A DNA stretch of 64,000 nucleotides from Prorocentrum cordatum (Eukaryota; Sar; Dinophyceae; Prorocentrales; Prorocentraceae), in assembly GCA_963575745.1 (NCBI GenBank), contig CAUYUJ010017997.1, forward strand, positions 47,501 to 111,500, written 5' to 3'. Shown piece by piece: positions 1-64,000 of this stretch (position 1 is the first letter of the stretch; every line of letters starts with the position of its first letter). The notes under the pieces are model-generated. The model made no database searches. It had not been told where the DNA came from and saw only the letters and a list, made by a program, of their open reading frames with translations. A program made the position numbers and the translations under genes.

Positions 1-36
1 ATAACAAGAACCCCATCTTAGGATATGGGGGAAAAA

Positions 37-200
37 AACACAGACACAATGAATCGTCGATCCCCCAGGAAACATGAGAAAATATGGGCAGTGGGGGAGA
101 AGACAGAATCCCAGAAAATATAGGAAAATATGGGTTTTGTTCGACGAGTGTGTGTATTTATTTGGGCTTCGACCGGAAGAGGTGCGCTCTCGACCCGCGA
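37..200 (+). repeat. Dispersed repeat R, copy 1
   Basis: An AT-richer stretch that recurs at 63346-63500 in the same orientation. Shared blocks include CGTCGATCCCCC, GAAAATATGGG-like runs and an 'agcccagaa(a)atata' segment, in the same order with small gaps. Both copies lie upstream of a coiled-coil-like segment. No coding potential is recognised. Confidence 0.6.
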
Positions 201-229
201 ATCAAAATGTGTATTTATTTGTGTCCCAG

Positions 230-311
230 AGCCCCTTCAAGGAGGCGTCGAGGGACCTGGCGGAGGCGTCGCGGGCCGCCGAGGCGCAGCTGGACGCCGC
301 CAGGCACCGAG
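230..311 (+). CDS. Possible coiled-coil exon (weak)
   Basis: One frame encodes an Ala/Glu/Arg-rich helical stretch (SPFKEASRDL, then AEASRAAEAQL) between CCCAG and a GAG|GTGG candidate donor. It resembles the duplicated exons further along in composition. However, it does not share their exact 25-codon length or phase, and it lacks the leucine spacing. It could be a divergent exon or chance GC-rich sequence. Confidence 0.2.
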
Positions 312-414
312 GTGGTGGGTGGGGGCGGAGGCGCCTGGGAGGCACAGGGCCTCCCAACGGCGGCATGAGTCACCCGACGGGGGGGGGAGGAGGAGGAGGG
401 GACAAGGAGGAAGG

Positions 415-489
415 AGGGGGAGGAGGAGGAGGAGGAGGAGGAGGAGGAGGAGGAGGAGGAGGAGGCGGAGGCGGAGGCGGAGGAGGAGG
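415..489. repeat. (GGA)n tract
   Basis: Nearly pure GGA/GGC trinucleotides, running directly into the GATGA pentamer array. Confidence 0.95.
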
Positions 490-588
490 AGATGAAATGA
501 GATGAGATGAGATGAGATGAGATGAGATGAGATGAGATGAGATGAGATGAGATGAGATGAGATGAGATGATATGAGATGATATGAGAT
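490..588. repeat. (GATGA)n pentamer array
   Basis: About nineteen pentamers of GATGA with rare variants (GATAT). On the minus strand it directly follows a retroelement-like 3' end, so it is probably the tail of that element. The GGA tract continues on the other side. Confidence 0.95.
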
Positions 589-1100
589 GAGACGGCTCCC
601 AGGGACGCCCAGGGAGGAAGGTACCAGCCCAAAACAATCCAGGGCACAACTGGCATTGCTGGCGACGGTGGTCCTGGAAACGACGTCTCGAGCGGACGCG
701 ACCGACACACCGACGCGAGGGGCGGGAACAGCCCGCTCGATCACCGCACGAATACGAGGGTTGAGGGCCAGGCCCCGCCGAGAACGAGACAAAATCACTT
801 CGCCTGTGCGAGTCGGGGGGGGCGCAGGCTCTGGCCAGCTTAATGGCTTTCTCCTGACTCCACCCCCGCAGTTCACGCACAGAAGGGACCCACGCCTCGC
901 CGCCTCACTCTCGGCACTGCACTGCACGGCACGCAGGGGAGCAATGCGAGAGCCAGACACGGCACTCAGCTGGTGCCCCAGAAGGTCTTCCGTGAGGGGC
1001 TTCAGAAACGACGGGGTCCCAAGACAACCATTCATCGGCAGATTGCGGCACGAAGGCGCAACCTTGACGAAACAATTATCCCAGTGCGACCCTACCTAGG
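589..1100 (-). mobile_element. Probable 5'-truncated retroelement 3' end
   Basis: On the minus strand a long frame (entered near 1035) contains a Cys-x2-Cys-Gly segment (LLCVNCGGGVRRK) and then runs into the (TCATC)n array. The layout is C-terminal coding region with CxxCG, short trailer, pentamer tail, then (TCC)n. It matches the end of the large retrotransposon at 37462-44745, which also has a CxxCG near its C-terminus. The assignment is by layout and motif only. No reverse transcriptase remains here. Confidence 0.4.
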
Positions 1101-1120
1101 AGTTGGAGCATTTAGGAAAG

Positions 1121-1240
1121 CAACACCTACAGATACACCGACAGCTACATGTACATCTACACCTGCATCTACGTCTACATCTACACCTACATCCACATCT
1201 ACACCTACACCTACATCTACATCTACACCTACACTTTCTA
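1121..1240. repeat. ACATCT/ACACCT hexamer array
   Basis: A degenerate six-base repeat of the forms acatct and acacct. It encodes Thr/Ser- or His/Leu-rich stretches by chance. Confidence 0.9.
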
Positions 1241-1310
1241 CTATCTAGGATGTTGATCTGCTATGCTGAGCTGTGCAATGCTGAACTGCCCTAACGAGAA
1301 CACTCTACAT

Positions 1311-1548
1311 ATGATATGCGGTTCTATGTTATGCTATGTTATGTTATGCTATGCTATGCTTGGCTATGCTATGTTATGCTATGGTGTGCTAATGCTGCGC
1401 TATGCTGCGCTGCGCTAAGCTAAGCTAAGGCAAGCTAGGCTATGCTAAGCTAATGCTAAGCTAAGAGGAGACTGGCTAAGCTAAGCTAAGCGAAGATGAT
1501 ATAAGCTAAGTTAAGCTAAGCTAAGTTAAGCTTAGCTAAGCTAAGCTG
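1311..1548. repeat. Degenerate TATGC/TAAGC pentamer array
   Basis: The left part is mostly tatgc/tatgt and the right part ctaag/gctaa. On the minus strand it follows the open frame at 1549-2240, so it may be another retroelement tail. Confidence 0.85.
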
Positions 1549-2240
1549 GGTGAACCCAGGGGGCGGACGGATACCGGGGGAACCGCCCGGGGCGAGCCCC
1601 ACTGCCCGGTCCCTTTTAAGATAGAGAGTAAGAACCCTTCTAGGCAGAGACTAGGTAGGTAAAAAGCGCATTGCCAGCACAGATCATTCCACCCCCAAGA
1701 GTGCCACTCCTCCCCGCGAGAGTTGTTTTTACGTCGCACCACAACAGGACGACGCCCGCGCTGAGGGCTGTCCTCTTGGAAACACGGGAGGGCAGCACCA
1801 ACTACAGCAACAACATCGGCAACCCGACTCCTCGCGAGATCGAGCGATGCCAAAAACTCTGGCGTGCGGGAGGGGTGGAGGCTGGAGGCAAGGTTCGCGT
1901 GATGCTCAGCAATCCTGCTGGCCTCCGCCCAGTGACGCTTTCCGGCGTCGAGACTCTCGACCTGCTCCTGCCACCGATGAGCCTTCGCGTGACGGCCAGA
2001 GATGAACTGGTGGCCCTCAAGGCCCCGACCGAATTTCAAGTTTTCTGCGGCCTGGTTGGAAACACGCAACTGATTGGACACAGGCTGCTGGAATCGACGA
2101 ATCGCCGCCATGCAACCGCTGCCAGCCAGGGCCTCACGGTCGGCGATCTGACCAATCAGGCAGAGAGCAACGCTCTCGGCGATGCTCGGAGTCTGAGGGA
2201 GGTAACCAGCCACAGGCGCACGTATGATGGCCACATCTGA
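1549..2240 (-). other. Unrecognised open region, both strands
   Basis: This is low in simple repeats and open for about 570 bases on both strands. The minus frame has a mixed, protein-like composition (for example RFQQPVSNQLRVSNQAAENL) and ends just before the TAAGC pentamer array. The plus frame (1671-2240) is also open. I recognise no domain in either. The position before a pentamer tail suggests a retroelement C-terminus on the minus strand, but this is inference. Confidence 0.3.
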
Positions 2241-2259
2241 TGCATGGGAAAAAACTGCG

Positions 2260-2412
2260 ATGGACCAGGATGCAGCCACGACGACGTCGGCGTCGACGCC
2301 GCCGACGGCCACGACGACGGCAACGACGACGACAGGTCGGAGCTGCGCGCCGCCGAGGCCCGGCTGCGGGAGGCCGACGGTGCAGAGGCTCCGCGGCCGT
2401 CGGCGTCGTGTG

Positions 2413-2484
<72 letters not shown>

Positions 2485-2900
2485 CTCGTCGTCGATGGTC
2501 GTCGACGCCGTGGGCGTGGCCGACGTCGTCGACGGCGCCAGGCGGCGTCGTCGTCGTCGTGGTCGGCATGGTCGCCGGCGTCGGCGTTATGGCCGTCGTG
2601 GTCGTCGTGGTTCAGAGGAGGACAAGGTACCCATACCTCTACCCTTCGGCCGTTTTCCCCTCTTTGGGCCTCCTGGGAGGTCCTCGTCGCCACCGCTGGA
2701 TTCGCCCCGAAATTTTGGTCAGAACGCACCTCGGGAGAGGTCCAGGGGGTAGCGATATTGGTACCTTCTGGTTTCCCCAGTGGTCGTGGTCTTTGACGTG
2801 GCCGTCGACGTTGACGTCGTCGTCATTGTCGACGTCGTGCTGTTCGTCAGCGACTTGATCGTCGTGGTTCCCTTAGACTTTGTCGTTGTGGTGGTCGCCG
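2260..2900. repeat. (GTC)n core and GTC/GAC-rich flanks
   Basis: A pure GTC run lies at about 2412-2488, with degenerate GAC/GTC trinucleotides on both sides. All long frames here (Asp, Arg, Val or Ser runs) are artefacts of the repeat. Confidence 0.9.
2336..2395 (+). CDS. Possible coiled-coil exon (weak)
   Basis: After CGACAG|G, one frame reads RSELRAAEARLREADGAEA. This is similar to the helical core of the duplicated exons (L-R-A spacing), and a GAC|GGTGCAG candidate donor follows. The reading phase at the AG differs from the clear copies, so this may be coincidence inside GC-rich repeat flank. Confidence 0.22.
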
Positions 2901-3039
2901 TTGTCACCGCAGGGAGAGGAGGAGGGGGAGCAAGAGGAAGACGATGGGGAGCAGGAGGACAAGGACGTGGGGAAAACGAAGAAGTAGGGGGAGAGGTAAG
3001 ACGCAGGGGGACGGTCTTTGTTCGGACTGGTCGAGCCTT

Positions 3040-3111
3040 CAATTCTCTGCTGCATGGAAGCGAGCGTGTCCAACGACAGGTCGTGCAGTTGCGCACGGAG
3101 CTGCAAGAGGA
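3040..3111 (+). CDS. Possible coiled-coil exon (weak)
   Basis: One + frame encodes an amphipathic stretch (SLLHGSERVQRQVVQLRTEL, then QEET) between simple-repeat regions. Leucine/valine spacing is coil-like. It does not match the 25-codon core, and splice-like sites are ambiguous (GACAG|GTCG lies inside it). Confidence 0.2.
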
Positions 3112-3416
3112 GACACCCTTTTCTTTCTGCGGGGGCGATGCAGGACGGCAGCAGTGATGGTACCCCTGCCTGCCCCAAATTGGAAAAGTGTGCTGGTGCT
3201 CGTGCATGGTGGCCGAGGAGAAAGGAGGATCGAGGGAAATTGCGATGGCGCAGCGAGGGAAAGGGCGACGGGTGCAGGAAAGGCAGGGCGACGCGTGAAG
3301 AGCAGAGAGGAGGGAAAGCGTGGCGGCGACGGTTCGGGACGGCTGCCTGCAAGGCTGTGCTGCCTCCCTTGTGGCCATCCTCCTGTTTGCCACCCCCGCC
3401 CGCTTCCTCCTCCCCT

Positions 3417-3484
3417 GAGGAGGAGGAGGAGGAGGAAGAGGAAGAGGAGGAAGAGGAGGAGGAGGAGGAGGAGGAAGAAGAGTC
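3417..3484. repeat. (GGA)n tract
   Basis: GGA/GAA trinucleotides. The frames through it are poly-Glu, poly-Arg or poly-Ser. Confidence 0.95.
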
Positions 3485-3634
3485 ATCGCCGCAAAGCGCT
3501 CGAGCAGGTGGGTGTGGCCAGGGGGCCTGCAGGGCAATGTTGTCTTGATTGCGGCTATCCTCCAGCACTCTCCTGCTCCCCCGTAACCCTTCCTTCAGGA
3601 CGAGCTGAACGTGGCAGACGTAAGACGTGTTGCC

Positions 3635-3810
3635 TTAGGTCGGGTATGCCCCCCTACAGGCGAATTTTGGAAGAATCATGAAACATACCCCAACGATATT
3701 TTCCTAAATAGTCAATAATATTTTTTATATATATATATATATATAAACTGCCCCGTACTGTTTTAGCGTATTTTTGAATATTCCTCCTGTAGAGGGACAG
3801 GCCCGACTTA
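3635..3810. mobile_element. Family A inverted-repeat element, copy A1
   Basis: The left end is TTAGGTCGGGTATGCCCCCC-like with CTACAGG following. The right end is CTCCTGTAGAGGGACAGG followed by CCCGACTTAA. The ends are reverse complements over about 28 bp. The interior is AT-rich and holds a (TA)n run at 3722-3745. No coding capacity, so it is a non-autonomous (MITE-like) element. Confidence 0.85.
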
Positions 3811-3903
3811 AGTGTTGCCCTGATTGACGTTCTTAGCAGTAGCAGTCCCTTGCCAGCAAGGCAGTGTAAGGATTCTGCTGCAGCCAGCCACGAAGTCTCC
3901 AGT

Positions 3904-4088
3904 CCCAGACACTCGACGTCTCGATGTTTTCGGGATGCGGGCCCCTGACCTCCCGACCACTTCCCCGAGACCAGTGTTTCATCCCGAGCCGTTTTTTGAC
4001 GGTCCCGAGCCCCGGCAAGGGCCCCGAGAGGCCGAAGGCGACGACAAACCTCCGCTTCGATGTTTGTCGAGACGCCCGATGTGTGGGG
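3904..4088 (-). mobile_element. Family B inverted-repeat element, copy B1
   Basis: It begins CCCAGACACTCGACGTCTCG and ends GATGTGTGGGG, with the family interior (CCCGACCACTTCCCC, GACGGTCCCGAG) reading opposite to copies B2-B7. With B2 it forms a large inverted pair around a 220-bp spacer. Confidence 0.85.
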
Positions 4089-4310
4089 TTCTCGTTCTGT
4101 GCGAGCGAGTTTTCTTTCGCTTCTCATGCGCGGGATGCTGCTCAGCCTCCGAGGAGCCCCCGTTGGAGCGCCCGGGAGGCCCAGCGCGGCCCCAGAGAGA
4201 GGCCCCCCAAGACGCCGCAGCAGGGCCTCGCGAGACGTTCCAGGGGCCCTCGCGAGGGCCCAGGGGCCCAGCGCGACCCGAGAGGCCCCGAGTCGCCTCC
4301 CCCAGACATC

Positions 4311-4486
4311 GGCCGTCTCGAAAAACGTCGAGGTTGAGGTTTTTCGTTGTCTCCGGCCCCTCGGGGCCCTCGCCGGGCCTCGGGACCGTCCCAAAACGGC
4401 TCGGGATGACAAGCCGGTCCCAGGGGGAAGTGGTCGGGAGGTCGGGGGCACGTGTCTCGAACAACTCGAGGCGTCGGATGTCGGGG
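4311..4486 (+). mobile_element. Family B element, copy B2
   Basis: It begins CCCAGACATCGGCCGTCTCG and ends CGTCGGATGTCGGGG. The interior has GGGGCCCTCGCCGGGCCTCG and GGACCGTC, the hallmark of the family. It is inverted relative to B1. Confidence 0.85.
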
Positions 4487-4637
4487 TCCAGGGAGCCCCA
4501 GCAGGATGTCCTTAAGAGGACTCCGAGGGGGCGCCCCATTGAGGAGTCCCCGGAGGCTCCCAAAGGGGGCTCTGGGTGGTCTTATCGGCTTGCCGTCTCC
4601 ATGCTATTTACTCCTCCTATCCATCGGGGGCGGCAAA

Positions 4638-4820
4638 CCCAGAGATCCAACATATTGAAAACATCAAGACAGAGGTTATTCCCAGTTTTTGGCCTCTAGG
4701 GGCCCTCGCCGGGCCCTGGGGCCGTCAAAAGACGACTCAGGATGAAAAACCGGTCCTGGGGAATGGGTCGAGACTTTCGGGGGGCCCGTGTTGAAAAAAT
4801 CACGGCATCGGATCTCTGGG
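4638..4820 (+). mobile_element. Family B element, copy B3
   Basis: Its ends are CCCAGAGATCCAAC and ATCGGATCTCTGGG. The interior GGGGCCCTCGCCGGGCCC and ACGACTCAGGATG match copy B5 most closely. Confidence 0.88.
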
Positions 4821-5961
4821 AAAAAGGGGGTGATGACTACGGGGGGATATCATCGTGTGGGCTATGATAATTCTCCAGATTGCATGGCGCCTCTTCTTAT
4901 TTCATGACGTCCCTGGCCCCCCCCCCTTGGGCCGCGCACATGTTGCCGGCCATGATTTGCACCCCCCCCTCTTGGACGCCCCCCTCTTGGCCGCCCCCGA
5001 ATCCACACAGCAGCCCGATATCGCAATTGCGGCTTAGCCGTGGCAGCTTACGCAGGCCGTGTCAGTGGCCTCTTGAGGGTCCAAGGGGGGCACTTCAAAC
5101 CCGATTCAGACGTCACATCAACGGCTTTCCTCAGGGATACCCAATTGTGTAGCTGTTGTGTCCACTTTACAGACATCCCCAAGAGACAAGCAATTCGGGA
5201 CCGCCATGGCAGGCTCGGCTCGTTGGCAGTCTTAGTCCCCGCCAGCTGCCCTTCTGAGTGCCCACGGGATGCACCCGAACACGACGCAGAGTTCACACAA
5301 CCCGCTTCCATCAGGAAGGCCTTACTGTGCCAACTCCGTGTCAAATTTGTCGGTGCTCGGTGTCCCAACTTGGTCCCCGAGATAGCCTCAAGAGGCCCGC
5401 TGGGGGCAATGTGGGGCCGGCGTGGCAGCCACACGAGCCGCACGCCTCGCTGGTGGCATTGTTCCCCTCGTCTCGCTTCCTCTTTTCCTGCTGTCGCTTC
5501 TGATCATGATCCCTCCCTCCTCCCTTGCTCCCTCCTCCCTTGCTCAGTTCCTTCCGTCTTGCCGTGGCTCCTCCTCGGAAACTGAAACGTATACATTACC
5601 AGTGGCGGGCTGTTTTTCAATCCCAGGACTTTTTGAGGGTCGGGGGCGACGCTGGGGTGGTGTGGTGTATACTTTTTCCCCGATGCCCCGGGGAACCAAC
5701 GAAAAATGTATACACCAGGGTCCCGTATACACCAGGATCCGCTCTGCAGTGTAAATTTCAATGCAGGGCCGGAAAAATCGTCGGTGTATAGAGAGTCTAT
5801 CGATTCCCTACCTCCCTCCTCCCGTTCTTCCAATCTCCGCCCCCCTTCCCTCGCCCTGCTCTTCCGTCCTGGGAGGGGGGCCGACTCTGCTGCCTCCATG
5901 GGCGGAAGGGGGAGGAAGGAGCAGGGAGGGGGGGGGGGGGCTCCAGAGGCAGGCGCCTGGG
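4821..5961. other. No gene recognised
   Basis: Mostly non-repetitive sequence with open frames on both strands but no domain. Around 5590-5780 the motifs gtatacatt and gtatacacc recur, suggesting a degraded hairpin element. A poly-G run lies at about 5928-5940. Confidence 0.5.
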
Positions 5962-6145
5962 AGCAGAGCAGAGGGCCAGGACCTCTGAGGAGCCACTCCT
6001 CGAGCCTCGCCCCTCGATCCTGGCAGAGCAGAGGGCCAGAACCTCTGAGGAGCCACTCCTCGAGCCTCGCCCCTCGATCCTGGCAGAGCAGAGGGCCAGG
6101 ACCTCTGAGAAGCCACTCCTCGAGCCTCGCCCCTCGATCCTGGCA
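5962..6145. repeat. 60-bp tandem repeat, three copies
   Basis: Three head-to-tail 60-bp units (cagagggccagg, cctctgaggagccactcc, tcgagcctcgccc, tcgatcctggca) with only one or two differences between copies. The last copy ends 50 bases before the first clear candidate coiled-coil exon. Confidence 0.97.
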
Positions 6146-6195
6146 GGTCCTCCGGGGGGCCGTGCTCGCCGTCGGAGCGGCCGCCGGCTCTCCAG

Positions 6196-6258
6196 GCTGG
6201 GCGGCGCGCGGCGCAGCTCGGCGAGCTGGCCTCCGAGAGGGAGCGGCTCCTCCGGCAG
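6196..6258 (+). CDS. Candidate coiled-coil exon 1 (short form)
   Basis: It starts with GCT immediately after TCTCCAG and ends CGGCAG|GC. It encodes 21 residues containing AQLGELASERERLLRQ, which align one-to-one with the C-terminal 16 residues of the 25-residue core seen in the other copies. It is four codons shorter near the N-terminal side. Similarity continues past the CAG as AGQRDAE, so the exon may run to 6279. The function of the parent protein is unknown. Only a coiled coil (heptad leucines) can be inferred. Confidence 0.5.
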
Positions 6259-6325
6259 GCCGGCCAGCGCGACGCCGAGCCTTCGGTGCCAGGAAGGGCG
6301 GCGAGGGGAAGGGGGGAGAGAGGGA

Positions 6326-6690
6326 GGACAGGCAGGAGGAGGAGGAGGAGGACGACAACGAAGAGCAGGAGGAGAGGGGGGGGAGAAGGAGGACGAGGAG
6401 GAGGAGGAGGAAGAGGAGGAGGAGGAGGAGGAGGAGGAGGAGGAGAGAAGAAAGGGGAGGAGCAAGGAAAGCAGAGGGGGGAATCATGGGAGGGAGGAGG
6501 AGGAGGAGGAGGAGGAGGAGGAGGAGGAAAAGGATAATGAGCAGTGTTCGGAGTATTCGATGCCGTGTGGGCAGATAGGAGCACGGCTAGAAGGGGGAGC
6601 ATGAGGAGGAGGAGGAGGAGGAGGAGGAGGAGGAGGAGGAGGAGGAGGAGGAGGAGGGGGAGGATGAGGAGAAACAGGAAGAGGAACAGG
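6326..6690. repeat. GGA-rich tracts
   Basis: Three blocks of GGA repeats (about 6326-6455, 6495-6535 and 6601-6690) separated by short unique sequence. There is no gene. Poly-Arg and poly-Glu frames are artefacts. Confidence 0.95.
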
Positions 6691-6908
6691 AGGAGGAAGG
6701 TCGCCTTCGGGCGACCCTGTCTGACCGACCTAAAACCAGTGAGTCCAGTTCCTCCCCCTGACGAGGCCAGCGGCACGATCGAGCACGATTCGATTGAGCG
6801 AGGCTGATGTTCATGCGTTTGAGCGCCCCGTGCTCCTTTGCGAGTTGATCGGCATTTGTTTCTGTCAACTTCGTGTGTCATGAAACCTTCGCTTTCACCG
6901 AGTTTATT

Positions 6909-8190
6909 TTATCGCTTCGCTCATTCCGCCGGCCCGTACTGTGCCCTCGCTGGCGTTTGGGCTTTGGGGGGCCTTTTCGGGTCCTCGTTGGGGGTTTCTT
7001 CGGGGCCTCTTGGGTTTCTGTCGGAGCCTCTTTGGGGTTTCTTGGAGCTCCTTTGGGAGCATTTGGGAGCATCTTGGGGCTTCTGGGCGCCGCTTGGGGC
7101 CGAGAGCTCGATATGTCCGTTCCGGTTCCCACGTTGGGCCTCCTCTTTGGGCTGTCCTGGTGCCATCGTGGGCCGTGTCGGAGGCCTCTTGGGCTGTCTT
7201 GGAGGTGCCCTTTGGGCGCTGCGCTGCAAGCCCGCGGCGCCTAATGCGACTCGCACCCGGCGATGGACCACCGCTCCATCGAGGAGTGGAGGAGGGGATC
7301 AGGAGGAGGATGATGATGAGGAGGAGAAGGAGGAGGAGTGCCTGAGGAGGGTAGACGGAGCGCTGTGCAGAAGTTTCCCAGAACTTCTTTGTGCTCGCTG
7401 CCCATGTTATAGCATCGCTGGCACTTGCTAGCGTGGTCGGGGGGGAGGCATTTGGGGGGCCTCCTGGAGCCGCTTGGGAGCTTCTTGGGGGCCTCGTGAG
7501 GGCCTTTGGGGGGGCCTCCTGGGGCTTCTTAGGGGCCTCTTGGCGCCTCCTGGGGGCTTCTCACGGCCGAGGGCTCGAAATGTTGTTTCGTGTTCCCCCT
7601 CTGCGGCTTCTCTCAGAGCGTTCTTGGGGCCCTCTTGGGCCGTCTAGGAGGCCTCTTGGGCCGTCTTGGAACCCTCTTGGGCCGTCTTGGGGCCCTCTCG
7701 GAGGCCTCTCGGGCCTCTTCGGGCGATCTTGGGGGCCTCTTGGGCCGTCTTGGGGCGTCGCGATGCCGAAAAGGTGGAAACGCCAAACTCTCCCTAAAAC
7801 CTGAGGAAAAGCAATGAATTTTGCCTCTTGGGGCCCTCTTGGGAGTGCTCTGGAAAGCCTCGTGGGGCGTCTGGGGGCTATCTTGAGCGTCTTGGAGCGA
7901 TCTTGTGGCATCTCGGACCCTTGGTGTACCATCTTGGGGGCCTCTTGGGCCCTCTTGGCTCTTCTTGGGACTCTCTCTTGGCCCTTCTTGGGACTCTCGG
8001 GGACGTCTCGGGGCCCTGCTGGTGCGCTCCTGGAGCGCTCTGGGGGCTTCTCCCGGGACCTTGCCGGGGTACTTTTCGTCCGGGGACCCCCAGGGGCCGC
8101 CCCGCGCGGATCGAACTGGAAATTCTGTGAACCACTTACCGGAGATCTTAGCACGCCTCTGGGCCGCTGGGCAGGCGAATTTCATGCTAA
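6909..8190 (+). repeat. Large GGGCC-type repeat unit, copy D1
   Basis: It starts CGCTTCGCTCATTCCGCCGG, has a long interior of irregular 'ttgggggcctcttgg' units, and ends with a distinctive block (GGTACTTTTCGTCCGGGGAC, then ACCGGAGATCTTAGCACGCC). The same start, mid-unit landmarks (a GCTCGA-ATGT-like segment, a 'gaaacgccaaa' segment) and end recur in D2. Many bent frames are open, but the protein-like shadows (FGGLLGRLGALL) are repeat artefacts. Confidence 0.75.
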
Positions 8191-8293
8191 GGCCCCTGAG
8201 GAGCAGACACCGCCGCCCCACCTTCTTTGGGATCGTGGATCCTTGGGTGGGAAGAGGAGACTTTTGGGAGGGCGGGTGGAGGAACAGGAGGAC

Positions 8294-8450
8294 AATTGAA
8301 ATGATCGCAGAGGGCAAGGGGGGGTGTAAGACGGCCCCAGAGGGTTTCCCAGAGCGCGACCAAACTGGCAATTGGAATGATCCCGGAGGGCGAGAGGGGG
8401 GTGGACGACGGCCCCAGAGGGCTTCCAAAGACGCCAGGAAACTGCCGAAG
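8294..8450. repeat. 77-bp tandem repeat, two copies
   Basis: The segment AATTGAAATGATCGCAGAGG recurs 77 bp later as AATTGGAATGATCCCGGAGG, with the following ACGGCCCCAGAGGG shared. Confidence 0.85.
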
Positions 8451-9062
8451 AGGGCCCGAAGAGACAGCCAAAACATTCCAAAAGGGCACCAAAAGGTATG
8501 GAAAACTGCGGGCGCAACCGAACAGGGATATGGAGAGGCAAAAAGGAGCATTGCCAGTTAGCTTCTGGGCCTCAGAAAAACCTCCGGGGACCCTCTGGGC
8601 GCGCCCAAGGCCGCTCAGGACAGCGCAAAAACGGCGTCCAGACGGCCGAGGAGGGCCCCGTGTTTTGCTTATGTTTTTTGCTTGTTGGGGGTGTCTGGTT
8701 TCTGGTGTATGGAACTCGAAGACAGGTGGAATGGGCATCCGGGACGGCCGCTGGTGGCCCGAAGGACGGTGAAGAGCAGCCCAGAAAGAGCCCGCAGAGG
8801 CCCCCAAAACCGGCCCAGTAGGCTCTCGGAGAGGCCTCTGAGAGGGCCCCGGTGGCGCTCGGAAGCGGAGCACGTGAAAGGGGAGCCGTTTCGGGATGGA
8901 AGTGGCGGCCAGAGGGCGGCCCAGCCGCAGCCCAGGCCCTCGGGCCGGCGGAATGAGCGGGCCGCGGGGAGGACCATGGGAGGGGTTGTGAGGGCTCAGG
9001 GACTTACATAAAGCACTCTTGAAGACCATGCTGTGGATATCACACACATTACCCGGTGTGGC
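8451..9062. other. No gene recognised
   Basis: CCCCAAGA-type (reverse-orientation GGGCC) low-complexity sequence. Near 8948 there is an inverted copy of the D-unit start (CCGGCGGAATGAGCG), facing D2. Confidence 0.5.
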
Positions 9063-10070
9063 GGCGGCTCGATTCGCTCATTCCGCCGACCTGTATTGTG
9101 CCATCGTTGGCGTTAGCATGCGCATTCGTGGGCCATGCGGCGCTGCTGGTCCGGCGCTGCTACGAGGTTGTGGGTGAGAGTCCTCAGGGAGGGATGTTTC
9201 TTGGTGTCTTTTTTGAGGATTCTCGGGAGCTCCTGTGTGGCAGTTTTAGGAGCTATTGGGGGCCTCTTGGGGGCGCCTTGGATGCCTCTTGGGGCTCTCT
9301 CGGCGTCTCTTGGGGGCCTCTGGGACCCTCTGGGGGGCTCATGTGGTCCGCTTGGGAGCCTCGTGGTGGCTACTGGGAGTTCCTCGGAGGCCGGAGGGGA
9401 GGCTCTGGGGGCGGTTTGGAGGCCGAAGGCTTATTGAGAGCTCTTAGGCCTGGATGGGGGGCTCTGGGGGCGATTTTGCGGCGAACGCTCGACATGTCCG
9501 TTGGGTCTCCCCCTCGAGGAGTCTTCCTCAAGGTGTCGTGGGGCTCTCCAGCGCCGTCTTGGGAGAACCTGGGGCCGTCTTGGAGTAGCAGTGTGCCGTT
9601 TGGGGGCTCTTGGCGGCTTAATGGGCCGTCTTGGGGCGATCTTAGGGGCTTCTTGGGCGGTCTTAGAGCGTCGGCGGCCGAAAAGATGAGAACGCTGAGA
9701 ATCGTCAAAAACCATTAGGAAATCGATGGTTTGTGCCTCTAGGGGGCTTCCTGGGAGTAGTCTTTGAGGCATCTTCGGGCTTCTTGGAAGCGAATGGAGC
9801 CGTCTGGAGGCTATCTTGGGCATCTTGGAACCACTCCCGGTGACTCTGGGCCCTCTGAGACCGCCTTGGGGGCCTCTTGAGACGCTCCTGAAGGCCCTGA
9901 AGGCAGCCCCTAGGAGTTCCGGCATCCGTGACGGGGACCGCCTGGGAGTTCAGGCGGGTACTTTTCGTCCGGGGACCTCCAGGTGCAGCCACGCGCGCGC
10001 GAACTAGAAGTATTCCAAAGCTGTTACCAGAGATTTTGCACGCCTTTGGCACGTTTGGCCGGCGAATATG
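9063..10070 (+). repeat. Large GGGCC-type repeat unit, copy D2
   Basis: Landmarks match D1 in order: ATTCGCTCATTCCGCCGACC at the start, CGCTCGACATGTCCGTTGGG in the middle, then GGTACTTTTCGTCCGGGGAC and ACCAGAGATTTTGCACGCC at the end. It is about 270 bp shorter than D1, with internal rearrangement. Confidence 0.75.
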
Positions 10071-10329
10071 GTTCGCCTGGCTCGGCTGATATTGCCCATT
10101 GCGTCCCATCCGAGTGAAAGTCGTCGTCCTCTTCAAAGCAGCATCGCCGTTCACGCTCCATCTTGGTCGCTTGAACTTGCAAGCTGCCACTCTACATTAC
10201 TCGAAAGGCGCACGCCATTTCGCCGACCCCCAGAAGAGGAGACGTGCGGTCTCCGACGCCGTATGTGCTGTTTGCCGCTTCCCGTTTTGTTGCCTGCGCG
10301 TAGGTGTTGCCAATTCATCCTCCTCTTCC

Positions 10330-10735
10330 TCCACACTTGTTACGGCGTTTCTTGGGAGCCTCTCGGAGGCCTCGGGGGCGGTCTCGTGGGAGGCTTTTCA
10401 GGGCCCCTGGGAGCTTGGGTGAACCCTCTGGGAGCTTCCAGGGGTCATGCTGGGGGTCTTGAGGGCCATCTTGTGGGGGAGTGCCCCTGGGGCCCCAACT
10501 AGCTACCCCTTCCGGGGCCATCTTGGGGCCCTCTCGGGCTATCTTCAGGATTTCTTGGGGCCCCCTCTTGGGGCCCAATTGGGGCCCCTTTCAGAGGCCC
10601 TCTTGGGGCCTGTTTGGGCCACTCTTGGGGCCCTATTGGGGCCCTCTTCAGGGCTTCTTTGGCCGTGTTGGGGCACTCTCGGGCCGCCTCCAGGCCCTCT
10701 TGGGCCATCTCTGGGCCCTCTTGGGTCCTCTTCCT
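10330..10735. repeat. GGGCC/TCTTGGG low-complexity array
   Basis: Irregular units of about 30 bases built on 'cctcttggggcc'. It is related in composition to D1/D2, and I saw no long unit. Confidence 0.8.
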
Positions 10736-10895
10736 CCTCCTCCTCCTCCTCCTCCTCCTCCTCCGTCCTCCTCCTCCTCCTCCTCCTCCTCCTCCTCCTC
10801 CTCCGCCCTCCTCCTCCTCCTCCTTTTCCTTCTCCTCCTCCTCCTCCTCCTCCTCATTCTCCTCTTCCTTTTTCTTCTCCTCATCCTCCTCCTCC
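10736..10895. repeat. (TCC)n tract
   Basis: TCC/CTC repeats with short interruptions, ending at CCCGCCTCTTGAG. Confidence 0.95.
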
Positions 10896-11084
10896 CGCCT
10901 CTTGAGCCATCTGGGGCCGGTCTGGGTTTTCAGAAGCTTGGAAAGGCGAGAATGCGAAGATCATTGAGAATGTTAGCCAGCGTGGGCCCCAAGCAGCAAG
11001 GCAGTGCACTGTGGATGCGTCAGCGACGTGGTGCAAAGTGCGTGGTGCAAGCTACGTGGTGCAGTACACAGTGGACGTGGTGCA

Positions 11085-11660
11085 AGCTGGAGGCGACAAC
11101 GAAGCGCCAGCGGGCGGCAACGTGGCGAAACCACGCCGAACCCACCCAGCGCACGAGGCGGCAAGGAGGTGGCAACGGGCGGCACCGTGGTGAAACCTCA
11201 GGCCCACCCAGCGCACGAGGCGGCAACGTTGCGATCACGGGCGGTAGCGTGGCGAAACCTCGCTGGACCCATCCAGCGCACAAGGCGGCAACCAAAAGCA
11301 ACGGGCTGCAACGTGGCGAAACCTCGCGGGACCCACCCAGCGCCCGAGGTGGCAACCAGGCGGCAACCAAGCGGCAACCAGGCGGCAACGTGGCAAAATT
11401 TCGCCAGACCCAGCCAGGGCACAAGGAACCTCGCTGGGCCCACCCAGCAAACGAGGCGGCAACCAGTCGGCAACGAGGCGGCAACGTGGTGAAACCTCGC
11501 CAGACCCACCCAGCGCACGAGGCGGCGACGAGGCGGCAATGGGCGGCAACGTGGCGAAACCTAGCCAGGCCCATCCTGCGCACGAGGCGGTAACGAGTCG
11601 GCATCCTGGCGAAACCTCGCGGGACGCACCCATCGCACGAGGTAGCAACGAGGCGGCAAC
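11085..11660. repeat. 55-70-bp minisatellite, about nine units
   Basis: The unit core is AACGTGGCGAAACC, CGC, ACCCACCCAGCGCACGAGG and CGGC, with variable joins. Units are counted by the recurrence of the CGCACGAGG segment at roughly 60-base intervals. Open frames on both strands through it are repeat artefacts. Confidence 0.9.
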
Positions 11661-11749
11661 GAGGCGAAAATTTGCCGGAACCAACCCAGTTTTCAGGGAT
11701 GCAACTAGGAATCCCTGAGTGCAAGCATTGTTTCGGGAACCAGTTCTAA

Positions 11750-12780
11750 ATTCGTGATTGTTGCTTCTTGGAGCCCTCTTGGGGCAATTTGAGGCGGCCG
11801 TCTTAAAACTAGATTGGATGTTCTTGAGGCCTTTCTGGCGTGTTGGAGCCCTTGCTGAGCCATCTCAGAAGGCATCTTGGAGGCCTCGGAGGCTGGATTT
11901 CGAGGCTCGGAGGGCCCCAGCAGTGCGTTGACCAGCTCGGCGGACGTCCCAGAATGATTGATCGAGGACGCCCACGGCGAAACCACGCCTATGTGGCCCA
12001 GACGTTTCGGGGAATATTGGCCACGCTGATGGACCATGCGTTCCCCACGCCGCTGTGGAAACCCTTCGGGGAACACGTGGTGGAGGAGCAGGAGGAGGAG
12101 GAGCAGCAGCAGGAGGAGGAGGAGGGGGAGGAGGAGGAGAAGGGGGAGGAGAAGGAGAAGGAGGAGAAGAGGGAGGAAAAGGGAAGATGTGGAGCAGGAT
12201 GAGGAGATCCCTTGGGAGCTTCTTGGTTCATTCTTGGGACCTCCCGGGAACTTCATGGGGTCCTCTTGGAGGCCGCTTGGAGGCCTCTTGGGGGCCTTTG
12301 GGGGCCTTCTTGGGGGCCTGTTTGACCATCTTACAGCGTTCCTGGCCCGCAGGAAGCCGTCTTGGAAGCTTCCCTTGGTGCCCTCTTGGGGCGTCTCATG
12401 GTCGTCGTGACGGCCATCTTGGGCGTCTTGGAGGCCTCTTGGGCCGTCTTGAGGCCCTTTGAGGACCGTCTTGGGAGCTTCTTTGGCCGTCCTGTGCCCA
12501 TCTTGGAGGCCTCTTGGGCGCTGGGCGCTCTTGGGGCGATGTTGAAAGCCTCTTCGGCCGTCGGGAGCCAGAAACGGGGCAAAAGCCAACATCCTTCAAA
12601 ACAAATAGTAAATCAATGATGTTGGCCTCGTGGGACATTCCTGTGGGTGCTCTTGGAAGCCTCTTGGGCCGTCTTGGGGGCCTCGTGGGGCCTCCTTGGG
12701 CTGTCTTGCGCCGTCTTGGGTGCATATATGGGGCAGTCTTGGGGGCCACCCTGGCCCCCCAGAAGCCCAAAACGGCACAA
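11750..12780. repeat. GGGCC-type array with GGA tract
   Basis: This is degraded D-like sequence interrupted by a GGA tract at 12079-12190. A segment at about 12550-12670 (AGAAACGGGGCAAAAGCC, then AAATCAATGATGTTGGCCTC) is recognisably the same as the D1 and D2 mid-unit block near 7770 and 9690. Confidence 0.75.
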
Positions 12781-13548
12781 GAGGTCCCTAAGATGGCACC
12801 ACGACGGCCTCAAGGCTCAACGTTGGGCCAGTTTCGGCCCCAGATGGCCCAAGTCAGCACCAAGAGTGCTTCAGGCCCCAAGACGGCCCCAAGAGCGCGC
12901 AAGCTACCGCCACGACGGCCTCAGGGTGACCCAAGAGGGCCCCAAGACGACCCGAGAGCGTTCAAAGAGGGCCCAGGATGGCCTCAAGACAGCCAAAGAG
13001 GCCCTCAAGACGCTGCACGAGGCTTCAGACAGGACGCCCCGTTCTCCTTGGAACACATACCTGTGTAGCATCTCTGCTACTTTGGTCTTCACAGGGTCCA
13101 CCGCGGCCCAAGAGGCCCCAAGACGGCACGAGAGGCCCCCAAGACGGCCCAAAGACGGCCCCAAGGCTCAATGTACGGCCATGTTCGGCTTTACACCGCC
13201 CAAGTCAACCTCAAGAGCGCGTCAGATGGCCCAAAGACGGCCCAAGGCGGCCCCAAGAGCTTCCAAGTTACCGCCACGACAGCCTTGGGGAGGCCAAAGA
13301 GGGCCCCTAAGACGGCCGCAGAGCGCTCACAGAGAGCCCAGCATGGCCGCCCCCAAGGCACTCCGCGAGGCCTCCAGAAGGACGCCACAGAGGCAAAACT
13401 CGTCCCATTATTTCGAGAACGCATACATGGTTAGCATATGTGTTTCTTTGGTCTTCACATGCTCCACGACGAACCAAGAGGCCTCCAGGATCGCCCCAAG
13501 ACGGCACGAGAGGCCCCCAAGACGGTCCCAAGATTGCCCAAGCCAAGA
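12779..13548. repeat. 350-366-bp tandem duplication, opposite orientation
   Basis: Two head-to-tail units of the reverse-orientation type (CCCAAGACGGCCC). CAAGGCTCAA occurs at 12811 and 13162. TTTGGTCTTCACA occurs at 13081 and 13447. A partial third unit ends directly at the spliced-leader relic, so the retrogene inserted into or beside this array. Confidence 0.8.
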
Positions 13549-13550
13549 GT

Positions 13551-13572
13551 TCCGTAGCCATTTTGTCTCAAG
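13551..13572 (+). other. Dinoflagellate spliced-leader relic
   Basis: These 22 bases match the conserved dinoflagellate spliced leader at 21 positions: the CCGTAGCCATTTTG block is intact, then T for G, then CTCAAG. In living dinoflagellates this leader is added to mRNA 5' ends by trans-splicing. It is not encoded next to protein genes. Finding it in genomic DNA 69 bases before the ATG of an intronless gene is the known signature of a reverse-transcribed, re-integrated mRNA. Confidence 0.93.
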
Positions 13573-13641
13573 TCTGGCTCTCCTGCGCAAGAGATAGTGC
13601 CGGCTAGAACTTCGTTTGCAACCGCGGCAGGAGCGCACGCA

Positions 13642-15507
13642 ATGGCTTGTGTCGTCGATGGGGCACCTGTCGTCTATTGCTTGCTGAAGCATGCTTGCCG
13701 CCGCTTGCTGCCGCTGTACTTTGACCAGGTTCACGCAGTCGACGCCGAGAATTTGCCAGAGCCAGGCGTGCCGACGATCCTCGCGTTCAGCCACAGCAAC
13801 GACCTCGCCGACATGCTGCTGCTCCTCTCGGCCACGGAGAAGCGGTACATAAGATTCGGAGCGGCTTCGTTCCTCTTCAGGATGACAGGAGTGATGTCCG
13901 TCGTGAGTTTCATCGCGAACCGTATCGGGGCCGTCCCCGTGGTCCGCCTGCAGGAGACCGAGGGCGGCGGCACACAGCAGGCGGAGGCGAACAGGGCTCT
14001 CCTCGAGCGGATGATGGACGCTCTGAGCCGTGGCCAGTGTGTCGCCCTGGCGCCTGAGGGCGGCAGTAGATGCCGAGTCAAGTTGAATCCTTTCAAGCCT
14101 GGCGCCGGTGTCTTCGCCGAACGTGTAGTGATGCAGGAGCTTGCCGAGGGCCGGCCGGATTTCTCTGTGCGGATCGTGCCTGCTGGTGTGGTGTACACGC
14201 ATTGGACGCTTTGGCGCTCCGCTGCCATGGTGCGCTATGGCAAGCCTGTCATCGTGGACGCGGCGCGTCTCGACAGGTTTGGAATCACTCCGGACATCTA
14301 CAGCGATACGAGGAATCAGAGGCACCGCGACCTTGTTGACGATGTCATGAACGAGTTGAGGGGCAAGCTGGCCTCGGTTGCCTACGACATACCTGCGCAT
14401 GCAGTCAATGAGGGCGGCAGGGCGAGGATCGCGGACCCCGACAAATCGAAAATTCTCGAGGGAGATTTCCCAGCTCTTCGCAAGGGTGTCGTCGCCGCTC
14501 GCATGGCGCTGTTCGACTCGAACATCAGTAGATTGCCACGGATCGACATTTGGCAGGACGCGGTCGTCACCCTTGCCAAGGCGCTGCAGGCCAACAGAGA
14601 TCTCGGCAACGATGTCTGCAAGTACCATGAGTCGCTCGTGCGCGTGGGATTGCGAGACGCGCAAGTTCGGGGCCGCAGCCGAGCAGGATGCTGTCACATC
14701 CTCTGTGCGGCAATCTGGGCGCTGGTGTCGGTGTTGCCACTGCTCCTCGCAGCTCCTGGCGCCATCCTCTTCTCGCCCATGCTCCTCCTCACTTGGCGAA
14801 AGCACCGGGCCACGATCGCGAGGAGCAAGGCCATGCAGCAGTTCTCTGACGCCAACAACGCCACAAGCGAAGACGTCCGGAAGGCGTTGAAGGAGCAGCT
14901 TGGACGGGAGCCGGATGTTCAGGACATGCCCAGGGACGAGGACATCGTCCGCCGGCGCCGGAATTTTGACTTGATCACGGGCCGCGGGAAGGGCATCCTC
15001 GCTGTGCTTTACTTTGTGTTTCTCGAGTGCTTGTTCCTGGTGCTGGGCCTCTTCCGCGTGGGCAAGGTTGCGGAGCTCGTGCACGTGAGGAAGCCGATGG
15101 CCTGCGTTGGCGTCTTTCTGCTACTGCCGAGCTTTGTGTACCTCTTCTTCGTCCTTTCGCTTCGTGCCCTGGACGAGGCATGTGCCCTGCTACGCACGGC
15201 CTCCGGGCACTGGGCTCTTGCGCGGGTGGCGAACCAGAAGCTGGCGGAGTTGCGTGGAGAGCGTGAGCGACTGCGCAGGGAAGTTTTGGATCTTCAGGGC
15301 ATTGACGAGGTCGTGGCTAGGGCCCAGGAGACGCCGGCAGGTTGGTCCAATCTACTCTTCGGACGGAGCCGAAGCGACTGGATGGAGGCCCTGAGCTTGT
15401 CGGAGGATCTGGAACTCAGCCTGAGCGGATTCTACGAGGACCCGCCCTGCGGCGTGAATGCCCGAGAGCGAGAGCCGCACGAGGGTTATGACCAACTCGC
15501 CGAATAG
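13642..15507 (+). CDS. Glycerol-3-phosphate acyltransferase (SCT1/GPT2 type), retroposed
   Basis: An uninterrupted 621-residue protein from ATG 13642 to TAG 15505. An upstream GTG frame extends to 13597, but the ATG is the first after the leader relic. The PlsC-type acyltransferase core has motif I as FSHSNDLAD (H51, D57, the H-x5-D spacing of yeast SCT1/GPT2), then GAVPVVR (96-102), motif III ALAPEGGSR (135-143, E139) and motif IV VRIVPAGVVY (176-185) with YGKPV following. C-terminal membrane segments lie at about 353-384, 451-470 and 487-507, then a basic/acidic coil near 524-552 and an acidic tail. Family members acylate the sn-1 position of glycerol-3-phosphate (or dihydroxyacetone phosphate) at the ER as the first step of glycerolipid synthesis. 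There is no intron, frameshift or stop, so it may be functional or recently inserted. Whether it is transcribed here is unknown. Confidence 0.92.
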   Translation: MACVVDGAPVVYCLLKHACRRLLPLYFDQVHAVDAENLPEPGVPTILAFSHSNDLADMLLLLSATEKRYIRFGAASFLFRMTGVMSVVSFIANRIGAVPVVRLQETEGGGTQQAEANRALLERMMDALSRGQCVALAPEGGSRCRVKLNPFKPGAGVFAERVVMQELAEGRPDFSVRIVPAGVVYTHWTLWRSAAMVRYGKPVIVDAARLDRFGITPDIYSDTRNQRHRDLVDDVMNELRGKLASVAYDIPAHAVNEGGRARIADPDKSKILEGDFPALRKGVVAARMALFDSNISRLPRIDIWQDAVVTLAKALQANRDLGNDVCKYHESLVRVGLRDAQVRGRSRAGCCHILCAAIWALVSVLPLLLAAPGAILFSPMLLLTWRKHRATIARSKAMQQFSDANNATSEDVRKALKEQLGREPDVQDMPRDEDIVRRRRNFDLITGRGKGILAVLYFVFLECLFLVLGLFRVGKVAELVHVRKPMACVGVFLLLPSFVYLFFVLSLRALDEACALLRTASGHWALARVANQKLAELRGERERLRREVLDLQGIDEVVARAQETPAGWSNLLFGRSRSDWMEALSLSEDLELSLSGFYEDPPCGVNAREREPHEGYDQLAE

Positions 15508-16290
15508 CGGGATGGCTGTTCTCTTTTGAATCAACAATAATGGCTGCACTGTCAAAGCGCGAGTTTCGACACATGCAGTTGCTCTTACCTCGCGTCGCTT
15601 TGTGGTTCGGGCTTTAGTCGTGATGCAGAGCACCATGGATTGTTTTAATGAAAATCTGGCTGTACCGCCTCTTCCTCGTCTGGATAGCTTCACGCAGTGC
15701 CCTGCCGCGAACAACACATATTCTAGTATTTTGCGGTGGGCCGCGACTTTGATGTGGAAAGGCGTCTCGTGGGGGTTTTGAAACAATCGTTGCCTGGACG
15801 AGGGTCTGGAAGGCCTTCGAGCTTGAGGCTCGCAGGCATCTTGCTTCCCCAGCGTCTGGTCGCAGCTGGCGGGAGGAGGAGTCCTAGGATAAAACATAAA
15901 AGATAGAGGGAGGGGGGCGAGGGCGAAGGGAGGAGATGCCCGGGCGTTCTAGTATTTTGCGGTGGGCCGCAACCTTGATTTCACTCGGCGAGGCTGGTTG
16001 AGTTGACTCCCTAATAATGCAGTCCAGGGGGCCAGTTCCCGTCACAGCGAGCACTCGCCGCACTCGTTGCGCTACTTCTCTTTATCGCCGTCGCCGGTTG
16101 CCACCGCTAGCCCATGCCTAGCCCCTGCTCCCTTCTGATCTCCCTCACATCTCCGTTTTCCCCCTGATGAGAGAAACGTTTCTCCGCCAGGGTGGTTCCA
16201 TCAGCTCCGTTTCAAGCGCGCAGGTGGCAGTTTAGGCTAGTCGGTGACGCGTATTGTATTGCACCCGGGGTTGACATGTGCAGAAGAAAA
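15508..16290. other. Trailer of the acyltransferase; 33-bp direct repeat
   Basis: Unique, moderately GC sequence after the stop. TTCTAGTATTTTGCGG plus TGGGCCGC occurs at 15721 and again at 15947, with near identity for 33 bases. This could mark the end of the inserted cDNA or an older repeat. No poly(A) run or further gene is visible. Confidence 0.6.
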
Positions 16291-17260
16291 AAGAAGATTG
16301 CCCAACCCAAGAGCGTTCCAAGACGGCCCAAGAAGGCCCCAATACGGCCCACGAGATGCCCGTTGGGGGCCCCAAAAAGTTCCCAAGAGAGTCCTAAGAG
16401 GACCGCAGGAGGTCCCCAGGAGAGCCCCAGAGGGCCCCTTGAGGACCCCAAGGCCGCCCAAGCCCCCCAAGACGGCCCAATAGGGCCCCAGGACGACCCA
16501 AGATGGCCCCAAGACGGCTCAAAGGAGCCCCACAAGGACGCCCGAAAAAGACCCAGAGAGGCCACATTCGTAGCTGTTCGAAAGGTTGGTTGCCCCGCCA
16601 CCGTGCCTGGGTTGTAGGTGGGAGGCTTCCTGGATGTTCGCTTGTATATCGTGGGAGGCTTCCTGGAGGCAGGTTTGAGACCTCTTGTTGGTAATGTTGA
16701 TGTCTGTTGGTGCCGGTTTGGGGCCGCTTGGGGCGCCTTTGGGGGCCTCTTGGGGGTCTCCGTGGGCCTCATCGGGGCCTTTTGGGGCGGAAGGCTCGGG
16801 TTTTCTGTTCGTGCTACATCTCTTGGGCCCTTCGTAGGGCTGTCTTTGGGCCCTCTTGGGCCGTCTTGGGCGCCTCTGCGGCCTTCTTAGATCACTCTTG
16901 GGCCGCCTGGTGGGCCTCGTGGGGTCCTTTTGGGGCGGTTTTGGGAGCATTTGTCGGAAGCTCGAAAAGTCGAGGGCTCCAAACGCATTGAAACACCCGA
17001 CCAGCACAAATGCTGGTCTGTGGGTGTCTTCTCGGGAAGGCTCTTGGGGCTCTTTTTTGGTGCGCCTCGAAGGCCGATTGGCCCGTCTTGGGGCCATCTT
17101 GTGCGTCTTGGACCGATCATGCGGCGATTCGGTGCTTTTTGAACCGTCTGGGCGAGCTGTTGGGGGTCTCTTGGCCCGTCCCAGGTCCTTTTTGGTTCAG
17201 AAAAATTCATGCGACAACACGCCTGGAGCCAAAGTCGATTGGAAATTCGAGGTCCAGGCC
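16290..17260. repeat. GGGCC-type arrays, two orientations
   Basis: 16290-16600 is CCCAAGACGGCCC orientation and 16700-17260 is TCTTGGGGGCC orientation, forming a degenerate inverted pair around about 100 bases of unique sequence that contains a 'gtgggaggcttcctgga' direct repeat. Confidence 0.75.
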
Positions 17261-17432
17261 TGTTATAGAATCGTCAGGATTGAGGACTGCGGCTTAAGGG
17301 ATGAGGGCAAGGACCTGAGGACGCTCCAATTCGTGCCTCAGGCCACGGTGGCGGACATGTTGTCTGCATCGTGCCTGTATTTGTGATGCTGTTCGGCTCG
17401 TGCACAGAGTCGCCAGTGTACCCGCTCGTCAG

Positions 17433-17507
17433 GCGAATGCAGCCGACGAGGAACTGCGAGCGCAGCTTCGTGCGCTCGAGACCGAGAGGGAACAGGCGCA
17501 GCAGCAG
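17433..17507 (+). CDS. Candidate coiled-coil exon 2
   Basis: It is preceded by CCCGCTCGTCAG and ends CAGCAGCAG|GCGCGAG. It is exactly 25 codons, beginning with GCG. The peptide contains ADEELRAQLRALETEREQ. Leucines at 8, 12 and 15 occupy heptad a/d positions. Compared with exon 11 at 63779, many third codon positions differ (CGA/CGG, CTT/CTG, GCA/GCG) while the leucines and RAQL stay, which points to conservation of the protein. A stop or splice must follow, because similarity ends at the CAG. Confidence 0.6.
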
Positions 17508-18420
17508 GCGCGAGCTGTGGTGCACTCTGCCTCGTCGTCCTCTGCATGCCGCCGCCACCGGGGTCCCTGCCAGCATCACTTAGCCCTCCCCCCTTCTGGA
17601 GCACTTGCGACGCCTCGGGAGCACGCAGCGCGTCCAGGACCCCACTCGCCCTCCCCGTCGGCTCGCCTCCTCGGAGCACGCGTGAGGCCCTGGCTCCGTC
17701 AGGGCCCCCCCCTGGCATCCTAAGCACCTGCTCTGCACTCGCTGGAGGCCCTTCAGGACTCCGCCTCCCAACTTGGCCCCGACGAAGGCCGAGCATGACG
17801 AGGCGGAGGAGGAGGCGGAGGAGGAGGAGGAGGAGGACAAAGCGGGAGAAGGAGTCGGGAGAAGGAGGAGGAGGAATGAGCTGTTCACGCCGTTGCAAGG
17901 ATGCCCCAGGTAGTTGTCGTGACTCTGTTTCTCTGGTGCCCTCTCGCGCGATACGTATCCAGTCACTTCCAGAACGCGTACTTATATCAAGGCATGTCTG
18001 CCTACAGCGGTTGCCCAGTTGACCTGTCCAACGGGATCCGTGCTGCACGTCAGTCCTAGGTGCATTGGCTTTTGGCGCACAGCGTTGCCGTCGGTTCCAG
18101 AGGTTGCCTCGCCATCGATGAATCTAGAGGTTGACCAACCCTTGGCGGGGAAGCTGGCGGAAGGTCAGCGGAAATCGGCGTAAGTAAAACGATTACACTA
18201 GAGAAGAACTCCAATCAGTGGATGGTATTGTTGAGGAGATCGACGGGGAACCCGGGAGCCCGGGAACCAAGAAACCACCGAAATCGGCCCGGAACCAATA
18301 ATCGGGACCCCGGAACCCGGGAGCCCAGCCTGCCACCAAAGTCGGCGGAAAAAAATCGTCTAATCTTTCAATTTCCGCTAGGACCCCTTCAGTTCAAGCA
18401 CTGATTGGGGAGTGAATGCG
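17508..18420. other. No gene recognised; GGA tract; short duplicated block
   Basis: A GGA-rich tract lies at 17799-17870. At 18247 and 18313 the block GGAACCCGGGAGCCC recurs with similar flanks (aatcggc). The rest has no recognisable content. Confidence 0.5.
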
Positions 18421-18430
18421 TCTTGGCAGA

Positions 18431-18461
18431 AGCCGTCGGAAGCCCGCCAGAAGCTCCGGGA
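18431..18461 (+). CDS. Possible mini-exon with consensus donor
   Basis: GTCTTGGCAG precedes AAGCCGTCGGAAGCC, and the segment ends CTCCGGGAG|GTAAGG, which is the best GT-type donor I saw in the window. It would encode a short helical piece (SEARQKLRE). It may be a further piece of the coiled-coil gene, but its shortness makes it weak. Confidence 0.22.
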
Positions 18462-20793
18462 GGTAAGGGTTTGCCCCCGAGATGGGTAGGCGCTGATGCC
18501 CCCAGGGGTTCCGGGCCTGGTTATGTACGACACGCGCGTGCTCGGATGGCTGGGTCTTGCAGCTGCAGCCTCCGCTCCTGTGGTCAGTCGTCGAAGTATT
18601 GCCGACGAGTCGCGGGACGGCGCAGCAGACGAAAGGCCTCGGCCCGACGTGCTCTACGTCTTTGCCCCGCGGGCTGCCGTTTCTCTCGGAGCCGGAAGTC
18701 ATGCGCCAAGCGTTCCAGGCGCTGCTATGTTTTCGGATAGATTGCGCGCTCTGTTCTCGCGCACGCGTTTTCACAGCCCCTGCGAATGAGAAGAGGAAGA
18801 GATAGCGTTCACGCATGCCTTGAGTTGACGAACGCAGCGCTGCTTCAGCGAAGAAACGTTATGTGTTCGCGCAGCTCCAATTTACGGAAGTATATTTGGC
18901 CGTTTCATCTCGCCATATTGGCCGTCCGATGTATTTATCAAAAGCAGTTTGGGTCGGCTAAGTGACAGCACGTCCCCTGGATGTTTGATGCTTGCATGAA
19001 GGTGCTCGCCAGCATCGACCGGATTACGACGAGCATCTGAGTTGTTGATTTACAGGCCTTTGTGGACAGACTGCGAGTAAAGGGCGCACCCAGGCGCCAG
19101 CGAAAGAACCGTGCAAAGTGCAGAACGTGTGCTGGCAGAGACGGGCCACTATGTGTGCTTTCGCGGCCCCTGGAGCCTGGGGTCAGCTCGAGAGGCCGCC
19201 CTCCATCTGCCGTCCCCCACGGGCGCTCCTCGATCTCACCCGCGACGGATCTCAGCCCGCGCTTTTTTATGATAGAGAGAGAGAGAGCGAGAGAGAGAGA
19301 GAGAGAGAGAAAAAAAAAAAGAAAGAAAGAAAGAAAGAGCGCGCCTGCCACAAGGGTGACGCAGCCAGGGCCCTCTTCTCACGGTGTGCCCGCAGGAGGC
19401 GGGGCTCTGAGACCGGAGGCGAGGGCCAATAGGCGGTTCGGGCGGAAATCTGCTGTGGCGGCTCGCGCCATCGAAGGCCTGCAACCTGCGATGCCATCGG
19501 GCCAGCGACCCCGAGCACGGCGCCAGCTTCTGGCGAGCGCGACGCCGACGGTGCAGCCACGTGCTGGCGCACGGGAGCAGGCCACGAGCCGCGCCCGCCC
19601 TGGCGCTTGGGCGCCGGCCTCTCTTGGCCGGCAGGGAACTCGCGCGGATCATCGCCAGGCGGCTGGTCGCACAGCGGCTTGGGCAGGGGGGAAGAGGGGG
19701 AAGAGAACAAGGAGGAGGAAGAGGAGAAGCCTTGGAGACGGATAGTCCACCTGTCTCAGGCCGCTCGCGTGAGAGGACACACGCGGCGTGCCCGGTGTTG
19801 CGCGCGCGGCGGCACACTGCTATAGAAGTTCGGCCCCAGCTTGAAGGCATGTTGCAGCTTTGGGGACGAGGAGGCGGAGGAGCAGGAGGAGGAGGAGGAG
19901 GAGGCAGAGGAGGAATATCGGGAGAACGAGGAGGGCCAGAGGGTTGGCAAGAGGGCTTGGATCCTTGCCAGATCTCAGCGCGTCGCGGCCCTCGTCGAGA
20001 GACTGGGCGTACCAGCCCCCCGACACGAGGCTCGACAGCCGAGGGCCTGATCTCTTGCGGGATGGTGTCTGATCCCCGCGCTGGCGCGTAATTTTCGTTA
20101 TCAATGGCAGCGTTTTTGTTGGAGGAACGCGTCATCCTTGAACAAGCCTCAGAGCTTTCCGCACAGGGATCCTCAGACACGTCGCGTACTCAAGGTTGCG
20201 GCATGGCTGTGACGCAGGGCACGGCGTGTCGGGCACGCGCCGTCCACGGGATTCTGCAGTTGCCCCGATCGTGGTTTCGAGCAAGTTTCCGGCGGCGGGA
20301 CTGCGACTGGCTGAAACGCGAGGGCACGCTGACCTACGCTGCAGGACCTGGGTGCGGCGCAGGGTGTAGTTCAGAGCGCACCAGATGATCTAGCGCGCTC
20401 TGCTCGAACACGGAAGAAGCGCACGTCCGAAGTGTCCGTCAGCTTCAGTTGCGCGCATCAACACTCAACGTTGGCAAGGCAGGGGGACGTTGCCTGTTCG
20501 ATTGGCGTGCGCTTCTCCAGCAGAGGTGACCAGCACCCCCAGCTGTAAGTGCAGTCCCCCGAAGGAGGGAAGCACAGTTTCTTCACAAGGGTCCAGCTGT
20601 CCGAGACTTTCTGGGCAAGAGGAGGACCAGCCATGGTTGCAGGATTCATTAAAGTTGAGGGCCTGACATGTCGTGCAATGAATGGAATTCCCCTTTGCTT
20701 GAGCACGGCGTTCGCTCTCGATTGACCTGCATCGCCTTCTCGCTGCACTGCTCGTTCTGCTCATCCGTGCTCCGTGGCGCTTCTGCTACACTT
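18462..20793. other. No gene recognised; (GA)n and GGA tracts
   Basis: A (GA)n then (A)n/(GAAA)n run lies at 19276-19340 and a GGA tract at about 19866-19920. Several frames of 90-300 codons are open on both strands, but none shows a domain, a splice layout or similarity to the candidate exons. Confidence 0.5.
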
Positions 20794-20991
20794 CGGTATC
20801 GCTTAACCGATCCCCATCCCCATCTCCATCCCCTTCGAGACCCCCACCAAAGTACCACCCCACTTGGGGATACACCCCTCGAAACCCGAAGGGAACGACC
20901 TACATCCCCAGCTGGGGGGGGAGTAAGTCGGCCAGCGGGGCCCAGGCCACGCCGCTGGGGGTGGGGATCGGTGAACCGATGCTCAGCACCG
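20794..20991. mobile_element. Inverted-repeat element T
   Basis: The left end CGGTATCGCTTAACCGATCC(CC) pairs with the right end GGGGATCGGTGAACCGATGC. A second inner pair is 'atccccagctggggg'. It has no coding capacity, and its right end is 18 bases before candidate exon 3. Confidence 0.7.
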
Positions 20992-21008
20992 ACCCTCCTC
21001 GTGTGAAG

Positions 21009-21083
21009 GCGGCGAGGGGCGAGGAGACGCTCCGAGCAGAGCTCGACCGGCTCGCCTCCGAGAACGAGCGGGCCCGGCAACAG
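21009..21083 (+). CDS. Candidate coiled-coil exon 3
   Basis: It follows CCTCGTGTGAAG and ends CGGCAACAG|GCTGCG. It has 25 codons, with the peptide including EETLRAELDRLASENERARQ and leucines at 8, 12 and 15. The acceptor lacks an obvious pyrimidine tract, which is common in dinoflagellates. The adjacent element T on the left and a GGA tract on the right would be intronic. Confidence 0.6.
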
Positions 21084-21106
21084 GCTGCGATGTTCCAGTT
21101 GACCAG

Positions 21107-21150
21107 GAGGAGGAGGAGGAGAAGGAGGAGGAGGAGGAGGAGGAGGACCT
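21107..21150. repeat. (GGA)n tract
   Basis: A short pure GGA/GAA run about 24 bases after candidate exon 3. Confidence 0.95.
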
Positions 21151-21180
21151 TGACCTTGGCGGGCCTCGTCATACAGGGCC

Positions 21181-21398
21181 CACGTCGATCCGATCGATCT
21201 GATCGGGTACCGGTTTCGGCTGGCCCGATCCGATGAGACTCTGATGTTCCGGCGATCCTGCGTGGCCCGATGATTGCATGGCGCTTTTGTTGTGCATCCT
21301 GGCCAAGCCGATCCGACTCGATGTCGGCTCCGTGCTGATGCAGCCCGATCCGACGCACATTGCGAGTCGGTCCGAGTTCCCGATCCGATGATGATTGA
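21181..21398 (+). repeat. GATCCGAT-rich dispersed repeat M, copy 1
   Basis: Contains many CGATCC/GATCCGAT words. The block ATGGCGCT, TGTTGTGCATCC, GGCTCCGTGCTGATGCAGCC, TTCCCGAT recurs at 58978-59140 in the same order and orientation. Confidence 0.8.
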
Positions 21399-22018
21399 TC
21401 TTGGCTCGTGCTGCACTCTCTCTTGTCTTCTGCCGCAGGCGTTCGGCGCGACGCCCCCCCTTGTCCGCCCGCGCTGCCACGGTGCGTGATTTCACCATCG
21501 CGACGGGCACGATGTTTCTGCTTATCGGTCGCAACGTTTGCCCTGCCACGCAGTCCGCGGCTCAAACGTAGTCCAGGCTCGTGTTGGCTGTGTGATTGCA
21601 GGGCTCTTTGTTGGTGATGGTGTGCTGTACGCCCATCAGAGATCTCGAGAAAAAGCGTAAACTTTCGTGGACTCCAGATCTCGCCCAAGAATCCAGAATC
21701 TGGATTGGACCCTGGGAGCTTTCTTGGAGTCTCGCTTCTTCGTAGAATGATCGTATATCTGGACCTGGACTACTGGTGAAGTAAACGCTTCGAGCGAAGT
21801 CGATGTTCTGAATGTCGACGTTCCCCAACTTTGAGCTGGGGTGTGGGAGGGAGTGCTCGTGAGGCGTGCCCCCGCTGGCCTCTCTTCGGGCTCTGCCGTG
21901 CGCCCTCCCCAAGATGCCGGGCCGAGGCCGCCGAGCTGGCCCCCCTTTTTGCGCTTCCGCACGCGGCCTCCCGCTCCATGCGGCATCCCCGCCACCGTTC
22001 GCGCGAGGTCTGCCCCCC
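21399..22018. other. No gene recognised
   Basis: Mixed-composition sequence. Open frames exist on both strands without recognisable domains. Confidence 0.5.
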
Positions 22019-22160
22019 TCCTCCTCCGCCTCCTCCTCCTCATCATCATCATCATTTTCCTCCTCCTCAGTTTCCTCCTCCTCCTCCTCCTCCACCTCTT
22101 CCTCCTCCTCCTCCTCCTGCTCCTCCTCCTCCTCTTCCTCCTCCTCCTCCTCCTCATCAC

Positions 22161-22243
<83 letters not shown>

Positions 22244-22290
22244 CTCCGCCCTCCTCCTTCCCTCCTCTTCCTCCTCATCCTCCTCCTGCC
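22019..22290. repeat. (CCT)n followed by (ATC)n
   Basis: CCT trinucleotides to about 22150, then about 30 ATC units to 22244, then CCT again. Poly-His, poly-Met and poly-Asp frames are artefacts. Confidence 0.97.
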
Positions 22291-22326
22291 CGCGCAGAGG
22301 GGGGGAGACAGGGGGGTGGGGGGGCG

Positions 22327-22514
22327 CCCAGAGATCCGGCGCGCCACAAACACTGGAGCGGACGGTTGTGGGCCGTGTTCGGCCTCCGGGGGCCCTCGCT
22401 GGGGCTCGGGGCCGTCAAAAAACCGACTCGGGACGAGCAACACGGCCCCCAGGGAAGTGGTCCAGATCTCGGGGGCCCACGCACCGAGAAAAGTGGAGCA
22501 GCCAGGTGTCTGGG
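22327..22514 (+). mobile_element. Family B element, copy B4
   Basis: It begins CCCAGAGATCCGGCG and ends CCAGGTGTCTGGG. The interior has GGGGGCCCTCGCTGGGGCTC and CGACTCGGGACGAG. Confidence 0.85.
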
Positions 22515-22859
22515 AAGGGGGAGGAGGGAAGGCTATTTCGAAGCACCCCTGCTTCTTTGAAGGCGCGGGCCTTGTCTGACCCCTCCTGAGAAGCAGCCTC
22601 CTTCGACGTCGACGCCTCCCCCCCCTTACCCCCTGGTGCGCGCACCCCCCGCCCCGTGCGCGCCGCCGGCGCTCCGAGGTCCCCGCGCGCTCGTCCCACG
22701 CCGAGGTCTGCCCACCCGTGTTCGCGCGAAGTCTCCCACGCCAGGGCCTCCCACGCCAGGGCCCCCCCCACTCCGCGCGAGGTCTGCCCCCCGTCCCGCC
22801 TCGCCCCTCCCGCCGAACCCCTCGAGGAGCGAGCAGCTGCATGTGAGCAGAGATCTCTC
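22515..22859. other. No gene recognised
   Basis: Contains a duplicated 'ctcccacgccagggcc' near 22733-22766. Otherwise GC-rich sequence without recognised content. Confidence 0.5.
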
Positions 22860-23060
22860 GGAGCTCTGCGCGGGCCTACCTCTTGGATCCGCGCCTAGGG
22901 CCCCCCTGGCAGCGCCGCCGCCGCCGCCCCTGGCGGCGCCTCCGGCGCGCCAGGGAGAGGGGGTCCAGGAGGAGGAGGAGGAGGAGGAGCAGGAGGAGAG
23001 GAGGGGGCCCCGTGCCGATCCGACAAAAATCCGAGCGGAGCTCCGAGAGTTTGGGTCGGC
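22860..23060. mobile_element. Family C palindromic element (interrupted)
   Basis: Left arm: GAGCTCTGCGCGGG and CTCTTGGATCCGCGCC. Core: CTGGCGGCGCCTCCGGCGCG and CCAGG. Right arm: GCCGATCCGAC and GAGCGGAGCTCCGAGAG. A GGA tract (22966-23000) has grown inside it. Confidence 0.6.
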
Positions 23061-23126
23061 GCCGTGGTGTTGCCCAGATCGTCCCTGGCCCACGGTGCCC
23101 CCAGGACTTCCAGGGAGGCCCTCACC

Positions 23127-23269
23127 AGGGCTTGACCTAAGCGGTGTTTTGGCCATGTCGTGGGCCGTTTTGTTTTTCGCCTTGTTTTGCATTCAAGGCG
23201 AAGCGAAAACAAAACGAGGAAAAACGGAAAACAACACGAACACGAAAACGCCGCTTAGGGTCAGCCCTG
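23127..23269. mobile_element. Family P inverted-repeat element, copy 1
   Basis: CAGGGCTTGACCTAAGCGG at the left pairs with CCGCTTAGGGTCAGCCCTG at the right. Inner arms (gggccgttttgtttttcgcc / gcgaaaacaaaacg) also pair, making a long hairpin of about 140 bp. Confidence 0.85.
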
Positions 23270-23362
23270 CCGAGCACCCTCCGCGGGGCCCAGGGGCCCC
23301 CCTCCTCCTAGGAATCGCCCTCCGGACCTCCCCAGGGGTGCGCTCGAGTCAGGGTCTCGAGG

Positions 23363-23505
23363 CAGGGGTGGACCTAAACGGTGTTTTGGCGAGTTCGTGG
23401 GCCGTTCTCGTTTCGCCTTCGTGTTGTGTTAAAGGCAGATGGAAGACAAAACGAGGGAAAGCGAAAACAAAACGAAAACAAACAACACCGTTTAGGTTCA
23501 ACCCT
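23363..23505. mobile_element. Family P element, copy 2
   Basis: CAGGGGTGGACCTAAACGG pairs with CCGTTTAGGTTCAACCCT. Same layout and length as copy 1, with substitutions in the arms. Confidence 0.85.
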
Positions 23506-23516
23506 ACTGTCTCGAG

Positions 23517-23760
23517 GGGCAACCGGCCGTGGCCGCCACGAGAAGCGTGCCAGGGGTGCCGAAACCACCACCACCACCTGCGCCGAGCGGCCAGGGGGCG
23601 CCGAGAAAGGATAACAAAAATCGGAGGGCAACCAGCCGTGGCCGCGATAAGCTTGCGGGGGGTGCTGAAAACACCACCACTGCGTCGAGCGTCCAGGGGG
23701 TGCCGGGAAAGGAGAGCAAAAATCGTGGTGATCGACAGGGGTGCGGAAAGAGTGGGCACG
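23517..23760. repeat. 109-bp tandem repeat, about 2.2 units
   Basis: GGGCAACCGGCCGTGGCCGC at 23517 recurs at 23626 as GGGCAACCAGCCGTGGCCGC, followed by the shared blocks accaccac, cgtcgagcg, ccagggggtgccg. Confidence 0.9.
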
Positions 23761-24049
23761 ATGCCCAACAACAGCAGTTCCTGTTCATTCTGAGCCAGAC
23801 TCGCTGTCTGCGCCGCCGCGGACGGTGTTCACTGCAGGCAAGAAGCCGCCTGCCTAACAGCGGCCGCTGTCTGTTTTGGACAACACCTGCTGTCGGGTAT
23901 TGGACCCATTGTTTGTCCGTAAGTACCCATGTCGGGCGTCCCAAAGAACCGTGCTTCGAGACCTCGCCCGTGGGGCCCCAAATAAGGACGCGAAAGGAAA
24001 GCTGGGGGAGCACCCCGGGCCAGGAACACTTTTCTGACGGTCTTGTTTT

Positions 24050-24127
24050 CCACCACCACCACCACCACCACCATAAGTAGGAGGGGGAGGGGCCCCCTCC
24101 TCCTCCCCCTCCTCCTCCTCCTCCTCC

Positions 24128-24159
<32 letters not shown>

Positions 24160-24229
24160 CTCCTCCTCCTCCTCCTCCTCCTCCTCCTCCACCTCCTTCC
24201 CCTCTCCAACTTAGGGTGGTGGTGGTGGA
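24050..24229. mobile_element. Family O hairpin element, copy 1
   Basis: (CCA)n then TAAGTAGGAGGGGG at the left and CCCCTCTCCAACTTA then (GGT)n at the right, with a (CCT)n centre. The ends are complementary, so the whole unit can fold. It lies 32 bases before candidate exon 4. Confidence 0.7.
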
Positions 24230-24261
24230 CAGCAAGCCCATCATCTTCGGCGGGCCCGCAG

Positions 24262-24336
24262 GCGGAGCACGCGGAGGCGGCGGCGAGGGCGCGCCTCGAG
24301 GGCGGGGACGCCGAGAGGCAGCGGCTCCAGCAGCAG
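24262..24336 (+). CDS. Candidate coiled-coil exon 4
   Basis: It starts GCG after GGGCCCGCAG and ends CTCCAGCAGCAG|GCAGCC. It has 25 codons with the peptide AEHAEAAARARLEGGDAERQ and then RLQQQ. Position 8 is Ala rather than Leu, but L12 and the QQQ end fit. It is bracketed by the two family O hairpins (one ends 32 bases before it, the other begins 141 bases after), which supports these being intronic insertions around a retained segment. Confidence 0.6.
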
Positions 24337-24477
24337 GCAGCCGGCGCGCGCTCTTGCGCGCGGCTCGGCCGCGCGGCGGCCGCCGGCCAGCCGCCCGGCC
24401 GCCCAGCTCGCCGAGCCTCGCCACTCGGGCCTGCCATCGCTGCAGCTCGAAGGAGGCAAAAAGACGGGCCTGTTTTT

Positions 24478-24630
24478 CACCACCACCACCACCACCATAA
24501 GTTCAGGGGGGGAGGGGGTCCTCCCCCTCTTCTTCCTCCCTCCTCCTCCTCCTCCTCCTCCTCCTCCTCCTCCTCCTCCTCCTCCTCCACCTCCTTCCCC
24601 CCTCCAACTTATGGTGGTGGTGGTGGTGGA
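24478..24630. mobile_element. Family O hairpin element, copy 2
   Basis: (CCA)n, CATAAGTTCAGGGGGG, a (CCT)n centre, CCCCCTCCAACTTATGG and (GGT)n. The flank 'gacgggcctgttttt' matches 'gacggtcttgtttt' before copy 1. Confidence 0.75.
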
Positions 24631-24639
24631 ATACATCAA

Positions 24640-24796
24640 GAAACGCCATGAACATAAACTGTTGGCGCTCCTCGCGGATTTCTTGGATCCGCGCTGGGCA
24701 TTCTTAGCGGCGCCTCCGGCGCGCCAGGGAGGGGGGTCCAGCGCAGATCCAAGAACACCGCGCGGAGCGCCAGAAGTTTCTGTTCATGGCGTTTTT
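24640..24796. mobile_element. Family C palindromic element
   Basis: GAAACGCCATGAACA at the left pairs with TGTTCATGGCGTTTTTTC at the right. Inner arms GGATTTCTTGGATCCGCGCT and CAGCGCAGATCCAAGAA pair, around the core GGCGCCTCCGGCGCGCC. Confidence 0.8.
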
Positions 24797-25560
24797 TCCT
24801 CTAGAGCTATCGCGAGCGTCTCGCGCGCCCAGGGCACGCGCTCGACGTCCCCCTCCCCCAGAAGGAAGCTTGCCGCTCGAACTGGAGGGGAAACTCGGGA
24901 AGAGGCCTCCCCCCTCTGGGGACGAGCCGGACGCACCCCACATCGAGAACGGGACGGGACGCCCCCTCGTCGTGTGTCCCCAGAGCCTGGCCTCCCAGAG
25001 TGTTTTTTGGCCACTTCGAGAGTCCCACCGCGCCTGAGACCGGGATCGCCAGGCCTGTTGTGTTGCACCGTGGTACCTCCCGCCCTCAGAGGCTGATGCC
25101 TCAGCCGCTTCGAGGCGTGCTGACATACAGTGGAAGCGCGCATCAAGAAACCAAATATGTTTCGCCAGGATACCCTTGGTTTCTTCGCCAGGATACCCTT
25201 GGTTTCTTCAATCCGCGCGCTGCGCGGTGACTTCCCGCGGCCGTTATGAAGAAACTGCTGCGTTCAAGGTGCTCCGGATTTCCCCTCAGGTGCACCTCGC
25301 GCGCGGGTTTTCAGTGTTGGATTTCTTGCGATGGTTTCTTGCGACCGCGCCCGCACTGTACACGCCCCCTCCGATCGTCGGGGCATCTCCCGTGCCCTGT
25401 CGTGTGTTGGCCCGCCCCCCCTGTAGCAGCCCCCGGAGAGGCTGGACTGCCCTCCCCGCGTGCCGACGGGAGGTCGGCAGGTGCCGACATGGCAAGCAGG
25501 AGGGGCCAAGTCTCCTTGTCGCTTCTCGAAGGAAGGGTGGGGGGGATGTTCGGAGCTGGG
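24797..25560. other. No gene recognised; 25-bp tandem duplication
   Basis: TTCGCCAGGATACCCTTGGT plus TTC occurs twice in tandem at 25160-25210, bracketed by the inverted words caagaaacc and ggtttctt. The remainder is unrecognised. Confidence 0.55.
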
Positions 25561-25735
25561 GGAAGGAACCAGGAGGGATGAGGGAGGAGGGATGAGGGAG
25601 GAGGGAGGAGGGAGGAGGGAGGGGGGAGGGGGGAGGGGGGAAGGAGGAGGGAGGATGGAGGGGGGAAGGAGGGGGGAAGGAGGAGGGAGGGGGGAGGGGG
25701 GAGGAGGGAGGAGGGAGGAGGGAGGAGCTCCTGGG
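25561..25735. repeat. GGGAGGA minisatellite
   Basis: Irregular gggaggagggatga / gggaggagggagg units. No gene. Confidence 0.95.
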
Positions 25736-25817
25736 AGGGCCGTGGCGTTGCCCTTGCTGTTCTCCGAGTGGCGTGGTCCGCCTCTCTCGTGCCTCCCTGC
25801 TCGCGCGTTCCTGGCAG

Positions 25818-25892
25818 GCAGCGCAGGCGGACGAGGACATGAGAAACCAGCTCGGCACGCTCGAGATGGAGAAGCAGCAGCTGCTTCAGCAG
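25818..25892 (+). CDS. Candidate coiled-coil exon 5
   Basis: It follows CGTTCCTGGCAG and ends CTTCAGCAG|GCGCG. It is exactly 25 codons, with the peptide AAQADEDMRNQLGTLEMEKQ and then QLLQQ, and L12 and L15 kept. Two codons after the CAG the frame meets TAA, so if it is an exon it must splice at CAG|GC or at the GT seven bases further. This makes it a useful test copy for the GC-donor idea. It is followed 22 bases later by inverted-repeat element Y. Confidence 0.6.
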
Positions 25893-25914
25893 GCGCGTTA
25901 AATATTCGAGGTGG

Positions 25915-26147
25915 CCCAAAAGGGAGTCCAGCTGAAAGGGGGTGGTGCAATAGATTTGGGGCAATTGCATTGCACATGTAGTGTGCCGGAGAATTGTATT
26001 GCATTCAAGTAATGCATTGCACGCGAAAGTCCAGCAATACATTTGCGCCCCAGAATGTGTTGCACGCCCCAAGTATATTGCAACCCCACAAAACTATTGC
26101 ACCAAATCTATTGCACCACCCCCTTGTCGCTGGACCCCCCTTTGGGT
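25915..26147. mobile_element. Inverted-repeat element Y
   Basis: The arms run about 45 bp. The left CCCAAAAGGGAGTCCAGC, AAGGGGGTGGTGCAATAGAT pairs with the right ATCTATTGCACCACCCCCTT, GCTGGACCCCCCTTTGGG. The interior carries more short ATTGCA/TGCAAT pairs. No coding capacity. Confidence 0.85.
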
Positions 26148-27033
26148 CAACCCGAAATCTGTCCTTGCCGTTTCCGCGTCTCGAGGCGTTTGAGGGTCGC
26201 TCCTCCTCGCCGGCCTTCTCCGCAGCTGCGGGTGTGTGAAATCGCTTCGCCGTTTTGCGGGCACGATTGCCTCACCGCCCCCTTCTCCTCCCACATGGTG
26301 CTCCTGGAGTGCAGTCGACCCGCATAGTAAGGATGACAGATTGATTACAGTCGGCCCGGATTAGTAGGTCGACCCTGCCAGCTCAAGGGTACCCTTGTGT
26401 CCTGTGCCTCGCGACACGTGCCTTCTTACACTCCAATGGCGATGTGGCCCGCGGAAGGGTCTTGTGTCCTCTCGCGTGTCCTCTCCAATCAAGGCCGACT
26501 GTACCCTTGCATCCTTGCCCTATTCGGCCCATCCTTGGCGACTTTCGCCGGTCACCTCCACTCGAAAAAACGTCACCATGTCCAGGGCCCTTGAATCCTC
26601 ACAGCGCATTCTTACCATACAGGTTGACTGTAGCATTCTCTTCTCGAGTTCCTGCTGTCTTGTATTCCACAGCCTGCCTCTCGTCGCGTGTTTCCTGTGA
26701 CCCCTCCCCCGTTTGTCCATAACTCCCCCTCGTGGGTGTTTCCGACCGATCCCTTTCAAGCATTTGCTCGCCCATCTGCCCGCTGCTCGCCCCTCCCTCG
26801 GACCAGCTTCTCCCTGCCCCCTCCCCCCCATTCCCGCCTTGTTACGGAGTTTACAGCGTGGTCCGTCCAGAGAGGAGAGACTTGCCGTAGTGAGTGTAAC
26901 CGTTGCCCAAGACGAGCGCGAGCGGAAAAGCGTTCCGCCCGTGTACAGGTTGCCATGGGAGGCGCAAGCTCGAGAGACCGTCTGGGCATCAGCTGACCAA
27001 CGAAGGAGCGCCTTGGGTATGTCGCCACTACCA
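26148..27033. other. No gene recognised
   Basis: Pyrimidine-rich mixed sequence on the + strand. Open frames of about 100 codons without recognisable domains. Confidence 0.5.
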
Positions 27034-27193
27034 TTAGGTCCGGCATGTCCCCCGACAGGCGGATTTGGGGCGAAGAATTATAGAATATGCCAAGAATGCC
27101 CAAACATAGCCAAAACATGTTCCAAACAAATGTCCCCATCTAATTTTTGACTATTTTCGAACATTCCCTATGTAGAGCAACATCTTAGCGCTG
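27034..27193. mobile_element. Family A element, copy A2 (degraded)
   Basis: The left end is TTAGGTCCGGCATGTCCCCC with GACAGGCGGA. The right end has decayed to CTATGTAGAGCAACATC. The interior has the family words CCAAACATAG and GACTATTTTCGAACAT. Confidence 0.7.
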
Positions 27194-27302
27194 CCAGAGT
27201 GGCCCATGGGAGTTGTCGGTCCTGGACTGGCTTCGTCGAGGCAAATGTCCAGGGCCCCAGCGCCCTCGTGCGGAGCCTCAGGGCAGTCCCCTGAGACTGC
27301 CC

Positions 27303-27464
27303 TTAAGTCGGGCGCGTCCCTCTAAAGGAGGAATATTCAAAAAGAGTCAAAACATCTGATGGCGACAATTTTTTTAACCATGTTTGGTTATTGTTGAGCA
27401 GGTTCTGGCTATTGTTTCGCTTTTCGTTCATATTCGGCCTGTAGGGGGACACGCCCGACCTTAG
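27303..27464. mobile_element. Family A element, copy A3
   Basis: TTAAGTCGGGCGCGTCCCTC at the left pairs with GGGGGACACGCCCGACCTTA at the right. The interior has GGTTATTGTTGAG and GGCTATTGTTTCG. Confidence 0.88.
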
Positions 27465-28140
27465 TCTACCCCCAGTTCAAGTTCCAGAGGAAATTGGCCC
27501 ACGCCTCACAGAGCGTCGTCATACGATGCACGTGCAGATCTTCTGCTGAAAATGTCGCTCCCAGGGGTCCAGGGCGCCCACTGGGGGAAGCCTGGGGTGG
27601 TCTCGGTCGGGGAGTGTGAAAGCCCCTCCCCCCCCCGTGCGCGCAAGGAAGCTTTAGATAAAGTTCAGCGCTGGGAGATCCCGTCCAAGAGCGAAAAGGC
27701 CGACTGGTCTGATGAAAGTCCCAGCACCCCTTGACATAGACGGCGCTCAGCGTGCCACAGGGGGGTAGTCTCTGTCTGTTTGCGCCAGTTGCCTATCGGT
27801 AACATGTGCAGTCTGGTTGGTAATCGTCTCCTAATCGTCTCCCCATCCACCTTCCCTTCCTTCTCCTCGTCCTTCTCCTCGCCCTCCCCTCCCCCTCCCC
27901 CTCCCACCCCCCTCCCCCCTCCCATCCCTCTCCCCTTCCTTCTCGTCGTCCTTCTCCCATTCGTTTCCCCTACCCATCCCCTTCCTCCCCATCCTTCTCC
28001 TCGTCCTTCTCCCCCCCCACACCCCAGCCCCCAGCATCTCACTGCCCCACTCCTCCATCATCCCTTGTGTTCCTCCTTATCTACTCCCTTTCTCAAGCCT
28101 TCTGGTGGGAACTTGGAAACTTACTTCCCCTCGTTAACAC
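27465..28140. other. No gene recognised; CCTCCC-rich tract
   Basis: A small + frame (27552-27734, 60 codons, ending KSEKADWSDESPSTP) has a protein-like tail but no domain. 27840-28050 is an irregular ctcccc/cttctcctcgtc minisatellite. Confidence 0.45.
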
Positions 28141-28198
28141 CCCTCCTCCTCATTCCTTCCCTTGTCCTCCTCCTCCTCGTCCTCCTCCTCCTCCTCTT

Positions 28199-28242
<44 letters not shown>

Positions 28243-28306
28243 CCTCGAAGAAGAAGAAGAAGACGCGGGGGACGACGACGACAACAGACGGCAACGACGA
28301 CAACAA

Positions 28307-28365
<59 letters not shown>

Positions 28366-28595
28366 CACGACCACGACAACAGACGAGAACAGACGACAAC
28401 AGACGGCGACGACGACGACGATGACCACGACCACGACGACCACGACGACGACGACGACGACGGACGGACGGACGGACGGACGGACGGACGGACGGACGGA
28501 CGGACGGACGGACGGACGGACGGACGGACGGACGGACGGACGACGACGACGACAACGACGACGACGAAGAGCGGCGGCGGCGGCGGCGCGCCCGA
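28141..28595. repeat. Composite microsatellite: CCT, CT, ACG, CGGA
   Basis: CCT units, then (CT)n at about 28197-28245, GAA, then (ACG)n at 28262-28460, then about twenty CGGA tetramers at 28461-28541, then ACG again. Confidence 0.97.
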
Positions 28596-28596
28596 G

Positions 28597-28671
28597 GCCG
28601 AGGCCGCAGAGGGCGCGCTGCGGGGGCGCCTCGAGGTGCTGGAGGCCGAGGGCGCGGGGCTGCGGCTTCGG
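28597..28671 (+). CDS. Candidate coiled-coil exon 6
   Basis: It starts GCC after GCGCCCGAG. The core of 25 codons has the peptide AEAAEGALRGRLEVLEAEGA and then GLRLR, with leucines at 8, 12, 15 and 22. The core ends CTTCGG|GC rather than CAG|GC, but similarity continues as AAAAAE to a GAG|GC site at 28689. The first 19 residues are almost those of exon 7 at 46379. Confidence 0.6.
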
Positions 28672-28765
28672 GCCGCCGCCGCGGCCGAGGCGGCCACGCG
28701 CCGCTCCGGGCGCGTGCCGCCCCGCTGGCCCCGCGCATGCCGCCTCGGTCGCGTGCCGCCCTGCT

Positions 28766-28820
28766 CCTGCTCCTCCTCCTCCTCCTCCTCCTCCTCCTCC
28801 TCCTCCTCGTCCTCCTCCTC
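28766..28820. repeat. (CTC)n tract
   Basis: A pure CTC/TCC run. Confidence 0.95.
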
Positions 28821-29525
28821 CTATGCCCGCCTGTTACAGCTGCACCTCGACGGGATGTGATTGTACCCAGGACGGACAGGGATGCTGCCACCCCCTCGAG
28901 GCCGACGTGGGCTCAAAGGATCCAGAGGACCTCGGCGAGTTTGCGACCTCGGGGATCCCAGAGAGTACCTCCTTCCCCGATCCAGACTACGACTCCGTCA
29001 CTTTCCGCGCCCCCGACTCAGAGGAGGCCTGAGCCCCCAGTGAGCCCCAGTGAGCCCAGAGAGTCAAGAGTAGGTCAGAACAACCCCACCCCTTCGCCTG
29101 CGACTCCCCTCCCTCTTTCGACGATCCTGAACCTCCTGGGCCTTCAGCGCTGAGCCCTCCGCGAAACTTTTTGGCGTCCCGTTTTGTGGGGTGCGGGGCC
29201 TCGGCGCCCAGGTTTTGTTCCTCTGGCGTCCTGGTTTTCCTCGCGGCTCCAGCGAGCCTGCCCACTCGGACGACCTTGGGGCCTGGGAGGTGTCTTTAAC
29301 TTGTTTCTCTTTCACGTTTTACAGCCCCGCCCCTTCGGCCTGCCTGTCTTTAAAACGTGGCAACCCAGCCGTTGAAGGGGGTGGGTGGGAGCTTTGGTGC
29401 CTTCGAGGCCACGCGCGGCCTTGTTACGAGCCGCGGCGCACTCTAGAGAGGAGTCCAGCGAAGGCCAGAGCTTCGAACTGTTGCTAGATGCTGGCACCTC
29501 TCTGTAGAGCTTCACACACACACAC
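28821..29525. other. No gene recognised
   Basis: One + frame gives a Cys-rich start (ACYSCTSTGCDCTQDGQGCC) followed by an acidic stretch to TGA 29031. Another + frame is Pro/Ser-rich. Neither has upstream context other than CTC repeat, and I do not claim a gene. Confidence 0.4.
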
Positions 29526-29704
29526 ACACTCCTCCTCCTCCTCCGCCTCCGCCTCCTCGGCCTCCGCCTCTGACTTCTCCTCCTTATCCTCCTTTCCCTC
29601 CTCCTCTTCCTCCTCCTCCTCCCTTCCCTCCTCCTCCTCCTCCTCCTCCTCCTCCTCGTCCTCCTTCTCCTCCTCATCCTCCTCCTCCTCCTCCTCCTCC
29701 TCAC

Positions 29705-29767
<63 letters not shown>

Positions 29768-29890
29768 TTCCTCCTCCTTCTCCACCTCCGCCTCCTTCTC
29801 CTCCTTCCCCTCCTCCTCCTCCTTCTCCTCCTTCTCCTCCTCTTCGTTCTCACCCTCGTCATCCTCCGTCTCCCCCCCCTCCTCCTTCTC
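29526..29890. repeat. (CCT)n, (ATC)n, (CCT)n tract
   Basis: CCT repeats, then about 22 ATC units (29702-29767), then CCT/CTT repeats. The same CCT-then-ATC order is seen at 22019. Confidence 0.97.
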
Positions 29891-31257
29891 AGCCCCTTCA
29901 TCTGTATTGCGTTAGGCAAGCATGAGTGACGAGGCTGTTGCGTTCTCCCCGCGGAACAATCAGAGAGTGCGGCAATCAGCTAATTCACTTGAGTGCAGAC
30001 TAGGCGGAGCAGGAGGTGCGAAGAGAAACAGAAAAGTGGAGAAGCCCGGGAGAGCATCGAGCTTTATATTTGTAGGCGACAGCAAGGTATTCCCCTCCCA
30101 CCCTTCCCCAGTACCATCCTCAAGCCCGACCATCCCAACTGGCAATTGCGGCCCTTTGCGATCTTGGATATTTGTAAAGATGCCCGTCGAGCCGGCGGCA
30201 CTGGCAAACGGGATGCTGTTGAATCGGCGTGCGCGCAGCACTGCACTGCGCGCAGGGCAATGCCCCCACCGAGGGCGACAGAATACCAGATCACGCGCAA
30301 CGGTGTGATTCGTCATATCCTCCTCCTCCTCATCATCCTCATCCTCATCCTCATCCTCCTCCTCCCCACCACACCGCCACCACCTTAAAAGGACAAATTT
30401 TATGAGAGAAACAAGGTCCATGAGAGAGACCTACACGGATGAGAAACAGTAACTAGAATGTGTGGTGTTAAAGTGGTATTAGTAATCCCCACCCTTTAAT
30501 GTGAAAGCATGACTATGTGTAGATCTACAGAGTTCGTACTCTTCCTCCTTCTCCTCTACCGAATCAAATCAAGACCTCCACCACACCCACCTCCTCCAGC
30601 ACAGAAAGCTAACGCTCGGAAAATGATGTCTCTTGGAGCCTTACATGCTCATGGCGATACAAATGGAGACGAAGAGAAATTATCAAGAATCGATAACGAG
30701 GATGAAAAGGAGGAGGAAAGTGCGGCACTGCTTGGTCGGTGCCTTCACCGAGGGTCTTTGCTGGAAGGCTGCCCTTACCCAGCATCTCTTTATTGGAAGG
30801 CTGCCCTCACCGAGGGTCGAGTTAGTAGTAGCTCCTCAGCCTCCGCTACCGAATCAAATCAATATACCACCTCCACCTCCTCCGGTACACGACACGAGAG
30901 CGCGGAAATCTCTGCGGGCACGACTCACGTCAGACTGGGTCGAAGCTCCCGCGCCCCCGTTGGGCGAATGGGAGACAAGGCGCCGCCAGACTGGTCCCGA
31001 CTGGAATACTCCAGGGGCCCACCTGGCAGGAGCGCCGGCCACCTAAACAAACAGGACGGACGAGGGCGGGTAACAGCACGGCACCGCAGACACTGCTGCC
31101 CCGTCCTGCGGGTCAACGCGCACTCGCTGCCCGAATGCGCAGCCCAGGCGGTGCAATGCACGGTTGACGAACTTAGTGTGGACCCTTCATGCGAACGCCG
31201 GTCGCCTCAACCCCGACCAGCGCACGCCAACAGGCGCAGACGAGTGAGCAGCAGGCC
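29891..31257. other. No gene recognised
   Basis: Lower repeat content and mixed composition, with a TCC/ATCC microsatellite at 30320-30370. Open frames lack domains. GCAGCACTGCACTGCGCGCA near 30235 resembles a word near 910 (CACTGCACTGCACGGCACGC). Confidence 0.5.
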
Positions 31258-31325
31258 AATCAACCAACCAACCAACCAACCAACCAACCAACTAACCAAC
31301 CAGGGAGGAGGTCAATCAACCAACC
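31258..31325. repeat. (CCAA)n microsatellite
   Basis: Tandem AACC tetramers with one interruption. Confidence 0.95.
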
Positions 31326-32036
31326 AATGAATAGGAAAGGAGGACAGCGTAGGCCCAACGCAAAGAACGCCAGCCTCTGCGAGACCACCGGCTGTGAGAC
31401 CCCCCCAAGAGAGAGGATCAGCCGCGCCGCAGAGGATTAAAGGCCAGCAAGGCCAAAAGAGGCCAACAGGCAAGTAGGCCAAATACATTGCGATTTCCTG
31501 CCTCCGAAACCGCTTCGCGATTTTGGGGCGACGAAACTGTTGCCCCTTGAGGCCATATATGTTGATGGCTATAAGGACGGAGATAGTGAAGCGGCCGATG
31601 AAAATGACGAGGAAACACCCGGCTCACCGCATGATTGCCATGTGCCCGAAAGTTTCCAAGCTCGCAATGCCTCGTGCATGATTCCTGGGTCGAACACTTG
31701 GTCCCTCACCGTGAGGCCACTGCATTGGACGCTATTGTTCGCCAAGAGTTGCAGCAATGTCGTCCTCAATGTCTTTCAACAGATTGAACAACAAGCTCAC
31801 TTTGTCATTTGTCCAACCCCCCTTGGTTGGGCATTCGTTTTGAATAGAGCACTGCGGTCGCGTTTCCTTCTCCTCCTCCTCCTCTTCCTCCTTCTCCTCC
31901 TCTCGCCTCCTGCCTTTTGCGTACCTCGTGTGTGTGTGCATCTTGCCTGCGGTACCTCTTGCGTGTGCATCTTGCCTGCGGTACCTCTTGTGTGTGCGTC
32001 TTGCTTGGGGGGATGCGATTTGTGAACATGTCGCCA
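31326..32036 (+). other. Unrecognised protein-like open frame
   Basis: A + frame open from about 31510 to 32025 has a non-repetitive, mixed composition (for example APLEAIYVDGYKDGDSEAAD and NVVLNVFQQIEQQAHFVICP). It then runs into a CTC repeat and cttgcctgcggtacctcttg repeats (three copies, about 31941-32011). I recognise no family. A second + frame is also protein-like here, so the frame is uncertain. Confidence 0.3.
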
Positions 32037-33045
32037 CTTTCGAGGGCTGCTTGGGGGGGCAGCATAGTGGTAGCCGCCGCAGATCCAAATTAGACCTCGT
32101 TATCCCTGGGGGGCAGCACAGCGATGTGCGAAATTGTCACCAGTTTCGAGGGCTGCTGGTGGGTCCAGCGGAGTGAGGCATCGCGCAGATCTGAGCGAGA
32201 CCTCGCCGCCCCTGGGGGACTGCGATCTGCGAAACCGTCGTCACTTTCGACGGCTGCTTGGGGGGGACAGCATAGTGGGTAGCCGCCGCAGATCCAGAGT
32301 AGACCTCGCCATCCCTGGGGGGCTGCGATTTGCGAAACTGCCGCCGCGTTCGAGGGTTGCTTGGGGGTGTCAGCATAGTGGGTAGCTGATGCAGATCCAA
32401 ATTTGAACTCGCCAACCCGGGGGGGCTGCGATTTGCGAAACTGTCGCCACTTTCGAAGGCTGCTTGGGGGGCAGCATAGTGGGTAGCCGCCGCCAATCCA
32501 GAGTAGACCTCGTCATCCCTGGGGGGGGTGCGATTTGCAAAATTGTCGCCAGGTTTCGAGGGCCCCTTGGGGGGTCAGCATAGCGGGTAGCCGCCGCAGA
32601 TCTAAAGTAGACCTCGCCATCCCTGGGGAGGGGGGGGGCCGCCACTTTCGACGGCTGCTTGGGGGGGCCAGCAATAGTGGGTAGCCGTCGCAGATCCAAC
32701 TTCGACCTCGTTATCTCTGGGGGGCCAGCATAGCGATGTGCGAAACTGACACCACTTTCGAGGGCCGCTGGTGGGTCCTGCGTAGTGAGGCACCGCGCAG
32801 ATCTGAGCGAGACCTCGCCGTCCCTGGGGACTGCGATCTGCGAAACCGTCGCCACTGTCAAGGCCTGCTGGCGGTTCCAGCGGAATGAGGCTTCGCGCAG
32901 ATCTGAGCTGGACCTCGCCGTCCATGGGGGGCTACGATTTGCGAGATTGTCGCTACTTTCGAAGGCTGCTGGCGGGTCCAGCGGGGTGAGGCACCACGCA
33001 GATCCGAGCGGGGCCTCGCAATCCCTGGGGGGGTGCGAGCTTCAA
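32037..33045. repeat. 102-107-bp minisatellite, about ten units
   Basis: The unit core is TTCGAGGGCTGCT, GGGGGCAGCATAGTGGGTAG, CCGCCGCAGATCC, GACCTCGCCATCCCTGGGGG and CTGCGATTTGCGAAAC. CGCAGATC recurs at about 102-107-base spacing. Units alternate between two subtypes (GCATAGTGGGTAG and GGAGTGAGGC). Confidence 0.93.
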
Positions 33046-34083
33046 GAATGCAGTTCGCAGAGGTATATGCGCCCATGTCACGTCATCACCTCCGTCTACG
33101 GTCCCCCAAGATACTCATGCCCTGCATTGCGCAGGGGTTGAGTACGTCGCCAGGGTAATATCATACAGGCCGTGACAATGGATCGCTTGTCTCTTTTGTT
33201 GCGGGTACATGCAAGGATGACGGCGGGTGCGTCGATGTAGGCGACATTGTGTCAGCAGAAGTGCCAATGCTTGAAGCGCACGTGTTCTCATGATTTGTCA
33301 AACTGTCCGTTACGGAATGTTGCTTAGCTGGAAGAAACGCCACATCGGGTAAGAAAGGTTGGAGGTTCTCGACCATACTGTCTTTTCTATTCATGAAATC
33401 GAAGCGACGTACACCGAGCGCTACCTTGCAATTTGAGTCCATTGGCAGCCAACCGACTCATGAAGAGTAGTGAAATCTTTGACCCGCAAAATCTATCCAA
33501 TTAGCATGTTGTTCCGTCGTGATAGGAGGCAAGTCGATAAAGCACTGGTCGGACGGGAGGGCGGCCGCTTTTCTTCAGCTATAGGCGCGCACGGCGAGGG
33601 AGACAATTCGAAAGTGCCGTCATCATGCACTGCGCTTTTGCCTCCCCCCTGACACCAACATCTTTGCCCACAATGTTACTCAGACTGCTCCTTGCATCTA
33701 TCGTTCATAGCAGAGGAATCGGCGTTAAGTCTTGTGGAAGTCTGGCGGGTACGTCGACGGCGAGGGTGGCACAAGTGGCAGGTTCGGTAAGTAAGGCGGC
33801 AATTGCAACCAATGAGCACTGTGCCCCACATCACTGGGTACAAAGACTAGCGCATGCTTGTTCAAAACCACACATGTGTTCTTCCCTGCAAGACTGTTGG
33901 CTGAACGTTGCGCGCGGATCTGTTCAGCTTTCTTCCTCCATTTATTCCCCTCTGAAATGCCACGGTATGTCCGTGACCCTTGCTTGAGAGGATTGGCGTC
34001 AGAATTTATTGCATGAGTGCGTCAAGTTCTGGCCGCATATCCACGGTGATTCAAATTGTTGACGGCGCGCTTGTTTACAGCTG
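33046..34083. other. No gene recognised (repeat-poor)
   Basis: One of the least repetitive stretches. The minus frame 33442-33161 (93 codons, MDSNCKVALGVRRFDFMNRK onward) looks protein-like but has no recognised domain. GGTTCG|GTAAGTAAGG near 33791 is a good GT donor without a clear exon. Confidence 0.45.
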
Positions 34084-34252
34084 GGGGGAAAGGAGAAGGG
34101 GCGGGTTTGCTGAGAAGGCTCGGAAGTCCCCCGGCCGTCTTAGAAGGTTTCTGAATGTTCCACGCAGACGCCGAAAACCTTTCAGAAGGCCGGGGGCCTT
34201 CTGAGAAGTCCCGCCGCCTTCTGAGGAGGCCTTCTGCTCCTCACTTCCCCCC
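34084..34252. mobile_element. Family S inverted-repeat element, copy 1
   Basis: GGGGAAAGGAGAAGG at the left pairs with CTGCTCCTCACTTCCCC at the right. The interior has several mutually complementary 'ccttctgaga / tctcagaagg' words. Confidence 0.75.
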
Positions 34253-34439
34253 ATCGCTCGCCGCTGACATGGGAAAGCACTAAGAGTGGGGACAGCTGAA
34301 GCCATCGCCTGGCCTCGATCGGAGGAGCGATCAGGCCGATCTTGGACCGCGGGCGCCCACCTGCGGGCGACGTGGGCGCCGAGCTGGAACATGCCGGAGT
34401 TGGGTCCTGCTCCAAGGCTCTGGAAGGCGGCTTGGCCCT

Positions 34440-34552
34440 CCTCCTCCTCTTCCGCCTCCTCCTTCTTCTCCTCCTCCTTTTCCCCCGTCCGCCCCCGTCC
34501 TCCTCCTCCTCCTCCTCCTCCTCCTCCTCCTCCTCCTCCTCCTTCTCCTACT
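34440..34552. repeat. (CCT)n tract
   Basis: CCT/CTT repeats ending CTACTGG. Confidence 0.95.
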
Positions 34553-34679
34553 GGTCCATTCCCTCCTCCCCCTCCTTCATTTTTTCTCCTAATCGATAAT
34601 TTCTCCCTGTCGCATCCCGAGGCCCGTCGAAAGGGCGGGCTGGGCGTTTCGCTTAATACGTCCTTACCTCTTACGGCCG

Positions 34680-35340
34680 TAAAGTTTCAACACCTTGCAG
34701 CAGTTTCACGGATGGAAGGCGGCTGGTTTTCAAAATGTGGTTCTCGCTTTAGAGCCGCGCACATTCGCTGTAAACATTGTCAGAGCTTCACGCATGGAGG
34801 GCGGCTCGTTTTCAGAATGCGGTTCTCGATTTAGTGTCGTGCTCACTGGTTTAAAACATTTGCACGAGCTTCACGGATGGACGGCGGGCCGTTTTCAACA
34901 CGTGGTTCTCGTTGCGGTTTGTACTGCAGGGCCGCCCATTTTCGCTTGAATCAGTTGCAAGAGCTTCGCGGATGGAGGGCGGTTCGTTTTTCAGAGTGTG
35001 GTTCTCGCTCTAGCGCCGTGTTCGTTTTTTTCTTCGCAACTAGGAATACAAGGGCTTCGCAGATGCAGGGCGGTTCCTTTTCAAACGGTGAATGGAGGGC
35101 GGTTCGTTTTTCAAAGTGTGGTTCTCGCTCTAGCGCCGTGCTCGTTTTTTTCTGTACAACCAGGAATACAAGGGCTTCGCAAATGCAGGGCGGCTCCTTT
35201 TCAAAAAACGGCGGCTCTCGCAGTAGCGCCGCGCACCTTCGTGTGACAGAAGCACAAAGACCTTCCCGGGTGGAGGGTGGTTCTTTTTTCGAAGTATGGT
35301 CCTCGCGTCAGTGCTGCGCACATTCGCCTCAAGAGCTAGA
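34680..35340. repeat. About 83-bp minisatellite, forward orientation
   Basis: The unit contains GTGGTTCTCGCT, AGAGCCGCGCACATTCGCTG, AGAGCTTCACGGATGGAGGG, CGGCTCGTTTTCA. The first three spacings are 81, 83 and 96 bases, then 120. The reverse complement of the same unit forms the array at 49190-49790. Confidence 0.93.
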
Positions 35341-35600
35341 CCGGTCTACTCTGTAAGAACGGTTTTTTGAAGGCAGAGCTGCCTTCAAAAAATAGGAAAG
35401 ACTGGTCTACGCTTCAAGAACGGTTTTTTGAAGGCAGATCTGGCTTCAAAAAATAGGAAAGACTGGTCTACTCTGTAAGAGCGGTTTTTTGAAGGCAGAT
35501 CTGCCTTCAAAAAATTGGTCTACTCTGTAAGAACGGTTTTTTGAAGGCAGATTTGCCTTTAAAAAACCGTTTTTATAACGTAGACCAGTCTTTCCTCCTT
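35341..35600. repeat. Tandem nested hairpins (family K)
   Basis: Four 30-bp palindromes (TTTTTTGAAGGCAG joined to CTGCCTTCAAAAAA) start at 35363, 35424, 35485 and 35536, that is 61, 61 and 51 bases apart, with shared spacers (aggaaagactggtctac). The left outer arm GGTCTACTCTGTAAGAACGG is matched by an inverted copy after the last palindrome (CCGTTTTTATAACGTAGACC), so the array is nested inside a longer hairpin. Confidence 0.93.
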
Positions 35601-35929
35601 GCAGGCCAACGTCCCATTAATGAGATTATGGCGCAATGTCGGAATGTAAGGGCGCAGCAGTCAGGCTGATTCGCGGTATTGAAATCCCAGGTCTGTCGTT
35701 CTGGCGCGATTCGGGATCGCTAGGACGCAAGACACAACAGAAACAGTGATTCGCGGCGTTGAAGTCCTAGGACTCGTTATCTGGCACAGGTTCGGATTTT
35801 CAAACGGCTGTCTTCCAACGGGGCACCCTTTTAATAAAAATGAATTCTTGCAGGGGCCTGTGAAGGAGGAACTTTGAGGGATGGCTTATTGTAAGACGTT
35901 GATGAGTCTTGGGTTTGCACTGGTCCTCC
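35601..35929. other. No gene; about 79-bp partial duplication
   Basis: TGATTCGCGGTATTGAAATC (near 35668) recurs as TGATTCGCGGCGTTGAAGTC (near 35747). Confidence 0.6.
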
Positions 35930-36110
35930 GCCTCCCCCCCGCCTCCCCTTCCTCCTCCTCCTCCTCCTCCTCCTCCTCCGCCTCCTCTTCCTCCTCCTCC
36001 CCCTACTCCTCTTCATCCTCCTCCTCCTCCTCCTCCTCCTCCTCCTCTTCCTCTTCCTCCTCCTCCTCCTCCTCCTCCTCCTCCCCATCCTCCTCCCCCT
36101 CACGAGCAGG
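35930..36110. repeat. (CCT)n tract
   Basis: CCT/CTT repeats. The long poly-Pro, poly-Ser and poly-Arg frames across it are artefacts. Confidence 0.95.
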
Positions 36111-37227
36111 GAACGTATCCGTATCCGCGCCTTCGCGGTCTGGACTCTGGGGCGCGATACCGCGGATGCGCGGTCCCACAGATACGTTTCACGCGGGGCC
36201 TCCGCGAACAAAACACCCCGTATCCGCTCGCCGCGCGCCGCTCCTTCCATGAGATCTGGTCGTTGCAATTCTTTCACGCTGGGCGTTGTCACCGTATTTC
36301 GGGCCCCAGGACCCTCACAGATCGGGCCAGCCCGTAAAATGCTGCAGGAAGATTGGGTCCGGGCCTCTGGCCATGATTTTTCACGAAGTTGCAACCTTTC
36401 GCTAAGTCGGATCTCAGGGTTGCCCAGGGGGCGACGTTGCGGGTTCGAGGTTGGAGGTTTTCGGGCGTTTTCGTCGGTTCGCGTCGGATTTCCAGCCTCG
36501 GTATGCCTTCCGGCAGCTGCGCCTCGCTTGGGGGCGTCCCCAGGGTGCCGGGATCTTCCCGACGGGCCGCCAGACACCCGAGTTATGGCCCGAGAACCAG
36601 ACGACGAGGATCATTCCGGAGGGAGGCTCGGGGAGGGAGGCATCGACCCCCAATCGCTCATTCATCGCCGATGGGGGCCCGATAGCCCACCCCGCCGAGG
36701 GCCGTGCGGTTTCGCCGTCAAGGGCCCTCAGCGATGTATCGCCAGTTCCAGATCGATGCTTCGCCCTCTCAGCCAGTCCCCCCCTTTCCGCCTCCCCTCG
36801 CATGCCGCCCAGGAAGTGGACAGGGGGGGGAGGGGGGCCAGCGGGGCCAGCAAGGGCCAGCTGGGCTGGCCGGGCCTGCAAGGTTCGGCTCGCACGGGGT
36901 GTCTGCGCCTTCTGTCCGACTCTCTGCGCGGGCTTCTTGTGGCAGCGCCGGGTTGGCGCCACAGTGCGCCAGGGTGAGGTCTGCACCGGCGCCCGGCCAC
37001 GACCTCGTCAGGTGCGCGCGCTGATGGCGCGCGCCATGTGCGGGCCGCGGGAGGGGCACCTCGGAGGGCCCAGACCGTCGCCTCGTTGTCGCTTACACGA
37101 CGGCCGTGTTTTTTGTTGTTTGCCTCCGCCTGGGCCACAGGGCCGTCAAAAGGCAGCTCGGGGTCAAACGGCTGGTCCTGGGGGAAGAGGTTCACGCCTC
37201 CAGGGCTCCACGTTGTTAACAGTTCGC
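36111..37227. other. No gene; decayed family B element near 37134
   Basis: Mostly unrecognised GC-rich sequence with overlapping open frames on both strands. 37134-37222 retains GGGCCGTCAAAAGGCAGCTC and GGTCCTGGGGGAAG, the middle of a family B element, without clear ends. Confidence 0.45.
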
Positions 37228-37461
37228 GACGTCGGAGGCGAGGAGGAGGAGGAGAAGGAGGCGGAGGAGGAGGAGGAGCAGGAGGAGGAGCAGGGGAGCA
37301 GGAAGACCAGGAGGACCAGGAGGCCGAGAGGGAGGGGGAGGAGAAGAGGGAGGGGCAGGAGCGGGACCAAGGGGGCAGAGGATGAAATGGTAGGGGGAGG
37401 AGGAGGAGGAGGAGGAGGAGGAGGAGGAGGAGGAGGAGGAGGAGGCGGAGGAGGAGGAGGA
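37228..37461. repeat. (GGA)n tracts
   Basis: Two GGA blocks around a GGGACCAAGGGGGCAGAGG spacer. The second runs directly into the pentamer tail of the retrotransposon. Confidence 0.95.
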
Positions 37462-37523
37462 GGTATGGTATGGTATGGTATGGTATGGTATGGTATGGTA
37501 TGGTATGGTATGGTATGGTATGG
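37462..37523 (-). repeat. (ATACC)n tail of the retrotransposon
   Basis: About twelve GGTAT pentamers on the + strand, equal to ATACC on the element's sense strand, abutting its 3' stem-loop. Confidence 0.93.
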
Positions 37524-37533
37524 AATGGGGTTG

Positions 37534-37551
37534 GGCGGACAAGAGTCCGCC
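37534..37551 (-). other. 3' stem-loop of the retrotransposon
   Basis: A perfect 7-bp stem with a 4-base loop (GGCGGAC, loop, GTCCGCC), 11 bases before the pentamer tail in the element's sense direction. A second weaker stem (CTGCC / GGCAG) follows at 37552-37569. Some LINE families recognise a 3' stem-loop plus short tandem tail for reverse transcription, so this is a plausible template signal. Confidence 0.65.
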
Positions 37552-37654
37552 TGCCGTGTCCGCGGCAGGAACGGGGCTAGTCGCCCTCGAGTGGCCAGGC
37601 CTCTGTGGCCTCGGCCTCACGCTTAGCTTAGCCCGCCTGCACTCCTGCGCCCAT

Positions 37655-38515
37655 TCAACCGCGGAATCGGGCGAGGCAAACCCATGCAGGCGAGCAACTC
37701 GCCCCAGGTCCAGCACGGGGACCGAGACCCCGTACTGGTGGAAGCTGGCGAAGTCCTGAGAACTGTCGGCCACAGGGCCCCCAGGGGGGCCCGCCAGCGG
37801 GCCGCAGCGAAGGCCCAACCTCCACCGAGGACCCAACACCCCCAGCAGGCCCCCCCAGCTTCCCCTGGAGCCATTCGACATCCTCGTCCCCGGGGCCTCG
37901 AAAAGCAGAAAGCCGCGGAGGAGGATGGAGGGCCGAGGGGTGGAGGAACCGACGGAGACGGGATCTCTGGGTCCGAAGCCCTGGGTGCCTAGGGCCTATG
38001 CAGGCCCCCGCGATACCCTTACCAGGCACCACTCGCTGGGCCAGTGAGGCCCCGCAGGAGTTGCAAAAAAACAGGCACGGGTGGTCGGGACCCTCCACGT
38101 CGCATTTCACCACCGAGTGCCCGTGAAACAGCCACGGCCTCCCAGACATCACCCCCACCTCAACGCCCCCCACATCGATCGGCTCGGGCTCGGGCGGCGG
38201 CGGCGGCGGGGCGGGGGCGGCGAGCTTCCAGTCCAGCCTCTCGCGGGTTCGGAGGGCTTCTTCGAGGACCGCAGCATCGCGATCGTCGGTGGCATAGTCT
38301 AGGCTTAGGAAAACGTCCGAGGTGCCTACCACTCCCTCAGTGTCCCAGGCCTTGTGGTCTCCAAGCCACGCGTGCACATGTCCTATCCACCTAACCAGTT
38401 TGACAGCAATATCTTCACCGGCTTCCGTGAAAAGGACCTTCTGGGGGGGACCTTCAAGAGCTGGGCCCCCTTTTTCGCCCATCGGTCCGCGAGACAGTTG
38501 CCGAGCCTGCACCAC
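37655..38515 (-). pseudogene. Retrotransposon C-terminal region
   Basis: An open 286-codon frame in the same frame as the RT region upstream. It includes a Pro-rich patch and a zinc-binding-like segment (FHGHSVVKCDVEG, then LFFCNSCGASLAQR). Its first part overlaps the stretch between two compensating frameshifts, so only the portion below about 38445 is in the element's true frame. Confidence 0.65.
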
Positions 38516-38518
38516 GTG

Positions 38519-40792
38519 TCAAAGAACGAGGCATCTTGTGATGCCGATGGATGGGCCTTGACTTTTCACACTCGCATTGCCACCGTGTTTCAGCCACCAG
38601 CTTTCCCAAAACTGCCTGCTGAAATTAATGAGGCTCAGCGCTTTCGAGGCGTTCCTAGCACAGCCTATGGCCCCAGTGCAATCCGAGAAGACTGTCACCG
38701 CCCCGTCGCTGGCAGGATCGACCGGGAAATGCGACAACATGTGGAACGCGTCATCTTCCGCGTCCCTGGCGGACTGCGTCAAAGACCATGCCAAGGGGAC
38801 AGCACCATCCATTCCACATCTGAGCGAGCCGTCATCGTTGCAGCTGATGACAGCCCATCCCGCACGACGTAGGCCGCCGTGCTGGGTAAAAAACGAGGAA
38901 CCGTCCACAAACACCTCTCCCTCGAAGAGCCATCCCGGCATACACCCCACGAAGCGGAGATGATCCTCCTCGGGGATATCGCGACCCTGGTAGACATGCG
39001 ACGGCGAGGGCAGAAGACCCCTAGCAGAATAGTCACCGCACTCCTCGCCCTTGCTTTTGGCAATGCGAGCCGCCTTGAGCAGCTCGGGCGGACAAAACTC
39101 TCTCCTGAGAAACTCCGACTGGGGCAATCGACATATCGGTGCCAGAGGGTCCCACGGGCCGCCACGGGCCCCGCATTTCACGCAAAACGGATGGGTGGCT
39201 CTCCCTTTCGCGTGATGCCTGCTTTGGCTCCAGTGGGCCCCGCAGTTGACAGACCTGAAGGCGTTGACGTGCCTCTTGGTCCACAGCTCTGAGGTTCTCG
39301 CCAGCGCCGAAACCACGGACCCCCAGTGGACCTCCGAAACCCAAGGACCCCCAAGCCTCCTCAGAGCTGTGGCATCAGAGGCGGCACAGGCAGAGGCTAG
39401 GACCACCTGGCAGGCAGCACCAGGCGAGAAAAAGTCGAGGTCGATCTCGCGCTGGCGATGATCGAGCAGCAAGGTGTGCCGAGCTAGTTGGCAACCAGCT
39501 CTGGCGAGGCTGAGCACAGCGGCCTGGCCTGGGCCAGTGCACTTGCTCCACGGCTTGTCGACGTCCAGCAACTGTACGGCATCAGCGTGAACCATTATGA
39601 TAACTTCTTGCTGGGGGAGCCCGTCACTAACTCCGATGGACCACGCCTTGGCCACTTCCACAGCGTTGACTACGAACGGGCCCCTGACCACAGCCCGCGG
39701 CATGGTGTGCACCCTGAAGGCCAGGCAGGTGCCAGGGGCCAGCCTGGCCTCGGCTCTGAGCGCGTGCACCCTCAGACCGTTCAGCTTGCCGTCCGCGGTG
39801 CCAGTGACCGCCGAGCCCCAGCGCGCCGCGGCGCACGGCGCGCCACGGAAGGTGCGGCACGACTTGGCCCCCGCGGCTTGCAGCAGCTCGATCCTGCTTG
39901 CTGCCCTCTTGGCTCGGGCGAGCCTCTCGGCATGCTCTGGCACTCGCCCTCTGCCGCCGTCGTTGCCGTCGCCACCGAGGCATCGCATGCCAGAGGCCCT
40001 GGTCAGGCCCAGGTCGGACCAGTGGCGGTCCAGCTCCTGAGCCAGCTCCGCATCTGTGGTCATCCACCCCGCCCTTCCCCAGTTGATCTCGAGGCGCCTC
40101 TGCTGGAGCCCCTCGGAGAGGTCGTGGGCTGCATGGGGCAGCCGGCGCCCTGCCATGCGAGCCGTGCCAATTGCCTGGAGGAGGCAGTCGTTCACCAGGC
40201 GCTGGGCCCGCACCAGCGGGCAACTGCTGGCGATGCCACGCAGCAGGGCGTAGGTCAGCAGCTCGGCGACCCCAACCGCACACGAGCAGCCCGCAGCCGC
40301 GGCGCCGGTGGCCTCGATGGCGGGCCCGACCCCCTTGCCCAGCATCGCCTTGCGCGGGAGGCGGTAGCTCGAGCAGAGGGCCCCGAACAGCACCATGGGG
40401 AACTCCGTCGCGACCGCTTGGTCGTGGAGCTCGTCGTGGCTCATCATCTCGTAGCACTCCGTGAGATCGATAACCAGGGTGCTGGACACCATGCCAGTCT
40501 CCCTCGCGAAGGCGGTCATCACCTTGTGCACGAAACCATCCTCATCGCAGGAGCGGTCGGAGGTGCCCCAGTGGAAGGACTGGTCGATCCTGCGCTCCCA
40601 AGCTGCAACTATAGGCTGGCGCAGCTTCGACCAGACACGAGTCCAGAGGCTGGCCATAATGATGGGCCGCGCTCCACCAGGCGGGGGCTTCGGCAGGAAG
40701 ACCACCATCAGCATCTTCAGCGAGCAGCGCGTCGGCTGCCTCTCCCAGGCTCCCACGACAGGAAGGCCTGACGGCAGTGGCGCGGCAGCCAC
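38519..40792 (-). pseudogene. Retrotransposon reverse transcriptase and RNase H
   Basis: A 757-codon frame. The RT signature starts VVFLPKPPPGGARPI (about residues 30-44), and the catalytic Asp of block A is in LVIDLTECYEMMSH (D109). Block B is GCSCAVGVAELLTYALL (169-185). Block C reads LVND (199-202), where functional enzymes have xxDD, so the first of the paired Asps is Asn. RNase H begins FVDGSSFF (about 628; D630), has AED (E679) and SDCTGAI (D704). The frame then breaks: 'gtgaaaagtc' carries one extra A, after which the next frame reads the expected KAH and LADRWAKKGA of RNase H. Confidence 0.9.
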
Positions 40793-40828
40793 CGAAGCTG
40801 CCGCGGGCGCAGGCGGCCCCGCCCGAGG

Positions 40829-41576
40829 CTAGTCCCCATTGGAGGCCAGCACGTAGTCCAGGGCGTCCATGGTGATGGGCGGGAGGTCCTGCCAGGCGCC
40901 ATCTTCACCGCGCGCCCAGAGCCGAGGGTCTGAGCCCCCTTCCCTGCCAGGGTGAATCCTGAGGTTCCCCCACTCCTTCATCCGCACCTTCATGGCGGCA
41001 TCACCTGCCACTGGGAGGCCAGGGTCACTGTCGTCATCCTCGTGCGCTATCACCGTCGACGGGATCAATCTGCCGTCCTTGATGAAGCGATATGCCTTCT
41101 GGCCTCCTGACTTGGTGGCAGCCTCCTGTGCCCACTCTCAATTCCTTACTACGCTTGGCCTTGTCCCTCCTCTGGATGGAGGCTACGTGGTCATCGAGGT
41201 CGACCAGGAGGGCGTGGTAGTCGTGCAAGTCCAGCTCCTGGAACACGTGCGCAATGGCATGCTGGTCCCATGCAGCAAGCGGCCCAGAGGTCGGCCACTC
41301 CGCCTTGTCGAACTCGAACGCACGCACCAAGCGGACCTGGCGCTCGAAGCGGGAATACCTGACCCAGCCGTTGTCCAGTTGGTGTTCTCGAAGAGCGGCC
41401 GCCTTTCTGCAAGGCGCTAGCACGCCTGCCCACTTGCGGTACTCCGCGCTGGTCGTCTCCTTCAGCGTGTCCTCCCACTCCTGGACCAGAGGAACTGTCT
41501 CCACCTGCAGGCCTCTGTCTATGGTCACTCTGCTACGCTTGTGGCCTTCCAGCTGGTGGAGCCTGCCAGGGCGCAC
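40829..41576 (-). pseudogene. Retrotransposon linker before the RT
   Basis: Two frames cover this span. 41576-41034 has basic and acidic helical composition (EWEDTLKETTSAEYRKWAGV, SRFERQVRLVRAFEFDKAEW). 41068-40829 is already in the RT frame but ends at a TAG in phase with the RT frame. No domain name can be given. Confidence 0.7.
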
Positions 41577-42402
41577 CAGAACTCGGAGGCTTCCTCCGCG
41601 TCAGTAGGTCCAGCCCCCAGGCGCCGCGGCCATTCGTCATCAACGAGCTCAGGCGGCGCTGCCTGCGCAGGAGGTGGCAGGGCCAGCGGGTACCGACTGG
41701 GGTAGACCGCCTTGGTGACCGTGACCTTCGGCGCAGGCCCTTCAGCTCGATGGCGGTCGGCGAGTGCGGCGAGATCGGGGCGTCGCCCAGCACTTTGACC
41801 GCGCCAACACGACGGGCAAGTGCCCCCGACACTATGGCGTAGTCGTGCTCGCGCTTGCCGCAAGTTGGACACCAGGGACACACGAGCACTCCTGAGGCCT
41901 GATTTGCCCAGCTGGCCAAGTCGCCAGACTCGGTGTTCCAGTCCGCCAGGATGGCCCACGGCCACGCAAGGCCTCCAACCCAAGATTGCAGGGCCTCGAG
42001 CAGCGCAATTCCGAGGCCTGTGACCCCGATGCTGCCCACCACGTAGGCCGAGACAAAGAAGATCGGGAAGCCCCGGCCCGAGTTGAGCTTCGCGGCTCTC
42101 GCCCGATGGGGGGCCCAGCACACTGCATTCCTTGGGCCTATCAACGCTGGCCGCCGCCATCGCCACGAGGACTGCCACGCCTCCAGAGCTGTCCAGGGGT
42201 CCTGGGCCCGCGTCCTGCGCCAGACTCCGAGGAACTCGAAGCCAGCGCGCCGAGTCCAGTTCGCCGCCGACTTCAGCTTGGCGCCATTCTTGATATGGTG
42301 CCCCTGCAGGCCGACGACGTCGAACGTCAGCTTCTTGTCACTGCTCCACTCCAAGAAGGCCCGACCACTGGCCCGCGAGTTGGTATCCGCCGAAACTATC
42401 AA
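41533..42402 (-). pseudogene. Retrotransposon endonuclease (EEP) domain
   Basis: A 289-codon frame with the layout of an endonuclease/exonuclease/phosphatase domain. The order is IVSADTNSRASGRAFLEW, then FDVVGLQGHH where the family has QE (catalytic Glu replaced by Gly). Next come ILADWNTES (the GDFN position), HDYAIVSGAL, and PISPHSPTAIEL where the family has SDH (Asp replaced by Pro). Such domains nick the target DNA for LINE insertion. The two lost catalytic residues indicate inactivity. Confidence 0.8.
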
Positions 42403-43541
42403 GAGCTTGTCGAGCGCTTTTCCAGCAGCGATGCACTGCTGACCGCTGGCACCAGGGGCAGGGAGAACTCCTGCACCTCGGGCTGCGCTGACACTCGATG
42501 CACCAACGAGAGGTCGCCGAGCACGAGTCTCCAGCCCACCTCGCCGAGGCCCAGCTCCGCCGCAAACCTAGGCCCCTGCTTGCCCGCGGCCTCCTCCAAA
42601 GCGGACGCGGTCCTGCCAGGCCTGCCTCTCGTACTCGACTCTTCCGAAGGCGGCCCCGCACTCGACGATTCGGCTGGCTACTCGCCACGCGACAGCGACA
42701 ACCTCTGAGCGGCGTGCTCTGACGACAGCTCAGGGCAGACCTCGGCCGCCAGCGGCGGCACAGGCTCCACGGCGGCAGCCCCGCGGGCGGCATCTGCAGC
42801 GCGCCTGCCAGGCACTGCACCGAACTCCTCCTCCGCCTCGGTCATGGAGCGCGCGTGCCGCGCCACCTGCTCCTCCCACTCCTGTGCGTCGGACTGGGCC
42901 AGCCTACGCATGTTGGCGTGGCAGTTGGCCCGAATGCGTCGCCGTGCTGCCCGCGCCCCCTCGCAGAAGTCCTGCGCCATCCTGGGCCTGGCCCCGCCCA
43001 TGTCGTTGATGCCGATCGTCCGAGCCGCCTCGAAGACGAGCGGCGTCCACGTACCATGCATCAGCAGGTCGGCCACGTAGGACACGCACACGCGCAGCCT
43101 TTGCGCTCTGTCTCCAGCTTCGTCAAGCACAGAGACGCCCTGGAGCCAGAACGTGGCGCAGGCCCTCAGCCTTCTCTCGGGCATCCTGCGCGCCGACACG
43201 GCCGCTCGCAGCGCAGGGTTCTGGTCCTTGGCCTCCGCGATAGTTCCAGCAGCTTCGCGACCCACAGCAGCAGCTTGAGCACTAGGCCTGCCTTCATGTG
43301 GCGACGTCTGCCATCCCTCCGCCGACCCCCGCTCACAAGGTCCCTCACGTGGGTCCAGGGGCTCGAGTGAACCCAAGCCCTGTGTGGGTTTCGTCTGCGA
43401 ACGGGTCTCAGGCCACTCCAAGTCGTACTCGTTGGACCCCCAGAACTTCCCGAGGTCCGCCCAGCCTGCGGCTTCGCCATGACGCAGGCCTTCCTGTCCA
43501 TGGTCAAACACGCTGCCGTCTTGCTGCCAGTGCTTGTGCAT
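42399..43541 (-). pseudogene. Retrotransposon middle region
   Basis: One frame runs from 43541 to 42399, broken only by a TAG at 42678-42680. It includes a Trp/Arg-rich helical section (RLRACATFWLQGVSVLDEAG, RMAQDFCEGARAARRRIRAN) and, after the stop, an alternating hydrophobic stretch (GWRLVLGDLSLVHRV) that leads into the endonuclease domain after a frame change. Function unknown. Confidence 0.7.
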
Positions 43542-44646
43542 CCGGGAGCTTGGGGGCCACCCGCTTGAGCTTGTCAGCGCCCTCAGGCCTGTCCAGGTCG
43601 AAGGCTGGACGGGGGCCTCCCAGCTTCTCCACCTGAGCGGCCACCTGACCTGCGAGGTCCTGGTTCACCTCGAAGTCAGGCACCTCCACGTCCATGCCTC
43701 CGCTGGCTGCGCCACCGCCTGCAGGGGCCCCAGGGCCGTCAGCAACAGGAGCGCCACCAGTGCTGGGGGCTTCCTTGGCTGCAGCTGCAGCCCGCTCTGC
43801 GACCAGGAGCTTCTCCTTGGTCTTGGCGGCGACGGCACGGACGTCCGCGAGGCTCGCCTGGCCATCCTGCACGTCCTCATTCTGACCGAGGGCGTCGAGG
43901 AGCAGCGCCAGCTGGTCAAGGAGAGCGACCGTGTCCCCCTTAGTGCCCATGGCAGCCGCTGCACACTTGGTCCTCTCGATCGCCTCCAGCTCTGCGAAAT
44001 TGGCCTCGTGCTCACGGAGCTGGCGAAGCTCTGCGTCGTAGGCCTCTCGCGCAGCCGCCAGCTCCTGGGCCCGCTCCGCCACGCGTACCTTGGCCTTCTC
44101 CACCTGTTTGCTCTTGTCCGACTTCCTCTGGAGCACCCGAGCCAGCGGCCCCGATGCAATGTCGACCACCTCCTGCTTGGGCGGAGCTGGTGCCACCACG
44201 GAGAGCTGGCATTCGGTGAGGCCGTCCATGCCAGCCGCCACCAGCGCCTTGTTGGTAGCTCCCAGCAGCTCAGCGACGCTGAGGTCGACGACGGCCTTCG
44301 CCTCTCCACCGGTGCCTCCAGCTCTCTTGTGGCCGAAGTAGGACGGCCAGTTCTTGACTTTGTCCCACTGGGCACCGCGACCTTGAACCTTCGGCCTGGC
44401 CTTGGCCTTACCTTGGGGCTTGACGGTTCCTGCGGCGCCTCGTCCTCCATCGCGCCACGGCGCAGCGCCGAGGCTGAGGGCCTGGCATGATTTGAGGGCG
44501 GCCAGAATGCTGGGCGGCGCCTTGGCCTCACACGCTCAGCACTCTGCCCTGCTGATGTAGTTCGGGCATCCACCACACTTGCCCGTGCATTGCCACTGTA
44601 CTGTCGTTGAGGCTCGGACCCCAGGCGCATCGCGGCGCGATGCCAT
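43504..44646 (-). pseudogene. Retrotransposon N-terminal zinc finger and coiled coil
   Basis: From ATG 44646 the frame reads a RanBP2-like zinc finger, W-Q-C-x3-C, then N and x6-C, then a TGA at 44536-44538, Ala, Cys. The TGA therefore sits inside the final CxxC knuckle. The frame then continues without a stop to 43504 through a basic Gly-rich segment, a conserved-looking VVDLSVAELLGATNKAL, and a long coiled coil (about 44120-43790, rich in AAREAYDAELRQLREHEA-like heptads). Such N-terminal parts are expected to bind nucleic acid. Confidence 0.75.
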
Positions 44647-44748
44647 GGGCCAGCCGAGCTCGTCTCTGCGTCAGTTGGCTCGCAAGCACGAGCCGCTCTG
44701 AAGCGCGCGTTTGCAAGTTCAGGGCCGCATGCCTGAGCCAGAACGGCC

Positions 44749-44818
44749 AGGAGAAGGAAGAGGGGAAGGAGGAGGAAGACGAGGAGGAAGAGGAGGAGGA
44801 GGAGGAAGAGGAGGAGGG
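44749..44818. repeat. (GGA)n tract at the retrotransposon 5' side
   Basis: GGA/GAA repeats. Together with 37228-37461 they bracket the retrotransposon. Confidence 0.95.
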
Positions 44819-45150
44819 ATGACCCAGAGGGGGACTGAGGACGGAGGAGGTCGTTCTCCCCCCTCCCCTCCCCTCCTCATCCTTCTCCCCACCCTCCTTC
44901 TCTCCTTCCTTCCTCCTCCGTCGGTCGCGTCACGTCACTGAGCTGGAGAACAAGCTTGTTCGTGTGGAAATCTTTCAGAGGCGGAGGCTGTTCGCGACAG
45001 GTGTGCGTGGGACGCGCGCCAGCCTGTCTCGACAGCGTGGGCCCCCCGCGCCTTGAGGCTGAGTCCCCAGAGGCGTCTGCTCGCAGGTACACTGCAACGT
45101 CCAGGCCAACCTGGTCGTTCTGGACTATTTAACAGCTTCTTCTGCCCTCA
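44819..45150. other. No clear gene; possible coil exon 44942-44999
   Basis: After CACTGAG one + frame reads LENKLVRVEIFQRRRLFAT and ends GCGACAG|GTGTGC, a GT-type donor. It is coil-like but differs from the 25-codon core. Confidence 0.25.
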
Positions 45151-45151
45151 C

Positions 45152-45228
<77 letters not shown>

Positions 45229-45414
45229 CCATCATCATCCATCATCACCATCACCATCATCATCATCACATCATCACCATCATCATCATCATCATCATCA
45301 CACTCATCATCATCGTCCTCCTCCTCATCCTCTTCCGTCCTCCTCGTCCCCCTCCTCCTCCTTATCATCATCATCATCCTCATCCTCATCCTCCTCCTCC
45401 TTCTCCTCCTCCTC
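45151..45414. repeat. (ATC)n then (CCT)n tract
   Basis: About 27 ATC units, then interrupted ATC/ACC, then CCT. Confidence 0.97.
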
Positions 45415-45965
45415 CGCAATTACTCAATATGAATACTACTCTCCCTCTTCCCCTGATGACGTGCTGGGAGTGTTCGATCCCCCCCCCGCGTATTGTTTTC
45501 CTTACACACAGGATTCCCGGGAGTTGGGTTTTCGCTTGCATTTGTTTTCAAAATGCTGCTCTCGCTGAGGCGCCGGCCTCATGTTCGGGCCCCGCTCGTT
45601 CAAAATCGTGCTCCCGCTGCAGCGCTGGCCTCATTTCCGTGCTTCCGCTCGTCGCGATCGTGCTCTCGCTGCAGCGCTGGCCTCATTTCCGCGCTTCCGC
45701 TCGTTTCGACTCGTGCTCCCGCTGCAGCGCTGGCGTCATTTCCCGTGCCATGCCACGGCATGCAATGCAATGCTAGGTTGATACTACGCTTTGCGGTGCT
45801 CTTCTACGCCATGCCATGCCGTGCTCTACAATGCATCGCGTACCCTTTCGCGATCATTGCCCTGCTCGACATCCGACTGTGCGAGTAGAGAGGGGATCTA
45901 CGCCATGGTAAGGGATGGGAGGGAGGGGTAGGATGTCAGATATGACGCGAGCGCACCTAGCTTGT
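45415..45965 (+). repeat. Inverted duplication X, arm 1 (contains 52-bp minisatellite)
   Basis: The landmarks in order are ATATGAATACTACTCTCCCT, TTTCGCTTGCATTTGTTTTC, three to four 52-bp units (TGCTCTCGCTGCAGCGCTGG, CCTCATTTCC), an irregular CATGC pentamer stretch, and GGATGGGAGGGAGGGGTAGG. All recur in reverse complement in 52083-52650. Confidence 0.9.
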
Positions 45966-46370
45966 CCTCCTCCCCCTCCTCCCCCTCCTCCTCTTCCTCC
46001 TCCTCCTCCTCCTCCTCCTCCTCCTCCGCCTCCTCTTCCTCCCCCTCCTCCTCCTCCTCGTCCTTCTCCCCCTCCTCCTCCAACCCTACTCCTCTTCCTC
46101 CTCCTGCTCCTCCTCCTCCTCCTCCGTCTCCTCCTCCTCCTCCTTCTCCTCCTCCTCCTCCTCCTCCCCAGCCTCCTCTTCCTGCTCCCCAATGTATCAT
46201 CATCAGCATCCTCATTATCATCATCAGCAGCAGCAGGATTACCAACATCAGCATCATCAGCATCCTCATCATCATGGCCACCAAAAGCACCATCATCCTC
46301 GTCGTCGTCGTCAACATCATCACCACCAACAACAACACCAGCATCCCTCTCCCCCTCCCCACCACCCCCA
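45966..46370. repeat. (TCC)n then ATC/CAA-rich tract
   Basis: TCC repeats to about 46190, then degenerate ATC/CAGCAT/CACCAA trinucleotides up to candidate exon 7. Confidence 0.95.
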
Positions 46371-46378
46371 CGCCCCAG

Positions 46379-46453
46379 GCCGAGGCGGCGGAGGGGGCGC
46401 TGAGAGCGCGGCTCGAGGCGTTGGAGTCCGAGAATGCAGAGGCTCGGATCCAG
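46379..46453 (+). CDS. Candidate coiled-coil exon 7
   Basis: It starts GCC after CCCCACGCCCCAG, which has a pyrimidine tract before the AG. The core of 25 codons has the peptide AEAAEGALRARLEALESENA and then EARIQ, ending GGATCCAG|GCCGCT. Similarity extends as AAAMAE to GAG|GC at 46471. Exon 6 is its closest relative, although a 17.8-kb gap with the retrotransposon separates them. Confidence 0.65.
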
Positions 46454-46471
46454 GCCGCTGCCATGGCCGAG

Positions 46472-46679
46472 GCTCTCCCTGCCGCAGCCGCTTGCTCTTC
46501 GCTGCGTATCTATCCGCGGGCCCGGTGTCGTTGCTTGAATGTATGGTTGCCTGTTATTCATGTGTCTGTGGAGGTTTCGATCACCTTCGGCTGTTCTCGG
46601 ATGCGGTCGGTAGTCTCGGAAGGTTCGCTTAAGGTTCTGGGAGCGGCCTGGAGGTTGCCAGGGGGGTCTCGAGGTGCCC
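46472..46679. other. No gene recognised
   Basis: Short unique sequence between candidate exon 7 and the next GGA tract. Confidence 0.4.
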
Positions 46680-46867
46680 AGGAGGAGGAAAGGGAGGAGG
46701 AGGAGGAGGAGGAGGAGGAAGAGGAGGAGGAGGAGGGGGAGGAGGGGGAGGAGGAGGAGGAGGAGGAGGAGGAGGAGGAGGAGGAGGAGGAGGAGGAGAA
46801 GAATGAGGAGGAAAAAGAGGAGGAGGAGCAGGAAAGCACGGGGCAGGAGGAGGGTATATTGTGGGCA

Positions 46868-46904
<37 letters not shown>

Positions 46905-46923
46905 GCAGAAGCAGCAGGAGCAG
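46680..46923. repeat. (GGA)n then (CAG)n tract
   Basis: GGA to about 46850, then about 16 CAG/AAG units at 46869-46923. Confidence 0.96.
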
Positions 46924-47332
46924 GCTCATAGCCCTTTTCGGTTCAAGGTGGCAAGTTTGCCAGCGGCTGGGTCGCCAGCACACCAAACAAGTATCGCCTA
47001 TGTCCTGTACCAATTCCATGAGCACCTCCCTCGGCGAGCACGCTCGGCGCGTACATCGCCGAAGGGATCGAGCGCTCGAGCACATGAGAACCCGGTGGGC
47101 CACACACCTGCGAGGGTACCCTTGCGTCCTTCCCTCTGCAGCCCGTCCTTCGCGGTTTGCACTGGCCGGCCCTTCAGGGTGTTGGCAGCCCGCCGCCCGA
47201 AAAAGTGCCAACTTCGGCGCCCAAGGCCTTCGCGTCCTTACCGCCCGTCCTTCGTTATATAGACTTCGACTGTACCTCGTCGACGTCGGTTCCTGGGCGG
47301 AGGCCTGGGGCCCCAAGGGGCGACACGCGCGG
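46924..47332. other. No gene recognised
   Basis: Unique mixed sequence without a recognised domain on either strand. Confidence 0.45.
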
Positions 47333-47500
47333 AGGAGGAGGAGGAGGAGGAGGAGGAGGAGGAGGAGGTGGAGAAGGAGCAGGAGCAGGAGCAGGAAGAG
47401 GAGGAGGAGGAGGAGGAGGAGGAGGAGGAGGAGGAGGAGGACGGGGAGAAGGAGCAGGAGCAGGAGGAGGAGGAGGAGGACGAGGAGGAGGCGGATGACC
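47333..47500. repeat. (GGA)n / GGAGCA tract
   Basis: GGA repeats with embedded GGAGCA hexamers. Confidence 0.96.
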
Positions 47501-47888
47501 TTAGCGAGCACACCCAGCAGAACGATGTTTCTTGCGTTCCGCCCACGGGCCGCGGAGGTCGCCCCCCGCTGCAGGCGAGGCCGCGGGCACGGCGCGGCCG
47601 CCCTGGCGATGTGCCCCCCCCTGCCTCGACGCGCAGGATGCTCCACGGCAGGCCTCGCACCATCGCCTGGGCAAGCTCGGCGCCCTCAGGGACGCAGCGG
47701 CAAGCGTTCCCGTTCCTCTTATCTTACCGGGGCGATGCAGCGGAAAGCGCGTGCCGCGTACCTGCTCTTCTCATGGCGTCGGACGCCCGTCGAACTTGGG
47801 TCGGACCCGGGTGGAACCTGAGCGTCGGGCCCGAGCTGGACCCGAGTCGAACTTGCGCCGAAGCGGCGTGGAGCTGGAGCCGGGCCAG

Positions 47889-47963
47889 GCGCTGCGCCGC
47901 GTCGAAGCCGAGGTGGCCCCGGGGCTGCAGGAGCAGCGCGTGCACAGCGCGCCCGCGCAGCAG
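47889..47963 (+). CDS. Candidate coiled-coil exon 8 (divergent)
   Basis: It starts GCG after GAGCCGGGCCAG and is 25 codons to CAGCAG. The peptide begins ALRRVEAEVAPGLQEQRV and ends APAQQ. Length and boundaries match the series, but the base after CAG is G (CAG|GG). The sequence contains Pro and Gly within the helix and fits the heptad pattern poorly, so it may be a decayed copy or chance. Confidence 0.33.
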
Positions 47964-48065
47964 GGGCGCCGCGGCGGCCCCGGGGCGCGCAGAGGCCCGG
48001 AGGGCCTCGCCGCGCCCCGAGCGGCCCCTGCGCACCGAGAGGGAGCTCTCCTGGAGTCGACTAGG

Positions 48066-48420
48066 CGTAAGGGTGACCTTTCGCAGGAGTGACCCAAGAG
48101 ATCCAACGCATTGAAAAAAAAGGACGGAGGCTTTTGCGCAGTTGTTGGCCCTCTAGGGGCCCTCGCCGGGCCCCGGGGCCGTCAAAAAACGACTCGGGAT
48201 GAAAAACCGGTCCTGGGGAATGGATCGAGACTTCCAGGGACCCCGCATTGAAAAAATTACGACATCGGATCTCTGGGACCTTTGGTGCGGGCACAGAAGG
48301 GTCCCCATATGGCTGAAAGCGAGACAGTAGCAGCTGCTTGCGCGCCCAGGCTTGGTCCCCCCGCGGCCCCCAAAGAGCCGCGCACCTAAGGTCACTCTTG
48401 CCCACAGCCACTCTTGTGTA
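48066..48420. repeat. Dispersed repeat V, copy 1 (split by B5)
   Basis: GGGTGACCTTTCGCAGGAGTGA on the left and TTGGTGCGGGCACA, AGGTCACTCTTGCCCA on the right match copy 2 at 54887-55060, where the two halves are continuous. Confidence 0.8.
48093..48277 (+). mobile_element. Family B element, copy B5
   Basis: CCCAAGAGATCCAACG at the left and CATCGGATCTCTGGG at the right. The interior matches copy B3 closely (GAAAAACCGGTCCTGGGGAA, GATCGAGACTT). It is inserted in repeat V, with ACC on both sides as a possible 3-bp target duplication. Confidence 0.9.
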
Positions 48421-48504
48421 TAGCCCCGATGGAGGGCGCGTCTGGGGAGTCGGCCACACAGCTGGCACGAGGGCTCAGAGCATCCTCGCTTTGGTCGAGG
48501 GGGA

Positions 48505-48700
48505 AGAAGCGGAATAAGCATCAACTTTTGGCGCTTCGCACGGATTTCTTGGATCGGCGCATGGGTCCCCCTGGCGCCGCCTCCGGCGCCGGTCTTGGCG
48601 CGCTCCGCGCGCCAGGGGGGGGGACGGGGTCCATGCGCAGACCCAAGAAATCCGCGCGGAACGCCGACAGCCCATGTGTTGTGCCGCTTTCTGTTCCTCT
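48505..48700. mobile_element. Family C palindromic element
   Basis: CACGGATTTCTTGGATCGGC and CAGACCCAAGAAATCCGCGC form the arms, around GGCGCCGCCTCCGGCGCC and a GCGCGCTCCGCGCGCCAGG block. Confidence 0.8.
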
Positions 48701-48709
48701 CTCAGAGCA

Positions 48710-48837
48710 TCCTGGTTTGGAAGGGTGCCCTCGTGCCCTTCTTGCTCGGGTTTTCCACCTCGGAGGTGCCCTTCTTTCAGGGGGGTCTCTCAAAGGGGCC
48801 CTGGCACATCGGCGAAGGGAGCCCGTGTCCTTGATGG
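48710..48837 (+). repeat. Dispersed repeat U, copy 1
   Basis: GGTGCCCTCGTGCCCTTCTT, GCTCGGGTTTTCCACCTC, TCGGCGAAGGGAGCCCGTGT. The same order is seen at 50087 and 53568. Confidence 0.8.
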
Positions 48838-48840
48838 GCC

Positions 48841-48945
48841 GAGGAGGAGGAGGAGGAGGAGGAGGAGGAGGAGGAGGAGGACGGGGAGGAGGAGGAGGAG
48901 GGGGCGGAGGAGGAGGAGGAGGAGGAGGAGGAGGAGGAGTTGGAG
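48841..48945. repeat. (GGA)n tract
   Basis: GGA/GGC repeats directly after repeat U. Confidence 0.96.
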
Positions 48946-49189
48946 GACCAGTGGAAACCCAAGAGTCACCAACGATGTTGGAATGAACCCTCCCTCCAAG
49001 CTCCCTCTTCATAGGCCCCTACAACGGTTCATGTCCACTGAGGGAACTGCCTCGTTGGAAGACAACCGTTTGAAGATCCTGAAGCGTGCCAAAACCTTGG
49101 TCTCGGGATGTCAACGTCACGTATCCACCTGACTGCTGCGTGTTGACGATTCAGAGGCGTGTCAGAATGCCATTTTTGGAAACGTCAAT

Positions 49190-49790
49190 ACAGAGAATCA
49201 ACCTAATTGTTGCGCCCGCATAATCCTGAATCTTTCCAAAACACCATTTCTGGTACGCTGATCATGAGAATCCGTGAACATCTTGCACATGTTGAAAACG
49301 AATGTGCGCGGCCGGCGTCAAGTCGAGAGCCACATTTTGAAAAGGGGCCGCACTCAATCCAGCGAACTCTTGCACATGTTTATAACATGAATATGCGCGG
49401 CGCTAAGACGAGAGCCACATGTTAAAAACGACCCCTCCTCAATCCGTGAAGCTCTTGCAAGTTGTGAAAACGAATGTGCGCGACTCTAATGCGAGAGCCA
49501 CAGTTTGAAAACGGTTCGCCCTCAATCAGTGAAACTCTTGCAATGTGTTAAAACGAATGCGCGCGACTCTAATGCGAGAGCCACATTTCGAAAACGGCCC
49601 GCCCTCAATCCATGAAGCTCTTGCAAAGTATTAAAACGAATGTGCGCGGCGCTAAGGCGAGAGCCACATGTTGAAAACGACCCGCCCTCAATCCGTGAAG
49701 CTCCTGCAACTTATTTAAACGAATGTGCGCGGCGCTGAGGTGAGGGCCACATTTTGAAAACCACCCGCCCTCCATCTGTCACACTGCCGT
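49190..49790. repeat. 83-bp minisatellite, reverse orientation, about seven units
   Basis: The unit contains CGAATGTGCGCGGC, GCTAAGGCGAGAGCCACA, TTTGAAAACG, CCGCCCTCAATCCGTGAAGC. GAGAGCCACA recurs every 83 bases (one 85). It is the reverse complement of the 34680 array. Confidence 0.95.
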
Positions 49791-49904
49791 CACTCTTTAA
49801 GCTTCAGGGTCGTAAGTGGTGAGGAAGTATCAGGCGAAACGCCCGGCCCGCCCTAAAAACTTGCCTCGGGGTGCGACACGGAGGAGTCATCTGTAAGGGG
49901 AAGG

Positions 49905-50086
49905 AATAAAGGAGGAGGAAGAGGAGGAGGAGGAGGAGGAGGAGAAGGAGGAGGAGGAGGAGCAGGAGCAGGAGCAGGAGGAGCAGGAAGGGCAGAAGGA
50001 AGAAGGAAGGAGGACGGAGGAGGAGGAGGAGGAGGAGGAGCAGGACGGAGGACGGAAGGAAGCAGGAAGGAGGATCATCTGGCTCT
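49905..50086. repeat. (GGA)n / GGAGCA tract
   Basis: GGA repeats with GGAGCA and GGAAGGA variants. Confidence 0.95.
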
Positions 50087-50212
50087 GGAGGGGGTGTCCT
50101 CGTGCTCTTCGTGCTCGGGCACTCCACCTCGCAGGTGCCCTCGTTTTAGATGTAGGGTATCTCTCCACGGAGCCCCAGCTCCTCGGCGAGGGAAGCCCGT
50201 GTCCATGATGGG
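50087..50212 (+). repeat. Dispersed repeat U, copy 2
   Basis: GGGGTGTCCTCGTGCTCTTC, GCTCGGGCACTCCACCTCGC, TCGGCGAGGGAAGCCCGTGT, followed again by GGA repeats. Confidence 0.82.
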
Positions 50213-50495
50213 GGGAGGAGGAGGAGGTGGAGGAGGAGGAGGAGGAGAGGAGGAGGAGGAGGAGGAGGAGGGGGGGGCGGGAGGAGGAGGAGGAGGAGGA
50301 GGCAGGAGCAGAGGAGGAGGAGGAGAGGAGGAGAAGGAGGATGGGGGGGCGGCGGGAGGAGGAGGAGGAGGAAGCAGGAGAACGAGCAGGAGAACGAGCA
50401 GGAGAACGAGCAGGAGGAGGGGGAGGAGGAGGAGGAGGAGGGGAGGAGGAGGAGGAGGAGGAGGCGGAGGAGGAGGAGGAGGAGGAGGAGCCCGG
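50213..50495. repeat. (GGA)n tract with GAGAACGAGCAG units
   Basis: GGA repeats with three tandem 12-bp units AGGAGAACGAGC at about 50375-50412. Confidence 0.95.
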
Positions 50496-50654
50496 GCTCC
50501 TCGGCCAGGGGAGCCCGCGGTTCTCGACGGGCGCTTTCGTGGCCGCGCGTCGACTTCCAGGGGCGCCAGGTCTACCCCGCGCCGCCTGGCGCCGCCTGGC
50601 GTCGCCTGGCGCCCGGCGGCGCCTGTCCTTTCGGTGGACCGCCTCGCCCTGGCG

Positions 50655-50770
50655 TGAAGTCGGGCAGGCCCCCTACAGGAGGAAGATTCAAAGATGGTCA
50701 AAAAATAGTCCAGGACGATGCTTCAACCATTTGGGCTATGTTTTAGTAGTTGTTCGACTGTGTTTCATTT
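50655..50770. mobile_element. Family A element, copy A4 (right end missing)
   Basis: GTGAAGTCGGGCAGGCCCCC, TACAGGAGGAAGATTCAAAG at the left and the interior GGACGATGCTTCAACCATTT. No terminal CCCGACTTAA is found. Confidence 0.75.
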
Positions 50771-51119
50771 GTCTTCTAAGCTTCACCTCTAAGCTCACCC
50801 TGGCGGCGGGTGCGGCCCTGCGAGCCCTTGCGGATCGAAAGGCAGCCCCCCCCCGCGCAGCGGCCACTGCAGGCGAGGTAGCTTCTCTGGCCGCCGCGGC
50901 CGTGACGGAGCCGAGCGCTGCCCACGGATGCCCTCCGACAGCCCAGGCCGTCTCGCTGCTGACGGCCAGAGGCTGCAAGCGAGGCACGCCGCTGTGACGA
51001 CGAGGCACAGGCAGCAGCGACGGGGTAGAGACCTTGAATGCCACTGTCACACAGCCGCAGGCGGCCCATGACAATCAGGAGTCTACATCACGAGAGGGAA
51101 AAGGAATTACGAGAGGGAA
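50771..51119. other. No gene recognised
   Basis: A + frame reads an Ala-rich stretch (LAAGAALRALADRKAAPPRA) that faintly resembles the coiled-coil segments, but without matching boundaries. Confidence 0.35.
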
Positions 51120-51245
51120 GAGGAAGGAGGAGGAGGAAGAGGAGGAGCAGGAGGAGGAGGAGGGTAAGGAGAATACTGATAAATGAGAGGCGGAGGCGGA
51201 GGAGGAGGAGGAGGAGGAGGAGGAGTAGGAGTAGGAGGAGGGTGC
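51120..51245. repeat. GGA-rich tract
   Basis: GGA/GGC/GTA trinucleotides. Confidence 0.93.
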
Positions 51246-51460
51246 AGGCCATGCACAATCCATTTCCAGACAGGAAGTGCCCGCATCTTGGACTCGACCA
51301 CCAACGACACCGTCAGACTTTTCGGCACCTCCCAGTGAATCCCCTGATCAGGCGGCTGCTGTCTTGTGCGGCCAGAAAGTCTGCGCATCCTTGATGGCAT
51401 TGTTCTCGCCCTCGGCAGTGTGGCCGTTGACGTCTCGCGCCCGGCCCCCCCGTCGCCAAG

Positions 51461-51535
51461 GCCAGAGCCCAAGACGCCGGCCTGGCGGCGCAGGTCGGCA
51501 GGCTGGAGTCCGAGAAGGCGCACCTCCAGCAGCAG
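51461..51535 (+). CDS. Candidate coiled-coil exon 9
   Basis: It starts GCC after CCCGTCGCCAAG and ends CTCCAGCAGCAG|GCCAGC. It is 25 codons, with the peptide ARAQDAGLAAQVGRLESEKA and then HLQQQ, and hydrophobics at 8, 12, 15 and 22. Similarity extends six codons (ASACAE) to GAG|GC at 51553. A pyrimidine-rich stretch (cgcccggcccccccgtcg) precedes the AG. Confidence 0.65.
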
Positions 51536-51619
51536 GCCAGCGCATGCGCCGAGGCCGCCCTCCCAATGGCCCGCTCTGCACCGCGAGTGGCGGCGCGGAG
51601 GTCTTGGAGCAGGGAGGAG

Positions 51620-52080
51620 GGAGGCCAGGTGAGGAGGAGGACGAGGACGAGGAGGAGGAGGAGGAGGAGGAGGGCGAGGACGAGGACGAGGAGGAGGAGG
51701 AGGACCAGAAGTTCGTGGAGGAGGAGGAGGAGGAGGACGAGGAGGAGGAGGAGGAGGAGGAGGAGGAGGACGAGGGAGGGGGGCTGGAGAACGGAGATAG
51801 GGCGGGGGGGGAAAAGGGCAGCTGCCGCTGGGGCTCCCCTGCTCGGGCGCCAGCGATGCCGCTCGGGTGCGGGGGGGGGAAGGGGAGCAAGGGGGGGGAG
51901 GGGGAGGGAGCTTCGGGTGAGGGGGAAGAGGAGGGGGGAAGGCAGGAGAAGGAGGGGAGGGGGGGGGTCAGGGGAGCAAGGGGTAAGGGGAGCAAGGGGG
52001 GGGTAAGGGGAGCAAGGGAGACTCGGGTGAGAGGGAAGAGGAGGGGGGAAGGCGGGAGAAGGGGGGAAGGGGGAGGGGGG
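51620..52080. repeat. GGA/GAC tract and GGGGGGA-rich array
   Basis: GGA/GAC repeats to 51780, then irregular ggggagcaagggggggg units (about 51870-52080). Confidence 0.93.
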
Positions 52081-52082
52081 AT

Positions 52083-52650
52083 GGTCCAGCCAGGAGCGCA
52101 GGCGTCTTATCTGACGTCCTACCCCTCCCTCCCATCCCTGACCACGGCGTAGATATCCTCTCTATTCGCGCAGTCGGATCTCGTAGCATGGCGTAGCAGT
52201 ACACGACATAACATGGTGTTGAAGATCAACGCGTAACATGACATAGCATGGCGTGACATTGCGTAGTCAAGCATTGCATCTCATAGCATTGCAGCTGAAG
52301 GCATGGCATCGCACCGCGGAACACACCATAGCATTGCATTACATGCTATGGCGCTACAGCGGGAGCATGATTCGGAACGAGCAGAATCATGGAAATGAGG
52401 TCAGCGCTGCAGCGGGAGCACGTTTCGGAACGAGCGGGAGCGCGGAAATGAGGTGAAGCCCGAAGATAAGGCCGGCGCTGTAGCGGCAGCAACATTCTGA
52501 AGGACCGGAAAGAAACGAATGCGTAAACACGCATATGAAAGACCAATTCGCTGGAATTCTGTGTGAAGCGAAAGACGCGGAGGGCGGCCGAACATCCTCC
52601 GGACAGGGTCAGGGGAGAGAGGAGAGTAGTGTGTTCATATTGTGTAGTTG
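52083..52650 (-). repeat. Inverted duplication X, arm 2
   Basis: The reverse complement reproduces arm 1 landmarks in order, including the 52-bp units (here about two), the irregular pentamer stretch (GCATAGCATGGC-like, 52160-52370) and the GGGAGGGAGGGGTAGGA block. Confidence 0.9.
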
Positions 52651-52676
52651 TGGAGGGGAGCGCGACGGGGGGGGAG

Positions 52677-52995
52677 GCGGAGGAGGAGGAGGAGGAGGAG
52701 GAGGAGGAGGAGGAGGAGGAGGCGGAGGCGGAGGCGGAGGCGGAGGGAGGCGGAGGAGGAGGCGGAGGAGGAGGAGGAGGCGGAGGAGGAGGAGGAGGAG
52801 GAGGAGGAGGAGGAGGTGGAGGAGGAGGAGGAGGAGGTGGAGGAGGCGGAGGAGGAGGCGGAGGCGGAGGAGGAGGCGGAGGAGGAGGCGGAGGAGGAGG
52901 AGGAGGAGGAGGAGGAGGAGGAGGCGGAGGAGGAGGAGGAGGAGGAGGAGGCGGAGGCGGAGGAGGAGGTGGAGGAGGAGGAGGAGGAGGAGGGT
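52677..52995. repeat. Long (GGA)n/(GGC)n tract
   Basis: About 320 bases of GGA with interspersed GGC and GGT. It produces the longest spurious frames in the window (poly-Gly, poly-Arg, poly-Pro). Confidence 0.98.
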
Positions 52996-53184
52996 GAGAC
53001 GGTGCGCAACGGGCCCCGCCCACCTCCGCCCCTCGGAGCCCGAGGGGGGAGGGCCGAACGGGCCGAGGGCAGGGACGCCTCGAGACGAGGCACGGGGCTG
53101 CACGAGGCCGACGTCGAGGACGAGGATTGCAGGAGGCCGACGTCGGGGCCCTGGCGAACATGTTCGAAGAGGGCGACGGGACGA

Positions 53185-53374
53185 GCTCAAAGATCCGACG
53201 CTCCCACGAAAATCGGAGCGGGCGGCTTTTGCCCCATTTCGGCCTCCGGGGGCCCTCGCCGGGCCTCGGGACCGTCACGGAAACGACACGGGGCGAGAAA
53301 CCAGGTCTATAGGGAAGGGGTCCAGACCTCCCGGGCCCACGCATCGAAAAAATTGTAGCAGCCGGATGTCTGGG
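53185..53374 (+). mobile_element. Family B element, copy B6
   Basis: The left end has decayed (CTCAAAGATCCGACG). The right end is GCCGGATGTCTGGG. The interior has GGGGGCCCTCGCCGGGCCTC and GAAACCAGGTCTATAGGG. Confidence 0.82.
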
Positions 53375-53381
53375 AAGGGAC

Positions 53382-53545
53382 AATGGCGTGGACGATGTCG
53401 AAGACGAATTGGAGGGGGGGCGAGGTGTGACAATGGGAGGGCGATGGCGATGGTGAAAAAGAGGCAAGGCGATGGCGAGGCGATGGCGAATACGAAGAGG
53501 ACGACGGGGGCCATAGCGTGGACGATGGCGAGGGCGAAAACAGCT
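53382..53545. repeat. Irregular GATGGCGA-type repeat
   Basis: Repeated words gatggcga, gaggcgatggcg and gacgatggcgagg, continuing at 53720-53760. Confidence 0.85.
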
Positions 53546-53567
53546 GGCGCCAGGGTTAGGAGCAGCC

Positions 53568-53685
53568 TTCGTTTTAGAGGGGCACACTTGTGTTCCTCGT
53601 GCTTGGGCACTCCGCCTTGGGATACCCTTCGATGGGGCAATCTCTACTGCTCTTGGGCATTCGGCGAAGGGGGTCATGTTCTTGA
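53568..53685 (+). repeat. Dispersed repeat U, copy 3
   Basis: GGGGCACACTTGTGTTCCTC, GTGCTTGGGCACTCCGCCTT, TTCGGCGAAGGGGGTCATGT. Confidence 0.75.
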
Positions 53686-53819
53686 CCCACGTTCTCTGTG
53701 ACCATGCTCCGACTTTCGGAGGGGGTTATGGCAATGGCGGGGACGATGGCGAGGACGAAGAAGACGGGGGCAAGGCAACAGGAGGACCAGCGGTGGGGGA
53801 CGAGGGAAACGACGCAGCG

Positions 53820-54065
53820 CCCTCCTCCTTCCTTCTCCTTCTCGTTCCCCCTCCGCCTCCCCCCTCCGCCTCCCCCCTCTGTCCTGCCCCCCTCCTCCCT
53901 CCTCTTCCTGTGGCTTGGCGTCCTCCTGCTCCTCCTCCTCCTCCTCCTCCTCCTCCTCCTCCTCCTCCTCCTCCTCCTCCTCCTCGTCCTCCTCCTCCTC
54001 CTCCTCCTCCTCCTCCTCCTCCTCCTCCTCCTCCTCCTCCTCCGCCTCCTCCTCCTCCTCCGCCT
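53820..54065. repeat. (CCT)n tract
   Basis: CTCCGCCTCCCCC units then pure CCT to 54065. Confidence 0.96.
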
Positions 54066-54368
54066 CCTGCGCTGCCGCGCTGCTCTGCCGCGGCGTGCCG
54101 CCACGAAGAGAGCAGCCAGAGGAGGCGAGCGGAGGCGATGCCGGAGGCGAGGGCGCGGGGGGAGCGGGGAGGGGCGCGGGGGCGGGGCGCGGAGCGTCCC
54201 CGCGACGTGGCGCGGCGACTCCGCCACGGAGGCGCGCCGCCGGGCGGCCAGAGAGCCGCCCGGCCGCGAAGGCGAGGCTGCCGGGGGCCCCGGCCCGCGT
54301 GGCCCGAGCGGGGGGGGGGACTGCCGGCGGCCGGAGCGTCCCCAGGTGTGCGGAAAGGGAGACGACTA
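54066..54368. other. No gene recognised
   Basis: GC-rich, with Arg/Ala/Gly-rich frames (for example SATEARRRAAREPPGREGEA) that are coil-like in composition but lack the shared core. Confidence 0.4.
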
Positions 54369-54553
54369 CCCAGAGATCCAGCGTCTTGGACAAAATCACG
54401 TGCGGAGGTGTTTCGCCGTCTTCGGCCTCTCGGGGCCCTCGCCGGGCCTCGGGACCGTCAAAAAACGACTCGGGATGAGAAACCGGTCCTGGGGAAGTGG
54501 TCTGGAGGTCGGGGGCCCACGTCTCGAAAAAATCGAGACCTCGGATGTCTGGG
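54369..54553 (+). mobile_element. Family B element, copy B7
   Basis: CCCAGAGATCCAGCGTCTTG at the left and GACCTCGGATGTCTGGG at the right. GGCCTCTCGGGGCCCTCGCC is in the interior. Confidence 0.9.
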
Positions 54554-54886
54554 TAAGAGTGTCGTGTATAGCCAGGGCCCCAGGTAAGGGGACCCGGTTA
54601 GTACACCCGTCAGTAGTAGGGCCCCGGAGCCCCTAAATGGGCCAGAATCACGAGACCACGTCTGCCGTGGCTGGTGTTTTCTTTCCGGGTGGCGGGGGGG
54701 GTCCCCCAGTACACATCACTAAACCAGGTCCCACTAAACCCAGTCCCTGGCGTAGCGTTGATGCCGCTCCGCTTTGCCAGACCGCATATGCACAGATGGG
54801 CATAATCTGTGTTTCAACGCTTGTTTCATGACCCTCGCTATAGTAACAGACCCACGTTGGAGTCCAAGTCCTGCCCACGCCCGAGG
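54554..54886. other. No gene recognised
   Basis: Unique sequence without recognised content. Confidence 0.45.
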
Positions 54887-55060
54887 GTGACCCTTCGCCG
54901 GAGTGCCCTGTGGTGCGGGCACATTTGGGTTCCCCGATCGCCAAGCGCCTTGTGTGATGGTAGCGTCCTGGGCGCCTGCGTTGCGGCACTCCGCGGCCCC
55001 CCAGAGACGCTGCGCGCCAGAGGTCACTCTTGCCCAGGGTCCCTCCTGCGTTAGGCCGAG
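54887..55060 (+). repeat. Dispersed repeat V, copy 2 (uninterrupted)
   Basis: GGGTGACCCTTCGCCGGAGTG runs directly into GTGGTGCGGGCACATTTGGG and later AGAGGTCACTCTTGCCCAGG. It is the empty-site partner of repeat V copy 1. Confidence 0.82.
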
Positions 55061-55243
55061 GGAAGGGCAGAGACCCAAAGAAAGGGTGCCAGCTGGAAAG
55101 TAGGGCCGAGGATGGAGGAGGGGGGGATCCAGGCCTCTAAGACGGGTTGGGAGCAGACGGGGTCGGAGGAGCGCCGCCGATGCGGCTCGACGTGGAGCCC
55201 GAATTTCTCTATGCGACGTCGTTGATGCACCGCCGACGTATCG

Positions 55244-55434
55244 TGAAGTCGGGCGTGTCCCCCTACAGGGGGATTTTCGACGAAAAATAAAAGATACCCC
55301 CAAAATACCCAAAACAGGTCGGTCAAACAATATTAAAAGCATAGTCCCCAGACTATTGGTTGATTATTTTTGGATTATTGTTGGGGTAATTTTGTTCGTC
55401 GCAAGTCCTCCTGTAGAGATCCAGGCCCGACTTA
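55244..55434. mobile_element. Family A element, copy A5
   Basis: TGAAGTCGGGCGTGTCCCCC, TACAGGGGGATTTTCG at the left and CTCCTGTAGAGATCCAGGCC, CGACTTA at the right. It is slightly longer than its relatives. Confidence 0.86.
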
Positions 55435-55490
55435 GATGCATCGCCGATGCATCGCCGATGCATCGGCGATACGTCGGCGATGCGGCGTGA
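55433..55490. repeat. GATGCATCGCC 12-bp tandem repeat
   Basis: Four to five units of gatgcatcgcc / gatacgtcggc right after A5. Confidence 0.9.
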
Positions 55491-55700
55491 TCCTCCGACC
55501 CCATGTGCTCCGACCCCACCTGGGATTACGATGTTCCAACCGACATTCGTCTCGATCACCAGAAAGAAGATCGAGGACCAAGAAAGTACCGAAACTGGAG
55601 GGTTTTCACGCGTCGGGCCCTGGAAAGCGATACTCGCTCGACACCGTTTCGATACTTTTCTGGGTGCTCGAAATTATTTCTGGGATGTGGTCCTGAAGTT

Positions 55701-55857
55701 TAAGTCGGGCGTGTCCCCTACAGGAATAAGATCAACAAAATAGTCAAACATAGTATGGGGACAAGTTTTCGATTATTGTTGAACCATTCCCAAATATGTT
55801 TTTGGCACGTTTTTGTTCTTCGTCCAAAATCCGCTTGTAGAGGGACATGCCCGACCT
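55701..55857. mobile_element. Family A element, copy A6
   Basis: TTAAGTCGGGCGTGTCCCCT at the left pairs with AGAGGGACATGCCCGACCTA at the right. The interior is GTTTTCGATTATTGTTGAAC. Confidence 0.92.
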
Positions 55858-56092
55858 AACCTTCAGCACGATGGAAGCAGCGTAAACCTGGGAGGCCTCG
55901 TGGGAAAAGAGGCAGCAGCTGGGCGCCGCGGGGGAGCGGGAGACGCAGGAGCGCCCCCTCCCAGGTTGGGGGGCAGCAGCAAGCCTCACGCCGAGGGGCC
56001 CGTCTTCGCGCGGGGAGTGCGTGCGCGACGAGGAAGCAGCTATCATTAAGTTCTGGGTGCTCGAAATTATTTCTGGGATGTGATTCTGAAGT

Positions 56093-56252
56093 TTAAGTCG
56101 GGCGTGCCCCTCTACAGGAGGAAACTCCAGAAATATTCAAACAACTGTCTGGGGACAATGTTTCGATTATTGGTCGACCATTTCCGAATATGTTTGGTAT
56201 ACTTTTTGGTTCGTCGTCCACAATTCGCCTGTAGAGGGACATGCCCGACCGA
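56093..56252. mobile_element. Family A element, copy A7
   Basis: TTAAGTCGGGCGTGCCCCTC at the left and AGAGGGACATGCCCGACC at the right. It is the partner of A6 in the tandem duplication. Confidence 0.92.
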
Positions 56253-56620
56253 AGCTTCAGCACGATGGAAGCAGCGTAAACCTGGGAGGCCTCGTGGGAA
56301 AGGAGGCAGCAGCTGGGCGCCGCGGGGGAGCGGGAGGCGCAGGGGCGCCCCCTCCCAGGGCGGGGGGCAGCAGCGGGCCTCACGCCGAGGGGCCCGTCCT
56401 CGCGCTGGGGGGTGCTTGCGTGACGGGGAAGTTCGACCGAAAACTAAACGGCACCACCCCACCTACGGCCCTCCACGCTGCGCTGCGGCCCATCGGGTGC
56501 CGTAGCGCATACCACGCAGAAGCCCACGCCAGATTTCCTGGTACACGCTGAGGCCCCTGGTGCCGCTGGTGGGTGGGGTGGTGTCGTGTGTCCTCTGTCT
56601 GGTCCAGCAGCAGCTATCAT

Positions 56621-56655
56621 TGAGTCGGGCATGTCCCTCTACAGGAGGAATGTAC
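56621..56655. mobile_element. Family A element, copy A8 (left end only)
   Basis: TGAGTCGGGCATGTCCCTCT, ACAGGAGGAAT, then unrelated sequence. The preceding GCAGCTATCAT also precedes the repeat boundary at 56034. Confidence 0.8.
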
Positions 56656-56760
56656 GTAGCACCCCGCAATTGCGGATAAGAGTGAGGGGGCGGGCGCGGG
56701 CGACGCGGGCGTCGTCAAGCCGGCGGACCTCGTGGCCCCCACCTTCCCTGTCGATGGCGC
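56656..56760. other. Short spacer, nothing recognised
   Basis: GC-rich spacer before the CCT tract. Confidence 0.4.
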
Positions 56761-57100
56761 TCTCCTCCTCCTCCTCCTCCTCCTCCTCCTCCTCCTCCTC
56801 CTCCTCCTCCTCCTCCTCGTCCTCGTCCTCGTCCTCGTCGTCATCGTCATCGTCCCTCCTCCTCCACCTCGTCCTCCTCCTCCTCTTCTTCCTCGTCCTC
56901 CCTCTCCCCCCCTCGTCCTTCCATCATCGTCCTCCCATTGTCGTCATGTTCCTCCTCGTCGTCCTCCTCTTTTTCCCCCCCTCCCGATCCTCCCCCCTCC
57001 TCCTTTTCGTCGTCGTCGACGTCGTCGTCGCCGTCCCCTTCCTCCTCCTCCTCCTCCTCCTCCTCCTCCTCCTCCTCCTCCTCCTCCTCCTGCAAGAGCA
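56761..57100. repeat. (CCT)n / (GTC)n tracts
   Basis: CCT to 56815, GTC/GTCC words, mixed CCT/CTC with GTCGTC, then pure CCT to 57092. Confidence 0.95.
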
Positions 57101-57103
57101 GCC

Positions 57104-57460
57104 CGCCGCAGGCGCCGAAAAATTGGGTTTGTACATTGAACGTGGTTTGGGTCGCAGTTGGGCCGCGGGTTCTCCACCGGGAACGAATGCAAAGGATGCC
57201 CGCCGCAGGCGCCGAAACATGTGGTTTGTACCCTGAACGTGGTCGCGGGTGGGCCGCGGTTTCTCCACCTAGAACGAATGCAAAAGATGCCTGCCGCAGG
57301 CGCCGAAAAATGTGGTTTGTACCCTGAACGTGGTTTGGGTTGCGGGTTGGTCGCGAGTTGATCGCGGGGTGGGTCGCGGGCTCTCCACCTGGAAGGAATG
57401 CAAAAAAAAAACGCCGCAGGCGCCGAAAATGTTGGTTTGTACCTTGAGCGTGGTTTGGGT
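57104..57460. repeat. Minisatellite L, four units of 91-120 bp
   Basis: Units start CGCCGCAGGCGCCGAAAA at 57104, 57201, 57292 and 57412, followed by TGGTTTGTACCCTGAACGTG, GGTCGCGGGT and TCTCCACCTGGAACGAATGC. It runs into the GGGTGGGTCGCG array. Confidence 0.93.
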
Positions 57461-57815
57461 CGAAGGTGGGTCGCGGGTGGGGGTGGGGGTTGGGTCGCGG
57501 GTGGGTGCGCGGGGTGGGTCGCGGGTGGGGTCGCGGGTGGGTCGCGGGTGGGTCGCGGGTGGGTCGCGAGGTGGGTCGCGGGTGGGTCGCGTGTGGGTCG
57601 CGGGTGGGTCGCGGCGTGGGTCGTGGGGTGGGTCGCGGGTCGGTCGCGGGTGGGTCGCGGGTGGGTCGCGGGGTGGGTCGCGGGGTGGGTTGCGGGGTGG
57701 GTCGCGGGGTGGGTCGCGGGTGGGTCGCGGGTGGGTCGTGGGTGGGTCGCGGGTGGGTCGCGGGGTGGGTCGCGGGTGGGTCGCGGGGCGGGTTGCGGGG
57801 CGGGTCTGCGGGTGG
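57460..57815 (+). repeat. GGGTGGGTCGCG array
   Basis: About thirty 10-12-bp units of gggtcgcggg / ggtgggtcgcgg. The + strand has dense runs of three and four G, so G-quadruplexes are possible. Confidence 0.95.
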
Positions 57816-57823
57816 GACGACGA

Positions 57824-57845
57824 CAACAAACAACAACAAACAACC

Positions 57846-57882
<37 letters not shown>
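57824..57882. repeat. (CAA)n tract
   Basis: AAC trinucleotides, pure from about 57846. Confidence 0.95.
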
Positions 57883-57884
<2 letters not shown>

Positions 57885-57954
57885 CGAATCCGCACCGCGG
57901 AATCCCACTTCAGCCACGCACCCAGGGACAGTGAATGACCGTTCGGCCTCACTC

Positions 57955-58046
57955 TGACAAACATAGGCAAACAATAGTGTGGGGGGGACGATCTTCTGGT
58001 TATTGCTGGACTATTTCTGAGTATGTTTGACTATTGTTTGCTCTAT
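57955..58046. mobile_element. Family A internal fragment (A10)
   Basis: ACAAACATAGGCAAACAATA, GTGTG, TTCTGGTTATTGCTGGACTA: an internal part of a family A element without ends, directly before A9 and almost identical to its interior. Confidence 0.8.
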
Positions 58047-58048
58047 CA

Positions 58049-58211
58049 TTAAGTCGGGCATGCCCCTCTACAGGAGGAACGTTCACAAATAGGCAAACAA
58101 TAGTGTGTGGCGGGCGATCTCTTCTGGTTATTGCTTGACGGTTTCTGGGTATGTTTGACTATGTTTGGCTTTTCTTCCAAATCCGCCTGTAGGCGGACAT
58201 GCTCGACCTAA
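58049..58211. mobile_element. Family A element, copy A9
   Basis: TTAAGTCGGGCATGCCCCTC at the left and TAGGCGGACATGCTCGACCT at the right. Confidence 0.9.
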
Positions 58212-58224
58212 AGCGATCAAAGCT

Positions 58225-58335
58225 CTGGGCGGATCTCTCGGCTCGGCGTCCGACTAGCCCTTGCGGCGCCTCTGGCGCCAGAGAGGGGCGTCAGAGCCGA
58301 CCTGAGGACTCCGCTCGGACCTTCGAGAGCTTCGG
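58225..58335. mobile_element. Family C palindromic element
   Basis: GCTCTGGGCGGATCTCTCGG and CCGACCTGAGGACTCCGCTC arms around TTGCGGCGCCTCTGGCGCCA. Confidence 0.6.
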
Positions 58336-58467
58336 TGCACGCCGAGGTGTCTCTCCCCTCCTGTGCCAGCAGGAGAGAGTCGGGCCAGACGAACTCGGGA
58401 GCCTCGAGACGGAGGTCAATGCAAACGGGGGTCAGCCAGAACGCCCGATCTTGCAGGATCCTGCAGA

Positions 58468-58580
58468 GGCCAGGGACGCATTGACCAGGGTTTGGGTGCA
58501 GGATCCTGCAGGATCCTTCGCATTGACCCGGGTTTGGGTGCAGGATCTTGCAGGATTCTGCAAGGGTTGACTGACCTGGG
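58468..58580. repeat. GCAGGATCCTGCAGGATCC tandem repeat
   Basis: Two to three units of cattgacc(c/a)gggtttgggtgcaggatcctgcagg, each containing short palindromes. Confidence 0.88.
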
Positions 58581-58923
58581 TCTGGATTGACCCGGGTCAG
58601 AAGATCCCCGACGAACGGGGGGGATAGAGAAAATGGGGGGTACGAAATCCGCCACCTGCAGCTGGTTTCAGCCCCACCGAGGGGCCCATTCCTCGATACA
58701 AGGCTGATTCTCAAGCCCCCCTTTGCTATCTCCCCCTATCGCACCGCCCGAGAGAGGCGCTTCATTGTCATGTGGCTCTGCCGCATCGCGAGTGGATCCT
58801 GTTCTGCCCGCCCTGTGTTGGGAGTGCGGGGGGGACAGGAGGCACAGAGACTTCGGACGCCCGTGGGCAGTTCCGCCTCCAGCATCGGGCCGCCCCTGCT
58901 CCGAGGGCGCCGCCAGGGGATGC
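58581..58923. other. No gene recognised
   Basis: Unique sequence with open + and - frames but no domain. Confidence 0.45.
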
Positions 58924-59140
58924 AAGGTACGGCTCGATCCGGCCGATCCGATTCGACGTTGGCCCCTGGCGGCTCGATCCGATCCAACTTCGATGCTCCA
59001 GCGGAGCAGATGCGGCCAAGTGCTCGCATGGCGCTGTTGTGCATCCCCGCGCTGCAGATCCGATTCGATTTCAGCTCCGTGCCGATGCAGCCCGACCCGA
59101 TACACGTTCTGATTCGATCCGGTTTTCCCGATCTGCTGGC
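58924..59140 (+). repeat. GATCCGAT-rich dispersed repeat M, copy 2
   Basis: GATCCGATTCGACGTTGGCC, then CATGGCGCTGTTGTGCATCC, AGCTCCGTGCCGATGCAGCC and TTTTCCCGAT, parallel to 21181-21398. Confidence 0.82.
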
Positions 59141-59345
59141 TCATCCCGGGGATGGCGGGAGGTGGGGAGGGGGTCCGGCGTTGGGCGGAGGAACGGTCCG
59201 CGGACATCCGAATGATACCGGGAAGTTGGACACTTGTGACGTTGCCGCCCCTTGGCGAGAGGTGGAACGGTATGTGCCCGCATGTCTTAGCAGCGCGCGG
59301 CCCTCATGGCAAGGCACGGCGATCGGAGAGGAAAAAACAGCATGG

Positions 59346-59500
59346 ACATGGACTTTCGGAGCTCCGCTGGGACTTGGATCGGCGCTGGGTCCCGCTGGCG
59401 GCGCCTCTGGCGCCGCCCTTGACGCGCTCCGCGCGCCAGGGATGTGGTCCCAGCGCCGATCCGAGAAGCCCGCGCGGAATTTCTTTAAAAAAGTGCTGTG
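59346..59500. mobile_element. Family C palindromic element
   Basis: GGACTTGGATCGGCGCTGGG and CCCAGCGCCGATCCGAGAAG arms. The core is CTGGCGGCGCCTCTGGCGCC followed by GCGCTCCGCGCGCCAGG. Confidence 0.85.
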
Positions 59501-59635
59501 GAGTTGTTATTCTTACCTCCGCATGTGTATTCAGCAAGTGGCCTCCGCATGTTCAGCGCCTGAATCCAGCCGTGTGCTTTGAGGCCCCTTTGAGCGGGGT
59601 TCCTCCGGGCCCGCGCCGCGACCCTCGCCGCTCAG

Positions 59636-59710
59636 GCCAGGGCGGCGGAGGAGGCGCTGCGGGCGGAGGTCGGCAGGCTCGAAGGAGAGAGGGCGGAGCT
59701 GCAGCAGCAG
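59636..59710 (+). CDS. Candidate coiled-coil exon 10
   Basis: It starts GCC after CCTCGCCGCTCAG and ends CTGCAGCAGCAG|GCCGCC. It is 25 codons, with the peptide ARAAEEALRAEVGRLEGERA and then ELQQQ. Similarity to exon 11 extends past the core as AAAASE to GAG|GC at 59728 and stops there, after which GGA repeats begin. Upstream flanks of exons 10 and 11 share only the last few bases before the AG. Confidence 0.7.
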
Positions 59711-59739
59711 GCCGCCGCCGCGTCCGAGGCCTGCCCGCC

Positions 59740-60126
59740 GGGAGGAGCCGGAGGAGGAGGAGGAAGCGGAGGAGGAGGCGGAGGCGGAGGCGGAGGCGGA
59801 GGCGGAGGAGGCGGAGCAGGAGGAGGAGGAGGGGGAGAAGGCGGAGGCGGAGGCGGAGGCGGAGGAGGAAGAGGAGGAGCAGGAGGAGGAGGAGGAGGAG
59901 GAGGAGGAGGAGGAGGAGGAGGAGGAGGAGGAGGAGGAGGGGGAGGAGGAGGCGGAGGAGGAGGAGGTGGGGGAGGATGCGGAGGGGGAGGAGGAGGAGG
60001 CGGAGGAGGAGGAGTAGGAGGGGGAGGAGGCGGAGGCGAAGGCGGATGCGGAGGCGGAGGCGCAGGAGGAGGGGTTGGAGGAGGAGGAGGAGGAGGAGGA
60101 GGAGGAGGAGGAGGAGGAGAAGGAGG

Positions 60127-60180
<54 letters not shown>

Positions 60181-60190
60181 AGAAGCAGGA
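59740..60190. repeat. (GGA)n/(GGC)n then (GGAGCA)n tract
   Basis: Over 400 bases of GGA with GGC, ending in eight GGAGCA hexamers at about 60126-60180. Confidence 0.98.
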
Positions 60191-60431
60191 GGGGAGGAAG
60201 GAGGTTGTCTGCTCCTGCCCTGGCGCTGCCGTGGCCCGGCGGGGGGAGAGCGACACCACTCGGGAGTTGCGTAATGGGTCAGGAAGACAACTACCGGGTG
60301 GGAGGACGGGAGTGGGCACCCATAGGCGGCCGAATGTAGTTATCGTTCATCGCATCCAGATGGTACGTTGCTCATAGCCTTCATCCTCCCAACCTATTCC
60401 TCCCAACGCGATAGTTGTTCTCCCCAGAGGT

Positions 60432-60598
60432 GGGAAGTGAGAAGGAGAAGGCCTTCTCAGAATGCGGCGGGGCTTCTCAGAAGCGCTCCGGCCTTCTCAG
60501 AGGTTTTCTGTGTCGTCGGGGAAGGCTGCCAAAAACGTCTCAGCAGAAGGCCACGGGGTCTGAGCCTTCTGAGAAGGCTTTCTCATTCTCGCTTCCCG
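60432..60598. mobile_element. Family S inverted-repeat element, copy 2
   Basis: GGGAAGTGAGAAGGAGAAGG at the left pairs with TTTCTCATTCTCGCTTCCC at the right. The interior has ccttctcag / ctgagaagg words. Confidence 0.8.
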
Positions 60599-60685
60599 CC
60601 CTGGAACCGCCGCCGAGTAGTGGAGGGGCGGTGATTGGGGGAGGCAGGAAAGGCGCACCTCTCGTGCACCATAGGTGCCCTAAAT

Positions 60686-60845
60686 CTAAGTCGGGCCTGT
60701 TCCTCTACAGGGTTGAGCTTCAAGAGTACTTATAAAAAAAGTCTGGGGACGATTTGCTGGGTATTTTTGAATATGTTTGGGATATGTTCTGACTATGTTT
60801 ATTTTTTCGCCCCAAATCCGCATGTATGGGGGGCACGCCCGACTT
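60686..60845. mobile_element. Family A element, copy A11
   Basis: CTAAGTCGGGCCTGTTCCTC at the left and GTATGGGGGGCACGCCCGAC, TTAA at the right. Confidence 0.88.
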
Positions 60846-60988
60846 AACCCTAAAGAGGCCCCCTAGAGTGCGTACGTTTCTTCACTTCCCGTGCTCACTC
60901 GCCCCCCCGTCAAGCAACGCCCGGGCCACAACCAGGGGGCGCCGCCTCCGGGCAAGAGGCCCGCGACGCCTCCCCAGGAGGTCCCCTT

Positions 60989-61136
60989 GACTCCTCTCGC
61001 TGGTGGTGGGGTCAGCTTTCCTTGTTCCTACAGACGGAGGAGTGGGACGGGATGGCCCCCCTGACTCCTCTCGCTGGTGGTGGAGTCAGCTTTCCTTGCC
61101 CTTGCAGACGGAGGAGGTGGGCGGAATGGCGACGTT
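60989..61136. repeat. 74-bp tandem duplication
   Basis: GACTCCTCTCGCTGGTGGTG at 60989 and 61063, then GTCAGCTTTCCTTG and ACAGACGGAGGAG in both. Confidence 0.93.
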
Positions 61137-61460
61137 GGGTCTGCAGGTGCGCACTCGACGTCCGAGAGCAGGACCACGTGACGATGGGGCACTTCGCGGG
61201 GGGCACTCCTGATCCGCAGACGTGTTTCTGCCGAGATCGTGAGTGTGAGAGTATGTGCATTTGCGCGTCCTCTCACCCGTGCATCTGTATGCCTTGTACA
61301 ACGCCTGGCTGTCTCTGCCCAACGGTCGACGATGCTTGATTCTCAGTAGGGTTGCCAGTAATGACCGCGCTACCTAACAATGAGGGTTGTCCCGTGTGCA
61401 TGTGTCCCGCCTTCATTCCTGCGCCGCCGGTGAGAGTCACCAGCGCGTCGGAGGGAAAAT
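61137..61460. other. No gene recognised
   Basis: Unique sequence. A + frame with several Cys (GHFAGGTPDPQTCFCRDREC) is open but unrecognised. Confidence 0.4.
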
Positions 61461-61461
61461 C

Positions 61462-61573
61462 TGTGTGTGTTGTGTGTGTGTGGTGTGCGTGTGTGGTGTG
61501 TGTGTGTGTGGTGTGTGTGTGTGTGGTGTGAGTGTGTGGTGTGTGTGCCGTGTGTGTGTGTGTGAGTGTGTGT

Positions 61574-61645
<72 letters not shown>

Positions 61646-61790
61646 TGGGGGGGGGGGGGGGGGGGGGGCCTTCGTGTGTGGGTGTGTGGGTGCGTGGGTG
61701 CGTGGGTGGGTGGTTGCGTGCGTGCGTGCGTGCGCGCGTACGTGCGTGCGTTTGCGTTCGTGCGTACGTGCGTGGGTGCGTGTGCGCGCC
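61462..61790. repeat. (GT)n, G-run and (GTGC)n tract
   Basis: GT repeats with GGTGTGT variants to 61646, an uninterrupted run of about 20 G near 61648-61668, then gtgcgtgg / cgtgcgtg units. Confidence 0.97.
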
Positions 61791-62802
61791 TCCCTCTGTG
61801 CTCTGCGCCGCGCGGCCTGCCCGTTCCCTCTGCACGTTGGGGCCCCCGGGTGGCACCGGCGTTCCGCCGAGCGGCTGCTGCTGCGGGGCGTGCGTTCAGC
61901 CGATCTTGACCTCCCCCGCAACAAGTCTGCAGCCCAGCTTCGGCAAAGCGCTGGGCGAGCCCGACACCATAGTCACGAGCGCAAAGTGCGCTCAGCATTC
62001 AACAAGCATCGTCATCGTCATCGTCATCGTACACGCTTCACCTGGCCGCCTCGCTGGCGTTTTTGCGCGTGCACGCTCCCACGCCACGGCGCTGTTTTTT
62101 CCTGCAGCCCCAAGCGGAACTCAACCAAGCGCGCCCCGCCTCGGGACTCGCGACGGTGTCGCCACCTCGTCGCCGGAGGAGCAGTGTGCGCGTCAGTCTC
62201 TCTTTCTCTCTCTCTCTCTCTCTCTCCCGACGGGCTCCCTCTATACCCCGCTCTCTGCTGGCGCTCGATGTACAGTTGTGTATGATGACGTTCCTGCCAG
62301 AGCAAAGCACCCTCATGTTCGGTGTATCGCGCCTCATGTCATCTGCATTCTTACCCGTCGGTCGTTGAAAGTAGGTATTTCTGGACTCCCAGATCCCAAT
62401 CTGCGTCAAGCGCCTTCCTACTTCAAGAGTCGGCATGCGTTTGCTGTTCTTCGTTATTCTCTGGGAGGGCTTGAACCCAACCTACTTCATCCGCTTTCTT
62501 ACTTCATGCTTCCACCTTCAAGGGAGGAAAAACCACCCCGACCCCGACTATTGGCGTTTACTCAGCGGCCCTGGGCTTTTACTAAACAGCCCTGTCTTGT
62601 TCGATCCCTTCCCTGGGCGCGCTGACTACACGGCTGCGCTTGCCGGGGTGATTCTTGTGAGGGTGGGTTCTCTGTTCTCTACACCTTCTCCCGACCGACG
62701 TGTCGGGAAAGGGGGCGAGCGTGTCTTGCAGTGCCCACCTGCGACGCCATCAGAAGAGCCGGGTCGGACGACAAGGGAGGATAGCACCGTTTGCAGCTGG
62801 CC
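61791..62802. other. No gene recognised; (CT)n at 62204-62227
   Basis: A CGTCATCGTCAT hexamer-like run lies near 62008-62028 and (CT)n at 62204-62227. The remaining open frames lack domains. Confidence 0.45.
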
Positions 62803-62962
62803 TTAAGTCGGGCCTGTCCCCCTACAGGGGGAATATTCAAAAATAGACCAACAAATAATATGGGGACCATGTGTCGCTATTTGTTGTAGCATGTTTGATC
62901 ATGTGTTGACAATTTGTTATGCTTCGTCCAGAATTCGCCTGTAAGAAAACACGTCCGACTGA
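62803..62962. mobile_element. Family A element, copy A12
   Basis: TTAAGTCGGGCCTGTCCCCC, TACAGGGGGAATATTC at the left. The right end is AATTCGCCTGTAAGAAAACA, CGTCCGACT. Confidence 0.88.
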
Positions 62963-63345
62963 AAGCTGGCCGCGCGCTTCCTCGATACCGTGGCGCCGCC
63001 TGGCGCATGGAGGCGGCGGAGAAGCCAGCTGCGCGAGCGGTTCGGCAACTCCCCCTCTGGTTATCCCGCCTTCGGAGGGCGGGATAACCACAAGGAACGT
63101 CAACAATATCTTTACGATTGGACCCGTATGCTCTACATACTGAATCTTCCGATGGTTTGACACATGGGTTTGGTTTTAGCTTCAGCAAAAACTGGCCTGT
63201 TATGGGTTTTAGACCACCAGCGCCTGGAAAAAAACATTACAAAACCACTAAAACCTTGACAGACCCTTAACGAGTCCCCTGCACGACAGGATGCGTTCCC
63301 TGGTGACTACTCACGCCCTCCTCTCGTCCGACTGGGAAGAGCAGA
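62963..63345. other. No gene; perfect hairpin at 63060-63091
   Basis: A 12-bp arm GGTTATCCCGCC, a loop of about seven bases and GGCGGGATAACC. Otherwise unrecognised. Confidence 0.6.
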
Positions 63346-63500
63346 CAGACACAGAGAGGCGTCGATCCCCCGGAGAATGTGACGAAGATATGGGAAGCAG
63401 AGGTGAAGACGAGAGCCCAGAATATATAGAAAAATATTGGGGATCTGGGGATTCGTGTCTATTTCTTTGCGTGTCTCTGGCCCTTCAAAAAGAGTATTGT
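63346..63500 (+). repeat. Dispersed repeat R, copy 2
   Basis: GGCGTCGATCCCCCGGAGAA, GATATGGGAAG, GAGCCCAGAATATATAGAAA, AATATTGGGG, matching 37-200. Confidence 0.65.
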
Positions 63501-63631
63501 ACCCCCTCCGCGGCGGGCCCTCTCCACGGCATTGGGGGACGCGGCAGATGCCCACGCACCAATCCTGGCCAGGTCCCGTCTTGGGGCCGGGATCGGCGTT
63601 AATATGCCTCTCTGGCCGAGCCAGGAGGCCA

Positions 63632-63675
63632 TATACGTGTGTGTGTGTGTGTGTATATGTATATATACACACATT
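63632..63675. repeat. (GT)n/(TA)n microsatellite
   Basis: gtgtgtgtgtgtgt then atatgtatatatacacac. Confidence 0.95.
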
Positions 63676-63778
63676 TTGCACCGATCCTGGGCCCCAGGAG
63701 TGGTCCAGGCCAGGAGCGGTGCACATGATGCTTGCCACTCTCTCCTCCACAGTGCCCGCTTCTGCTGCCGTCGCTCAG

Positions 63779-63853
63779 GCCGGGGCGGCCGAGGAGGCGC
63801 TGCGGGCGCAGCTGGCCGAGCTGGAGGGCGAGAGGGCGGAGCTGCGGCAGCAG
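63779..63853 (+). CDS. Candidate coiled-coil exon 11
   Basis: It starts GCC after TGCTGCCGTCGCTCAG and ends CTGCGGCAGCAG|GCCGCC. It is 25 codons, with the peptide AGAAEEALRAQLAELEGERA and then ELRQQ. It is the closest to the consensus of the set, with leucines at 8, 12, 15 and 22. Similarity extends to GAG|GC at 63871. The window ends 130 bases later in a TCC tract, so further copies may lie beyond. Confidence 0.7.
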
Positions 63854-63904
63854 GCCGCCGCCGCGTCCGAGGCCCACCCTCCTGGAGGAGGGTCGGCTCC
63901 AGTG

Positions 63905-64000
63905 AGGTCATCGTCCTCCTCCTTCTCCTCCTCCTCCTCCTCCTGCGCCTCCTCCTCTTTTCTCCGCTCTCTTCCTCTCAATCCCCTTCCTCCTCCCCTT
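63905..64000. repeat. (TCC)n tract
   Basis: CTCC/TCC repeats to the end of the window. Confidence 0.93.

Follow-up and report, generated by a model that had tools for sequence, protein, structure and literature searches.

The window, a stretch of 64,000 nucleotides of Prorocentrum cordatum DNA, carries on its + strand a series of short coiled-coil segments, each of them a predicted exon holding one repeat unit. Four of these, located by profile and splice signals, comprise 25 codons: those at 17433..17507, 24262..24336 and 25818..25892 lie in the context CAG|...CAG|GC, and that at 21009..21083 in the context AAG|...CAG|GC. An in-frame TAA starts six bases past 25818..25892, and the coding exon must therefore stop before it. 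Five others, located in the same way, comprise 31 codons and end in GAG|GC; 46379..46471, 59636..59728 and 63779..63871 are preceded by CAG, 28597..28689 by GAG and 51461..51553 by AAG, this last being assigned to subtype ALAAQV also from the tree. Directly 3' of the 59636 donor, the GGA tract scan located a (GGAGGA)n tract within the intron (59741..60204, + strand). A probable shortened copy of 21 codons, with four codons missing, lies upstream at 6196..6258 (+ strand, AG|GC...CAG|GC; assigned from its ranked window score). Two further copies are found past the window edge, at window coordinates 65280 and 77168, and the exon at 63779 is 90% identical to the latter.

The recurrence of the coiled-coil segment was confirmed. 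With a profile built from the nine 25-codon copies each of these scored 50 to 66, whereas the top window of the - strand reached 12.2 and that of six Markov-shuffled windows (one strand each) 10.2; the next-best window of the + strand (23.6) falls in the 6196 region. Leave-one-out profiles ranked all nine copies 5th to 9th, on the + strand, with or right behind the other eight. Among the 72 open 25-codon windows bounded by AG and AG|GC on both strands, ranks 1 to 8 were copies given in the preliminary description; 28597 is missing from this set because its codon 25 is CGG, and the ninth-ranked window is a GGA run (20.8). The top five of 62 open 31-codon windows were 59636, 63779, 51461, 46379 and 28597 (67 to 92; next -4.9), a ranking that is partly circular, since the 31-codon profile includes five window units, while the leave-one-out scan is not. 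The segment at 6196 scores 10.4 ungapped and 22.3 as a 21-codon exon without four codons, which is first of 60 AG|21 codons|AGGC windows (second, 20.9), and it may belong either to the split gene or to an upstream remnant.

Eleven segments of this unit had been proposed; nine are clear and 6196 is probable, but the weak one at 47889 was rejected as a copy (score -29.8, rank 9576 of 127,852). The assertion that all copies lie on the + strand held for the 218-kb contig, 10 kb of which is N: among - strand windows with at most 11 E and at most 11 A there was no copy, the top listed score being 15.9 versus at least 53.9 for copies. The leucines said to be kept at positions 8, 12 and 15 are mostly so in the nine copies, with exceptions at all three: at position 8, 24262 has A and 25818 has M; at position 12, both 51461 and 59636 have V; and at position 15, 24262 has G. 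The 25-codon length holds for the core found by the profile, but the repeat unit has mostly 31 codons.

A second locus of the same build occurs on contig C4185, with six single-unit exons, all on the + strand, three of them mutually 87-89% identical; over the 39 kb covered, out of 72 kb, no - strand unit reached the threshold used. All 17 units of the two split loci measure 75 or 93 bases, with AG before and AG|GC after, and every exon holds exactly one unit, never two or three. The presence of AG|GC at both junctions in 17/17 is partly a consequence of the Ala codon, of GC-AG splicing and of the chosen end, the unit end (codon 25 or 31) having been picked in the 17 split units by the AG|GC signal itself. 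CAG precedes 13 of the 17 split units versus 3 of 38 intron-free units (p = 7e-7), the latter chosen for clean register out of 78 scored. The pyrimidine fraction from -24 to -4 is 0.67 at the split-unit acceptors versus 0.44 at 474 intronic AG|GC sites, and 0.67 was reached by none of 20,000 resamples of those sites; in the intron-free units the fraction is 0.47. The CAG acceptors and the pyrimidine tracts argue for real 3' splice sites, and the segments look like real exons. A gene of symmetric phase-0 exons, as first proposed, is well supported by the CAG, pyrimidine and AG|GC signals; GC-AG introns and a coiled-coil product are supported as well.

The segments could instead be a dispersed family of pseudogene fragments with no gene, and 24262 and 25818 are indeed far diverged. 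The breaks between fragments, however, would not fall on a unit boundary every time, and the copies measure 75 or 93 bases from one splice-like site to the other, carry the CAG and pyrimidine signals, keep a single orientation within each locus and have a 25-codon core that is stop-free in 17/17 split units, under a profile that penalises stops. The dN/dS ratio among copies, computed for six chosen close pairs with partly overlapping members, averages about 0.43, with single pairs from 0.3 to 1.4. The absence of - strand copies, this mean ratio and the second locus of identical design disfavour a pseudogene family, which we regard as very improbable. The term giant, used for the gene in the preliminary description, is not supported: eleven exons amount to 317 codons over 60 kb and the introns are near the species average. 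The GC-AG introns span 1.4 to 17.7 kb, provided no intervening exon was missed. For P. cordatum, the figures available from PMC10666404 are a mean intron of 4,709 bases, a mean gene of 24 kb, 51.4% GC donors and 79.7% AGG acceptors.

The view of the unit as a split-exon repeat, borne out on C4185, was nevertheless incomplete, as the unit also runs head to tail in long intron-free open frames on at least three contigs (C20266, whose array frame has 1159 codons, C15647 and C16311), where most unit boundaries read GAG|GCN. Residues ~70-141 of the C15647 frame match, genome-wide and among the matches listed, further arrays of repeats whose open frames are long, namely those of C20755 (1815 codons), C1051 (1286) and C18677 (1207). 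An N-terminal region common to the C15647 array and the split loci was considered and rejected, tblastn of its first 141 residues against C17148 and part of C4185 giving no convincing match (best E 0.15 over 12 residues). Unit matches on C16225, C14779, C14057 and C1191 are weak or near noise, and C17767 appears among the matches but had no unit hit on the strand scanned.

Pfam was queried with the intron-free frames of C20266 and C15647, and PDB with that of C20266. The C20266 frame matched nothing in Pfam, or in PDB by sequence, and the C15647 frame matched one Pfam entry below threshold (TMF_TATA_bd, at 20.1 bits against a cut-off of 29.1). Modelled alone, a piece of 221 residues from the C20266 array forms one helix from residue 2 to 220 with a mean pLDDT of 90. 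The repeat points to a family of long helical rod proteins for which Pfam has no name. For the split gene neither a start nor a terminal exon nor a known domain was found, and among the papers listed by a literature search covering few subscription journals, and excluding the supplementary gene tables of PMC10666404, no title or abstract opening describes it.

With a probability of about four in five, the segments are exons of one P. cordatum nuclear gene that carries one 25- or 31-residue coiled-coil repeat per exon, is spliced into a rod and has intron-free kin, and in which introns may have been gained or replaced or exons copied through RNA. Each exon would encode exactly one repeat, and phase-0 splicing, with AG|GC as donor and CAG|GC as the usual acceptor, would yield a long helical rod. 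Every exon being symmetric, exon loss or gain would alter the length of the rod and leave the frame intact. The gene would belong to a family whose other loci hold the repeat head to tail and intron-free. Gain or replacement of introns may have recurred at the AG|GC where two units meet (Glu-Ala, GAG|GCN); by an alternative route, exon sequence may have spread via spliced RNA. That the segments are transcribed and joined, that the product works as a rod and how the arrangement arose are points we infer.

Repeated exon duplication, the origin first proposed, is put in doubt by introns that do not align beside recently shared exons. In nine close exon pairs the 20-120 bases upstream gave alignment scores of 8.5-18.5, as in shuffled sequence for eight of the nine, the exception being 63779 versus 65280 (p = 0.01). 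Simulated flanks scored a mean of 65 (minimum 44) at 15% divergence and 35 (minimum 17) at 30%, and the test is blind at about 45%, where the simulated mean of 15.3 and minimum of 8 lie inside the observed range. The exons 63779 and 77168 are not saturated, 23 of their 25 same-residue codons being identical versus 15.2 expected. Downstream, three of the nine close-pair comparisons exceed shuffles, an excess put down to GGA tracts. Matches of 80 to 487 bases between whole introns (those of at least 80 bases were considered) are scattered, occur in both orientations and follow an order unrelated to the exon pairs. GGA tracts near donors excepted, introns of exons up to 90% identical have little in common past some ten bases. 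Duplication of exon and intron together in tandem, followed by scrambling of the introns by transposons and minisatellites, would account for runs of like subtype (the three C4185 exons; 59636, 63779, 65280 and 77168), which suggest local copying. The GGA tracts, which follow 12 of 17 donors at a distance of at most 400 bases versus 21% of background windows, could have been co-duplicated, and all 17 split exons have a GC donor although only about half of P. cordatum donors are GC (in the figures of PMC10666404). Given the intron comparisons, where divergence of 45% would escape notice in the flanks, such duplication is a rather unlikely origin. Plain duplication of exon plus intron fits poorly, and repeated intron gain, intron replacement or mRNA copying could explain the arrangement.

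Independent gain of introns at the common AG|GC unit boundary of a once intron-free array agrees with the existence of such arrays, with their GAG|GCN boundaries and with introns that do not align. Split units, moreover, group with both subtypes found in the intron-free arrays, and a single split-unit clade was rejected (p = 0.0155), though for a group picked from the data, in a tree that is built on 93 columns, has 24 of its 48 branches open and whose well-supported branches alone are compatible with one origin. Gain would, however, have been all or none, as no split exon contains two or three units. Inverted repeats are likewise lacking at the intron ends: for 15 introns, the longest exact match between the outermost 40 bases of either end was 4-7 bases, with a mean of 5.1 versus 5.5 for swapped ends. 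On balance independent gain is tentative, the odds lying somewhat against it. An introner origin of the described kind was rejected, the 8-20-base inverted repeats between intron ends being absent from the 15 introns. Introns derived from degenerate units were also rejected, the 30 ends of those introns matching the unit in frame no better than chance (one at p < 0.05, another at p = 0.052). The fuller proposition is doubtful: the repeat, which occurs both without introns and with a long, unrelated intron at the AG|GC of every unit, would form an intron-gain series in which the Glu-Ala junction has received introns again and again, in a genome rich in GC donors, and donor-proximal GGA tracts help to define weak donors.

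The split gene might also be the ancestral form, from whose spliced mRNA the intron-free arrays arose as retrocopies; if exons but not introns were homogenised by this route too, common exon sequence without common introns would be accounted for. Retroposition has been active at this locus, as an acyltransferase gene that lacks introns and bears a DinoSL relic (20/21 bases) lies between 6196 and 17433; when 20 stretches of the contig were scanned against Pfam, this acyltransferase was the one match to exceed the curated cut-off, and two weak ones fell below it. Dinoflagellate retrogenes are abundant, according to PMC6050394. No DinoSL relic was found, however, in the scanned stretches of C20266, C15647, C16311 and C4185, beyond which the 5' ends perhaps lie, and GC3 is 0.91 in the split units versus 0.78 and 0.77 in two arrays. 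Retrocopying is an unlikely source of the arrays.

Under the favoured reading of a nuclear gene with intron-free kin, the gene appears to hold one rod-forming repeat per tiny exon between long unrelated introns, and its sister genes carry the repeat in intron-free runs. Split and intron-free forms of one 31-residue repeat coexist in one genome, with comparable units and non-aligning introns, so that it becomes directly testable how, and in which direction, dinoflagellate introns are gained, lost or replaced. The locus also suggests that exons of 75-93 bases lying kilobases apart are easily overlooked by gene finders.

Genes with one exon per repeat include fibrillar collagen, with its 54-base exons, and titin, with its PEVK exons. 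The split gene resembles them in short symmetric exons of near-constant length, each with one or few repeats, and in a long repetitive product; it differs in the protein encoded, in that its genome also holds arrays of the repeat without introns, and in similar exons being flanked by introns that do not align. With the introners of Amoebophrya and P. cordatum, as presented in PMC7789003 and PMC10666404, it has non-GT donors in common and may share direct repeats of a few bases (AGGC) over both exon/intron junctions, but its introns have no 8-20-base inverted end repeats and are not alike. The DinoSL-relic retrogenes of dinoflagellates (PMC6050394) differ from the intron-free arrays, which show no relic in the scanned stretches, and yet offer a parallel in intron-free relatives of split genes, one such tagged retrogene lying inside the locus itself.

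Nine 25-codon copies of a coiled-coil segment stand apart from all else in the window (bases 47501-111500 of the 217,743-base contig C17148; G+C 61.6% by base counts), scoring 50-66 with their own profile against 23.6 for the runner-up on the + strand. With the nine-copy profile the best - strand score in the window is 12.2 and the best score in six shuffled windows 10.2, and under leave-one-out profiling every copy still ranks within the top nine. The same-strand repeated segment of the preliminary description is thus borne out, though not in all its members: the weaker 47889 does not belong to the set, and the segment at 6196 is probably a copy that lacks four codons. Two further copies lie past the window end, at 65280 and 77168 in window coordinates, and a scan of the - strand of the contig found none.

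A search of the genome (4.13 Gb, 21,875 contigs; PMC10666404 gives 4.15 Gb, 22,724 scaffolds and 59.7% GC for the Prorocentrum cordatum assembly) with one 31-codon unit returned 83 matches (E ≤10) spread over ten contigs; on C16225, C14779, C14057 and C1191 every match in this search had E >0.5. On C20266 a 1159-codon open frame carries the unit in head-to-tail arrangement, with 32 scored matches spaced mostly by 31 residues and some by 25 or other distances. C15647 and C16311 hold runs resembling this intron-free array, and C17767 appears, from its match rows, to hold another. Therefore the natural unit is 31 residues, and the 25-codon segment first described is its leucine-bearing core. Two subtypes, ...ALRAQLGRLEDE... 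and ...ALAAQVSRLESE..., are both present in split and intron-free loci. The heptad register read from the sequence places d at positions 1, 8, 15, 22 and 29 and a at 5, 12, 19 and 26, which implies a heptad shift of three per 31-residue unit and four per 25-residue unit. For a 221-residue stretch of the C20266 array, modelling from sequence alone predicts one helix over residues 2-220 (mean pLDDT 90, pTM 0.42). Long open frames on C20755 (1815 codons), C1051 (1286) and C18677 (1207) hold arrays that match the N-terminal part of the C15647 frame, which suggests a larger group of long repeat proteins.

A second split locus, C4185, left out of profile construction, has six exons of one unit each within 33 kb, all on the + strand, in the 39 of 72 kb covered (10 kb of it N). 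Five are of 31 codons and one of 25, with AG before and AG|GC after, and one intron has 148 bases. At ~19.6-20.8 kb of C16225, on the - strand, two weak unit matches (E 0.1-2.4) lie ~1.1 kb apart, possibly a third split locus.

The 17 split units of both loci were compared with 38 intron-free units, picked for their clean register out of 78 scored units of C20266, C15647 and C16311. CAG directly precedes 13 of the 17 split units and 3 of the 38 intron-free ones (p = 7e-7); among the latter, coding GAG is the commonest triplet at this place. Over positions -24 to -4 (21 bases), split units have 67% pyrimidines, against 44% at 474 other intronic AG|GC sites and 47% in intron-free units. AG|GC ends the unit in 17 of 17; the same signal served to choose between codon 25 and codon 31 as the end. 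According to PMC10666404, 51.4% of donors in P. cordatum are GC and 79.7% of acceptors AGG. From these sequence features we conclude that the split units are probably real exons, with joining predicted in phase 0, in line with the symmetric exons proposed earlier. The substitution ratio among copies points the same way on average (mean dN 0.136, dS 0.314, ratio 0.43), yet single pairs range over 0.30-1.4 among six chosen close pairs, some with a common member; alone it lends weak support, given such short exons and a third-position G+C of 0.91.

At least three GGA-type hexamers, a threshold set after examples had been seen, occur in the 400 bases after the exon in 12 of 17 cases, compared with 21% of random 400-base contig windows and 4 of 17 upstream flanks; for TCC-type hexamers the same mark gives 6/17 behind, 5/17 before and 17% at random. 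One such tract, at 59741-60204, lies directly behind the donor of 59636. Clustering more after GC donors than before acceptors, the tracts are possibly candidate splicing signals; they could have been co-duplicated, or could aid in defining weak GC donors.

Close exon pairs share identical codons far above the saturation level: 23/25 for 63779 and 77168 (15.2 expected) and 23/26 for the pair 69745/69986 (15.5 expected). Their upstream flanks (20-120 bases) score 8.5-18.5 in nine close pairs, eight of them like shuffled sequence. Simulated descent gives 65 (minimum 44) at 15% divergence, 35 (minimum 17) at 30% and 15 (minimum 8) at 45%; therefore only flank descent past roughly 30-45% could go unseen. 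Duplication of exon plus intron is a possible route if introns were replaced very fast. Downstream, three of the nine pairs beat shuffles, and these three carry GGA tracts. Whole introns show scattered matches of at least 80 bases in both orientations, in no order that exon pairing would predict; those flanking exon 24262 share 110 bases at 93%. Close pairs agree slightly better than other pairs in the first and last nine intron bases, and intron ends hold no recognisable unit remnants and no inverted repeats beyond the level of swapped ends. Introns may instead have been gained repeatedly where Glu meets Ala at the unit boundary; this would account for unrelated introns, but not for exactly one unit in every exon.

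A 93-column tree of 51 units, 12 of them split (31 codons) and 39 intron-free, rejects a single clade of split units (AU p = 0.0155), with four changes, and one change in 0 of 200 bootstrap trees; its starred branches by themselves require no more than one change, 24 of its 48 branches are open, and the tested group was itself picked from these data. On this tree the two subtypes probably predate the split/intron-free difference. Old introns retained in the split loci and lost from the arrays by retroposition are a third possible route; this would explain the intron-free arrays, although no spliced-leader (DinoSL) relic was found beside them in the stretches examined.

The eleven sure exons of C17148, from 17433 to 77260, total 951 coding bases over 60 kb. 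If none was overlooked between them, the introns measure 1,408-17,689 bases; neither a start, an end nor a domain of the split gene was found. PMC10666404 gives averages of 4,709 bases per intron and 24,462 per gene, so that the locus exceeds the mean gene but is not giant, contrary to what had been proposed. The longest (17.7-kb) intron contains two antisense (- strand) open frames, 38522-40828 and 41536-42567, which by eye look like pieces of a LINE-type element; neither matched a Pfam family.

In the stretch from 6196 to 17433, an acyltransferase gene lacking introns occupies 13642-15504 (+ strand; feature span 13552-15507; PF01553, E 1.2e-8), with a DinoSL relic at 13552-13572 (+; 20/21 bases) 70-90 bases before its ATG. 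This gene may lie within the intron that follows 6196, or indicate how far upstream the split gene truly reaches. Near copies occur on C7730 and C13935 (94% over residues 1-434) and on C14578 (77% over residues 1-396), with one stop each. With its near-perfect relic and lack of introns, the gene is classed as a retrogene by the DinoSL criterion for dinoflagellates, as set out in PMC6050394. Elsewhere on C17148, outside the window at contig bases 23268-23303 (+), two DinoSL-like relics lie head to tail, with 3 and 4 mismatches in 21 and the core intact, an arrangement resembling that of a gene retroposed more than once.
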